From Heterotrichella gracilis (Eukaryota > Sar > Xanthophyceae > Tribonematales > Xanthonemataceae), in the NCBI GenBank assembly GCA_032358255.1, contig JAULBX010018303.1:1-64000 (forward strand): a stretch of DNA of 64,000 nucleotides, written 5' to 3'. A program made the translations under genes and the position numbers. The notes under the pieces were generated by a model. That model saw only the letters and a list, made by a program, of their open reading frames with translations. It made no database searches and was not told where the DNA came from. Below, piece after piece: positions 1-64,000 of this stretch. Position 1 is the stretch's first letter; the number at the start of each line of letters is the position of its first letter.

Positions 1-1224
1 CCGGTATAGCCAGCCATTTTACCTCACACGTCTGATGTACCAAATTTGGTACCTGGCTTTGTGCCCTGACGCAAAAAGCACACAAAAAAAAAGCACACAC
101 AGTTTGCAAATGGGAGGTATAGATAATTACTTTTCATTAGGCTCAGTAGAGCACCGGCAGCAGTAGCTTGCCGATCGCAGATTTGGATCTGTCGCGTTTA
201 GTTGTGTCGATACATGTGCACATGTGCAACTTCTCGCAATCATACTGATAGTTGTAGACGCTAGGCATCAACTTCAGAAGCCAGGAACCAGATTTACTAA
301 AAAAAACACCTTTGTTTCGCAATTATGCAAGATTTTGTATGATATTGCTGCCTACTACACCTTGTACCTATCAACCTTGTGTTTGTGTATGCGGCGAGCT
401 TGAGCGTGCAAACGGCAGCTTATGGGTTTTGTCAACGCAGTGTGTCAAAGTGCCACTGCCCCTTGGGCCACTGCAATGCATATGGTTACCCGGTGCTAAA
501 AAATATCTAAGAGTGGTTGGACAGTGAAGTTACTATAGCGCTACAAGCGCCATGGCATGGTATGATAACGGCCTGCATCAGCTTGCCGATACCTTGCATG
601 AAAACAACCCCATTGGGTGCACAATAGGGTGCAAAGGACCTTGGCAGTCTATGCCTTTCCCTCAGAACTGTCGAAACTGAATTGACAAACTGACGGGTTT
701 GCTCGCTAGGCCTAGGCATCGTCAAGATTTGTCGAGCAAACACAGTCCAGGGCAATCCCTGGAGGCCTTGGGACGTATATAGCCAGTCATGAACCCCTCA
801 TGGTAAGACTGCAAACTGGGCGGTCCCAAAGGCAGTGTACCGGTATGGAAATGAAAGTGATAGCTACTAAAGTTAACTACACTGCGTCCTTCTGAAAAAG
901 ACTGAGAAGTGGGGCACTAGCCACTGCTGTACCCTCCGAACGTGCACACCCTGAATTGTGTTGCAACTCCCCAGGTTCTGGGGAGCCAGCTGCAAGCCCC
1001 ACAGGTCTTCCCAAGTCATCACTGCAGTACAAACACGGGTGGGTGTCAACAGCACCCCTGGGAAAGAAAACCACTCATTCCCACAGACAAGTGTGTCGAC
1101 CCTAAACGGGGGTGTTTCCCAGGCAATCTCCAAATCCCATTGCCCCCACAGCCAAGTGCGAGAACCCTGACCGCGGGATGTGCCAACCTCCAACCCCATT
1201 AGCCCCTAGGCACTGTCGCTCACT
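1..1224. other. 3' flank of the J-domain gene, no gene seen
   Basis: I see no exon with good splice sites or a recognisable domain here. Short open frames on both strands lack domain similarity and have no supporting splice signals. It is probably the 3' untranslated region and spacer of the minus-strand J-domain gene. Confidence 0.5.
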
Positions 1225-4200
1225 TCAGTATTGCGGCGGGTACTGCCCCCATGTATCAGACTGCTGCTGGGCCGCCCGTGCAGGCTGTATGGGGTTGTAG
1301 GGCCGGGGGCCCCCAAGCTGGTAGCCCTGCTGGCTTGCCTGGAGGGGGTTGTAGCGCCCAGATGGTGCGCTGGTGGGGGCACGGGGCACGGGGTTGTAGG
1401 TTGGCTTGGGGGCAGGGGGGACGTAGGGCGCTGGGCGGGCGGACAGGAAGGCGGGCTTGGAGGCCTGCACAGGGTTTCAAACTGAATTACGGTTGAAAAC
1501 TACAGGCAATTTAGGGTTTAGGGTTAAGGAAGGCGGGCTGGGAGGCCTGCACAGGCTGTGTCAGGATTTAGGGTTAAGGACGGCAGGCCACTTAGGGTTC
1601 AGGGTTCAAGAAAGCGGGCTGGAAGGCCTTTGGGAGGTACGCAATGCCGATTACAGATTAATTTTAAGAGTTTAGGAAGCTACTTAGGATTTAGGGCTCA
1701 GTACGCAAGGCTCAGAGGCCTGCAATTGGTCCAACTGGTTGCTGCAACTTTCTCGTAGTGATGTGAAGGGGTTTCAGGTTGTCACGGGAGGCGTGTTCCT
1801 CCTTTCCACCGTTGCCATACTGCGCGTGCAACCAACCCGCAAGAACTGCGACAGGCTTCCGCAATGCACAACTGTGCCACCTCTACATGAAGTTCTGGGA
1901 GCCAGCTGGTCACCGCCCCACACCACTACCACACATGCAATACTACTCTTTAGTCCATCACCACCACCAGCACAGAATCACCACTATAGCCCCTAGCTCG
2001 CCCCCCCCACCTGGCCCGCCTGCTCCATTGCCTGAGTGGCGGCATGCGCAGCATGTGCCGCCTGCTGTGATGCCAACACCTCGGACTCAGTCAGGATGGT
2101 GGAGCCAGGCTGCGGTGGAGGGGGGAGTAGGGGGTGGGGGTGGTTGTTGAGGTGAAATCAAAGTAGTTGAGAGGCTGGAACAGCGTGCATGGTGGGCGCA
2201 TGTGGTGCACGTGCGGGACAAGCTCTGCAACCTAAAGCCTAAACCCTGAGCCCTAAACCCTAGACCCTGCCACCCATGGACATCGCATGCAAGACCTGAA
2301 CCCTAAACATCTGCGCGCATTGCAAACCCTGTGCACACGAGCGCTCATGCCCCCAACCCCACCCACCCCAGTGCCACTCACCCCATGCAAAACATAAACA
2401 ACAATGACGAAACAAAGTACAAAACAATTGATATATATTTCTGGTAGTTTACTCACCATAAAAGTGACCGGCGCCGTAGGTGGGTTGCTGTACAGCAGGT
2501 ACGCGTGGGCAGCAAGGCCGGGGGGGGCTGTGGCTGGGGCTGTGGTGGAGGCGCCACCCCCCACCGCTCCGTACGCCCCTGGCATGCTAGGCGCACGCGC
2601 GGAGGACACCAGGGAGGGCTGCGGCAGGGGGTGGTGGGGATTGTGTGTGTTACACGCTATGTGCCACACTACCGATGTTATATATCCGGTACATGTTTGC
2701 GATATTCAAAATTCTGATTGCAGCAAGCCGCACGCAACTCAAGACATTCCCACAAAGCAAGGTGGGCAATTACACCGTCGCAAACAGGCACAGGCACCGC
2801 CATGGCCCCAATTAGGGTTTCCGGATTAGGGTTGAAATGCCGTCGTCGACCGCACCTCAGATTGTGCCACCACGCCCTCCGCCGCAGGTAGTCCAATAGC
2901 TGCGTAGGCATACCCGGTGGTCAGCGCAGCAGGCGCCGCAGGGAGGGGCGTCCCTCGAACCAGTGGTGGTGGTGGTGGCGGGTAGACAGGCGCAGCGGCG
3001 GGTGCCGGGATTGCGGGTGGTTGGGTGACTCGGGGCATGATGGATGACAGGATGGAAGTGGGGGGGGCGGGCTTAGGCGCCATGGGAGTGTAGGCTGAAA
3101 AGGGGAACAAGGGGAGGTAAGAAGCATTGGCATGGCGTTCTTTGGGAAAGTCACATGGGGCATGCATTCCAGCAGCCAATGCATGTGCCCAGCCCCACCC
3201 ATACACAGGCACAACTCTGCACAATGTGCACAACAAGCAGCACCATGGCACATGGTTTAGGCTCGGAGACAGGAGATTGGACGCCAATTGGTTTTGAGGA
3301 TACATGACCGGAGCCAAATCATCCAACAAACGCACAGGTCCCAGACAAGAGGGTGCAAAAGCATGGCATCCATATCTGTCTGCTACGCTCGTTCCAGTAA
3401 GTAATGCGTGTGCCTGCCTGCCTATGTCGTCTATTTGATGCAGGGTTTCTAGGGGCGCACGTTTTGGTGCCTGCGGTTGCGTGGGTGCCTGCCCTTGTGC
3501 CATGGTCCTGGGCAGGAAGGCAGCAAGGCCAGGGGAGGGGCTGGGGCTGGCGCGCTGGGTGGGTGGAGGGGGAGCTGCAGAATGAACAAGTGGAGTTTGG
3601 TACTGTACAAGAAGGGTAGGGTGGTGACCAGTATATAAAGGTATAAACATGTTTACGAGAGTGTATGAGGAACAGAATTCGCACATCCTTAGAAATATGG
3701 TACGATGGGATATGTTGGGTCGTGGGTTGCGTCCCAGCCCCACTGCCATGCGGTGGCGGCATAAGGAAAGGGCGGATGCAACGCGATGCCAAGGGGGGAA
3801 ATGCAGGACAGTTCAAAGGCATCCTCGATGCAAGCCAACCCTGAGAAAGGAAGAGGTGGTTGGGCCATGCGACACAGCCATGCCACACTGCACCAAACAC
3901 GCCCAGGTGCATGGCGAGGCTGCCAGCGTATGGCTCCATGTGCGGAGAGCAATGCAACAGTCAGTATATTTCACTATAGGTAATTGAATTACTGATTGAA
4001 GTGTCGATTCAGTTGAGTCATAGTCCAGACTCTTTTTACAAAGCATCAGAAGTTCTTCAATTTTCAAAGGAAGAAAAATAATTGAAACAATGGTTTTAAA
4101 TTACCTGGCGCTACTGGCGGTGCAGGTGCTGGCGGTGCAGGTGCTGGCGGTGCAGGCTGGCGCGTGTAGCTGTCAAAACCAGCAGTGTTTGCAAACACGC

Positions 4201-7200
4201 GGTCCATGGATGCAGACCCTGCGCCAGGGTAGTTGTCAAACCCTTTGTCCCCAGCGCCAAAGCCTGCATCCCCATTTCCAGCTGCGTAGCCGCCATCATA
4301 CCCTGCATCACCAGTCCCAGTAGGTGAGAATGAGCAGCTAGATGGATAGATGGCAGTTGTGACAGTGGTAAGACAAGCGAATTGGGCAAGAGGAGTCAAG
4401 AGATAAGCGATGCCCGACTGTCCACACAAAAGTGGTAGTGCCGTGAGATGTATGTATGATGTCTTGCATAGATAATGGTGGCCAATGATGGCCTTGTGGT
4501 GTGTCGACGTGTGTGGGTGCCTTTTGTCAGGTTTTTCTTGTTCTTTCTTCATTGTAAAAAAGGGGAAAAGACGTGCCTTTGGCTAACATGCACCCTTACC
4601 ATTTCCGGCAGCGTAGCTGTCGCGCTCGTCCGCTGCACTCCCAGTAGGGTAGTCATCACCCCCCGCATCTCCATCTCCGTTATCATACCCACCATCATCC
4701 CTCTCGGGGGCTTCGAGACTCGCCTCCGGCGGGGGCCCAAACCCTGTGTCTAGGGTTTCAAACCCTGATGAAGCCCAGGGGTCGTCTGATACCTGGTTGG
4801 CACCCGAAGCGGCCCAAGGGTCAACCCTGCTAGGGTTTTGCCTAGGGCCCGAGGCGGCCCTGGGAGGGTCTCCCCTAGGGTTTGGCCTGGTGGAGTTTGC
4901 CTTGGGCTCCGGCGGGGGAGGGTTTGCCCAAGGGTCTGCGCTGCTAAGGTTTCCATTAGGGTCTGGGTTGCCCCAAGGGTCTGGGTTGGGTGCTGCGTCA
5001 CCCCATCCAGTGGTGGGGCTCTGTGTGTGCGCGGGCTGGTGGTGGGTGGTGGCGGGGGTGGGTGGCTGTGGGGTGGCGGCGGTGGGGGCGGTGGTGGTGG
5101 TGGTGGCCCATCCCGGGGATGTGTCTGTGGGGGCCAGGGTTGGGAACTGGGACTCGAGGGTGACCTGCCAGGGGGAGTCGGGGGTGAATGGGTGTGGTGG
5201 GGGACAAGGTGGGTAGAGATTGAACGCAATGGGCAGAGATACCACCACCTAGTTTTCGTTGCCTGTACTGCCCTGCCTACCCATCAAACTCCCCACCATC
5301 ACATCACCTCAACCACCGTTCACCCTCTACAATTCATAACCATTCTTGGTCTTTTACTCCACAGTGCATTCGCCTATAGCCCCCGTCCATGTCGCCACTC
5401 ACATCAACATCCATCCCATACTCCATCTCAAGCTGTGATGTAAATACTCACTAGTATAATCTTGATTAAGAAACTAACATCCACCTCCATGCCATCTTCT
5501 CCTGAAGCATTATATAAATGCTCAATATATGCATTGTATGCAACGCAATTGTACTTCATTTAACTAACAAACTCACATCCACCTCCATGCCGTACTCCTC
5601 CCTGAAGCTCTCCCTGGAAGCCTCAAGCGCGGCAATGAGCTGAAGATCCTCCTCTAGGGTAAGCGCGTCAAGGTCAGGGGAGGGGCGGGAGGGGGGGGCG
5701 GGCCTGCAAGGGGAGTAGCACAAGGTGGGTATGCTGTGACATGCAAAGGGGTTTGAGAGCATCAGGATCCCGAGGGAGGGGGATGAGTATGGTTAGTCAT
5801 TGAGGGTAAGGAGATCTGTACGGAGATCTGGTTTTTGATGGAGGGGCAAGCAGGGGGGAGGGGGAGTCCTGGATGTAAGGATGTGCGCATCCTGGTCAGT
5901 GGAGGGGAGGTGCGGGCCTGCCGGGAGGGGGAGGGGGATGCCCCTCAATTGTGCACACAGACTGCTGCTCATTTGCGACTCTGAGACATGAAATTTGAGG
6001 TACACATATATAACTCTGCCAGTCGCAATCCAGGGAACCTTTACCAAACCATCATTCACCACCACCTGACCGTACCCCCTACAACACACCCCACCGCACC
6101 CCCCACCATACCTGGCAAAGGCGCTGATGTGACCGCCACACCCACTGTACCCACCACCACCACCGCCGCCGCTACCACCATAGCCCCCACCACCACCGCC
6201 GCCGCCACCATAGCCCCCATTGCTCGCTCTGGCACCATAGCCCCCACCTCCACCGCCGCCACCACTGCCGGCTGCATAGCCCTGGGATGGGTAGGGTTGT
6301 GGGCGCTGGTAATTGCTGCTGCTGCTGGTGGTACTGGGTGCTGGCTGTGGTGCAGGTGCGGGCTCCGGCTGCAAGGGTGAAGAGGGTTTTGTGAGGACCG
6401 TCGCGACAGGATCATTAAATGCATTTCCCAATGTGATCGTCTCGTCAGGATGATAATATGCATGCCCAATGTTAACACGTGCTTATGCTGTGGTTGTGTG
6501 GTCCACTGCCATTGTTTTCTCACTACGTTTTGATGCAACAGGGCAGGGCACGGCAGGGCACGGCAGGGGCACAAACAGAACACAACTTGTGACAAAACAG
6601 GCCAAGAATTATTGGTCTCCTGTGCATGCTGCAACCACCAACCACCATCACTGCACCACCAAGCCCTTGCGCCCCCCCCCCCCAAACAAAACCCTTGCTG
6701 CTCACCTCCTTTTTCTTCTTCTTGCTCTTCCCCTTCTTCTTTGCCTCCTGTGCCTGCGGCTGCTGAGAGGCATGCGCAGAGGCCTGCTGCGCAACATGGG
6801 CGTAGTCGCGGGCAGCGGCCTCGATGGCGGCGCGCTGAGCAAGTTCCTTAGCACGCTCAGCCTGTGGGCAGAGTTCAAAGATCAGCGTTTAGGTGGGTTT
6901 GTGGTTAGGGCCTTGACCTTGTTGGGGCACCAAAACATATTATAATCCCCAGAATGTGGCACAAGGGTTTTACAGGATTTTCCATACCCTTCACAGACAT
7001 GTACTAGACCACCCACCTTGACCTGCTTCAGGTATGCCTCCTGGTCCACATGGGGTTCTCTCTCCCCAGATACAATTTGACCAGATTTGGCTCATTTTTA
7101 GAATAAAACTTCTAAAAAAAGGTTGAGGCCAAAACATTTGGCCAATTCGAGAACTGCCAGACGGCATAAGGACTACATGTAATACATCACCCACCTTGAC

Positions 7201-10200
7201 CTGCTCCAGGTATGCCTCCTGGTCCACCTGCGGCTCCTGTGCACTGGAGACCTTCTTTTCCTTCTTTTCCTTCTTGGAAACCTTGCGACCAGCGTCTGCA
7301 GGGGGGCGGTGGATGGGTGGCGGTAAGTAGAACGGGCATGCAACTCATCATCCAACTCCTTGATCCAACTAAAAAAGGAACCCTACACCCTAGACCCTAA
7401 TCCTAAATGCAACTCCCTAATCCGCCCCCCAGAGCCACCAACCCCCACACCACCCCTGGATTGTCACCCCACACTGCCACCCCATCACTCGCCACAGCAC
7501 TCAACAATTGGCTGCCCCAACATGGCCCCCCGCCCACCTTGCTGCGCCACCGCAGCCGATGGCGGCGTGCCACTTGTCGCATACTCAGCGGCCACGCTGT
7601 GCTCCCCCCACACCACACACAACTCCGCATCACTGCACCCCGCACACCCTACCTTGCTCCCCCCCCATACCGCCATAGAATGCCCCACCCCCCACCACCC
7701 ACCTTGCTGCGCCGCCGCTGCCGATGGCGGTGTGCCACTTGTCGCATACTCCGAGGCCACGCTGTGCTCCCCCCACACCACGCACTGCTGCCCATCCTCC
7801 CCTTCGTCATGCACCCCCGCCCTGGCTCGGAATGCGTACTTGGTGCCGGAGGCCAGGCCAGTCACCTGGGCCTGTATGAAGAAAAGACTTGATTTTAGTG
7901 CAATTTGCATAATAAACTTGATTTCGGTATACTTTGCATACGCATTTATTTAACATCACCAAGTCACCTGGGCCTGTACACACCACAAACACTTGGTGCC
8001 TGAAGCCAGGCCAGCCACCCGGGCCTCTATGAATATTTGATAATTTACCTACAAATGCATTATTCATAAGAACGAGTGAGAATATATTCAGCAATTCATG
8101 CTTGAAGGTGTTCCTTGAAGCTGCTTGATTTGCGTACACACTTCATTCAAATCATCAAACTCAATCATGGGAGAAGACAACTTCGAGTCTCAGAAGTTTG
8201 CAACGTTTTGTCCTTCATGCAGGTTATGGTAGAAATATACCCCATATAGTCACCCCCCGCCCCCACCTGTGCAGTGTCAAGATCCGCTGACCATGTGATC
8301 CATGTGCTCTCGCCATGTGGCCGGTAGCTCAGCTCCCAAAACACGCCAGGTGGCATCTGGAAGCAGGGGGAAGAGGTTGAGAAAAGGCAGCATTTAGCGT
8401 GTGTGTGTGGGAGGGGGGTACCATGGCAAGCAGGTGGATAGTCCAAGTAGATTCTCACGCAGGGGTGGTGTGGGGAGGGGGATGAGGTTGCAGGGGAAGA
8501 CGCGGTGCAACAGGCACCAATGAAAAGCATCCCCCACGTGAAATTTCACCTTTCCCTTTCTGGAGCAGAAAAGCTCCTGCACAAAGCGCCCAACCTTTCA
8601 CAGCACCCCCTGTTCCCCCTTATCTTCCGCGTATACGAGCAAGGAACAAGGAATAGTCCCCCCGCAGCCCCACCCCTCACCTTGCCATCCACAAACTCCC
8701 CCGCCCTGCCCTTGCGCTCTATTGACAGCGTGATGCTGCTGTCCCCCCTTGCAACCATGGTGGGGCGGGGCAGCTGCTGCACCAGGCGCTCAACGCGCTG
8801 GGCATGGGCGCGCGCAGCCCTCTCCGCGTCGCGGCGCATGGCGGCTTGGTTCTGCGGGGTGGGGGTAGAGGCAGTAAGAGGGAGACTTTTTCGCACTAGG
8901 TTTTATCTTTCTTGAGTAAATTTGGCGTAGATTGTCCCTCAGGTGCTCGCATACACCCATGCATACCCGTAACACACATACGTGGCGGCTGCGGTGGTGG
9001 TGACCTAGCCTAAGACAAATAGGTTTATATCCTTAGACCATTCTTGTCAATCAGTGTTGGGACCCTAATCGCGCATGGGATTTGCCATTCACCCTCCATG
9101 GCATACGACCTCTGTCGATTGCGAGAACCTTCCCTTCACCTTGTACACCCATAAGCACCAGCACCAGCACCACCGCCCCACCCCACCACCGCACCAACAC
9201 ATCCCGCCCCACCCACCCTTCTCTCAATCTCCTCCTGCAGCTGCCTGCGCCTCTCGCTGGCGTTCTGGCGACGTATCTCGTCCCATGCGCGGCGCTGCTC
9301 GGCCACCTGGGGGTGCGGGGGGGGACGTGGTTGGTGGGGGTGGCGGTGTGGGTGGGTGAAGGGTGCGGGAGGTGGGGGAGGGATGCATGGCGCGCAAAGG
9401 CATGGGGGTGAGGGCGGGGCAGGGCAGCGTAGGGTTTAGGTTTAGGGTTCTGGCGCAGCATCCTTGCCCACGGCGCAGCTCTGCCACTGAGAGCGGCGGA
9501 TACCAGCCCCATTGGTCAGAAGCAAAGGCAGGGTCATGTCATTGACTGGTGCAACCAACCCAAGCTTGACTCTCCCCCATTGTTCCTCCCCTCAAGATCC
9601 GGCACCATGAGATGTGCGCACAAGGCCCGGCTTAACTCATTTCTATGGCCACCTTGCGCACATAGTCTGCTCAGCAACCCAGAACCCTACACCCTGGGGC
9701 CCCACCTTGCGCACGTAGTCTGCGTCTGGGTGCCTCTGGCCCTGGTGCCCGCCATGCGCCCCTGGTGGTGCATCCCCATAGTACCCATCATCCACATCCT
9801 CGTCTTCACTCTCCCAGTCCTCGTAATACTGAAAGGTAGAGGGAGGGGTCCAAAGTCAGATGGGAGCAAGAATAATAATGATGTGCCCGCCGCGCCTCAG
9901 AGAGGTATAGTCAGATGGGACAGGATAGGGTGGGGAGGGGGAGGGGGAGGGGCAAGTGGCGGCCCCGGGGAAGCCATGGCCAAGGGGTGGATGCCTTTTA
10001 CTGTACAAAGAGTGCAACATGTGCATAGTGACGGTTGACTGGGTTGCTGGTGGAGATGTACATCAGGAGCGCATGCAAGCATACTCTGGTCTGGTGCACA
10101 TGCACTGCTGACATGCATGCATACTCTGATGCACATGCACTGGCACTGCTGACATGCCCATTAGGCTGATGCTGTTGTGCTGTAGGAATGCACCAACCCC

Positions 10201-12153
10201 GATCTGGCTGTACTGCTGCAACACAGGACATAGATACAGGGTGCATTGCTGTACCCCCACTCCAGGACACACTCCAGGGTAGATTGCTGTACCCGACCAT
10301 TACCGCCACCCCCACCCACCTCTTCTTCCTCCGACTCCCCCTCTGAGTGGAAGCACTGGCAGTTGCTGCACCACACCATGCCGCCACCACCACCCATGCC
10401 CCCACCACTCCGCCCCTGGCTGGGACCGGGACTGGGACCAAAATGGACCCCCCCGCCGCCACCAAATGAGAACCCAAATCCGAAGGGCATGCCCCCTCCG
10501 CGCCCTCCCCTCCTGCCGTTCATCATGCTACAGATGGGGCACATGGGGAAGGTCATTTCCAAGGAAGGGGGGCCAACAAAGCATGCTCAGAATGGGGGAT
10601 ATGACCACTTGCAGGGGGGGAAATCCGGCCGCTTCAAATTGCAGCAACTATGGCCTCCACGCTTGTTTCAGTGACACATATGCAACACCATGTGGCTCCG
10701 CACTGAAGAAATGCCTAGCGCCACATGGGCTGACCACGCTTGACGTTCCTCAGGGTTTTAAATGGAGTTCTAGGGAACTGACTTCGCAAACATGAATGAA
10801 TGGAGTCCATTGCCTCAGACTCTTCGTCAAAGCCCCGTTGTTTAGGGCTTAGGGTTTGGGAAGACGGGTTTAGGGTACTCACTTGGCGAACATGAACGCA
10901 AAGAAGTCTGCCGCCATCGCCTCTGCCTCCTCGTCAAAGCCCCCTTCCTCCTCCTCTGCTTCCTCGGGCTTGGTGAGGCGCATGTATGCCGCGTAGATGC
11001 TCTGGAACTTCTCGTGCGCCTCGGGGGAGGGGTTCTTGTCGGGGTGCCTGGAGCGGGGAGGGGAGGGGCGGGTTGGGGGGTGTGGGCCGGCAAGAGGGGT
11101 GAAGGGATGGAGGTGGGAGGGAAGGAGGTGGGAGAGGTGAGTGTTGGAAAATCGGTCTTCAGAGTGTTGAAGGTGCTGTAGGGTGCTATTTAGTGTGCTC
11201 TTTCTGTGTGATTCTTAGTGCCCTCCGTGGGGGGAATGGTGTCCCAAGCGTGCTTGCGGGTGTGTACACCCTATAGGGACAGTGGCCACCGGTGCTTCAC
11301 AGGCAGGTAGCAAGTATGGCGCAGTGCTGCGACCGTTGACGCTGGACCGGGTTGGCTTGCACAGTCCATAAATGCACCGTCGTGAGGAACATTGCCGGTG
11401 TGCCCCCACTCAGATCACATGGGTGGGTGCATGCAGCGGGTGCAGTGAAAGGGTAGCATGCCCAGTGGGTGCTGATACCAGGGTTGAGCACTCATATGCA
11501 ATGCATAGGTGCTTAAAGTCCACGTCAGCAATTCGTTAAGAGGTGACAGAAGGGGGTTATTTGCAAAGGATGGTGCGTCATTGGGTCTCGGTAGGGTGCC
11601 ATGGCGTGCCCATGCCGTTACACGCCAGGTATGCACTAAAACATACAACCTGTCTATTCCAGCAACACAGCGGATCGAGACGCACGATGTTTTAACGTTC
11701 GTAAGCAGTGCGAATGGCAGGTTTGAAGCCAGCGGCCACACTTCGTCGCACGTTGGCGTGTGCATGCATATCTACAAGATGGGGACATGCGGCGATGCAC
11801 GCTGCGACAGAAACCTGAGCCCACCAGCGGTTGTTTGGTTTCTAAGATACATACAGAGCAAGGCTTGGTACGGCAACTATCCCGGGACTTTTGAGGAGCA
11901 GCACGTGTAGTGTGCGTAGTGGGCAAGGAGATTGAATCTCAGATTCAAGATGCGTGCTCACCATTGCAACGCCAGCTTGCGGTACGCCGTCTTGACACTG
12001 ACCAAGTCTTCTCCATCCTACGGCAGAGACGCACGAAGCTCACGAAACAAGCAGGGAAATGGGTACTGGGCAGTAACCCCACGGCGCCATGCTTGGCTCC
12101 ACACGCACCTCCACCCCAAGGGTCTCGCACGCTTCCTCGAACGACAGCTTCAT
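1225..12153 (-). CDS. J-domain protein with FN3, UIM and DPW repeats
   Basis: Nineteen exons join in phase to 3258 nt (1085 residues): 12153-12109, 12017-11962, 11047-10883, 10527-10320, 9828-9706, 9306-9217, 8851-8681, 8356-8267, 7871-7703, 7295-7195, 6861-6706, 6368-6112, 5703-5577, 5164-4600, 4302-4105, 3574-3461, 3094-2874, 2618-2457, 1464-1225. The N terminus (MKLSFEEACETLGVE, then VKTAYRKLALQW) leads into HPDKN, the J-domain signature that stimulates Hsp70 ATPase. Next come a Gly/Arg-rich stretch with a CxxC, an acidic segment, a coiled coil, an FN3 domain (WELSYRP, GTKYAFRARA), Lys-rich helices, a Gly/Tyr-rich run, a ubiquitin-interacting motif (EEDLQLIAALEAS), four DPW tripeptides and a Pro-rich tail. 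DPW motifs bind clathrin adaptors in other proteins, so a role in chaperoning ubiquitylated or endocytic cargo is an inference. The last exons are low complexity and less certain; the exon 16 and 17 donors are the weakest calls. Confidence 0.8.
1444..1725 (-). repeat. Acceptor/exon-start copies between TTTAGGG arrays
   Basis: The last exon of the J-domain gene begins at 1464 after a TGCAG acceptor. The acceptor plus exon start recurs upstream in the intron at about 1528-1554, and in more decayed form near 1577-1590, 1611-1630 and 1706-1725. TTTAGGG-type runs separate the copies (about 1504-1525, 1565-1580, 1591-1612, 1684-1697). This is the only acceptor-side example in the window. Confidence 0.75.
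2230..2300. repeat. Degenerate CCCTAAA array in intron 18
   Basis: Imperfect CCCTAAA/CCTAAAC units lie in the last intron of the J-domain gene. No duplicated exon edge was found next to this run. Confidence 0.6.
5393..5612 (-). repeat. Three copies of the UIM exon 3' edge
   Basis: The UIM exon ends at 5577 with codons for GMEVD followed by a GTGAGT donor. Diverged copies of its last ~35 bases plus the donor lie downstream in the intron at about 5478-5512 and 5393-5432, each keeping a GT at the splice position. No clear telomere-like array separates them, unlike most other cases here. Confidence 0.7.
7015..7236 (-). repeat. Exon 10 3'-edge duplication
   Basis: The end of exon 10 (codons for VDQEAYLEQVK, exon end 7195, donor GTGGGT) recurs about 180 bases further into the intron at about 7015-7055, again followed by GTGGGT. 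The copy differs by a few substitutions. The two copies are separated by unremarkable sequence, not by a telomere-like array. Confidence 0.75.
7530..8035 (-). repeat. Fragmentary copies of the FN3 exon
   Basis: The functional FN3 exon is 7871-7703. Its 3' half, including the donor, recurs nearly unchanged at about 7530-7635 (codons for VVWGEHSVAAEYATSG and on), still open and still followed by a GT. Its 5' edge and acceptor recur in the upstream intron at about 7965-8035. The downstream copy is the best-preserved duplicate in the window and may be recent. Confidence 0.8.
9648..9724 (-). repeat. Exon 5 3' edge duplicated across a telomere-like run
   Basis: The exon 5 end and donor (functional copy 9700-9724) recurs at 9648-9672. 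Between them lies a short GGGT/CCCTA-type run (about 9676-9697). The copy keeps GTGG at the donor position. Confidence 0.7.
10768..10944 (-). repeat. J-domain exon 3' edge duplicated across a TTTAGGG run
   Basis: Exon 3 ends at 10883 with an acidic segment and FAFMFAK. A decayed ~70-base copy of that end lies at about 10768-10836, still recognisable from the GFDEE codons to the donor, with GTCAGT in place of GTGAGT. A TTTAGGG-type run (about 10842-10876) separates the copies. Confidence 0.75.
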
Positions 12154-12797
12154 CCCGCCAGCCTACAAGCTCCCCGTGCGAGCGCTGGAACGATTGAAAC
12201 CCACTAGTTGCACGCAATGGTGGCGTTCTTCAAAGCAAGGTTTTCGGCCTACTGTGAGGGACCAATGCCACAATGGACCGATCACAGTGTGAGCTCGCGG
12301 GTCGTCACGCCAAGGACTGACTTGAAACAGCGCTCATCATACCCAACTTCATGGGCTGAAATACTGGGCGTGTGAGCTTGAATAGCAAAGCCATCGGAAT
12401 GGTAGACCAACTTTCTTAATCAAAATGAAGCTTTTCAGGCTGTCTGGGAAGCGGGCAAGAAAGGCATCCAGGGTCGATATTCAAACACATATACAAGTTG
12501 CATAGTGCTCGGCCAGCTCATAAACGCTGCTGACGTTTGCAACCATTTTCTGTTTGTTATCTCCGTGTAGCGTGAACTCCTCCTGCGCAACCACCCTTGT
12601 GGCTCTCGGGATAAAAGCGGGCTGGCATATGCATGCATGCTTGTCAAAACTGAGCGCAACCTTTTCTATCCGCCCACTTCCATGTTCTTGTCATGTAGCC
12701 CTACCCGCTGCAGCGTGCCTATTCTCTATAGATCTCCTCGCATGACGGCCTCGCGCCTCGCGCCACCGCAGCAAGTGTAGTGATCAGCAGTGCCAGT
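12154..12797. other. Divergent intergenic region
   Basis: This 644-base spacer lies between the divergently transcribed J-domain gene (-) and FkbM gene (+), so it should hold both promoters. I see no further gene and no clear core promoter motif. Confidence 0.5.
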
Positions 12798-14344
12798 ATG
12801 CATGCATTCTTGCCCCTGCTGCTGTGCCTCGTCAGCCTGCTACCGCCGCCCACCGCCGCCCACAACCTGTGCAAGGGCCTCCGCTTAGCCACCACCGCCG
12901 CCAACGAGGCGCGCAGCCTCGCGCACGACATCCCAGGCACACAGGGACCCCTTTCCTGCCTCATCCCACTGGCCTGCCCCATCGTTAACACCACCCGCTT
13001 CCCCTCCACGTGGTTCCACCAGCGCCTGGCGCTGGTCCCCTCCAAAACCACCCCCTCCTTCCTGGTATCCACGCACGTGCGGGGCTTTGACGGCGTGCGG
13101 TGGACGGTGTTTGAGCGGGGGACATGGTGGACGGAGGACTTCACGAATGTAGTCAAGCGGGCGCTGGGCAGTGGCCAGCAATCGGGGCTGGTGGTGGACG
13201 TGGGCGCAAACATAGGCTGGGTGTCGCTCTACGCCGCCGCGCTGGGCCACTCGGTGGTCAGCTTTGAGCCCAACCCGGCCAACCAGCAGCGCCTGTGCGA
13301 GGCCATTGTGGCCAATGGGATGTACGGGCAGATCACCCTGGAACCCAAGGCGGTGGCGGACACCTCGGCGCGGGTGCAGCTGGAGTGGAACCGGGAGCGG
13401 TATGGGGAGCGGCTCACCACCGACTCACGCCAAACCGGCAACGCGTTTGTGCTGCAACCAGTCCAAATGGTCACCTTAGACGGCCACTTTAAGGATAAGT
13501 TGAAAGACGTGCTGCTGCTGCACATCGATGTGGATGGGTGGGAGGCCCAGGTCATTCACGGAGCGCAGCACCTGTTGGCTACCTGTACGGTGCACTATGT
13601 GTACATGGATGCGGCGTTCCAGGATGAGGAGGCGATCAAGCAGCTGCTAGAGTCCCTGCAGTGGCTCAAGGGGAATGGGTATACCCTATTGAAGTTGGAC
13701 CCTGTGTTGGACCCGCACCAGGTAAGGGACGAGGCTAGACCCTAGACCTAACCCTAAACCTTAAACCCTATAGACTGAACCCTAACTCTGATTGAAGCTG
13801 AACCCGCACCAGGTAGGGGGAGGAGCTTGCATCCTAAACCCTAAACACCAACGAATATACCCTAAAGCCTAACAGGTAGGGATACGGTGGGCCAGAGGGT
13901 AATGTGTATGGGGCTTAATGGACGCCCTTGTTGAAGATTGTCCAGTGACCATAGTGGGCTGGAAGGGGACGCCCTCCTTGTGCACACTCCTCTTCCGCAA
14001 CCAATGCGCCTGTTCGGGATAGGCTGCATGGATTAAACACCATGGATTTGATGGTGTTCATCCTCTATACATAACTCATATACGTTCTACTTATTTTGTG
14101 TATATTGTTGAATTTCAGTCATGTATCTATGTGAAAACAATATCCTTATGTTATTGTTTTCTGTGGTTGCCAGGTGACGCCCTACCACTCGCGCATGGTC
14201 AAGGCGCCTGTCAAGGCGTTCATGAAGGACGGGGAGGTGGGCCAGATGGTCAAGTTCTGTCGGGACACGGTGCGCTCGGGGCACTGCAGGCTGCTGTGGG
14301 GGGCGCAACAACATGAGCAGAAATGTGGGGGTGGGGTGACATGA
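12798..14344 (+). CDS. Secreted FkbM-family methyltransferase
   Basis: Two exons, 12798-13721 and 14174-14344, give 364 residues. The first ~21 residues (MHAFLPLLLCLVSLLPPP and on) form a signal peptide. The SAM-binding motif is VVDVGANIGWVSLYAA (about residues 131-146), followed by SFEPNP, and LLHIDVDGWEAQVIHGA matches the FkbM-family motif near the end of the fold. Family members O-methylate sugars or small molecules; substrate cannot be read from sequence. The signal peptide points to the secretory pathway, perhaps methylating cell-wall glycans (inference). I chose ATG 12798 because it starts the hydrophobic leader directly; the frame upstream has no other ATG. The second exon gives a short tail (VTPYHSRMVKAPVKAF and on). 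Confidence 0.88.
13703..13875 (+). repeat. FkbM exon 1 edge duplicated across a CCCTAAA array
   Basis: The exon 1 end and donor (ACCCGCACCAG/GTAAGGG at 13711-13728) recurs at about 13802-13821 as ACCCGCACCAG/GTAGGGG. A CCCTAAA-type array (about 13736-13793) lies between, and a second run follows the copy (about 13832-13870). The copy keeps an intact GT. Confidence 0.85.
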
Positions 14345-15697
14345 CCCTGGCATACAGCTGCACCAGGAAGCTGAGAGGGAAGAATTTTCACACAGGGCGG
14401 CAGTGCCATAATCAACCCCTGGGGCACAGCTACTAGCATCCATGGGGCTGGGTGCGGGGGAGGGGGTACAGCTTTTATTTGCGTAGCCGCCACGATGCCA
14501 CCTTCATGCAGCTGCTGTGGGGCTGCTGTGGCTGGAGCGACAGGAGCATGAGTGGGGAGGGGATGGTGCTGGTGGCATCTACTGGGGGTGAGGGCCGGGA
14601 GCGGGGGGCAGCGCTTACCAGTGGAGCCGCCATGATGATGTGATGGTTATCAGTTCAGCGTGGCGGTGGGCTGGTAGCACCGCATACATGCGCTGATAAC
14701 CCTTGGGCTGGGGCAGGGTGCATGGACCCTTCTCCAGTGCCTTCACGTGAAACAATGATCCACGAGTTTTCGTCGTGAACAACATGACAATATCCATTGT
14801 GCGGACTTGAACGCAAGTAATGACGTTGGTTCAGCACAGGTAGCCAGCTGAAAAGTAGGTGCAAATTGTATAAGGTTGGTAGCAAAAGTCTTGAACGAAT
14901 AGGAATATGTCCGTTGGTCCATTGCAAACTAGGGCTATTTCAAAATAGCAGGGATTTGCCTTGCGCGGGTAATCAAGGATGAAACTGTTGTCACCTTCCT
15001 ACTAGTCCCTGTTGGGTTGCGCCCACTTCCTCCATTTCTTGTAAGTGCACAATAACATAGCAGTGTCTCGGGCCCGTGCATTCCAATGTTCTAGTATCCT
15101 GTGATGCATGCATTGGCACACCCCCAGTAGATGCCAATAGTAGAGCGTCCCTGTTGGTACTTTGGCAGCGCCTCGGGCTCACTTTGGTAGAATGCGAGGG
15201 CGTCAGACAACATAATTTCTCCTATCAGCAACGTTGGCCCGCCTTTTGGCCACTCCGTCAAGCAGTCACCCCCAACTGCGGTATATGCATGCATGCATAG
15301 TTACCGTGGCAGCCCGTCAGGTTTACAAGAAGACCTTGTAAGATGTCTGCTGCAATAGCATTGTCAACACCAATCGCCTCTGTCTGAGCATTAATAGCCT
15401 GCAAGTGGAGACCTGGGGACAGCAGTGAGTTTGAGTGCTCGATCCCCCTGCTGAACCATCTCAAGACCAAACCAGTTAGCTGCACACAAAGGGACTTTCA
15501 GCCACTTACCTCGTCACCCACAACTCGACCTCAACAGTGCCAGAAACCACCACAGGGGCAGCCAACCCCGCCCGCCCCGCCCCGTCCACCCCATGCCACA
15601 ATAACACCCACCCACGGGGCTGTGCATGCTCCACAGTCCATCCCCATCCCTATCCTCCCACCACCGCCCGTGCCAGACTACCACCTTCCCCCTCACC
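14345..15697. other. Intergenic spacer, no gene seen
   Basis: I find no exon chain or recognisable domain between the FkbM gene and the lipoate-ligase-like gene. The stretch should contain the first gene's 3' UTR and the second gene's promoter. Confidence 0.5.
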
Positions 15698-18021
15698 ATG
15701 GCACTCTCAAGAGCAGCCAGTGGCGCAGCGGGTGTGGTGCGGTTGGTGAGGATGCGGGGTGTGTCTATTTTGAGGCAGCTTCAGCTGGAGGAGGCGCTGT
15801 TCCGCACCAGCAGGGAGAGCTGGATGGTGGTCAACGACGGGGCGGAGGGGCCGGCGGTGGTGGTGGGGCTGTCAGGGTGGGTGGTGGAGGGTGTGGTGGC
15901 ATGGTGGGCATTGCTGTTGCCCATGTATGCCGTAGTGCCAGGAGGCTGTAAACGCAAAGCTTGCACTCATAAGCGTTGTGCCAACTGGTCAAGTTTGCAG
16001 AGCACAACTTGGACAACAGCAGTTGCAAGCACCCAACGGGGATGATGTCTGATACACAGCATCACGATACAGCTGCTTCTTGAACAACGTGTACCCTACT
16101 GTAAACAGCTGCATCTTGAACAGCATGTCCCATGCCTGTCGCCCACCCACTCACCTCGCAACACTCTACCCATCGGCCACCACCCACGCCCACCCCCACT
16201 CGCTTCCCGCAGCAAAGTCGAAGCGCTGGTGGACGCTCCCGCCGCACGGGCCGCCTCGGTTCCCATCATCCGGCGATTCACGGGTGGGGGCACTGTGGTG
16301 GTGGATGGGGGCACTGTGTTTGCCTCGCTGCTGCTGTCAACCGCTGCTGTCCCTGGGGTGGAGCCCTATCCCCGCACTATCATGGGGTGGACCAAGGACC
16401 TGTATGCGCCCCTCTTTGACCCACACGGACCCTTCCAACTGGCAGAAACAGGTGCGGGAAACCCTAGACCCAAATACTAATTGCCCCACCAGCACTGGGT
16501 GGACCCAGGAGCTGTTTGAACCCCATGAGCCCTTGCAGTTGGCAGAAACAGGTGCGAAAGTTTATACACTTGACTGGGTAAACGAAGAAAATTCATTTAC
16601 TACATTACGCAAATATCCATGTAATAAAATTTACAAAATTGAAGATAATCAGTTAACAAAATATAATATAATAAAAAATAGAATAATGGTCCTTAGGGTA
16701 GAGGTGTGCGGGACTCGCAACTTAACAGTATAAAAGAAAAATTGCTGGCATGCAATTGTATAATACCCTCCATGGAATGCAATGAAGGGATCAAAAGTAA
16801 AGCAAATCCACTCCTTCACGTCACAGACTATGCGTTTGGCGCGCTCAAGTTTGGCGGCAACGCCCAGGCCATCAGTCGGGGCCGCTGGCTGCACCACACC
16901 TCATTCCTGTGGGACTGGCGCAAGGACCGCATGACACTGCTGAGACAACCACACAAGCAGCCGGAGTACAGGCAGGTGAGGGGCGGTGCGTGTGGGGGGG
17001 TAGGTGTGCAGTTGCACAGATATGCGTGGTAATATCACACCACTATCTTTTAATGTTGGCACACACTTCTGGTCGATCAGGAACCTTACTAAAGGGTCGA
17101 TCAGGACCCTTACTAAGCTTTTTTTGGCTGTGCCCAATGAAAAGCCGTAATAAGAGTTTCTCTGCTGTGTCCCTGCAAGACCCTAAGCTTAGGGTTTCTT
17201 TGCTACCCCCTCTGCAGGACCGCGACCACGCCTCCTTCCTGTGCCGCCTGCGTGACCACATGCCCAGCCGGGAGGGGCTGGTGGAGGGGCTGGTGGGGGC
17301 GGTGGAGGGGTCAGGGTTCACAGTGGAGGTGAGCTGGTGGGGCCCAGTTTAGGGCTTTGGGATCAGGGTTTAGGGTTTAGGGTTTAAGGATTAGGGTTTA
17401 GGCTTCAAAACGGAGGTGAGCGTGGGCCAGGGGTGCGGGAGGAGAAGTATAGTAATATTAAATTGCACCAGACTGTGGATCTTGTGGTCATTAGCCGGCC
17501 ATAAACAGGCGCACACTGGTCTGGGTGAACTGCTTGTGCAACGCTGCCTGCTTGTATCAAAAGCTTGCAACCAAGTAGCGAATGCTTCGCACATCACTTG
17601 GCACGGCACTGCACACCAGGGCATGTGTGCGCTGAGCCATGCCATCCCATAATTGTCCAACGGCCAAGGAGAGAAGCACCATGCGGGGCTGCCGCTGGCC
17701 GCGCGTCATGCAAGATGCTGTACTGCTGGCCGCGCGTCATGCAAGATGCTGTGCTGCTGGCCACAACTAAGCACCTGGGAGTGGATGCCAGCACCACAGC
17801 ATGCAGGTGCTTTTGTTGTGGTGCATGCTGCATGCTGTGGTGCTGGCAGCCACTCCCTTCCCACTGGCCCCCAAGAGATGTATGGGTGCACCCTGGCATG
17901 TGGTTGCCGCGGCCCATCACCCACAGCTGCCCCATGGATTCCGCAGGAAGTAAGCGAGGTGGATGCGGCAGCTGCCCTGGAGGTGCCCCACCTGGCCACC
18001 ACCCGCCTCATCACCAGCTGA
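15698..18021 (+). CDS. Lipoate-protein ligase A-like protein
   Basis: Five exons (15698-15876, 16213-16451, 16827-16975, 17218-17328, 17947-18021) join in phase to 251 codons. The protein has the biotin/lipoate ligase fold: an N-terminal LEEAL helix, VVVGLSG, the signature RRFTGGGTVVVDGG (about residues 85-98), and DYAFGALKFGGNAQAISRG followed by LHHTSFLWD. The Lys in LKFGGNAQA matches the family's conserved lysine. Such enzymes attach lipoate, or transfer octanoate, to E2 and H proteins of organelle dehydrogenases. The Arg/Ala/Ser-rich N terminus (MALSRAASGAAGVVRLVRMR) would suit an organelle transit peptide. The long C-terminal accessory domain of bacterial LplA is absent. Whether it is a ligase or a transferase cannot be decided here. 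Confidence 0.85.
16384..16560 (+). repeat. LplA-like exon 2 edge duplicated
   Basis: About 70 bases at the end of exon 2 (codons from GWTKDLYAP to QLAET, donor GTGCGG at 16452) recur at about 16496-16557 with several substitutions, again ending in GGCAGAAACAG/GTGCGA. A short degenerate CCCTAGA run (about 16460-16471) lies between the copies. Confidence 0.8.
17310..17425 (+). repeat. LplA-like exon 4 edge duplicated across a TTTAGGG array
   Basis: Exon 4 ends GTGGAG/GTGAGC at 17328. A 54-base TTTAGGG-type array (about 17349-17402) follows, then a short copy of the exon edge ending CGGAG/GTGAGC at about 17403-17420. Confidence 0.8.
17695..17757 (+). repeat. Two-copy 31-bp tandem repeat
   Basis: A 31-base unit beginning CTGGCCGCGCGTCATGCAAG occurs twice in a row with one substitution, inside the last intron of the LplA-like gene. 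Confidence 0.85.
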
Positions 18022-18901
18022 CTCCCCGCTGGAGAGCTGTGCTCCATACATCATGTGGATGACGGCAACTGCCAACTTGGAGCTTGAAGCTGGGCCTTGT
18101 CGAAAAGCAGGCACTGTCACGCAGTGGGTGTTTCTGTTTGTTATGATGCTTGGTTCTGCACGGTTCAGCAGTGGCAAATCTATACACTGCAAACTCTGGT
18201 TTTCATGGAATTGCTGGAACAGTTTGGGACAATCAGCTTGTCTGAATCTCGGGGCGCCCATTTAAAAAATTCAGGCCGGCAGGGTTCTTTCGTTTGTATC
18301 CCCATTGTAGTGACTCACCGGGCCGAGTTGTGGGGATCCCCGAGTCCATTCCATTTTCTTGCAAACTGCCATCGGCACCCCTTCCCGCCCCCCGTATAGC
18401 CAAAGCTCAAGTTTGAGCTTTAGGGCCAAAGCTCAAACCCAAAGCTCAAAGGCTAAAGCCCAAACTTTAAGCTTCGCTCTACGAGCACCTGCGGCCATAA
18501 CTTGCGTTCTTCCGTAGATATACGTGGGATATACTTAACAAATCACGTGTAACTAGGGGCTCGGTCGGGGAGGTGGGTGGGTTACTTTTTCCAGGTATGG
18601 TCCAGTAATTTATGCACCAGGGCGGAAATCTGCATGCAACGTTATTGACTTCTGCCTAAGCGTAAGCGTCAACAAAGTGCAAATGGGGCCACTTCCAAGT
18701 GCCTTGCCAGCTGCAACACTAGCAGCAGTGTCAAGTGGGCAACTAGTTGTTCACATTCTGCTCGAGCTGATCAGAGTTCTAGGCAAGCAGATCCTTCATT
18801 TGTGTTGCCTGCTACCCACTAAAAAGCTGGGAGCCTTGGTTCACCTTTTGTATCCAACCAGAGTCCCCGCACCCCGTGTCCTTAGCCCAAACCATGTGCA
18901 G
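18022..18901. other. Spacer with an AAGCTCAAA-rich inverted motif
   Basis: No confident exon. At about 18400-18475 the word AAGCTCAAA and its complement TTTGAGCTT recur several times with a TTTAGGG-like piece, giving a foldable segment. An open frame at 18683-18899 might be an upstream exon of the next MYND gene, but I could not place it by homology with the other two copies. Confidence 0.45.
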
Positions 18902-20810
18902 GAGCACCTGGGCCCCTTGGTGCACCTCATGTACCACACTAAGCTTCTGCACGCACTGCTACATGGGATGAATATGATCGAGTGCCCAGCAAACCTGTCC
19001 GGCAACAGCCCTCTCAACATGCTTGTGTGCGCTCTCCACCTGGCTTTATCTGGGGACCAGTGGCTGCGTGAGGCGCTGTACAATGATCCAGATATCCTGG
19101 GGGGGTGTACAGGTGGGTAGGGCGTGTGGGCAGTGCGCAGGGATGAGCAACGAGAAAAGTTGCACAAATGCTTGGACAGCTACCCATCATCACACGCGGG
19201 CGCCATCATCATGATCACAAAAGTGCTCCATATCCGCGCACTGCTAGTTGCAAATGACCATCATGATGCATTGCACACACCTTACAGAAACCTAAGTTGT
19301 CATATAGAACTCTATAAAGTTCTATATGACAACTTTATAGACAGTGGACAGTGGATTCAAATACGTACTTTTAGGTATGATCAGTTTTTACTTTTAACCT
19401 GTTCAAGTCGCGCAAAGTTAAAGATTTTGACTTTGTAAATTACTGGACTGTCATGGTAGCCTGGTACATTCACTCCGTGCCTTATGACTCTGTGCAGGTT
19501 CATTTTGGTGCCTTTCTTGGGCTGCGAGTGGGTGAACGTCAACACCGGGGACGTGCGAAATACGCGGGACGTGCTTCCCCTGTACTTGGACATTGCTATA
19601 GTTGGCAAGTTCTGCGCGAGTGCAGGCAAGTTTTTTGTCTGTGACAACAAACTACCCCATACACAGTGACTAAATGACCTTTGCATACCTGTTAACGCAG
19701 CCTACTGAATCTCACAAGCTGCTGCCAATGAAGCCTCATTTAGCTGCAAGTAGGATGCCACTGTGGCAGTCAGGAAGGAGTGTTGCATTCAAGCGCTCCC
19801 ATCCAGTGTGCTCCCATGCACCCCACTCGCACACTGTGAAAATTTTAAAAGACAGGGCACGAACAATGCCCCTTCATTATGCGCAAGTGGCTTTCACATG
19901 CCGTGGCCGATGCCTGGAGACTCCACCTTGTGGCCACATGGTATAGGCGGAGGCAGGGCATGGTCAGCTTAGCCAAACAACTTTATTGTCCTGCAGATAT
20001 CCAGGCCCTGTCTGCCAACCCAGATACCCAATGGCAGCCACAAGTTCAGGTGGTGCGCAGCCTCCCTCCTGGCAAGGTGGAGTGGCGCCCCGACCTGGGA
20101 GTATTCAGGGTGGCAAAGGACCTCAAATCACAGGTAAGACGCAGGGCACCGGGTGGTACCCCGCAGGCTATATTTAGTGTACTAGCTCATTCACACGGCA
20201 GTCAAAGTAAATGCAGTGCCGGAACAGCGCTGTCGGTGCAAAACCTTTATTTTTTTATTTTTTACCTGTAGATGTGTAGGGCTATGGTATGTGCTTTTCT
20301 GGTCCAGTAGCTGCATGCACTGCGGCTGGTTATTGATATTGCCACAGTTCTCGAGACATGATGCCTCCGCCACGTTTCCTATGGTAGCGCTCAGATCCAA
20401 AAACCATGATAGAGGCATCATGTTGCAAAGACTGTGGTAGTTACAATACCAGGGATTGATTTTGTATCGCCCACCCCTCCCTGATTCCACCATGTTCCAC
20501 TGCCTGGCGCTCCTTGCAGGTTGAGGAGCTGAGAGCAGAGATGGACACACATGTGCGCATGGGGAACGGGTCCACCACTCACAACAGCTTTGGGGGTGGG
20601 TCAGCTGTATGGGAGAAGCTTGAAGTAATTGAGGACCGGTGCTGCAGCATGTGCGGGGCTGCCAAGGGTGCCAGTGGTGTGGTGCTGCGCAAGTGTCCGT
20701 GCGGCACCACGCGCTACTGCGGAAAGGACTGCCACTTTGGGCACTGGCCAGACCACAAGCAGGCGTGCAAGGCAATACGCGCAAAACAGGAGGCGGCGCA
20801 GGAAATTTAG
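18902..20810 (+). CDS. MYND zinc-finger protein A, 5' end short or missing
   Basis: Four exons are supported by alignment to paralogues B and C: 18902-19104, 19498-19625, 19997-20133, 20520-20810. They encode an all-helical segment, a FILVPFLG segment, the conserved segment WRPDLGVFRVAKDLKS, and a C-terminal MYND finger (CSMC, CPC, YCGKDC, HWPDHKQAC) with all eight zinc ligands. MYND fingers mostly mediate protein-protein contacts; no catalytic domain is visible. The intron after 19625 has a GC donor (GCAAGT), shared with paralogue B. The long helical N-terminal half present in C is not found upstream, so this is a partial tandem copy or a gene whose 5' exons I missed. No start codon is assigned. 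Confidence 0.7.
19294..19335. repeat. Perfect 18-bp inverted repeat (hairpin)
   Basis: AAGTTGTCATATAGAACT at 19294-19311 is followed after 6 bases by its exact reverse complement at 19318-19335. It lies in an intron of MYND gene A. It could be a tiny MITE remnant or an RNA hairpin. Confidence 0.85.
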
Positions 20811-21534
20811 ATCCGCAGGAAATTGGAAACGCTTCCAGTCATTGTAGATGTAGGTTGCAGTGTTTTCATTAATTACAGTCTTAGCCAGGGTGTGATTGGC
20901 ATGAGAATGTCGTTGGCTTTTGCATGGCATCCCCAGGCGAGCAGACTTGTAATAATTTGTATAACCCTGATATACTGTAAACAATTTCCCCCTAACAGTG
21001 AGGTCCAACAGTTCCCTTTGAAATAACATGAGGGTATGAATATCTGTCGTCATGCCACTGGCCACTAGCTAGATCTTGAGGCCCTTGTTTTTTTTCTTCT
21101 AGTCACTGAACGTCTCACCCCCAATCAAAGCTCTGGCCTCTGCATGGCGTTTTTATAAAAAAAAATCTGAATGCATTGCAATTGTAAAAAAAAAAAAAAA
21201 CAATTCTGACGTGGCAAGGGGCTGATATTATGACAAACCTTATCTGGTGGACCTTGTGGGCGATTGCAATGGGAACTTGCACACCACCTTTATCTTTCAA
21301 GTGTAAGACCCAACACATTGTCATGCTGCCATCTCAACTAGGGTGGAGTAGTGTACACAATTCTGGCTTGACGTTAGGCTCTACTGTCACGGTTTAATGA
21401 CCACTGTGAGTGACTCAGTGGGTGACCAGCTGGGTCTCTAACAGTGTGGCGTTCAACGAGTCATTACCACCCATTCTAAACCACACCCGCATAGTCTACA
21501 TTGTGGTGAAGAGCCTTTGTAAACGTTCAAGCAG
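20811..21534. other. Spacer between tandem MYND genes
   Basis: No exon is recognised. An A-rich run sits near 21186-21200. The region should hold the 3' end of gene A and the promoter of gene B. Confidence 0.5.
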
Positions 21535-24500
21535 ATGGAGGGCACCGTGCTGGCAGAGACTGGTGAGGGCAGCAGGTCCGAGGAGGAGTTCAGTGCCCAT
21601 CTATCCTCGTGCAACGTGAACACTGTCAGTTCTTCAGAGGAGAAGAGCGAGCAGCTCTGGGAAGAGACGGAAGACAGGATGCAGGATTCTTCGAAGGTAT
21701 ACACATGGACTTGACACTCTTGTCAATTGGTCCACAAGGAAGCAGTGGCTTGAGTCAGGCTGTGCGACGTGACTCACTTTCAAATTGGGAGACCACCCCA
21801 ACATGGTGTGGCTCAGTGATGGTGCACTGTTTGACAGTTTGACCGTTTTCAATGTGACAACCCATCAATATAAGCAGGACCCTGACCTGGCCAAGTTGGA
21901 GGGACTGGCTCATTTGCGGGCAGCGCTTCCCATGCCTGTGCACATAGCTGCAGTAGTGGGACCCCATGAGCGGTGCATAGCTGGGGCATACTGCACTCAG
22001 TATGTTTTCAAATGTGACATTGTGCGCATGCGTGGTTGACCAGGCCTAATTCCTTGCCGCAACTAACGCATGGCCCCTCCTGCGCCCCCACCAGGCCGCG
22101 CCACCCCCGAGCATGAGTCATGAGCACTGCTAGTGTTACTACTGGTGCTACTAACGGAGGTAGTAGGACTAGGGTGACCTATGCACACAGTCATTTGCAT
22201 AAACCTGGTACTTGGTCCAAAACCTGCTCACAAGTGTCCCTGAGCCAAACACCTGCTACCACTACACCTGATGTACTGCGTGTGATTCCACCAGGTCCGC
22301 CCTACAAACCCTAGGTATTCGGGAGTGGCTAGCATCCTCGCCGCCATGCGCACCACCCTCTTGAAAGCATACAATCCTGATCAGGCTGACAACATGACCA
22401 CTGGCTCCAGCTGCGGGGAGGCAGAGGCCTTGATAGTGTCGAACTACATGCGAGCACACCTGCTGGAGGAGGTAGGTCATCCTCATCCATGGCACTACTA
22501 GAGTATAGGCCTGGGCAATACCATTGATGATGTGCTGTATGGGTTGTGCAGAGCCCCGGGGCATTGCATTTGCCATTGCTTACATGCCATGTAAGGAGTG
22601 GTAAATTGGATGTACGTAAGCAGTACATTTCCGGAATAGTGATGAAACTGAACCGCTGGTTGCACTCCCCGGTTGATTTGCACCGTTTATTTTCAAGATG
22701 CCCACATATTGCAGAGTAAAACAGCTGAGAGACTGTGACTTTATTTGTCTCACAATGTAAATCATTTAATTTTCTATCATTTTAAAACAGCGTAAGGCCT
22801 ACACCCGCTGTGGCCGCCACTACACGGTACTTATGTTGGGCCAACGTTCAATAACACACCGCAACGAGAGCTGTCAGCCATTTACCGTGCCCTGCTAGTG
22901 CTGGCACCTCATGCTGCTCTCAAAGGAAAGAAAAGGAAAGAAAACAAACGCCCTCACAGTGATCCCTTCTGCTGCAGAGCGACTTGGGCACAGAGCTGCG
23001 CAATGGCCTGTCTCGAGGGATCCTGGCAGATTGGCGCCCATGGTGCGCTCTGCTGTTGGGGTGGATGGAAAGAGGCGAGCTGTCACCTGCTGAGACTCTG
23101 AAGGTTGCCCAGCTTGACGCCATCACAGCCATGATGGTTGCGCTGCGTGACGGCTACACCTCGCCACTGCAGCTGGACTCGGGTGAGTGGCTGCATCATG
23201 CCATGCCCTCGGAGGGCAAGCATGTGGCATTGGGTGGCACTGCCACCAGCTTGGCGTGTGCTGCATATGCCTGCACGTGGCAATGATTGATGCACTGCAC
23301 CAGTGCAGGACATGCATCAGTGTACGCACACGTGTGATATACTTGTATACATACAATGTGTACAATTCTGACTCCCATGGGCTCAAAGCCTCTCAGCCAG
23401 GCAAATGATTTGACAAGGGCTGTATTTTGCAGTGCGCTGTCACAGGATTGCACAGCTGCTGACGTTGATGGCAAAGGCAGTGCCAGGCAGCACCAAGACC
23501 CTGGTTGCCAATGGCGGCATCCGGGTGGTGACCAGCATGTTCATGGGCATCAGCAGCCACATGCGCACAAACCAGCTGCCTCTCTCAGACCATGGCCGTG
23601 TCTTGGCCAAGCTGCTGGCCCACCTTGGTGCAGTGCTCAGCATGGCAACCATGGTGCCGCACCCCTCTGGCGTGGCATGGGGTGACGTCAGCGCTGCTTT
23701 GAGGAGAAGCTGGATGAGGGCGGAAACCCGTGCGTGGCGACTGTGATGCAGACAGTAGAGTATGAGGAACAGGAGATGGAGGAGATCAAGAAAGCGGATG
23801 GCACCAAGGGGCTCTGCAGGTGCGTCGGGGGACCTGAGCTCACTTGACAGGGCAACCTGCAAGGAGGAGCCTGGCCCAGTCTGGCTCAGCCTGGTGTCTG
23901 TCCCTGTGAAGTTCAACGTTGTTGGACATCTGTGCATTCCAAAAGCAAAGATTGTCCGTGAGTGGCCCATAGACAGTGTCCCTGAGTGGTTCGGGTATTC
24001 CATGCAACCGTTGCAAATTTGGGGCGTGGTTCTGGCAAGCCTGTACTGTTTTTACCAACTGGTGCGGATCTTGCCAGCCTGCCTATTAAGTTTTCAAGTT
24101 TAAGAACTGCCTGCAGGTTATGTGTTCATTCAATTGAAGTGAAGCTGATTGTGTGCAGGTGGCTGGTGCGAGAGGGGATAGTGGAGGAGTGTGCAGCATT
24201 CATCATTGCCAGGGAGGACATCCCCAGCCTGTCAGCGCACAGCCAGCCAGAGAAAGAGGCTTCATCCTGCCCTATGAATGCGCCCATGCTCAACACGCTG
24301 CGTCACATGATAGAGCTTATCCCCGGTGATATGGCCCCATTTTTCAAGGACAACACCGAGCTCCTTCACATGCTGCTGCAGTACAACCAGGTGCCACCCA
24401 GCATCCCAGTCTCTGACAACTGCAGTTCATATAGGGGGGCTATGCAGCTGGTATTTGCCCTTGCACGTGCAGACATCATCCCCGGCAGCCGCCTTCTGAC

Positions 24501-27500
24501 AATGGATCACTTTGTGGAGTTTCCAACCGACAAGGAGGGCCTCATCCCTCCAGACCATGCCCTTGCCATGCGGCTGATTGACGGCATTCAGCACGTGATG
24601 ATGAGTGAGCGCATTTACTGCCAGCCTGGCGTCAACCCCGCTGTGGTCTATCAGGTAAAAGCAACAGTGGACAGGAGAGAATTGCCATTCATTCTCCCTA
24701 GCTGCTCTGTTTTCATCCAATGCAATAGTCTCAGGACTGAGACCTAACCATATGATTTACTTTGTTGCCTACCAGGCGCAGCTTGGTGTGCTGGTGCCGT
24801 GGCTGGCGCGCCGCTGCGATGCGGTCACTGGTCCCTGCCACAAGCTCAAGCTGTTTGCTCCCCTCTGCACCTTACTGCGGATGTACTAGGACGAGCAAGT
24901 GACAGATGAGCAGATGAAGATGGGTGACTACCACAGGCATATGTTGACCTAATATAGGCCTTAGCATGGCATCCTCGTTAATTTATATCCTAGCAATTGC
25001 GTGGACTCTGCTTCATATCAGTAATCCCTGTGAAATGAGTGCTACAATACGATTTGAAGCATTGGTCATAGTGGTGCACCAAAAAATTGTAATCAATTGT
25101 AATCAATCAGCCAATGTGCCAACCAATTTTGATGGCCATACGGAACGCATCCTTTTTGGGTCAGATCCCGGGCCCCAACGGAATATCCCCTTCCCGCAGG
25201 ACTTGGTGCTGCTGCCTTTAATGCGCCACCTTTCATCGCTGCCTCTAGGCTCTGGTAAGGGACTCCATGCAGCCAAGGAGGCATTCGGGCGCCCCTCTCA
25301 CCTTCTGGAATCGTTTGCCAACGCAATGTTCAGTCCCCAAGACCCAGTCACCTCCATGTCTAACTTTGTCAAATTTTTCTTTCTGCGGTAGCCTGGTCCA
25401 CTGGTGTTTTTGCACATATGCTAAAGAGGGCCTAGTAACAAACCCGTACCTGGAGCCATGCTAGTTTGCTGTAAGCTTCAACTGTCCTTTATTGCGCATG
25501 TGTCCAAATCATGTGGCACATGGTAGGTATTGCAATAAGTGTTGTCCCAGAACCCATGGGCACATATGCAATGGGTGCTGTCTCAGAACTTAACCCAGGG
25601 TCCTGTGATGCATGCCACGTGGTTGCCTGAAATTGCGAACTGCACGCTTTTTGCTTTGATAAGCTAACTGCGTTTTTGGCTGCAGCATGCACGCGGCACT
25701 CTGCCAGCAACTCACATGATGCTAAATTAGCCTAAGCCCAAAAGCAGAGGCTCTGATGACATTGTGCGCACTTTGTTCGCTGCCATTTAGATGATGCTAT
25801 TGACTGGCTCAAAAGAGACAACTTAAAACTCACAAGTTGGGATTCTTTATTCAATTACATAAATAATATATTAAGACTAAGTATCCAAAATTGCTTGTAT
25901 GTTTCTGATCTTCAGCAGGCCCATTTTGAGAATACAAAACCATAAACCCTGAGCTCTGAAGTTCTTCAAGTGTCTGTGCTTCACTTCTAGTCCCCTTGCC
26001 CACATACATCTTGTACGAACAATGATTCTACTCGTGTAGCCTACCCATGTGCAGGTGCGCCTGGCCCCCTTGGCCAATCTCATAAACCGCTCAAGGTTCC
26101 TGCATGTGCTGCTGGGCCTGCTACACCATGACTTGGACGACAATGCAGCAACCACGCTCAGCAACAATGCTCTGGAGATCGTCTCTTGCATCACATGCGC
26201 GGCTGCCCCCCAGGACCAGCTGCTGTGCGAAGCGATGTACCATGATGTGGAGGTCATGGGGGGTTTGTTCAGGTTGGTGGTGCAGGATGGGCGCAAGTGG
26301 TGAGTAAGGAAATACCATGATGACGGGACAGCTCACAGTGTTTGCAACATCAAAATTTGGCTGTACGGACTCACTGGCAGGGTATGTTCCTTTGGCTATA
26401 AACCCATCTGTAATTTGTGCCGCCACATGAAAATACCCTACTTCGCCAGTCTACTAGCTGGGTCAAGCAAAACACTAATGGCTAAGCAATTCATTCTGCT
26501 ACAGTAGCTGTATGAACATGCCATATAACCTTTGACAAATATATTTTCACCATCTTTCAATGTCATTTCACACTGTATCTGTTGCCTGAGTACACTTTGC
26601 AAACTTCAATCCTCGCAATGAACACATCACCTGCATACGAACGTGCCGTAATACTGTCCAAGCATACGCATGCCTTGCCTTTGATTGCTAGCACCAAAAG
26701 GTGGAGCGTTGCTCTCCGTGCTGATGATACATGATGCATGGCAAATTGACAGTTTTCTTGTGTGATGTGCAGGGCCATGGTCACACCTTTCCCGGGCTGC
26801 CTGGTCATTCCCCTGCTGATGATGTACTTGCACGTAGCAGTGATTGGCAAGTTTTGCAGGACCTCACCTCCGTCCGTCGGCATGCAATTTGAAGGCAAGT
26901 GCATCTTAAGATGAATTCAACACCACCGCCTGTACCTTGGCATGCGTGACCTAGCGTGAAGGCACTGGTACGAGCCAGGCTGCCAGCCTGTCATGGCATA
27001 ACATGTTATGTCATCTACAAATAAGTGGTGCATTTGCCTTGCCCCTGCCAGGACCCACCAAATTCAAGGCTAATGCATAGCATGCATATGTTTCCTGATA
27101 GAACATGCTATGGTTTCTCTGTCAAAACTGTGACAACAGTCAAAATCATCCATTCTCCCCACAGGTGCAACGGAAGTGATCGTGCTTGCCAACCCGGATG
27201 GTACGTGGCAGCCTCAGGTGCAGGCATCGCACAGCTTCCCGCCTGGGAGAATTGAGTGGCGCCCCGACCTGGGAGTGTTCAGGGTGGCAAAGGACCTCAA
27301 GTCAAAGGTGAGGTGCTAGGTGTGTGTAGCAATGCAATGTCACACTAGTAGCGCACCGACTGTTCCCATAGTGTTTAGACTGACATTCTGGGTCCCGGGG
27401 TCCTGGGCAATGCCGCACGGGGCTCAATGCCTCGGTTCCCATATTTGGTAAACGAATGCACCAAAAATAGACAGAGGTGTACAGTGCACATGCCATGCAC

Positions 27501-27975
27501 ATGCACAGTGTGCTTACCATGGCCATGCACTCTGCAGCGCCCAATGGTAGATAACTAGCTACCCTAATGGCAGTGACTGTACTCCCGCTGACGTTGTACT
27601 AGTATCAGCTAGTATGTAATTGTTAAGCTTGTCACTTTGTACTCTCCTACACTAGGGTCCAATTTTTTCAAGATCCTCACGTGGTACCCCTTGCAGGTTG
27701 AGCATCTTCAGGAACGAGTGGGCAAGCACCTGCAGCTGGAGAGCGGCTCAAGGTTCCCAGATGGTAGGACAAGCCTGCCAAAGGAGCAGATCACCACAGT
27801 GGATGACCGCCGCTGCAGCATGTGCGGGGCTGGCCCACGTGCGGGTGTGGTGCTGCGCAAGTGCGAGTGCGGCACCGCACGCTACTGCGGGATAGACTGC
27901 CAGAAGAAGCACTGGCCCAGCCACAAGCAGGCGTGCAAGGCAGCACGTGCAAAGCAGAGTAAGATGGGTGCGTAG
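21535..27975 (+). pseudogene. MYND zinc-finger protein B, interrupted
   Basis: Exons matched to paralogue C include 21535-21696 (acidic start MEGTVLAETGEGSRSEEEF), 22321-22471, 22978-23182, about 23434-23819, 24160-24654, 24777-24888, 26055-26272, 26773-26894, 27165-27307 and 27697-27975. Open frames at 21785-22039 and about 25200-25391 may add exons. The ending is a complete MYND finger (CSMC, CECG, YCGIDC, HWPSHKQAC). Two breaks stand out. The reading frame shifts once near 23690-23698, between GDVSAA and FEEKLDEGGNPC. An in-frame TAG at 24886-24888 follows PLCTLLRMY, exactly where gene C reads on (PLCAYLLRLP), and the frame stays open after it. Gene B is therefore a pseudogene, a gene split in two, or affected by sequence error. 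The intron after 26894 has a GC donor. Confidence 0.6.
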
Positions 27976-28900
27976 GTTCACAGCTCAGCTATGCAGTCTT
28001 GCCGAGAGTCTCGAGCTTATTTTTTAAAATTACTTATTGAATGACCTTCAAAGTCATTCAGAGTTTATTGAGTTTATTTTTTTAAAAATTACTTATTGAA
28101 TGNNNNNNNNNNNNNNNNNNNNNNNNNNNNNNNNNNNNNNNNNNNNNNNNNNNNNNNNNNNNNNNNNNNNNNNNNNNNNNNNNNNNNNNNNNNNNNNNNN
28201 NNAATTACTTATTGAATGACCTTCAAAGTCATTCAGAGTTTATTGAGTTTATTTTTTTAAAAATTACTTATTGAATGACTTTCAAAGTCATTCAATAAGT
28301 AATGTAAAAAAATAAACTCAACCTAGGTACTCGTACATTTGACCAGTCAGCTTGATGAGCCAATTGGGCCCTGCACTGCCAGTGCACAGTGTAGAACTAT
28401 CACAGTGCCGCAACTCCAAAAACATATTCAGGAGCAATCCAATCAATGATGACATGGTCAAGATTCCAGCGCAGTATTGTCGTAGGAGTATTACAGTATT
28501 TTTGAAAATCATTCAGTATTGGTCATGAAAATTATCGCACATATAAAGCATGTCAACCACGTTTTTCAAACATGGCAAGGTTTTTTTAAATGAGCTGCAA
28601 CATGTGCATGGCAGCACATAGATCATAGCAGCTAGCCCAGCTAGGTTGCACCTAGTGCACAGGGTAATTTCTGCGTATTTTGGACATTCCCCAAGTCTCA
28701 GGGCGCGATTTGAATACAGGCTTAAAAAACAGGCTTGGCCCCTATGGTAAGCCAGCTCATGTAGATAACAATTCAAACACAATATGTTTGGGAACACCAC
28801 CCATAGGATGTCACAGATGTATTCATCATCATCATGTGCATCATATTTCAGAAGTTATGTCAAAGGCCCTGCGTGGTAGTTGCCATTACCCGCCGCCAGT
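27976..28900. repeat. AT-rich palindromic tandem repeat around a scaffold gap
   Basis: A ~70-base AT-rich unit (ATTACTTATTGAATGACYTT, CAAAGTCATTCA, then GTTTATTGAGTTTATTTTTT) repeats on both sides of the gap, from about 28018 to 28318. The last unit is followed by its own reverse complement, so the array can fold into long hairpins. The rest, to 28900, holds no gene I can recognise. Confidence 0.8.
28103..28202. other. Assembly gap of 100 N
   Basis: Exactly 100 Ns, a conventional unknown-size gap. It falls inside the AT-rich tandem repeat, so the true array length is unknown. Confidence 1.
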
Positions 28901-30775
28901 CTATTTTGGCACGCTGTATATGACTGTCAGTCTTGGCCGCTTGCCAGTCTTCTTAGTGGCTGTGCTCCAAACCGCTGCGTTCCCGGAGGTGGCGGCCTGT
29001 GGAGAGCGGAGCTTGTGTATGCTGGGATGTGTGTTGTATGGGCGGGATTCCTTGGATGCAGGCATGGACTGCAACTTGAGCAAATCTGTGACGATCCGGC
29101 ATGGTGTCACTACGATCTGATGAAGTGGAAGGACCCAGCGTGTAATTTGCAGCGCGCATGCAATATTGGCATACATTGTGGCAATCACTGCAGATGTTGG
29201 TAGTGTTGTCTTGCAGTCGTCCTTGGATTTGATATAGAACACAGTGAGCCATTTATAGTGAATGCGTGGTATGGCACTGTGTACACACTGGCATGCACAT
29301 CACATACCAGAAATGCGCAGATGACTAACAGGGGCTCAGCAATGCACGCCCTTGCAATAGTTTCCACATGCACGACCAAACCCTTCAACCCCAATCTAAT
29401 TTCCCCAGCTACCACAGCCCACCCACCTTGAGCAGAATCCCAAATTGCGTGCCAGGGTTCTTCACCCACCCCTGCACCACTGAGGCCGACAGTGGCACTT
29501 GGTAGGACTGGTCACCCGAACCCGGAAGGCCCTTGATGGAGATCTTGGGTGCATTGGATCGGCAGGCAGACAGACCCCCTCGCTTGTCCTTGGCAGGTGT
29601 GGAGGGCCACTCCACTGGCTTGCCTGTCTTGGGGTCTGACCACTGGTAGCGCCAGCCTGAAGGTGGGGCGCAGGGGTCAGGGTGTTAACTGACCGCCACT
29701 GAGTACACTGTACAGGCTGTACATTACATGCGTGCCCCCGGGGTGGGATGCATCCACGTGGTACCGACAGTACTTAAACGGCAGGCGTTCCTGCTTAACA
29801 TAATACGCTGCCAGGTGCCAGTCCCAATAACACCTCTGGCAGTAAGGTGCCCCTCATTGGGTACACCACCATGGTTGTTCCTGTAAAGGGTCACAATAGG
29901 ATAGCTGTGATGCAGGCCATTAAAGTGGGCAATCTGGCTGTTTCATTTGGGCGCAACTGGTTGCCGCCCCTCACCTGTCGACTCATACTCCTTCACCTGA
30001 CGGGCATTCCAGTCCTTGCCCAGGTAGCATCCACTGATGCCCATGCCAGCCACCCAATTGGTCAACCCTAGGGTGAGGTTGGCCCCTACAATGGTGGCCT
30101 TGGAGGGGATGAAGCTTTCCATCCCCTTGAACCGCAGCAGGGTGCGGAAGGTTGTGTCGGTACCCTTGGTTAGGGTTTGCTCCTGGAGCGAGAAGGTGCC
30201 GGGGTTGCTGCTGGCCCAGTAGGTGGCACCGTTGAAGTTGTTCCAGTCGGCGATGTACTGGTTGGTGATGCCTGTCGCAAAGACATGGGGGCGGTGCGGG
30301 ATAGGGTCAACGCCACAGCCTTGCATTGCAGTGGTCTTTTCAGTGCTGTGCAACACAGTGAGGCGGAAGTGCTTGTTAGGTACAGTGAAATCGAGTAGTG
30401 GTAATGGGGACACACTGCTAGCTGGATGTGCATTTGTGGCTCTCCAGTTAGTCCCACCAGGTGCACCCTAAACCCTAACCCTTTCTCAGAAACCCTAACC
30501 GTGAAGTGCAGTGCACCTTTGTCTGCGCTGCCCGTGGAGGTGGTGGTCGAAACCCAAAACCCCAAACCCCAAACCCTAAACCCTAAACCCTACACAGTAC
30601 CTATGTCTGCGCTGCCCTTGTAGGTGGTGGTCTTGCCCTTGAGGTCACGCAGCTGAGCACCGGCAACAAAGGTGATGGTGTGGAGCACAGGCTGCGCGCC
30701 CAGGGCTGCGGGGGAGCAGGCAGCAGCCACCAGCAGCGCCAGCACCAGGCGAGGGAAGGTGCGTGCGACTGACAT
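28901..30775 (-). CDS. Secreted DNRLRE-like domain protein
   Basis: Four exons (30775-30601, 30271-29975, 29656-29427, 28996-28901) join in phase to 266 codons. Residues 1-26 (MSVARTFPRLVLALLVAAAC and on) are a signal peptide. The body follows the DNRLRE pattern: TLLRFKGMESFIPSKATIVG and NLTLGLTNWVAGMG, then YLGKDWN, then SVVQGWVKNPGTQFGILLK, and the terminal strand RPRLTVIYSVPK. DNRLRE-type modules are beta-sandwich domains of extracellular and cell-wall proteins. No catalytic motif is seen. A structural or adhesive role in the cell wall or matrix is inference. The ATG at 30775 begins the leader directly. Confidence 0.82.
30464..30640 (-). repeat. DNRLRE exon 1 edge duplicated across a TTTAGGG array
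   Basis: The exon 1 end and donor (exon end 30601, codons for TTYKGSADI) recurs downstream at about 30507-30549. A CCCTAAA array (about 30550-30593) separates the copies and a second array (about 30468-30500) follows the extra copy, so the unit is exon edge plus array, twice. The copy keeps GTGCAC at the donor. Confidence 0.85.
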
Positions 30776-31736
30776 GGCAGTATGGTTGGTGCGATATGTT
30801 GAAAGGACACAGGCGTCCCCGGTAGATGTATCGGTTTTTCCCTCCGAGACCTGGCAGGGTAACCCCCCCAGGGTGAGATGAGCCTGGTGGGGCAACTCAC
30901 TGTCAGCTGCACTGTAATCCAAGTAAGGTCACAGACCCAAGTACTATGAGGTAGTTAGCTGGCGCTACCTGCGAGACACATTGGGGGAGGTGACGCATTG
31001 GTGAACTGGCAGAGCCGTGCCCACGCATGCATGCACGTAGTGCAAGTGCGACAACGTGTACCAGTGGCCTACAAGCACACACATATCGGAGGCGACTGGT
31101 CCCCACTGCTGAAGCAGTAATGTGCGTGCGCGTTGTTAGCAGGTCAGTGTACAGTGCAAGCTGCATGCAGTACTGGTCCACCAAGTACGCACCTCGAGCT
31201 CGTTGGGACACACCGGTTTAAACGGCGTGCGTCTTGTAGACCAAACCTACGCAAGCGAAGATCTGGTGCTATTCTGCAGTTTGGCTGCAGATAACTGACG
31301 ACAGATAACTGAGGAAGCTGCCGCGCGGTCCGAAGGTGGCCTGCGCCGCAGGCTGCGGGGTCCTCGGCGGGATGAGTCATTCGAATTCGCAACACAGTGT
31401 TCCTTGATATCACTTTAGGGTGTATGCCAAACAGGCTGGTGCAGATCGCATGCGTATATCTTGTACTCGTACTATCCAGATACTGGCGCAGCAAGGCGAC
31501 ATCACGTTGCATGCATGTCCCCCAAAACAGTGGCCACACAATATGTACAAGTAGCCCGAAACCCTGAACCCAACTTTGGTGACTGTGGGTTCAGTCTTGT
31601 GCCCTTAGTATTGTTGGTGCGGCCCCTTCTTTTTCAGCATCACACGCTTTACATCTGCGTCAAGGCACCACCTCCCGATTGGCAAATTAACTCTGCGGCC
31701 GGGCCTGGGTTGTAGGGTTGTGGTTGACGGCACGGC
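30776..31736. other. Divergent intergenic region
   Basis: This 961-base spacer separates the minus-strand DNRLRE gene from the plus-strand small membrane protein gene and should contain both promoters. No exon is recognised. Confidence 0.5.
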
Positions 31737-32895
31737 ATGGCACGGGGAGGCCCCGCCAGTGGCTCTTGGTGGCGTGGGACGCTGTCTGACCTCGTGGGGG
31801 TGCGCAGCATAAAGGTGCGCCACATGCATGCATGCGTGCCAATGCATGCATATGCCAACCCTTGCCCAAATCTAATCTCTCCAAATAGCCTCGCAACAGT
31901 GGACCACTTTTGTGGTTTGCGCTCCCAAAATGGTGTGGCATTGGAAAAATGGGCCACAATGGCTGGTACTCTCCAGGCACCACGCCCATGCCATGTGCAA
32001 GCCGTTGGCTGACCCCACAACCGATACCATATTTGACCCCTGGTGCAACCGCAGAACGTGGCCGCATGGGGTGTAGCAGGCACCCTTGCCTACACGCTGT
32101 GGGTGCGGCCTGAGGTGGCGGCAGAAGCTGAGCGCAAGGTGGGTGGTGGGAACACAAAGGGGTGGAGGGACGGGATGTGAGGCGTTGCACTATGCTCTAC
32201 TGCACCCGTCAAATATTCTTTTGAGCCGCTACCCTGTTTGCACCCTCCGCTCGATTTTACCGAAACGCTGAGCAAGGCCAGAGCACCACGCATGCTATGG
32301 TACCTACCCAACGCACCCTGCCTAAAGCACTTCCCCCTGGTGGGTGCCCATGCACAGTCGAGCCTTGGCAAGGCATGTATTCTGACACTCCAAATATATG
32401 CATATTCCCTGCACCAACACTACCCCACCCTGCCTCACGGCACCACACCACCCACCCACATGCTTGGCACCCTCTCCGCACCCAAACCCCACCCACACCC
32501 TCCCCCATTGCAGGCTGCTCGAGCTGCAGCACGCGCCCGCTACCGTGAGCTTGGCATGGAGGAGGTGGACAAGGTGGTGCCCAGGCCAGGTGGGTGGATG
32601 GAGGCGGGAGGGTGGATCTATGTAGGGGGAAGCGGTGTGTGTGGCAAAATGGTGTGTGTGTGTGTGTCGGGAGGGGGTATCTTGTGGGGGCGGGTCACCG
32701 GGTGCGGGGGTATAGCAGTGCGGATGGTGGGGAAAGCCACTGATAATGCAAGGGGGAGGTTGCGGTGATTGCAACCATGGTAAGCCTGTGGATTGCTGTT
32801 CCCAGATGGGATGCGCCTGGCCAGCATGTGACGGCGTGCTTGTGTGCGATGCAGACCCTCAAGACACCGGGCTGGTCAAGGGAAAGAAGGAGTGA
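31737..32895 (+). CDS. Small single-span membrane protein (92 aa)
   Basis: Four exons (31737-31814, 32055-32138, 32514-32589, 32855-32895) give 93 codons in phase. The protein starts MARGGPASGSWWRGTLSDLV, has one likely membrane segment (NVAAWGVAGTLAYTLWVRP, residues 27-45), then a charged Ala/Arg/Glu helix and a basic tail ending VKGKKE. The layout resembles small organelle membrane subunits or assembly factors, but I do not recognise the family. It is easily missed because no exon is longer than 84 nt. The consistent phases and standard donors and acceptors are the main support. Confidence 0.7.
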
Positions 32896-33688
32896 TTGGA
32901 TGCAGAGGGGAGAGGGCCGGGGGGTGGGGGGTGGGCAGGGGATGCGGGTCAGTGGGGGCAGGTGGAGGGGCGTAGACGGGAAGAGCACCGCCATGGCATG
33001 GCTTCAGATGGCATGCTGCTGTGGATACGAGGAGTAGAGCGCAAGGCAGTGCAGGAGTGGAATTGTGAGCAAATTGCCATTTGCAGAACTTCTTCAAGCA
33101 AGGTAGTGGAGTCTGTGACAGCCAGCAGCATGGCGACAACCAACCAGGGTAGCATGCCGTGCAGGCTGGCAGTGCGAAAAGTGGACCTTTGTGCACGGAC
33201 AGCAAGCAGCTGAGTCGTCTGCAAGGATGACTTCCTAGGCCTAGGCTATGGAAGGAAATTTACAGTGTATTTTGTGCATCCTCCAGGTGGATGTTACTCC
33301 TGGAACATAAGGCTACCGCATGTACATCACTGGTTACTGGTATCATTAATTCATGGCAGTGTAGTTGCAATATTAGGTGTAACATTCAATAAGTGACCTA
33401 TTTGTTGTAGGCGCATGCCACAGGCTGCAGTTCACCGGATTATAGCTCCTTTGATATCTGCCATCCAGCTGCAGTGGCACCGGCCCGTCAATTCCAAGCA
33501 TTTTGCAAGTGTCAATATCCACACACCACCGCGCCACCTCTGCACCACCAGGCAACTATTTGACCAGTGGAGGGAGGAATAATGATTGCCGTGTTGCCTG
33601 AATGATTTGTTTGCACACTTCATCCTGTACATTCCATGGTTATTGTCCACACCTCATCCAAACATCTAGCTTACGCATGCCCCCGCCC
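32896..33688. other. Convergent spacer
   Basis: This lies between the 3' ends of the small membrane protein gene (+) and TBCB (-). No exon is recognised; it should contain two 3' UTRs. Confidence 0.5.
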
Positions 33689-35891
33689 CTATATCTCATC
33701 ATCGCTGCCAAACAAATCCTCGTCGAGTGGCGGGAAATCACCCACCTGCACCGCCCCCGCCCGCACAAACCCTCCAAACCCCTCCACGCACTCAAAGTAC
33801 CGCTTCCCCTTGATGTTGCCATCGTTCTTTCCCACAGGCTCGTCGTATTGCACCCCCACCCACACACCTGCCGGCAAGCCCTCACATGGTCCAACAAATC
33901 TGCAGGTACAAGGGCGCGCATATAAGTCGGGGAGTGCGCACATGCAAATGATACTGCTCTGCAGGTAAGGGAGGCGCATATTGTTCAGGGCGCGCACACA
34001 TGCGCAGCGCGCTGCACAGCAGGTACAAGACAGGCGCACATGCAACTCCTCATAACTTATGAGTCATAAGGCAACGCCACATAGGGTCCACATTAGTTTG
34101 GAACGCATGCCGTTGCATACCAGTGTTGCAGGGGTACACCAAGCTAACAGCAGACTTACTTGACTTCGCCCCTCTTTGCGCCGGGGTCCACCTCACACCT
34201 GCAGCCAACCACGATGCCCGCTGCCGCCACGTCATCAACATCAGGCGGGGCATTGTGGGTTGAAGCGGATGGGGATGGAGGCTGCTGCTGCTGAATCTCT
34301 TGCAGGAACCTAGGCATGGAGCGGGGCAAGCAAACGTGAATCACGGCATGTGAAGTGCCAGCAAACTTGAGTCACAGCATTTGATCACCAAATTTGATCA
34401 CCCAATGTTGATGTCCCAGCAATATGGTGGACCATGAATTGATTGTATGTGACGGCCATATGGTGGACCTCACATTCGTTTGTTATGACAGCATGGTCTT
34501 CATGCTGTGGTTTGTGGCTTTCAACACCACATGCACATGGGCCAGTGCAACATGCAGCCACCTGCCAAGCAAATGTACCACACGACCACTGTAGAAACCC
34601 TTCTCCAACCCCTTTGCACCCCACTCCACCCTGCTGTTGCACCCTTGGTCCAGATTCCAGGGTTTAGGGTTTACTTACTACCTCATGGTGTTGTCCGCTT
34701 GTCATACTCCTGTTGCACACTTGGTTCAGGGTTCAGGCTTTAGGGTTTAGGGTTAAGATATTCGGGTTCACTCACTTCCTCATCGTGTTGTCCCGCTTGT
34801 CATACTGCTCCTCTGGCATCACGTACTTGTCAACCTTTGACACGTCGTCCAGCCAGCCGCCAGCTGTCACCGAGGCGGGGTCGGTGTCAATCACGTGGAG
34901 CACACACCTGCGGCAATCGATCATTAATATCTAAAATAAGAAGAAGAAATAAATGATACATAGTTAATATCTTACTAAATCCGAATAGAAAATTTCAGAT
35001 ACGACCCTTTGTAACCCAACTGGTATGGCGCCACATATGAACATCTCCCAGAACCCTAGGCAAGCCCCTTAGCTACTACCCTTGCCATGAAGTCAACCCC
35101 ACCCTGCCCTATGTCCACACCCACAGGATACAGCCTGCAAGGATGGTGCGCCACATACCCATCGTAAGGTGAGTAGTACCCCAGCGGCCGGGTGTCGTTG
35201 TCCAGCTCAGCCAGCAGCGCCCCCCCCTGGTCAAGGAGCTGCAGCCGCTGGGAGGAAGCTGCGCTGCCTGTGTGGGACTGGAGCTTGCGCTTGACGCCAT
35301 CCACACTCATCTGCGGGCGGTGCAAGGGGCGTAAGGGTGCGGGGGTGCAGGGAGCACCAGGTGTGGCAGTGCAAGGGGCGTAAGGTGTGGGGGTGCAAGG
35401 GGCGTAAGGCATGGCGGTGCAAGGGGGGCCAGGTGTCGCACAGTGTGAGATGGCGGCAGAGCGTGACTTGCGGCGTGCGGACATTGGGAGGGAGTACTGG
35501 TGACTGCCTATTGTGTCATCAGCTTTGGGGAAAAGGGATGGCATCGGGGACAGATGGCAGGCAAGGACAATAGTGTGAGTGAGCATGATGATGAACGACT
35601 AGTGTTGGACTGGTTACCATAGGTACCCATACAAAGGGTGTCCATGCTTTCTGTGGAGCCCACCAGTGTGGCTGCAGTAGGACATATGGAGGTAGCACCT
35701 TGGATATGAAGACTACAAGTGCAATTGCAATGTATCCTTGCGGGAATACTACAAGGCCGAGTTCAGGGTTGCGTGTGGGTGCGCACATGCAGGTCGAGTC
35801 GAATCTCTGCAAACCCATGGCGCAGGTTGCTGTGGGTGATCTGCAGCCGCACTGCGCCGCCAGAGGGCAGCTGCTGGTCCACAGAACGCAT
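33689..35891 (-). CDS. TBCB: Tubulin-folding cofactor B
   Basis: Five exons (35891-35787, 35310-35159, 34907-34776, 34309-34160, 33899-33689) give 249 residues, close to the usual ~240. The N-terminal ubiquitin-like domain has LQITHSNLRHGFAEIRLDLH, then VKRKLQSHTG and LGYYSPYDG. It is followed by CVLHVIDTDP, DVSKVDKYVMPEEQYDKRDN and a linker. The C-terminal CAP-Gly domain has GLPAGVWVGVQYDEPVGKND, the GKNDG microtubule-binding loop and RYFEC. It ends in DDEI, the terminal motif known for the family. TBCB binds alpha-tubulin after the CCT chaperonin and works with cofactor E; in an alga it would serve cytoplasmic microtubules and flagella. The start follows the family's usual distance to the ITHSN motif. 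Confidence 0.95.
34651..34815 (-). repeat. TBCB exon 3 edge plus TTTAGGG run, tandem duplicated
   Basis: The functional exon 3 end and donor (34766-34811) recurs at about 34671-34712, with GTAAGT in place of GTGAGT. Each copy has its own TTTAGGG run (34735-34755 and 34660-34672), itself next to a shared CTTGGTYCAG word. The whole ~95-base unit, exon edge plus array, is therefore tandemly duplicated. Confidence 0.85.
35328..35440. repeat. GC-rich minisatellite in TBCB intron 1
   Basis: A ~27-base unit (GTGCAAGGGGCGTAAGG plus a variable GTGTGGGG-type part) repeats about four times imperfectly just upstream of TBCB exon 2. Confidence 0.75.
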
Positions 35892-37190
35892 TGCTGTCAG
35901 AGTGCTATCAACCCAGTAGTGAGTGCCACCACAGAGGAGCTGCGTCGGGCCCTGGCACGTGCAGTCCCTGGGCCTTTTGTCAGGATTTGGTACAAGTTGA
36001 CGATCCTGCAGATGGAGGAAGTACAGACTGTAAATTAAATGAGTTCCTGTGGTGCCGTTGAGACGGGGATAAGTTTTGCAGAAAGCGAGGTGGCACAATT
36101 AAAATTGTATGTAGCAAGATTTGATATGAGTTTTGCGCACTTGCAGTATCCACTCCAGTCAGTATGCAAAAACCACAAGGAATATAGTGTTGCATCTGAG
36201 AACGACGAAGTCAAACTGTCGCGCCACCATATGCACCCCTTGCACGCCGGCCCTGGTTGCACCTTTTCACATGCCGGGTGGCAACTTTGCACCCAAGGCT
36301 GGCATATGGGGTTGTAAAGATGTGGCGTAGTAAAAATACAAACAATAGTGCGGTTGAGCGGTCCAAAGGTGGCCGAGGGCCAACGGTTGATATGCATGCA
36401 TATAGGCATTGGCACCCCATGCACAACCCCACCTGCTGGAAGCGCTGCCCTGCGTCGGATACCACCACCCGACAATGCACGGTCGGATAAGGTGAAGTAG
36501 TTGTTTGCCGTTCTTAGTTGAAGACGGTGAACAGACTACAACCCTTTACACTCGCGAACGTTTGTGCAGAGCCTTGTTCTGGGCAGGTCACGATAGTTGA
36601 ATCGGTGCGGGCGGTGAGCAGTACGCCGCAGTTTTCAAAAACAGCACCGGGGCGTCGGAACTCGTCGATAGGACAACAACAAAACTTGAGGCATCGGCAA
36701 CCCTCATCAACCATCAACTCGTTTACTTTTGGAAAGTGCCCCTACCGCTTCAGCTGCATCCCCGGCAGGCGTCCCCACAACATCACAACGAGGCATTGGT
36801 TATTTCTATTTGCTTAACTATACAAGAGTGCATGCCTCTGACTTGCTTGTTGAATGTATTTCTCTGATCAAAAACGTATGTTTTTGGTACTCAGTGCCGG
36901 GCATGCGCACGCCAGGCCATGCCACAGTGTGCCGGGCATGTTATGGCAGTGTCACACAAAATTGGATATCCAAATCCTGAAGATTAAAAATGGCGTCGAG
37001 TGCACACACGCCTTGCACAATCAAGCCCAAAGTACATGGTTTGATCAAAGCACCATCTGTCCATTCACTATTGCGACTGCGTGCTCGTTGCCCAGGTGGG
37101 CCCTTCCTCCCATCCGATCCAGTAGAACAAACGTACTATGGCTCAAGACCATGATGCATCCGATGTCTGAGGCATATTTGTGGGACATCA
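35892..37190. other. Intergenic spacer, no gene seen
   Basis: This lies between the SOUL gene 3' end and the TBCB 5' end, both on the minus strand. Open frames here lack splice support or recognisable domains. Confidence 0.5.
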
Positions 37191-39398
37191 CTAAGCCCCT
37201 CCCTCATTACCAAGCGTCAAGGGCTTCCCCGTGCTCCTCTCCTGGCAGGATATACACCCTGCCCCCTCCAGCGCACCCTCCGCCAAAATCACAACCTGTG
37301 TCGGGCGGGACAAGGGCAATGTGGATGTCAATGTGGATGACAGCAAGGTACTTGTACATGATTGCATTATGCCACACTAGCGCTGCAGTATAACACACAG
37401 ACTCTGTAGTTGATGACGATAGCAGCTGCTGTTGACATCCAAGGCTTTTAAAAGTGGCAATAAGTAGATGGGAATGCTGGGCTGAAACATATAAATAGGT
37501 GGCCAAATGGATTAGCTTTGCCAAAGATTACAACAATTGCTTGTGCATTGACCAAGGTTTCATTAGGCTAGCTTCAACTGCACATCCACCCACATATACG
37601 CCTGGCACAGGACAGCAAATGTGGATTTTGACTTTCTTACATAAGGGCCTCTTGGGCCACATGCCAATTAGCAACCCTCTACCCTCCACTACTGTGCAGT
37701 ACTTCCGCAACCCATGTTCCCGCTTGCATTCGCACCCATCCTTGCCTCACCTCATTGTGCCTGTGCCTGAGCTCCCTGTGCGGGTTGCTGTCATAGATGG
37801 CGGCCAGGAAGCGGCGGTGGTCGGTAAGGACATCGGCGGCTTCCAGCGCGGCTGCAAGTGCGGCTGCCTGGTGCTGCAGGGTGCGGCGGTCGGCGCGCCC
37901 AGGGAAGGACAATGCGTAGGCTGTGAGGGGAGGGATGCGCCACAGCTCCACCTGAGAGTTGGGAGGATTCACGATTTTCTTTGTTTTTTTTAGTGATGTC
38001 AGAGATTGAACCCAATTTAGAGGTACCAACGGTATGGTTTTTTTTCTTTCAAAGAGTCTTTAAGTCATGACACAACACTGTGACAACATATCATGCCCGA
38101 TCGAATTTGCAACATGGCATGACTGCGCAAGCATGTGCACACAAGGCGCATAATGCATTTGGAACGAGCTCGACCGCAGCATCATCCCCTAGTGACATTC
38201 ACAGTTATGTACAGAAGGATAGCAGGGGAGCGCCTCACCTTGTCGCTGAGGGGCAGGGGTGGGTGCAGGTGGGCGGTGCGCGGCAGCCACATGCCAACCA
38301 GCGCTGGGGAGGCTAGCGCGTCCCTCCCCGCCGGTGACCACTGCATTGCCGTCACCAGCGGCGTGGTTGTGTGCAGCACCACATGGCGGCGGTTGACGCC
38401 GTAAAAGTAGGGAAGCAGGTGCTGCGCGCATGTAATTGTTTTTTCTCTTGGGGGAAACATGGTGTGTGGAAGGAATGCATCGTTGTACAATGGCATTTAG
38501 TGTGGGGGGGGCATCTCAATGAGCTACATACTGTTTATTTTCCACCATCATGGGCGGCCCATCAATGCCGGCAGGTGTATGGCATAATGCTAATATTATG
38601 CTCATATATAGTATCCAGCATGACCTGGAGCACGGATCATGGATATATCTTATTGAGTACATTGCTAATGTACGTGGTGCACCTGATTAATCAATTGCCA
38701 TGGTCCATGCCAATCAGGTGCACGCAGCTTTGATCCATGTTGTGCCGTAGCCCCTACGGGTACACTCCAAAGGCCAACCAGGGGTTTTGATGCGCAGCGC
38801 GCTGCAGCTTATCTGGGGTCACCTTGAATCCCTCTCCCATCTCCGGGCAGTGCTCCCCCACACAGCGGGACCCACTCACGCGCACAATGGCCCACACGCC
38901 TGGGAAACGGGAGAATGAGGAATGAAGAGATGGGAAGAATGAAGAATTGGGAATTCACTTTGCCATTATGGCAAGAATGGGCAATGGGAAGCCCATGGGC
39001 AGGCTGTGCTTGCGCCGCATGCGGTGCTGAGCATGTCCCATGCCAATACCCCCGTCACCCATCACCAGCTGGGAAGGATGCCTTCAGGAGAGGACTAGCC
39101 ATAGCCACACAGAGGCTCTGAGCAAGACCAAGGCATTGGCAACACCATAGGTGGCAATGCATAACAGAAGGAGTACCCATGTTGGCCACTCACCTGCTTC
39201 GTAGCGCCTCTCCTCGTATTGGTCAGTGGTGTTGCAGTTGGTGAAGATGGGGCACGGCTGGTTTTGGCAGAAGTCTGGGGGTGTCCATCTACCAGGGTGG
39301 GTCTGCTGGTGTGTGAACGAGGTGCTGTTCTGCATGCAGCCCCCCATCACACCTGCCACCACCTGCAGCGTAGCCACCAAGTATACCAGCCATGGCAT
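37191..39398 (-). CDS. SOUL haem-binding protein, secreted or organellar
   Basis: Five exons (39398-39194, 38899-38823, 38421-38239, 37951-37751, 37295-37191) give 256 residues in phase. A hydrophobic leader (MPWLVYLVATLQVVAGVMGG) is followed by a short Cys-containing segment and the SOUL/HBP2 fold: YEERRYEAGVWAIVRV, GFKHLLPYFYGVNRR with TTTPLVTAM, a VELWRIPPLTAYALSFPG strand, and the end motif YDSNPHRELRHRHNEVV. SOUL proteins bind haem or other tetrapyrroles; algal members occur in plastids, eyespots and the cytosol. The leader suggests secretion or a vacuolar or membrane location. An in-frame region extends 37 codons upstream of the chosen ATG, so a longer N terminus is possible. Confidence 0.88.
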
Positions 39399-40360
39399 TG
39401 CCAGCTTGAGATAGGCTCTGAGCTGACTGCAGCTTACTGTCGGATACGCACTGACCAGGCTGGAGTAAGAGCGAGGGGTTCCAGACAAGGGAAAGGAGGC
39501 CACCATCATGACGGTGGGATGCCCGTTCTGAGTCAGCAGGCTGCGACGCCCTCCTCCGCTGGCTCAGTGAGTGACACGGTTACATCACTGTGGCACTCAG
39601 CTGAAAACAATGTATGCATATGGTATCGTTATGTACACACTCGAGCTACCAGCGTAACAGTGTATGTACAGTGTAACAGTTTCGGGCCGGCTAATGCCAT
39701 TACACGGTGTAGCATACAACTTGTACTTGAAGTACAGCTACTTGAAACAGCTTGAAGCCGCTTCCCGAGTCGGGAAACAGCCAACGGCAATCGACTGTGA
39801 CGGAATGCATGCGAGAAAAGACTCTGCTCAGGGACTTCAAATTGGGCCAACATTTGGCGGGATCCCGAACAAAATTATAAATGTATTATATGCACAATGG
39901 TAGGCCAAGCCACCTTTCGGTGCACCATGAGTCAGTTGAAAGTCAACTGACAATCACTGACTGTCACAGTGTCACAATGTTTGTAATATTAATAGCTGTC
40001 GGACTCAGGTGTTGGACTAGGAGGAGTCAACGTTGGGGTACATTCATTTACACGAAGAATCTTATGTGTACCACCCACTGGGGGCCACTCACTCACTGCC
40101 AGCGCATGCAGCATGCAGCATGCAGCGTTCACTTTGAGATGGACCAGGCATACATGTTCCAGGTGCGTCCAGGCTCAAAATTCCAGGCAACTCAGATCTG
40201 TAAGGACTAGGTTGTTGATGCTACACAGCAATCAGTGAGTCACCAGTGCAGCTGCATCGCGGTTCACATGAAATTGCTGCACAGGCCAGCTGCCCGTGTG
40301 ACCTGCGCTGCTTTGACATGGCTGGCAATCAGGCATCACAGCTCCTAGCTTGATACTATC
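39399..40360. other. Intergenic spacer, no gene seen
   Basis: This lies between the MYND C 3' end and the SOUL 5' end. No exon beyond a possible N-terminal extension of the SOUL gene (to about 39509) is recognised. Confidence 0.45.
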
Positions 40361-43300
40361 CTATGCCTTGCTGCTCTTCTTTGCGCTACATGTCCCCCTG
40401 TGCTTGGGCCAGTGCGCCTCCTGGCACAGCTTGCCGCAGTACCTGGTCTGGCCACACCTGTGGAGGCAGGGGCCATGGTGTCATGGGCATGACATCAACT
40501 CCGCAGAAGAGTAAAACAACAGATAGCATGCGTGCATCCCGCTCCGTAGCCTGTAGATGCTTGCTGGCGTTGTGCACATGCATGCAAGCATCGATCAAGA
40601 ACTCTGGTGTCATTGTAACCACTCCTTTGACAAGTAAGGTTGCATGCCTGACTGGACCACACCTGCATGCGCGCAGCTTCTCCCCTTCAGCTGGCACCAG
40701 CCCACACATGCGGCACCCCTTGAGCCTGCTCCTGAACGCCTCCCCCTCTTCATCATCATCACACGCATCCCGCACCTCTGGCGCAGGCTTGCCCACGCGC
40801 TCAATGAACACATACACGCGGGCGCAGCCAGGGCGCTTGGCATGCGCGTCATCATCCGCAGCGTACGCCAGCACCGGTTCAAACCTGTCATTGACCACCT
40901 GCTGCACCAGCACTGCGGCGTCCATGGCGACTCGCATGGGGTGCTGCGAGCTGCCGCTCTGCTTGGATGCCAGGATGGGTGGGTGCATGACCACGTTTGC
41001 AGGGCAGTCCTTGGGCTGCAGGGAGCGGAACACTACGCAGCAGTGGTTGGCTGGTACAGAGGGCATGACCTTGCGCTCCACCTGCATGGGCAAAAGCAGC
41101 TGTCATACAATCCAAGCGCCTGTTAACCCTAGGCAAGGGTGTACTGTCAGGCTGGGACGACGTGCTGCTGCAATTGCAGGCATGGGTTGCAACTCTCTAA
41201 CCTGTTTATTGCTCTGTATAATTGAACAGTATTGGCACCATCCACGACTACCACACCAGCGGAGAGACGTCAAAGAAAGGGTGCCTGTTATATATGGCCT
41301 GCGTGTACTTGCATGTAGTCCATTGTATACACCACTAATGACGAGTCGTGGGCTTCAGGGTTTTCAGCGTATGCAGCTGCACATGCAATGGCAAAGATGC
41401 CCAACAGTACCGTTGCTGCACACTATCGCTTCTATGCACAACAGAAGCGGGCCGCCTGCCATGAGATGAATGTAGGGTTTTTGAATGCGCCATGAAAGGG
41501 TCTGGTAAAAGGAGGGCTGGCGCTGCATACCGCTGCCTTGCTGTTCTGCGCTCACGCAGCCGCAGCTCCTCCACAAGGCAAAGGCTAACCCCCAAACCCT
41601 TAACCCTAAACTCTGAACCCTAAACCCTTGATCCTAACCCTAAACACCCCGTACCGCTGCCTTGCTGTTCCTGCGCTCTTGCAGCCTTAGCTCCTCAAGC
41701 TTCACCACCAGCCCAAGCACAGCCTGCGGCGTGTTGCTGCTATCCACCCGCACCAGCACGCCCACCCGCTCCCCCCGCTCCCCCTCAAGGAAGGACACAA
41801 TGCCGCCAGGGACATCAGACAGGCCATCGCGGCGCAGCTCCTCTGGTGTGGCCGGCCGCACGCTGTTTGGTCCTGCTACAATGCCTTGGTCCACGGAGGA
41901 GGCACCTGTGTCAACATAAAAGACTGTGCCTTCGGTCGTCACCCCAGGTAGGAGCTCAGCCCCTACTCCAAGGTTTGGGAGCACTGTGTGCATCAGACGC
42001 GCCTGCAAGCACCAAGAACGGCCTGGCTCAGCATTACCAGCACCCGCTACTGCTAGGAAGCACGAACGTGGCCATGTGTAGATTTCAAACCCTGGGGTGC
42101 TCAATACCAGCAATCAAACATGTTCCTTGTCTTCATTGGCAGCATCATGCACACTGCTGTGTTGCACACTTGGAGCAGCGAGTATGCTGCACGAATCCAA
42201 TTCCCTTCAATCAAGGTGATGTAAATGCTAAGGCCGGGTACAACGTCCCCATGTAGGTGCAGCAAACAATGCCAACCCTGTTAGCTAGTGCGCATGGCAT
42301 TGGTATGCAAAAATGTCGTGCGGGAATGGTGCCCATTATCTGCCCATTACTCAATGGTGGATGGAAACGCTCCCCACCCTGCGCTTCCATGACCAACCCC
42401 TTGGAATACAGAGAACTGACGCTATCCCCATCCTTACCTTGTCGGCGTACTCGCTTGAGACCCGCACTGCCCCAGCTGGTCGGTCCATGCAAACACTACC
42501 CCTGGGAAGACCAGCATCCACAACCAGCTGAAGCCGCCAGTTGCGCTTGCCTGGAAGGACACGCAGGGCTGGGTGAGGGGCTATGTTCACAAAATGCACT
42601 CATTTTCTTTGCTTTGGTTTAGTTTCATTCCCACCTACCAAACTTCCGCCCCCGCATTATTGCAGCAACAGATGGGCTATCCATCACTCAGATCCGCTGG
42701 CTCAACAGTCTGGGTACTTCTGATACCACACCTTGGTGCATCACCAAGCACGTGCAATCTGCACCAATGTCCATCCCTTACCTGTCGCTGCGCAGCCCAG
42801 CAGCGTCATCTGCTCCCAGAAGTTCCCAACATGCGTGCTGGAGGTCCACTCGGTGGTGGATTGTTGCAGCAGGTACCTGCGGGGCAGCAGGCTGGCAAGT
42901 CACATGGTGCGCGCTGCTTGCCAATCAGGCTGCACTCGGTTTAGGGTTTAGGGTTTAGGGTTGACCAGCGGGACAATAGGCTGGACACTCACAAGGCGTG
43001 CGGCTTGTGAAGGAGGCTGCGTTGGGTTCTATGTCAAAATTGCTTGCATAATTCCAATTTAACTGAGGCTGGTCCCACCAATGATACTGCAGACCATGCT
43101 CCTTACGTATGTAAAGAGGTAGGATGGGGGTACATCCAAGGTACGCATGCAAAAAAGCAACAGAGATCCTTATCTAACAAGTACTAACAGTAAATTGATC
43201 GCAGTGCAGACCAAAATATGGACTTGCGGGATGAGGCTGGGATTGCAAACACTTGCCATACAACCTGCCATACAACGGACAAATATAGACGAGCAGGACA

Positions 43301-46300
43301 GGTATACGGTAGTGTATAACCATCATCAGGTAAAGAAGCGTTGGTCTACTCTACAGGATGACCCTACGGTGGGCATACCTGTGCACCTCTGACACTATGT
43401 CGGTATCCTCGTACAGCCGTGCACTGCAAAACAGAAAACCAACGGGTTAGCAACACCGCAACTGCTACAGCAAAGCAATATTGCATTGCAGCTATACAAA
43501 GCAGGAGTCCACATATACTGACGCAACAGGATACAGGATACAGGATACAGACGACGATTGCAATTGCAAAAGTCTCCTGGGAATGACCCAGGCTGACATC
43601 CATCCTTTGAGGAAGGGTGATCCTGCACCTGAGCCATGTGCTTACCGCAGCTGCCTGTCCGCCACCGCCAGCATATAGCGCAAGCACATGGCCACGGTAC
43701 TGGCATGCGTGGGGCAGGCCAGCAGGCGAACCATTGCATCAAAGTAGCCGCAGCGGTACAGCAGGCGCAGAAAGGCCTTGCCACGCTCCTGCAAGTGAAG
43801 GGTGAAAACAAATGAACTCGTTTTTTTACGAAACATGCCTTTTTATGATGCTTTCTTTTGAAGTTACTATTTGATGCCAATAAATCAATATACAGAAAAA
43901 CCCCAGAAACATGTTTTCTTATTTGTGTTATTTTGTGTTATTTTGTGTTGATTTCCAGGAAACTTGTGCTGCGGCACAGTCCATTGCTGATACAGGCAGA
44001 GCACCATGCACACAGGGGTAGGCATGTACAATCATGGCAATCTGCACAAGGCAAGGAATCCATCTTGTGCCAAGCGCACTCGGTATATACAAGGATTTGT
44101 CAACTGATTGCACTGAACGCACCGCATCGAGGCAGCACTTTGGATGGCGGAAGAATATGCACCTGGTGCTGCAGTTGTGCACATGTGGGCCCTGCAGCTT
44201 GTTGAAGGATGACGTAATGTCATCCAGCACCTTCCTTGACAGGTGGTAGTCGGTGGCAGTGCCTTGCAGGGGCAGCCTCAGCAGGTAGGCGCACAGCGGG
44301 CGGAAGGCCTGGCGCTGCAGGTGAGGGGCTGTGGGTCAGAGCATGGCGAGCTCGTTTAAGACATTGGCAGGCAGCATGTGGACACCCTTGTGAGAACCCT
44401 GACAAGCCTTCCTAACGCTCGTGGTCAAGGCCTTTACGCAGGCATGAGAATAGGCTAGTGCCACCTCTGGATTTGCATTATACATGTTCATTTGTCACTA
44501 GCGGCGAAACCCATGCCTACAACAATGCGCTCCCATTGTCAGGACCAACAGTCAAAGCTCTGTATCTGTATACAGAAATACAAGTGCACAGTGCTTTGAG
44601 CAGGACATCTGCACGCACCTCCACCACTTCCTCGTCAATCTGCTTCCCCTGCCACAGCTGCACCACCCCCCGCAGCAGCCACCCTGCCTGCATCATGAGT
44701 GTGGCTGTGCTGGCAGAAGACTTCCTGCCCGCTGCATGGTCCACCCCATCCGCCAAACGCTGCACCACTGTCTTACCCAGGATCTCCACCTGGCTCCCAG
44801 CCAGCGCAAGGGCAGTGTCAATGGGAGGCAGACCATCCACCACCAGCTTGTTACACACTGCCTGGTGGCAGATGGCTGCAGCCAGCTCGGTTTGGTGTGT
44901 GAGAACGCCTCTGTGACCGTCCTTGCGGCCCCTGACAGGCGTAGTCATGGCTTTCATTGCATCTGGCTGCTGCAGCAGCTGCCACCCTGGCAGCGCCCCA
45001 CCCTCCACCAGGCGTTGAACAAACAGCAGCGCTGTGGCTGCTATCTCAGGCCCATCATCGCTGTAGGCGTGCATGCGCAGCACCCGGGGAACCAGCCCTG
45101 GGTGCCTGTCCACCAGTGCACGTGCCTCCTTCGGGAGCACAAGGGCAAAACCAGCCAACAGGTTGATGAGTGAGACCACCGGGTGCTCCAGGTTTGTAGG
45201 GTACAGTTCCTTGAAGTTCCTCTTGTCCCCCAGGATTGCCACCAGGAGGCTGGCGGTGTTGTCCATCATCCCCTCCTGCACTAGCCACCTGTGCAAGGGC
45301 AGGGCTAAATCAGTGTCTCTAATTTAATTTCTTGACGGTTTAATTAAATCAGTGTCTCTAATTTAATTTCTTGACCTGATTTTAATTTCTTGATGGTGTG
45401 TAAATGACGCTGATTTGCTGCATAAAAGTGAGCATGGCGCCATTGCCTGAGGCACCTGGTCGCTAGTGTAAGGGCGGCCTACTCTTGCGACAGCTTGGCA
45501 TTCAGGTAGACAGCCCTCCAGCAGTATACATGAATGGGTGCATTCCCTTGCCCAGAAATTGGAAGGTGAGTGGAGGGATGGGACTGCTTGACGCCACATG
45601 TGTAGGGCTGACTGCTAGTCTGGCGGTCCTGCTTGCATGCATGTCAGTACATGCTATTGTCACTATAACAGCCAACTGACCTGTTCACAGTTGTGCAGTG
45701 GCTGTCTTCCCGCAACACTGTGGCCATCAGCTCAGCTTTTGCATCATCCTTGGCCCATGGCTCCCCAGTGGGAAGCGCTGCAGAAAACATCGCATCTCAG
45801 ACACTGAATCCCACGAGTGCGTGCACCACCATACAAAAGCCACACCATCTCATTAGGCTCACAGCAAGAGTGATCTCTCTAACGGGCTGCTTCAAGTCCT
45901 TACCCAATTCTGCGCACAGCGCCAGCGTCCTTGCGAGCTGCCTGATCATGATGGTATCGTTGTCCACAAGCCTGACAGCGCCTGTCTTTGGGTCTATCCG
46001 ACTGAGCAAGTGTCTGCTGCGCTCCATGAAGTGTGCAGTGAACACCCTCACACCGCCATTGAACCACAGCGAACGCAAGGCTCCTGGCAGAGGTGGGAAA
46101 TTGCCCTTCAAATGCCATACAGAGATGCAAAGCGCTGCATTATAAGTGAATGCATACACTGCATTGCCAATGCGTGCATTTCACATGACATATGAAGCAT
46201 TAGTCAGCATGTCAGACGTCCAAGGTGCACACACAAGTGCGAGCATGCAATGTATGCTTCTTGAAGATCCTGCGACTAATGGCACGCACCTGGGCACATG

Positions 46301-47756
46301 CCAGCCATTGCAAAAAATCCCGCCACTGCAGTGCAATTGTCTGCAAACCAAGGAGAGGTAAGTGCGGGGTCTTTAAATTGTTGACTTTACAACAGGAGTA
46401 TGGCAAATGCACACCTGTACAGACTTGGGATATATAAAAACCGAATCTACCAAAAGAACAAATATATATTTCCAAAGTAGAGTATTTCCCCTCTTGAGTT
46501 GAAGCAACACAATATGCATGCATCATGATTTAACATCTGCAAAACATCTCACACCACCTACCCATCATGGCTTTTATCTCCGCTGATTTGCTCACATGCC
46601 TGGCCTGGTGTTCTGCAAGGTTGACGTGCCACCCCTTACTCTGTGACACAAGGTACACCATGGCCAATGCCAGCTCGCAGCATGCCACCACACGTAGTTT
46701 CTCAGGCTTCAGCTCGTTCACCGCAAACATGAGTGGGAGCATCCAAACCAGCTCGCCGCATGCCAGCTCAGCAGCTACTGCCTTGCGTACTTCGCAGCTG
46801 GCAGCGTCCTGGGGCAAGCAATCACCATGTCAAACCCATGCTGCTACCTGAAACCACACATATTTTAGAACATGGCATGCAAACCACATTTCGGTAACGG
46901 GATGCATGCCATGTCAAGATGATGAACATCTTGAATCAAGGTGTCCTACTACTCCTACACAGCACCAACTGGGCTCAACACCAGTCACAGGGAATAGGGC
47001 AAAGTGCAGGCAGAGCTGATAGCTGGCACGGAGATCCATCCCTGCCCAGGCCACGCAGCAAAAGAGCAGCACGGCAACACAGCTTCTTTGTTATTTGCAA
47101 AAACTGGGTTTCTCCTGTAGGTTTCCATTTCCCCACTATTTGCCACCCCAAACCTCCCAGGAAATAACACCTGCCCACCTTGCCAAGGACCTCTGAATAC
47201 AAGACACGCCCAACATTGGTCAGCTCGTCATCACCGCTGTTTTCTTTCATATGAAGCACGCGCTTCAACATGACAAACTTGGACTGGGCAGCACTCGACA
47301 TCTGCAGCACGGAAACAGCCGTCATAAAAGTCGCAAGGCACAGATGTACACCACAGCGAGGATGTTACTGGGACTTCTTGGTGGGCACAGCACTTTGCGA
47401 AGTACATGCTTGCAGCTGGGGGTCGTCCTGCGCTGCTTGCACTGGCCGCAGCCACCCACCTGCAGAGGAGTTGGGGACCAAGACAGGGAGGGCGCTGAGA
47501 CTGCTGCCTGGTCGCTGCACGCGTACTGCAGGCCTCTGAACCCTGGGCAGCTGCCCGTGCCTTGCTCCTGCGCCGCCACTTGCGCCTCAAGCTGGCTCAC
47601 CAGGCCTGACACCTCCAGGGCACTGGCTGAAGCCCCTAGGTGGTGCCGCACCGCCTTCTCCAGCTGCACCTGCCACTGCCCACTGGGGCCCAGGCTTGGA
47701 GCATCACTGCTGCTGCAGGCGGCAGCAGTGGTAGGGGCAGGCGGTGGTGCGCTCAT
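40361..47756 (-). CDS. MYND zinc-finger protein C, full-length paralogue
   Basis: Fifteen exons: 47756-47460, 47301-47179, 46808-46562, 46340-46290, 46083-45904, 45777-45681, 45288-44619, 44314 to about 44163 (3' end uncertain), 43788-43646, 43423-43379, 42876-42782, 42550-42438, 42002-41655, 41081-40663, 40457-40361. The ~1025-residue product has a Pro/Ala/Ser-rich start, a long all-helical, ARM-like body (for example FNGGVRVFTAHFMERSRHLL, RWLVQEGMMDNTASLLVAIL), the GKRNWRLQLVVDAG segment shared with A and B, and a C-terminal MYND finger (CRMC, CRC, YCGKLC, HWPKHRGTC). Function is unknown; a scaffold role is inferred from helical repeats plus MYND. It is the only intact-looking member of the three here. 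The exon 8 to 9 junction does not fit the obvious donor, so that boundary is open. Confidence 0.8.
41526..41703 (-). repeat. MYND C exon 13 edge duplicated across a CCCTAAA array
   Basis: The exon 13 end (functional 41655-41703, codons for LEELRLQERRNSKAA) recurs at about 41530-41578 with about five changes. A CCCTAAA array (about 41588-41646) lies between. The copy keeps the donor as GTATGC, against GTACGG in the functional exon. Confidence 0.85.
42935..42963. repeat. Interstitial TTTAGGG array
   Basis: Four head-to-tail TTTAGGG units, nearly perfect, lie in the intron upstream of MYND C exon 11. No duplicated exon edge was recognised beside this one. Confidence 0.85.
45303..45395. repeat. 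AT-rich direct repeat in a MYND C intron
   Basis: A 31-base unit TAAATCAGTGTCTCTAATTT plus AATTTCTTGAC occurs twice (about 45306-45336 and 45345-45375), and a third partial ATTTTAATTTCTTGA follows. Confidence 0.8.
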
Positions 47757-49043
47757 TGCCGCTGCTGGCCACAAGTGCTGGTCCCCCTATGGGAGCTTGG
47801 ACCACCAGCAAGGCTGTTCTCCGAGACCTCGTCACACCAGCTCCCAAAGCTATTTAAATAGCTGAGATATGAAAAGGTCTGCAAAAATATGTGTTACTCA
47901 GAAGCAGGCCTAGACAGTGCTTGCAACGGCAACTGCGTGCATGAGACCTTGCGAGCATATGCATGCATGCATTTTAATAGTGGGCATGGCGCGCCAAGTG
48001 GAAAGTAACTGGCGAGTGGCCCGACACAACAGCAGTGGAAGATCGTAACGTGGGTTAGTTCACTGGCAATACTCACTGGGCATCCTCTCCACCATCAGCG
48101 ACCAGCATGCCAGTGCAGCCAACAGGGTGTAATATCGGTATAGCCTTGCAAGACACTGACTGTAATAAGTTTGTACACAGGCATCTGCTTACAAAGCGTT
48201 GCGGGGTTGGCTTGGTTGCACACAGTGCTTGCACGTTGTCGTAAACAACTTTGAACCGTGCGTCATGCTGCTGCGATCAACTCGCCACCCACAGTGCCAT
48301 GGATGGTCTCCCAATTCCGGTGTAACACTGAAGTTACGCGTCTTCTGACTCGAAGATAAACCACCCTGCCGCTCAGCACTAAGATATGCCATTTTTCTCC
48401 AGCCCTGGGGCCACAGTGAACCAGTTACCTAGTAGGGTTGGCAAGGAACCCTAAACCCTGCACAAACTAGTACCCTCGTTGGCTCAAGGGTTGCATATAC
48501 CGCACAACATGACCACCAGCCCGATCAGTCAATCGTCAGTGAAACCACGGTCCATCCCAAATAAAAATGGAGCTATTTTTCGAACACGACTGCACTGGGT
48601 TGCACCACAAATTGAACACCCAAAAGGTTTTAACCCCAACACGCGGCAAGCTTATCAGTGTTGCGTTTCCAAATTATCGTTCAGCACATCCATATGGATC
48701 TAGTGTTATTCGTGCTTAATCCCAATGCTGCAATTAGTGCAGAAAAACCCAATAGCTCGCCAAAACGTGACTTTCCAATCCAAGACTTGGCCAACAAACC
48801 ACACACAAACAGGTTCTGGCCAACATTTCGTGGCAATGTTGAAATATGAGCCAAATGCATGTACATATCATGCTATTATAATAGTCAGACTGAGTGCCAT
48901 CGTGGGATTTTGATGTTATGACAGTGCGCATATAAAAACAAAGCCACGCGGATATTTGTATATAGAAATGCAGCCCTTTGGCCTCGCCTTTATTGCTTCA
49001 CTTCACAGCCCTACACCGCTACATCGCCCTCCAAGGCGTGTCC
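47757..49043. other. Intergenic spacer
   Basis: This holds the upstream region of MYND C and the 3' flank of the prolyl hydroxylase gene. A short CCCTAAACCCT run sits at about 48450-48461. No exon is recognised. Confidence 0.5.
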
Positions 49044-51085
49044 TCACTTGCCAAAGCCCCTTTGCGATCCCTTACTGCCACCCTTACCCTGCTTCTTCCC
49101 CTTTTTCCCATCCCCAACCGGGACCTTACCCCCAGCACCCGCACCCACACCCCCTGCCTTAGGCAGCCCACAGGAGACCCACATCTGGCTCACCCACTTC
49201 TCCTCAACTGCATCCTCAGCTGTGTGTAGCGTGCGGGGATCAAACACACCCGACGAGAATGCAGGAAAGAACAGGATTGCGCTGCCCATGGCGGGCTGCA
49301 CCCTCAGGTCCAGGGTGTTGAAATAGGTCCCTCCGCCAGAGGGCACGTCGTTGAGGTACATGAGCAGGGTTGCGCGGCGCTGGTAGCGCTTGTGGGTGCC
49401 GGAGACTGACGGGGGCGGGAAAGCGTCAAAGTGCGCAAGGAAGTGCTCGCCTGAAGGGGGGAAAGAGGTAGAAATGAGCGCCGCGTACTGCTGTGGTGAT
49501 ACTGGCCCGGATAGCGGGTTGGTGTGTGCTATTGCCAGGCAATTGACGGATGCATGCACATACTGTATGCCCTGTCCCACATGCCATGTATACCTCCAGG
49601 CTATCTACAGCCTACCTACAGGTTTGAACAGCAGTAGTACCAAGCAGCATGCAACAGTGCATTGGACCATACTACTATATAGCGCCTTGTCCCCACCCCC
49701 CTGGCGCACCTCCCCTGTACCGCGTGACCTGCGGCTGCTCGAACGCCCATTGCCCTGGGAACGCCGGCCTCGCAAATGCCCCCACCCGCTCTGGATCTGT
49801 CTCCAGCCCCAGCGGCATCAGCTCCATGGACCGCTGCAGCACCACACGCAGTGCATCCGCCAGGGGCCCTCCCCCTGTCAGGACCTCGTGGGTGAATGCA
49901 AGGGTGTAGCTGGTGCGCACATCGGGGCTGGAGTTGAGGCCGACCTGGAGGGCAGGGGTAGGGGTGCGTGGTGAGTGCGGGGGGGTGGGCAGCGCTGCAG
50001 GGAGGTACCTAAAATATGTATGAAAACGGGGCTGTTGGATGTTGGGAGTTGGGTCCAGCTGTTTTGCGCAAGGCGTGATTGAAACTGGAGTGTCCAGAGC
50101 ATTTACCAGTCTTCTTCCCCAGTCAATGCTACTGCATCCTTGCAGAGGAGTGAAATTTAGAACCTATTGCTGGATTGCACACCAGCTGCTTCCTGGGAGC
50201 TGCCAACCTCACAGGCAACCGTCACCAAGCCCGCCAGCTAGACGGGGTTCGGAACTATGTGTACGGCATCAGCAGCTGCAGCGGTCCAGACCCTAGTCCA
50301 CCAGTCGCCATGGGAAGGGTTGGGTAGGGGGTGCATAGAGGCGGGGGGTGCAAAGGGGTGCAGGCCACGCAAGGGCCGGGGTGGGGCTTGCCGTTGGACG
50401 AATGGTAGGACAGACATACAGGGCTAGCTTAATTGGCACAGCATATGGGCTAGGCCACTCACAGCAGTCAGCGCTCGTGGCAGGCCATGCAATGGCAGTG
50501 GTGCAGCACATCAATCCCAACACCCGTCGCTGATTGCATATGGCCACGGCTGTGGTTGCCCGGCACCTCGCCTTGACATACCTCTGATGGCTTGAGGTGT
50601 GGCGAGGCTGCCGCTGCTCCCACCAGTGCATCGCACACCTCACAGGGGAGGAAACCAGGCAGGGAGAAGATTGGGGGGTCCACGTTCAACAACCGCAGAC
50701 CAGGGAAGCTGGTTGTGACGGGGGCAAACCCCTCGCCCAAAAAGGCACCCAAGGATGCCAGCTCCTGAGGGGACTGTGTTGATAGGTCCAAGCCCCCAGC
50801 TGCTACTAGGTCAGGAGGCAGCTTGACGATGCTGTCCCGGGCAGAATTGTCTTGGGGAGGGGCGCTTGTGGGGGTGGGGGTGGGCGTTTCCGCTGGGGCC
50901 AACACAGGCTGTGTGCTGCTGGTGGCAGTAGCTGTGATGATGGCAGTGCGGTGGGTGTTGCGGGGAGGGTGCCGGGCAGTGGTGGCTGGGCGCAGTGGGG
51001 GCGGGTGCCATGTAGTAGGTTTGGCCTGTGTGGGGGTGGGTGGGGTGGAAACAGGCATGCGCGCTGTGTCAACGCACAGCAACAT
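49044..51085 (-). CDS. Prolyl 4-hydroxylase-like dioxygenase
   Basis: Three exons (51085-50582, 49944-49710, 49450-49044) give 381 residues in phase. After a Pro/Thr-rich N terminus of ~110 residues comes the P4H core: FSLPGFLPCEVCDALVGAA, RTSYTLAFT, FEQPQVTRYRGGEHFLAHFD with the HxD iron ligands, YLNDVPSGGGTYFNTL, the distal His in RTLHTAED, and EEKWVSQMWV with the Lys that binds 2-oxoglutarate. The tail is Lys/Gly-rich (KKGKKQGKGGSKG). The family hydroxylates proline in extensin-like or collagen-like proteins in the ER and Golgi. I do not see a clear signal anchor at the chosen Met, so a further 5' exon carrying one is possible. Confidence 0.85.
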
Positions 51086-51772
51086 GGCTGCTGTTTTGCG
51101 TTGCAGTCACTATCACTGTTGGTCTATCAAGCTGGCCCCTCCTGGCTGCTGCTGGACACACAGGGGTGACGCTGCACGAGATGCGTTGGTCTGCACAGCT
51201 ATCGAAGTGAGCATCTCTGGCACAGCTCAAGTGACCGGTCGGTTGTTTCTATTTTGATACCATGTAGTACATCAGCACAAAAAAGAAGGTGGTTTCTGAC
51301 GCATATACACAAGTTCTCTGTGCATGCATGCATGTGTGCTATGCATGCAACAGGCCCAAGGCAAATCGCCCGGGTGTCAAGGAGATGTACGCTGCACCCC
51401 TCACACTGATAAGCACTTATGAGCTGGGTTCAGGACTGGCCTGCAGGTAACCATCTTGCAACCGAGGAATCCCAGGGCAGTTATTCAAGTCCCGGGATAT
51501 TTGGTACGGCGCCGGGACTCAGCTGGATCAACTTCAATGGCCCCAATGGTAAGGGCCTTTGTGCTGTACAAGTACACGCACGGCAGTGTAATATGTGGTG
51601 GGCAGGCAAAATAGCCTTCGTTTACTGGCCTGGCATGGGAAAGCACAAGGGAAGTATGGCATGCACATGGCCATCGGCCACGCCCATGTAGGTCAGGTTG
51701 AGAGCCCTCACCGCCATGCTCTCAACTATTCCTTCTACATCCTAATTGGGTGTAGTATTTCTCCCCTTTTTT
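51086..51772. other. Divergent spacer with one open segment
   Basis: This lies between the prolyl hydroxylase (-) and esterase (+) genes. An open plus-strand segment at about 51446-51549 ends in a good GTAAGG donor and could be an exon, but nothing joins it in phase to a recognised gene. Confidence 0.4.
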
Positions 51773-54605
51773 ATGGCACAACCCATCACCCATTGCCGGG
51801 TTTGCCTGACTGTGCATCTAGTTGCCCACCTGCTTGCAGCACTCCTTGCCTTGGTGGGCGTGCGCTGCCAGCACAACTTTACCGCAAAACCCTTCTCTTG
51901 GCCTGTGCCACCTGCACACAGCGCTGCAGATGGCTCAAGCTGCCTGCATTTACACGTCACAACCGCTTTGCTAGGTGAACGGTGTACAGACCTACCCAGC
52001 CAGACAAGTGCTGTGGACTCTGCTGGGCGGCCAGCGCGCGTGGCCAAGTGCCTACTGGATGACAACTCCACCGCTGGGCTGTATGTGCTCCACCAGAGTC
52101 AAGCGGCAAGCTTTCATGGTCACGATGTATACAGGTCGGTGGGCATGCTGCAGTTAGGGGCCAGGTCAAGTACAGTAGTGTGCAGATGCGTCCACCTCGT
52201 CTTGGCTGGAAGATGTGTGAGAACAACATAACAACAACTTCTGCGCAGGATTCGCATGGTTGGCCCAGAGATAGTGTTGCTGGACCTGGTGTATTGCAGC
52301 GATGGCGTCTCGTATGCAGCGTTCAACAGCCTTTCGCCTGGGACCTACCACGTTGAAGTGCTACAACTCTACCGGTCATTTCGGTGCGGAATGTGCAGCC
52401 ACTGTAGCCATGTTGACTGCATGCATGTGTCAGTTATGGCCCCTGCTCCTGGCCCCTGCCCCTAGCCCTGGCTTGTGCAACGCTGTGTGCACCCTTGGCA
52501 AGGCACAGTGGGGAGAAAGTGGTCAAGAGCAGCATGCAATGTATGTTAGCAAATCCCTCCGGCATACCTGCAACTGTGTGAACACCCAGGTATACCCACC
52601 AACCAGCCATGCTTCCTGACATACGACTGGCTGTTGATGTGGTGGAAGCTACTGGGCCTTTGCAAGATTCACCAAATGTGGATGGACAACGGTGCTCCTT
52701 GGGTGACGCAAACACCGGGCGATGGCTAGTGAATACTAGCAATGCTGAAGCTGCTGCATTGGTGCCAAGTACGACTTCGTTGAGTTTTGTGCTAAATTTG
52801 GTATTCCCGTCCTTGCAAGTACTTCAAATTCTGCTCGCAACTTGCCTGCAGGCCTCCACCAGAGTTGCTTTCACCATTCAGTGCACAAATTAAGCGCAGG
52901 TCTTTTTGCGCCTAGGCCGATGTGCAGTAATTACACATATCGCTTGGCGCATCTGCCGACAAGCTTTACTTGGAAACCACACTTTTGTCAGTTGGACTCG
53001 CCCCCCTTTCAGGTAGTATTTGATCGCTGCTATGTCACCTCAAACTATAGAAGCAGATGCAACCTGAAGTTGGTACAAAGAGCTGGCCTGCATCTGCAAA
53101 TCAATTGCTTCATTCGCGCACACAGCACTGTATTCTACAAACTGTACATTCCAACAACCAGGACAGCACTGCAGATGCTCACGCCGGCCATGCAAGGTTT
53201 GTGGTATACCGTTACTGAATAGCTGCATGGTCTTGTGGCAGGGGTGCATCAAGGACAGATACTTTTGTTTTGTTGGCGACAGCCAAATGCGCCATATCTA
53301 CAATGCATTTGTGGACCAAGGGATTCCAACGGATAATGGTGAACATCAAGCAAGTAAGGTACGCCCATTTGTTCTACCTAAGTGGGAATTTAGCCGAATG
53401 TTGCTGAGAAGGCATGCTAAGCAACTGACCTGCTTAAAATTCTCATTGTGCGCCACCTGCCTCATATAACGCTTCCATAAGCAAATAAAACAGTGTCATG
53501 GCATTTGAAACTGCAGCACAGCAGTGAGGGGTATTAAAGGGTCAAATGCACAACTGTGCATGGGAAAGCTGGAGCCAGTAATGCCATCAGGATTTAGCAG
53601 GGAAAATGTGGATGTATTATCACGTATTGCATCTGAGATTATGTAGACAGCATGTGTGTGACATCATCAATAGGGGGCAAATGTAGACAAGGGTGGGCAG
53701 CTTGTCAAATTCATCCACAGAGCAGTTCAAGCGGTCAATGCAGTATGAGGTAATGTAGATAGCGGTGAGGTCATGCGACGGATAAATATATTACTGCGGG
53801 GCGCACTTTTCTGGCTGCCATGAGGTACAGCTGCAGCCAGAAAACATGATGTGCCCAAAAATTATTGGAGCGGCCAGGTGGAACATATTTCTACACCCAT
53901 GTGCTTCCCATGTTTTTTCCTTTTCAACTTTCACATGGTGTGGCTGCAGGGACCTACAAAGCTTCAAGAGACTGATTACTCAACAAGGAAAGTGGACTTT
54001 GCTGTGTACATCAAGAATAACTGGGGCCGCTCCGTCAAGGCCAAGCTGAGCAACTGCACGCATGTGCTGTACAATTTTGGGCAATGGCACTCATCAGCCC
54101 GCTCCAATAGCATGGGACCCATGGATGGCATGAAGTATGCCGCTCAACTGCAAAGGGTTGTTGACGAAGACTTGGCACCGGCAAAGGACTCGGCAATCAA
54201 GGTGTGCGCGTGTACCTCCTGTGCTGGCGCTTCCAAATATGAAATCACCATGGTAGTGTGGGTTTTTAAACTGTGCCCATGTCCATGCCGTTGTAGTGGC
54301 AATGCAAAGTCAGCGTGATGATACGTTTTATTGTTGTGCTTGCGTAGGTGTACTGGATGACAATTTGTGACTATCCCTTCAAATATAGAGAGCATAATAC
54401 GTTCAACGCGGGTGACTGGAGGACGGATCCAATGCTCATATTGTATAATACTATTGCTTCTATTATCATGCAAGCAGCCGACATCCCAATCATTGATGCG
54501 TGGAGCATGACAGCACCCTTGCACGAGTTGTCTTATGATGGATCCCACTTCAAAGGTCCTGTGCAACGTGGTGTTAAACAGTTACTTACACACGTATTGT
54601 GTTGA
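51773..54605 (+). CDS. Secreted SGNH/PC-esterase family protein
   Basis: Seven exons (51773-52134, 52249-52383, 52590-52768, 52900-53012, 53242-53358, 53950-54201, 54348-54605) give 471 residues in phase. The leader (VHLVAHLLAALLALVGVRC) is a signal peptide or anchor. The middle has RCSLGDANTGRWLV and FTWKPHFCQLD, the Cys/Trp pattern before the catalytic domain. FCFVGDSQMRHIYNAF holds the catalytic GDS, CTHVLYNFGQWHSS the Asn/Gly block, and DAWSMTAPLHELSYDGSHF the DxxH pair. This is the layout of TBL/CAS1/NXPE-like proteins that acetylate or deacetylate polysaccharides and glycans in the Golgi. A cell-wall or glycoprotein O-acetylation role is inference. Confidence 0.85.
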
Positions 54606-55706
54606 AAGCTGTATCGGCACGTCCTGAAGGGATTTGCATGGGGGTATTGGAGGGTTGTGGCATGAGTATTGCATGTTTTGGGAATACCGAGGTTTTCCAG
54701 AAATTAACATGGAATTAACGCGGACTACAATAAGTGTGTGCTCTCCTTTGCATGGTCCTAGTATGCTAACATGTTTTTCTTCCCAAGTGGTCCCTGGCAG
54801 TTGATGATGTTTCTGCATCACACAGCTGTGGCATTGTGGTTGCTGTGGGGTTGCGTGCCCCTGCAGGGATGTTACTCGCAGTTGAACTTGCAAGAACTGT
54901 GACTCATCTTGGAGGTGCATGCATGCATGCGCGAGGTGCATGCATGCCAGAACTGTGACTCACTTCAAGCAGTTTGAATTTACATTTAAATTTACCTAAT
55001 AAATATGTGTGGCACTGGTGTTGGATCATCAAAGTGTTGGCCAAGGTGTTCGGACCACCACCTTGCCGTTGTTGTATTGATGTATATTTCAAGCATTGGG
55101 TGTAGATCCAGCCTTCAAACTTCAGTGCCATATGCCAGCAGCTCGTCACCAGTGGGGATTGTGTGCTTGTAAACCCTTTAGGGTTTAGAAACCCTAAAAC
55201 CCCCTGGGTATTTCGGGGCAAAACTTCAGGTTTTGGTTAAACAACTGGTTCCGCAACATACGTAAAGGAGTGTCGGTGCTAAAGCCGTTCCGTGTCCATG
55301 TAACCAACAAGGCTCTCTGAATGACACCATAGGTAGCTGCATTGGTAGCTGCCTGTACTTCAGTACTGGTACCACAGCATAGGCGTTGCGCACTACCTTG
55401 GACCCTAGTACTTGGACATTGTCAAGGTAGTGCTGACTGCCGTATAGGGACAACAACCGGTTTGGGTGTACAGCTGAAACCTTCCTCGATGTATAGCTGA
55501 TAGTTGGTTTATCCAGCGCCTGGGAATTATCAGCACTCAAAGCTTGCGGCATGCACCCTCACATCTCCTTGCCGCGTATGCCGCGCAGTCACACAGTGAG
55601 GGCTAGCCACTATATAGCCACACGGCACTTGCCTATGGTGCGGTGAATTCACTTACTTCACTCATACTGGCAAATTAGCTGCACAGGCCAAACCAAGCTT
55701 TTCAAA
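54606..55706. other. Intergenic spacer
   Basis: No exon is recognised. At about 55177-55205 a TTTAGGG run meets a CCCTAAA run head to head, forming a small palindrome. Confidence 0.5.
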
Positions 55707-58700
55707 ATGGCCCCCCCGCCGGGGCATCGAATCCCAGGTGATGACGGCAGCTGGACACAGTGCTTCCTCAGACAAGCCGCTGCACACCCCGAGAAAGCAG
55801 CGATACTATGGCTTGATGACGCGGGTGAGGAGGTGTGCAGGTGGGTGCTCGCTGGCATACGTTCCACGTCCAAGGTTTTGCTTTTGGTTGACGTGTGTAC
55901 TCTGCCGGGCATCCACCCTGTACACTGTGTGGTACATTGCCGGTTCACCTGTGTGCGTACTACCTGGCGAGGCAAATGGTTTTCAAGGGTCAGTCAAAGC
56001 CAATTGTTGGGATGTGCACCAACCTGGGTATCAAGCTATGCACAACCTCGGGTGGGCTAACGGGCAAGGAGCTCAAATCTTGTACCCGTGTGTAGCCCTG
56101 TAGACCATGCACCAATGTAAGACACGTGTGCACCCCCACCCACCTCACCCCAGATCACCCTGATCTGCATAAACGAAGTGCACTTCAGCATCGATCCTAC
56201 ACCTTGCGCACCATGCAGGCTGACGTACCGCCAGCTGGTTATCGCTGCCCGGCGGGTGGCCAGCCAGATGACTGCCACCTGGCACCTGGCGCCTGGGGAC
56301 CGCCTGCTGCTGGTCTTCCCGCCAGGCCCTGCCTTCATGGTGGCCTTCATTGGCTGCATGCTAGCACGCATGATCGCCGTCCCGCTATATCCTCCCAACC
56401 CATCAAAACTTGCAGCGGACATGCGCGCCATGGCAGGGGTGGCATGTGCATGCGGGGCAGTGGCAGTGCTGACAACCCCGGCCTTGAAACAACAGCTGGC
56501 GGTGGTGAGGGCGACAGGGACTGTTGTGCGCTCCTTCACTGGCGCCAAGGGTACTGCTTGGCCACGGGCCTTCAAATGGCATGCCATGGAGGGCGACCTT
56601 GACAGCACAGGGACCCGTGGCGGCGTGGATGTGGCGCAGATGGCAGCTGAGTGGGTGGAGCCTGGGCGGGATGAGGTGGCCTTCCTTCAGTTCACCAGCG
56701 GCTCCACCGGTGACCCCAAGGGCGTGATGGTGACGCATGGGAACATGGCGCACAACACCCAGATGAGCCTGGTGGCGCTGGGGTGGGAGGGCGTGGAGCA
56801 GGGCAACATGGTGTCGGTGTCATGGCTGCCACAGGTGAGGCACCGTTGGAGGGGCGGCACGGCATGGCATGGCTAGGGAGGGTTGACCCAATCCTGCATG
56901 CCATCATGCGCATAGACTGCGAATGAGCTCAATTATATTGACTTATCACCTGTTTTCTTTGGAGCGCACTTCATTCATATATGACAGAATCGCAACGTTG
57001 CTTTTGAAATGCATGCCATAAGTATACTAAAAAATTCTTCTCGTTTCTTTTATGACAGGATTATTACACTTTCAATTTTATTTGCGCATATCATATTTCT
57101 CCACGATTTCCCTGGAATCTTACTAATTAAATCCCCCCCCCCCCCTGCCAGTACCATGACATGGGTCTGAGCGCCATGACCCTCACCACCCTGGCAGCAG
57201 CTGGCACCGCTGTGGGGATGTCTCCTCTCACATTCCTGCGCCGCCCCCTGTCCTGGCTGGAGGCACTCACACGCTACAGGGGCCAGCTCACAGGGGCGCC
57301 CACATTTGCGCTGGCACGCTGCACGCGCGTGGTACAGGAGATGAGGGACAAGGGTAAGGATTGGTGTGTGGGTGTATACTATAGTGGGTGCGGGAAGTGA
57401 GGAGGGTGCATTTTGTGTCTGGCTGGGCACCCAGGTTATTGCATCATCTACATCATCATGGTGCAAATTATGAACCCGCATCTGCACGGTATCCTTTGAG
57501 CAAACAATGTTTTCATGTACCCCTGATGTTATGCTGGGTGATTCCATGTCATCATCTGAGGCCACTTCTCATAATGCATTTGGTGAATGTGATGCTGTTG
57601 CTGGGCGCTGCTCAGTCGTTACCTGCCTGCCTGCTTTGTATCCAAACCAGCAAGCTCACCCCCTCCCCACATATGTGCACAGGCCTCCCCCTGCCCCACC
57701 TGGACCTCTCCGCACTCAACCTCATGGCAATCTCAGCGGAGCCTGTCCGCCACTCCATCCTCCAAGCCTTCCTGCACACCTTTGCTCACTTTGGCCTGGA
57801 CCCGCTCGCCCTGTGCCCCGCGTACGGCCTGGCGGAGAGCACCGTGGTGGTCACAGCAGCGCAGAACTACCTGGACGGGGCACCACACCAGGGGGGAGTG
57901 ATACTCGAGGGGGACAGGGAGCCGTCAGTGGCATGTGGGCCCGTCACACTCCTGCCCAGGGCCGCAATGGCTGGCGAGTATGGGGTGGGACTGGGCGTGG
58001 ATGTGCGCATTGTGGACTATGCAGGGGAGGCGGCGCGGGAGTGCAGCAAAGGGGAGGTGGGCGAGATCTGGGTGGACAGTCCCAGCAAGGGGCTGGGGTA
58101 CTGGGGTCGCCCGGAGCTCAGCCAAATGGTGTTTTATGCCCCCCTGGGCACCCGCCAGTACCTGCGCACTGGGGACCTTGGGTGTGTGGTTGCAGGGCAG
58201 CTGCATGTGCGTGGGCGCATCAAGGACGTGATCATCCTGGGTGGGCGCAACTACTACCCACAGGTAGGACCTGGTGGTCATCTATATCAGCTGTGATAGG
58301 ACCTGCTGGTGTGTGTGATTCAAGGGATCCGTGGCATGGCAATAAGCATATGCATACACGTATGGTCACTGGCTTGAGGCATATTGGTGATAGGGGGGCA
58401 CTGTATGGATCCTGCAACTTTCATCATATTCAGAGCCATGGACTGCAACCAGGCATTGCGCGCATTCACGAGCTGTATGGGTACGAAGTGGAGCACCATT
58501 TGCCATGCGAAGATTCCCCCTCAGGCTGGAGTATATACTTGCGTACATGTAGCATTGCAACCAGGTATATCCACTGCAGTAACTGCTACCCTCTGTGCAG
58601 GACATAGAGGCGGCTGTTTCCCATGTGGAGGGCCTGCGCCCTGGCTGCTGCGCCGCTTTCTGCATGGACCCCGCAACAGGTGTGGTGCAGGACAGCGGCG

Positions 58701-61700
58701 ACACACTGACGGTGGTGGCAGAGGTCAGGGGGAGCAAAAAACTGGGGCAGGACCAGGTAAGGACACAATGGCGCCACGATGATCGCGCATGCACCTTGCA
58801 TGCGTGCAATGCACCACTGGCAGGGCATCATGAGTCCAAGTTTGCGTTGGCACATCTTGATCATCAACTTTGAATTGCTCATTTTGATCACCACTGCCTT
58901 GGCATGCCTGATGGAGAGCAGCCAATCGTTTCCCCTAAAGCTGTGTGCATACATGAGTATGAGTGCACCTATTGCTCTGGCGCATGGCCATGCATTGTGT
59001 CCACGATCTTTGGCCACTGGCCTGAGGTAGCTGTTGGGGTGTTGGTGTGGATATGATTGTGATTTGGCATGTACCTGGCAGTGAATGGGCAAACAGTGGA
59101 TTCCCCCTGGTACAGGTTGCATCGCTGTGTGGCGCGGTGGCCAGTGTAGTGGCGGAAGAGTCGGGGCTGGTGCTGCGCCGCCTGGTGCTGGTGCAGGAAA
59201 GGACAATCCCAAAGACAACCAGCGGTGAGTGCTCGGGTGGAGCTGGCGGGTGGTTCTGGCAATCCCCCTGTATATTGAATAGCTCACAGACTAGTGGGCC
59301 AGGCTGAGCGTGACTGCCAAGAAGCTGCGAAGTTTATGTTGTCACTCTGTTACATGGCAACTCAGTTCAAGAACCTGGGCAATTGCAAATCCGGGAATGA
59401 TGTAGCTATGGCTTGCAAACTCTAGTGTCATGTACAATATGGCAACCCAGCACTGTCCCTGTCCCCAGGCAAGATCCAGCGGCGGCGCACACGCGAGCTG
59501 CTGCGCGCAGGCAAGGGGCTCCACGTGCTGCATGACTGTGACCTGGCCAGCCTGCCAGGGTGCAGACCATCCACAGGTGGTGATGGCAGCAACGGAACAG
59601 CTTCAAGTGATGCCAACACCGCTGATGGTGGAGACGGTGTCGTGCCCTTCAGCGGCACCATGACTGAGCTGGTGATGGCTGCATGGCGGGAGGTGCTTGG
59701 GGAGGATGGTGGGGAGGTGACTGATGAGTCAGATTTCTTTGAGTGCGGTGGGACCAGCCTCACTGCCGGGCTGCTGGCGTCAAAGGTGAGCGGCAATGGC
59801 TTTGATGAATCAGGCTTGTCAAGGCATGCACGCCAGGTGGCACACCAGGAGATACAAGGTTTGAGCATACGTGAATCTGGCTTGCAGATATTATTTATGA
59901 CCAGGACATGTCTAGGAACCAGGCAGTTATATGTACGGCCTATAGGTGCACTTTGTATATATGTGCGTGTGTTTGCAGGTGAGTGGCATGTCTGGGCTTG
60001 AGGTTGGCGCCATGGCTGTGTTCACCCACCCCACACTGGGTGCGCTGGTGGAGGAGCTGGAGCGGGTGCGAGCAGCCGGCAAAGGGGGGCAGGAGGAAGA
60101 AAAGAGATCAGATGGCGGGGAAGCCAAATATCTGACGACTGACAGCGCCAACTCCCTGCAGCAGATGGTAGGTGCTGGACATGCATGTGGCAATGACTGT
60201 GCACATTGGCAGCCTACTTTTGTGCTCGCCAAGCATTGAAATCCTGTGATCACATCTCTGTTACCGCACTGTGGCACTGTTACCGACCATGCAATCCCCT
60301 CCTCCTCCAGGATGGTACTGCAGCAGGTGAGGGCACCACAGAGCAATATGCTCCTGATGCTTCACAGAGGGGTGTACAGGGGGCGGTCATCGTACCAGTG
60401 GATGCAACAGCAGCATCTGGGCCTGCAGGCGCTGCAGCTGTGGAGGACAAGGGTCTGCATGGGAAGCATGTGGCTGTGGTGGCGTGCGCTGGAGTGTGGG
60501 TGACGCTGCTGCAGGTGCTGGGCATCATTGTGCTGCAGGTGAGGCAATGCACACGTCATGTGCTGTGCAGAATAGTCATATGTCAGCGATTGGCAGAGTC
60601 ATGTGCAGCATGCCACCAAAAACGTTCCGTAATGTGACCTGGACCTTGGATCATCAGGTTGCATCCTGACTCCCACACCCTCCACGGAATTGTTTTTGAA
60701 TGCTGGCAAAATCAGCAGCACAATGTTTACCCACAGCGTTGTAAAAGGTTACAGCATTTTTGCTTGTTGTAGCTGCCTGCCTTTGTCACCCCTTCACTTG
60801 TTGCATTGCCCCTGCAGCTGCAGCGCTTTGCGTCACTGTGTGCGGGAGTCATGCTGGTGTGGGGTGTGCTGGGGCATGTATCTCCATCTGCCGCTCCTGG
60901 CACTGCCTTTGCCCTGCTCCCCCTGGCTCTGCTTGCCGTGCTGCTGACAGACTACTGCCTGGCGCTGGCCATCATGCGGGCAGCAGCAGTGGGGTAAGAG
61001 GAAGCGCACCATAACTTTGCATGCATACATTTGCACACCTGTTTGCGCTTCACGCACATGGGTACTTGGCGCTCATGTGGTCAGCTGCAATGGGATAATA
61101 GAATATACAGTTGATTTTCCTAGACTGAATTTTAATTTGCTTCACAACTACCGTACTAGTGAGAACCCATTGCTCATCAATAATTTGCGGTTTAAGGTGC
61201 GCAGTGGCAATATCAATTAGGTTTGTGGTGCGCAGTAGCGTGCGCAGTGGCAACATTGATTAGATTTTTTAAAGGTGCGCAATGGGTTCTCACTAGCACG
61301 GTATCACACTATCAATAAAACAAATAAAATCAATAAATTTGAACTAAATTGAGCTTCATGAAATAATCTAAGTCAACATTACCAATTAGTAAGGATTAAA
61401 TATTCATTACTTCTTTGTTTATTATTTTTCACAAGATTGTTTTTACGATCGTCCAATTGAATTCTTGGAGTTTTCATGACCACACTCATGCGCACATGCA
61501 GGGAGGGCTCCTACCCTGTGTGGAGCGGCCCCTACCTGCGGTGGTGGCTGGCGCGCAGCGTGGCCGACTCCAGCCTGAGCCACACCGCACTGCTGCCGCT
61601 GGTGAAGGGCACAGCACTCATGGGATGGCACTGCCGGCTCATGGGGGCAAGGCTGGGTAGCGGGGCGGTGGTTGACAGCTGCGATGTGCAGGATCCGCAC

Positions 61701-64000
61701 CTGGTGGAGGTGGGGGAGGCGGCGCTGGTGGCGGGTGCGCTGGTGCCGGCGCATGTGCAGGTGCGGGTGATCAGGGGTGGTGGCGTGGTGGCTCATGTGC
61801 ATTTACAGGGAAATAGTGCACAAGGGAATATGGTGTCCAAAAGGTTCAGCATGCTGCGCAGGCATGGCAGGCATGTGAGCAGCGTTTTGTCACTTGAATT
61901 TGTTTGAGGTGGCAACGGTTTGTGACATGTGCTTGAATTTTTTGATGTGTGCCGCTGCTCTTGCCTGTGTACTAGTAATACTTTTTATGTGCCTGGCGCA
62001 GGCTGCTGATGTGGCGAGGGGTGTGCCTGCCATGCTGCACATGCGGAGGGTGAGGGTGGGGGCTGGTGCAGTGGTGAGTGCCCGCGCGCTGGTGCCTGGA
62101 GGTGTGGGCGTGGGTGCGGGGGTGAGGGTTGGGCCTATGGAGGTGGCTGGGGAGCAAGGGGAACAAGGAGATTCTCTTTCTGAAGCTGGAACAGGTAGGG
62201 ATAAAATAACAGTGAGAGCTAACTCGATTTTACTTGATTGCATGCATGGTGACTGACCGCACATTGTCCATATGCGCAACCGTTGCCCACCCTGCAAAAG
62301 CACACCTGCACATGCATAGTTCCACCAATGGTGGCCTGTCCCACCATGTCACCACTGGCTCGCCAACCACTGATGACCACCTCCCACCGTGCAGACTCTG
62401 CAAAAGCTGCTCCGCTGCAACTGGGATCGTTGTCTGCTGCCACAGCCCTGGTGGCGGTGCTGGTGGTGCAGGCTCTGGCACTGGCTCCTGCTGTGGCTGC
62501 CTTCTGGGCGCTGCAGTACCGGGTGGCTGTGGGACATGGAGCGGGTCGTGAGGGGTGGGATGTATACCTCACAAGGCTGTGGAGCCAGGGGTTCATGGCG
62601 TGCCTGTGGTGAGTGCTGTATGACCTTACCCAGACATTTGGAAGGTATCCATGAATCCGTATATCTATCATTCAGATGGCAAAGGCGCAACCTCATTCGG
62701 CAGCAAGGTGCATCTGTAGGTGAAGAATGGATGGTGTGTTTAATTTGCATTGAAAACATTGTGTTACAGCTTCAACCCCATACCAGTAATTACTCCCCCT
62801 CCTTTCCTTCAGGCACGCTGATGTGCGCGTGGGGGACTCCTCCGCCTGTAGCACCCGCCGCCTGTCCTCCACCTTTGCCGTCCTTGCAATCGCCCCCTGG
62901 ATCCTGCTGGCCTGCCTGTCCCTCACCTACCCGCTGGTGCTGCTGGCTGTCAAGTGGGGGCTCATGGGCAGGTTCATGGAAGGCCCAGTCAGCACTGGAT
63001 GGTGGTACAGGTGGGCTGCAATGCACCTGCAGTACGCGGATCACATGATAGTACACCTGCTCATGCATCATGTGAATGCTCTGGAACCATGTGGCATGTG
63101 ATCCGCCACCTTGAACAGCTGCTGCAACACCGCCACGCCTCCTGCCCCGCTCACACTCCCCCTCGCCTGCCCCCCTTGCCTCCTTGCCAGGTGGCGCCAG
63201 CACGTGTACTCCTCGCTGTGCACCGGTCCGCTGCGTGCCATGGGGCTGGCACTGTGGGGCCACACGGGGGTGATGGCGGGGATCATGCGGGCCCTGGGGG
63301 CGCATGTGGGAGCACGCAGCTGGATCACTGCGGACGGGCTGCAGGCACTGGAGGCTGATCTCATCACCATCGGGGATGATGTCACAATCGCATCAGCGTA
63401 CGTGGAGTAGGGGTTGGGAGTGGCAGTACGTGTGATTTATTTTGATCACCTTATCAAACATGGTCAGATAGTTTGCATACTCACACACTCCATAAATACC
63501 AGGAGGAGTTTAATATATCACGTGTGATATAGTAAAGTCCTCTAGTAAATACACAGGATTTGAATCATTAACTGCTTGTCACAGATGTGAACCAATGTGC
63601 AATGCATTATATTACCCTGCACACCTTCTGCCCTGCACGCATCAACACATTGAAACAGGCATGTGCTTCAATGTTGCCTCCATTCTTTCTCCTTGACACT
63701 GCAGTGTGACCATCACATGCTCGGAGGGCACCAGCGCCTGTCCAGTCACAGTGGGATCCTCCTCCCACCTTGCCTACATGACACGACTGGCGCCAGGCAC
63801 ACGAGTGGGCAGCCGCTGCGTGGTGGGCAACTTCACAGCCACCGCACCGCATCAAGTGCTGGGGGATGGAGCAGTCACACTGGTGAGGGAGGGGGGTGGT
63901 CGGGCAGCGCATGCATGGAAGCACAAGTGCCATTCACTGCACAATCTGACTTGCCTGGGTCTATGGTGCACCTCCAAAGATACACAATGACCACATCACA
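55707..64000 (+). CDS. FAAL-ACP-membrane/hexapeptide multidomain protein, 3' partial
   Basis: Sixteen in-phase exons (55707-55840, 56219-56834, 57152-57353, 57683-58263, 58601-58756, 59116-59224, 59469-59785, 59979-60167, 60311-60538, 60818-60993, 61502-61760, 62002-62194, 62395-62608, 62813-63010, 63191-63397, 63705-63882) give 1319 codons, still open. Residues ~1-590 are an adenylating enzyme: LQFTSGSTGDPKGVM, then SWLPQYHDMGL and MSPLTFLRRPLSWLEA typical of fatty-acyl-AMP ligases, LCPAYGLAES, YLRTGDLG and KIQRRRTRELL. An acyl carrier domain follows with DFFECGGTSLTAG, whose Ser would carry phosphopantetheine. Then several membrane segments alternate with soluble hexapeptide-type repeats (GSGAVVDSCDVQDPHLVEVG, VRVGAGAVVSARALVPGG). 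This A-T-membrane order resembles the NRPS terminal region of poly-lysine synthetase. It probably activates a fatty acid, loads it on the carrier and passes it to a membrane step; the product is unknown. Confidence 0.88.
61149..61303. mobile_element. MITE-like element with 23-bp TIRs
   Basis: The terminal inverted repeats are CCGTACTAGTGAGAACCCAT and on (61151-61173) and its complement (61279-61301), matching at 22 of 23 positions. A TA flanks each end. The 151-base element has no coding capacity, and an internal GCGCAGTGGCAA word is repeated. TA flanks suggest mobilisation by a Tc1/mariner-type transposase. It sits in an intron of the FAAL gene. Confidence 0.8.

What the first reader, a model, noticed from the sequence alone, without database searches (positions are those of the whole stretch)
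1444..41703. Exon edges with splice sites repeatedly duplicated around telomere-like arrays
In five unrelated genes on both strands, the last or first 20-75 bases of an exon plus its splice site occur twice, with a TTTAGGG/CCCTAAA array between. Donor-side cases: 9.7, 10.9, 13.7, 17.3, 30.6, 34.8 and 41.6 kb, plus 16.5 kb with a weak array. Acceptor-side: 1.46-1.73 kb. At 13.8, 30.5 and 34.7 kb each copy has its own array, so the repeated unit is exon edge plus array. Every donor-side copy keeps GT at the splice point although its coding part has decayed. Array orientation relative to the gene varies. This does not fit ordinary transposition, and the arrays are far from a chromosome end. A working model is telomeric-repeat insertion or telomerase-like repair at breaks near splice sites coupled to short tandem duplication, enlarging introns and giving duplicate splice sites.
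Basis: partly seen in the sequence, partly recalled or inferred. Interest (0 to 1): 0.8.

Follow-up and report, generated by a model that had tools for sequence, protein, structure and literature searches.

The report
Telomere repeats at duplicated exon edges
In this green alga, short runs of the chromosome-end repeat often sit right beside exon-intron borders, in many cases between two copies of the border itself, which suggests that introns grow through sloppy repair of DNA breaks next to splice sites.

Summary
TTTAGGGTTTAGGG occurs 5,629 times, reversed control 5. In 264 kb (window plus C2:1-200000), with splice sites from a self-trained gene finder, 49 of 60 strong arrays lie in predicted introns and 0 in exons; 12 of the 49 start within 10 nt of the donor, 1.5 expected. 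A second sample gave 7 of 27, 1.6 expected. Motif counts needing no gene model agree: donor then array 330 and 436, array then donor 79 and 90. Exon-end copies lie in the adjoining intron at 34 of 253 donors and 22 of 253 acceptors; swapped controls 0.0 and 0.2. Near acceptors 14 of 15 arrays read CCCTAAA on the sense strand; near donors orientation is even.

Weaker points: old donor copies keep GT in only 24 of 31; half of donor-side and three quarters of acceptor-side fillers are not detectably telomeric; splice sites are predicted. Best reading: staggered breaks at exon edges, filled in to duplicate the splice site and often joined through telomeric repeats. Telomerase's role is inferred.

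The parts
1445..1629 (-). acceptor-side case: repeated copies of the first ~20 nt of exon 1225-1464 with its acceptor, arrays at 1510-1529, 1563-1579, 1592-1606
   Evidence: copies 1445-1525 and 1527-1606
9649..9723 (-). donor-side pair: exon edge + GTGG (9702-9723), 31-nt weak telomere-like filler (9671-9701), decayed copy (9649-9670)
10771..10946 (-). donor-side pair around array 10840-10876; real exon 10883-11047 (partial DnaJ match), decayed copy 10771-10839
13708..13880 (+). FkbM-methyltransferase exon edge, donors at 13722, 13813 and 13876, arrays 13735-13785 and 13833-13872
16412..16556 (+). donor-side pair (16412-16456 and 16512-16556), donors 16452 and 16552, weak array 16459-16474, lipoyl-ligase gene
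17310..17430 (+). donors 17329 and 17416 either side of array 17347-17405; short, individually weak duplication
   Evidence: not listed at p<=0.02
30465..30632 (-). donor-side pair (30599-30632 real, 30515-30548 decayed), arrays 30550-30595 and 30465-30498
34631..34809 (-). donor-side pair (34761-34809 real, 34664-34711 decayed), arrays 34723-34768 and 34659-34673, in the gene model with a ubiquitin-like domain
41528..41696 (-). donor-side pair (41652-41696 real, 41528-41571 decayed) around array 41585-41649
5467..5608 (-). donor-side exon-edge duplication with a non-telomeric (A+T-rich) filler
6997..7236 (-). donor-side exon-edge duplication (62 bp, 89%) with a non-telomeric 116-nt filler
7838..8033 (-). 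acceptor-side exon-edge duplication with a non-telomeric filler

Best explanation
Breaks strike exon DNA near its borders with nicks on opposite strands. One nick lies a few bases inside the intron, the other 20-100 bases inside the exon. Filling in the overhangs gives both ends the same exon edge with its splice site. The ends are then joined through filler, most recognisably a run of TTTAGGG/CCCTAAA put there by telomerase or captured telomeric DNA. The result is [exon edge + splice site][filler][exon edge + splice site]. The copy next to the intact exon is spliced, so filler and old copy become intron and decay; the intron has grown by about 100 nt and the new edge can be hit again. At acceptors mainly arrays reading CCCTAAA on the sense strand survive, probably because they supply branch-point-like and pyrimidine-rich sequence, whereas TTTAGGG would supply extra AGs. 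Shown here: duplications, fillers, position bias, orientation bias, repeated units, decay of one copy. Inferred: staggered breaks, fill-in, telomerase or telomeric capture, tolerance through splicing, and the reason for the acceptor bias.
For: Position: 12 of 49 intronic arrays <10 nt from the donor (1.5 expected); in a second sample 10 of 27 <15 nt from the donor and 6 of 27 <15 nt from the acceptor, 2.2 expected for each. The predicted donor is unchanged in 94 of 100 trials (20 donors, 5 replicates) when arrays are replaced by random intron sequence. Other tandem repeats show a weaker but real bias: 8 of 76 <10 nt from the donor, 3.2 expected, p 0.0095. Genome-wide motif order 330 vs 79 and 436 vs 90. 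Duplication: 34/253 donor-side and 22/253 acceptor-side edge copies, swapped control 0.0 and 0.2; 38 of 98 strong arrays in window, C2 and 20 stretches flanked by a copy (no control of its own; control). Duplicated segment: median 36.5 nt exon + 12 nt intron at donors, 12.5 intron + 47.5 exon at acceptors. Fresh example L048: identical 56-bp copies, 46 bp up to the donor and 10 bp beyond, around a 41-nt filler holding two perfect units. Repetition: L039 has three [array + AG + exon start] units. Arrays favour introns over unannotated DNA, 0.51 vs 0.11 per kb. Acceptor orientation 14 of 15; genome-wide CCCTAAA-then-TGCAGG 237 vs TTTAGGG-then-TGCAGG 97. Telomerase gene present.
Against: Half or more of the fillers are not telomere-like. 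The telomeric share does not rise clearly with copy identity: donor-side 2/6, 7/14, 7/12, acceptor-side 0/6, 3/7, 2/7. Array purity per base does not fall with distance from the splice site (Spearman 0.008); array score does (-0.30, p 0.0016), but scores near splice sites and in the interior do not differ clearly (p 0.10), so the order of successive additions is not established. In the first set alone the acceptor-side position bias is modest (8 of 49 <25 nt, 3.6 expected, p 0.03). In L048 the gene finder reads the insert itself as a 52-nt intron with the second copy translated, so that case may be an intron gain. The acceptor orientation bias was first noticed by eye in the same data, and no opposite-order count was run for TGCAGG. 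Splice sites are predicted; no RNA evidence. No empty sister-species site was available, so one-step insertion is not shown. In-register priming at the array ends, a telomerase mark, was not tested.
Confidence: 0.6

Rival explanations
1. Insertion with flanking duplication is random across genes. Exonic events die, and the exon-edge cases are simply the ones we can still recognise because the exon copy is held by selection.
For: No strong array in exons (0 of 60; 1 of 38 in set 2, in an exon predicted near a locus edge). Exon-edge copies are easier to detect than intron-intron ones. GT retention fits plain decay.
Against: Array positions were scored without using the duplication, yet pile up within 10 nt of donors (19 of 76 vs 3.0 expected) and in motif order genome-wide; random insertion plus loss from exons predicts a flat profile. 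Among 16 filtered pairs with >=86% identity only 1 is intron-intron, although predicted introns (95 kb) outweigh exons (67 kb); the number is small.
Confidence: 0.15
2. Ordinary tandem duplication (slippage or template switching) of exon edges comes first; telomere-like heptamers later expand in the spacer like a microsatellite.
For: Edge duplications without arrays are common. Other tandem repeats also show a mild donor bias. Units with their own arrays are tandemly repeated (L054, L039, C2 122 kb).
Against: Only one heptamer stands out: AAACCCT dimers 29 against 2 for the next. The identical L048 copies already carry an array. The donor bias of arrays (8-fold) is about three times that of other repeats (2.5-fold).
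Confidence: 0.12
3. A mobile element or introner family with telomere-like sequence inserts at splice junctions and makes long target-site duplications.
For: Thousands of similar inserts; of those sampled, 38 of 98 have flanking direct repeats.
Against: Duplications of about 20-100 bp vary case by case, and by eye the fillers share only the heptamer (no systematic search for a shared core). The introner paper reports 3-9 bp duplications (PMC9860276, passages). In the donor cases printed the intron usually runs on beyond the copy.
Confidence: 0.05
4. The arrays are kept because they help splicing: CCCTAAA as branch-point and pyrimidine-rich tract at acceptors, G-runs at donors.
For: Strong CCCTAAA-sense bias near acceptors (14 of 15; 237 vs 97 genome-wide).
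Against: No orientation bias at donors (13 vs 14), so a G-run role there is unlikely; selection does not explain the duplicated exon edges.
Confidence: 0.08

Closest known systems
Short interstitial telomeric sequences inserted at double-strand breaks (mammals; PMC7215372, passages read)
   Same: Telomeric repeats at internal sites, absent from exons, sometimes with direct duplication of the target attributed to staggered breaks.
   Different: There duplication alone was seen at 3 of 66 horse loci and the human intronic share (31%) fits random insertion; here 38 of 98 arrays have a detectable duplication and arrays crowd splice junctions.
Plant telo boxes and the transcription-linked telomerase model (Gaspin et al. 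2010, PMC3022908, passages and first part of the Discussion)
   Same: TTTAGGG motifs scattered in genes; telomerase acting at transcription-linked free 3' ends was proposed.
   Different: Those are single motifs enriched in 5' UTRs and 5' flanks; no exon-edge duplication or splice-site adjacency appeared in the parts read.
Daphnia neointrons from staggered breaks (PMC4202315, passages read)
   Same: Direct repeats from staggered breaks; repeated break repair is proposed to lengthen introns.
   Different: There new introns arise, with 4-12 bp exon repeats; here existing introns seem to be lengthened, repeats are about 20-100 bp, and the filler is often telomeric.
Intron gain by tandem genomic duplication of AGGT (review PMC3443670, passages read)
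   Same: Tandem duplication of an exon segment carrying a splice-site sequence.
   Different: Here the duplicated GT is an existing donor and the intron usually continues beyond the second copy.
Direct repeats near splice sites (Rogers and Bendich 2025, PMC11782384, abstract and section list only)
   Same: Direct repeats near intron/exon borders.
   Different: 4-30 bp repeats in 213 introns of many taxa; the abstract mentions no telomeric filler.
Introners (PMC9860276, passages read)
   Same: Many independent insertions tied to splice sites.
   Different: Family-specific sequence, short target duplications, new introns.

Membership tests
Break-repair interstitial telomeric sequence (ITS) | telomeric repeats at internal chromosomal sites | tested here: met
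   5,629 exact 14-mers, reversed control 5; spread over many contigs. That TTTAGGG is this alga's own telomere repeat was not checked at chromosome ends.
Break-repair interstitial telomeric sequence (ITS) | break-site modification such as target duplication | tested here: met
   38 of 98 arrays; control
Break-repair interstitial telomeric sequence (ITS) | one-step insertion shown against an empty orthologous site | not testable with these tools
   no relatives held for this genome
Break-repair interstitial telomeric sequence (ITS) | bases at the break in register with the repeat (telomerase priming) | not tested
   boundaries judged too uncertain; only a few junctions looked at by eye
Introner / transposon-made intron | short (3-9 bp) target-site duplication | tested here: not met
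   the duplications found are about 20-100 bp; arrays without a detected copy could hide shorter ones
Introner / transposon-made intron | insert is itself a new intron | tested here: inconclusive
   intron usually runs on beyond the second copy; in L048 the gene finder makes the insert a 52-nt intron
Introner / transposon-made intron | terminal inverted repeats | not tested
   not searched
Daphnia-type staggered-break neointron | short (4-12 bp) direct repeat of adjacent exon bases at the opposite end of a new intron | tested here: inconclusive
   the search found longer copies on the side of their own exon but could not detect 4-12 bp repeats; whether introns are new is not testable
Tandem genomic duplication intron gain | duplicated exonic AGGT serving as donor and acceptor of a new intron | tested here: inconclusive
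   duplicated splice sites present, but the second copy is usually followed by intron
Plant telo box | single AAACCCTA motif enriched in promoters and 5' UTRs | not tested
   no transcript starts available; arrays here are mainly intronic (49 of 60)

The most novel reading that the evidence does not exclude
This lineage has a dedicated, still active intron-growth process. Breaks fall at the ends of exon-length structures (for example mRNA-DNA hybrids or exon nucleosomes), telomerase adds repeats to either broken end, and fill-in duplicates the splice site, so introns lengthen ring by ring from both ends and telomeric DNA is recruited as new 3' splice-site sequence.
Probability: 0.2. Interest if true: 0.85.

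Novelty: new variant of a known kind. Interest (0 to 1): 0.68.

Why it matters
How introns lengthen is an open question, and here the growth steps can be read in one genome because conserved exons preserve one copy. Extrapolating 227 strong arrays per Mb gives roughly 15,000 arrays; the larger part of the sample, C2, is poorer in perfect 14-mers than the genome (30 against 82 per Mb), so this is not inflated by it. 48 of 253 predicted introns (19%) carry an exon-edge copy. If breaks really favour exon-intron junctions, this links transcription or splicing, DNA breakage and telomeric repeat addition, and could be tested in an alga in the laboratory. The acceptor orientation bias suggests that telomeric repeats become working splice-site sequence.

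Tried and rejected
Gene-finder artefact (exons ending because arrays carry stops): tested by replacing arrays (94 of 100 trials unchanged) and by motif counts without any gene model; rejected as the sole cause. A first gene-finder run degenerated into tiny exons and was discarded; the second is the one used. It misses some genes, for example those at 13-18 kb of the window, so arrays counted as 'other' include genic ones.

Growth rings read from array purity: purity per base against distance gave no trend; not claimed. Selection on GT in old copies: 24 of 31 kept, against about 22 expected from 85% identity (own arithmetic); rejected. An earlier count of 17 of 32 copies with a net length difference not divisible by three included intron bases; for the exon part alone it is 12 of 32. 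Naming the organism: the eukaryotic SSU rRNA search failed twice on the machine side. A CP26-like antenna protein matches PDB chains best; that those entries come from Dunaliella, Chlamydomonas and Chlorella is recalled, not in the output, so only 'green alga' is claimed, supported also by 43 chlorophyll a/b-binding matches.

Literature: nine searches of the open library. Searches, on telomeric repeats with introns and splice sites or intron gain, listed no paper. No listed title or abstract start described exon-edge duplication around telomeric arrays; listings were capped and subscription journals are not held.

Set 2 (20 stretches) covers the listed places on C3, C4 and C5 and was chosen for arrays, so it is used for position only, not density; one listed C3 place at the contig end was left out. 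L001-L008 and L010-L016 were not used in any count of their own (L001-L006 lie almost wholly inside the C2 tiles).


Full report
What is there. The window is contig C184:1-64000 of an unnamed 68.5 Mb genome in 903 contigs. It has 43 matches to chlorophyll a/b-binding proteins and two exons matching the telomerase RNA-binding domain: a green alga with a telomerase gene. TTTAGGGTTTAGGG occurs 2,845 + 2,784 times, against 2 + 3 for the reversed pattern. The three-unit form occurs 406 + 428 times against 0, on many contigs of the part listed. In the 264 kb held as window plus C2:1-200000, AAACCCT is by far the commonest tandem heptamer: 29 dimers, next best 2.

Direct reading and self-alignment confirm the duplicated exon edges at 9.7, 10.9, 13.7, 16.5, 30.6, 34.8, 41.6 and 1.45-1.63 kb. 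The 17.3 kb case has both donors, but its duplication is short and was not among those at p<=0.02. Against 3,000 random positions per sequence, 25 of 60 strong arrays have a flanking duplication at p<=0.05, where 3 are expected. The control has a heavy tail: tandem duplications without arrays also exist, and only 10 of 104 arrays of any strength reach p<=0.01. Of spacers between local duplications, 3 of 8 (window) and 12 of 33 (C2) hold at least two telomere hexamers, against 6.5% and 14% of random intervals.

Gene models. Because no annotation is held, I trained a small gene finder on the 264 kb. It gave 35 genes and 253 introns with donor NAG|GTRNG, acceptor TGCAG|G and a median intron of 329 nt, starting from a general consensus. 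Pfam matches (7 of 18 ORFs tried) support coding sequence beside several sites.

Arrays crowd splice sites. Of 60 strong arrays, 49 fall in predicted introns, 0 in exons and 11 elsewhere; per kb that is 0.51, 0 and 0.11. Of the 49, 12 start within 10 nt of the donor (1.5 expected if placed evenly within their own introns, none of 2,000 shuffles as high) and 8 end within 25 nt of the acceptor (3.6 expected, p 0.03). A second sample of 20 stretches on three other contigs, taken in listing order around arrays, gave 7 of 27 within 10 nt of the donor (1.6 expected) and 5 of 27 within 10 nt of the acceptor (1.5 expected). Replacing the arrays by random intron sequence left the donor call unchanged in 94 of 100 trials (20 donors, five replicates). 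Other tandem repeats show a smaller bias, 8 of 76 within 10 nt against 3.2, p 0.0095. Without any gene model, the donor motif AGGTRNG followed within 15 nt by an array occurs 330 (CCCTAAA) and 436 (TTTAGGG) times in the genome; the opposite order occurs 79 and 90 times. Matches in tandem units are not independent, and AGGTAGG can also be a decayed TTTAGGG unit, which affects both orders of the TTTAGGG count.

Exon edges are duplicated. The last 120 nt of the upstream exon find a copy in their own intron (score >=32) in 34 of 253 introns, with 0.0 expected from swapped introns; for acceptors it is 22 of 253 against 0.2. With free alignment 32 donor-spanning and 20 acceptor-spanning pairs remain, in 48 introns. 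The duplicated segment is mostly exon: median 36.5 nt exon and 12 nt intron at donors, 47.5 and 12.5 at acceptors; decay of the intron part may exaggerate this. Across window, C2 and the 20 stretches, 38 of 98 strong arrays are flanked by a copy. The clearest young case is L048: two identical 56-bp copies, 46 bp up to the donor plus 10 bp, around a 41-nt filler with two perfect units; the gene finder reads the insert there as a 52-nt intron, so it may also be an intron gain. Some loci carry three successive units (L039, L047, L054), and some genome-wide motif hits repeat at about 80-112 bp spacing.

Fate of the copies. The copy farther from the exon looks like a relic. Exon-part identity runs from 72 to 94%, GT survives in 24 of 31, 12 of 32 have a frame-changing length difference in the exon part, and the proximal donor scores higher in 21 of 32 with 5 the other way; 18 distal copies still have a usable donor score.

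Fillers. Half of donor-side fillers (16 of 32) and a quarter of acceptor-side ones (5 of 20) are telomere-like against length-matched intron pieces. Some of the rest may be decayed arrays, but the telomeric share does not rise clearly with copy identity, so a non-telomeric route must be allowed.

Orientation. Within 25 nt of donors 13 arrays read TTTAGGG and 14 CCCTAAA on the sense strand. Near acceptors (<30 nt, donor farther) 14 of 15 read CCCTAAA; in the interior it is 15 to 19. The bias holds in both sets (8 of 9 and 6 of 6) and at cut-offs from 15 to 50 nt. It was first noticed by eye in these data; the whole-genome counts are the separate check: CCCTAAA before TGCAGG 237, TTTAGGG before TGCAGG 97. 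That CCCTAAA supplies branch-point-like and pyrimidine-rich sequence, whereas TTTAGGG adds AGs ahead of the acceptor, is inference.

Mechanism. The pattern fits staggered breaks with one end near the exon-intron junction, fill-in of the overhangs, and joining through telomeric or other filler. Either broken end could be extended, which would give both orientations at donors. Because the duplicate carries its splice site, the whole insert can be removed with the intron. Random insertion with loss from exons does not by itself explain why arrays lie so close to junctions. What concentrates the breaks (R-loops, nucleosome edges, transcription) is unknown, and telomerase itself is inferred.

Compared with known cases. 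Mammalian interstitial telomeric sequences were concluded to enter at double-strand breaks, but with duplication alone at 3 of 66 horse loci and a human intronic share fitting random insertion (PMC7215372, passages). Plant telo boxes carry a published transcription-linked telomerase model (PMC3022908). Daphnia neointrons show staggered-break repeats of 4-12 bp (PMC4202315, passages). The combination found here, telomeric filler with long exon-edge duplication and splice-site targeting across a genome, was not in the listings of my nine searches. I file it as a new variant of break-repair telomeric insertion.

Noticed in passing
   Followed up: yes
window 35316-35426: Minisatellite of 24/48-bp units beside predicted exon 35159-35310.
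   Followed up: no
window 28028-28294: A perfect 75-bp direct repeat with further related copies, outside predicted genes.
   Followed up: no
G000 C195:75480-75671, C23:72995-73248, C325:44954-45140: Splice motif plus array repeated three times at 80-112 bp spacing, possible tandem amplification of the whole unit.
   Followed up: no
L035 1100-1700 (C2:181100-181700): One intron carries both a donor-side and an acceptor-side edge duplication; by eye the old acceptor copy has no AG at the matching place.
   Followed up: partly
G000 C626:23723-24513 (L057, L058): Telomerase reverse transcriptase gene, RNA-binding domain split over two exons.
   Followed up: no
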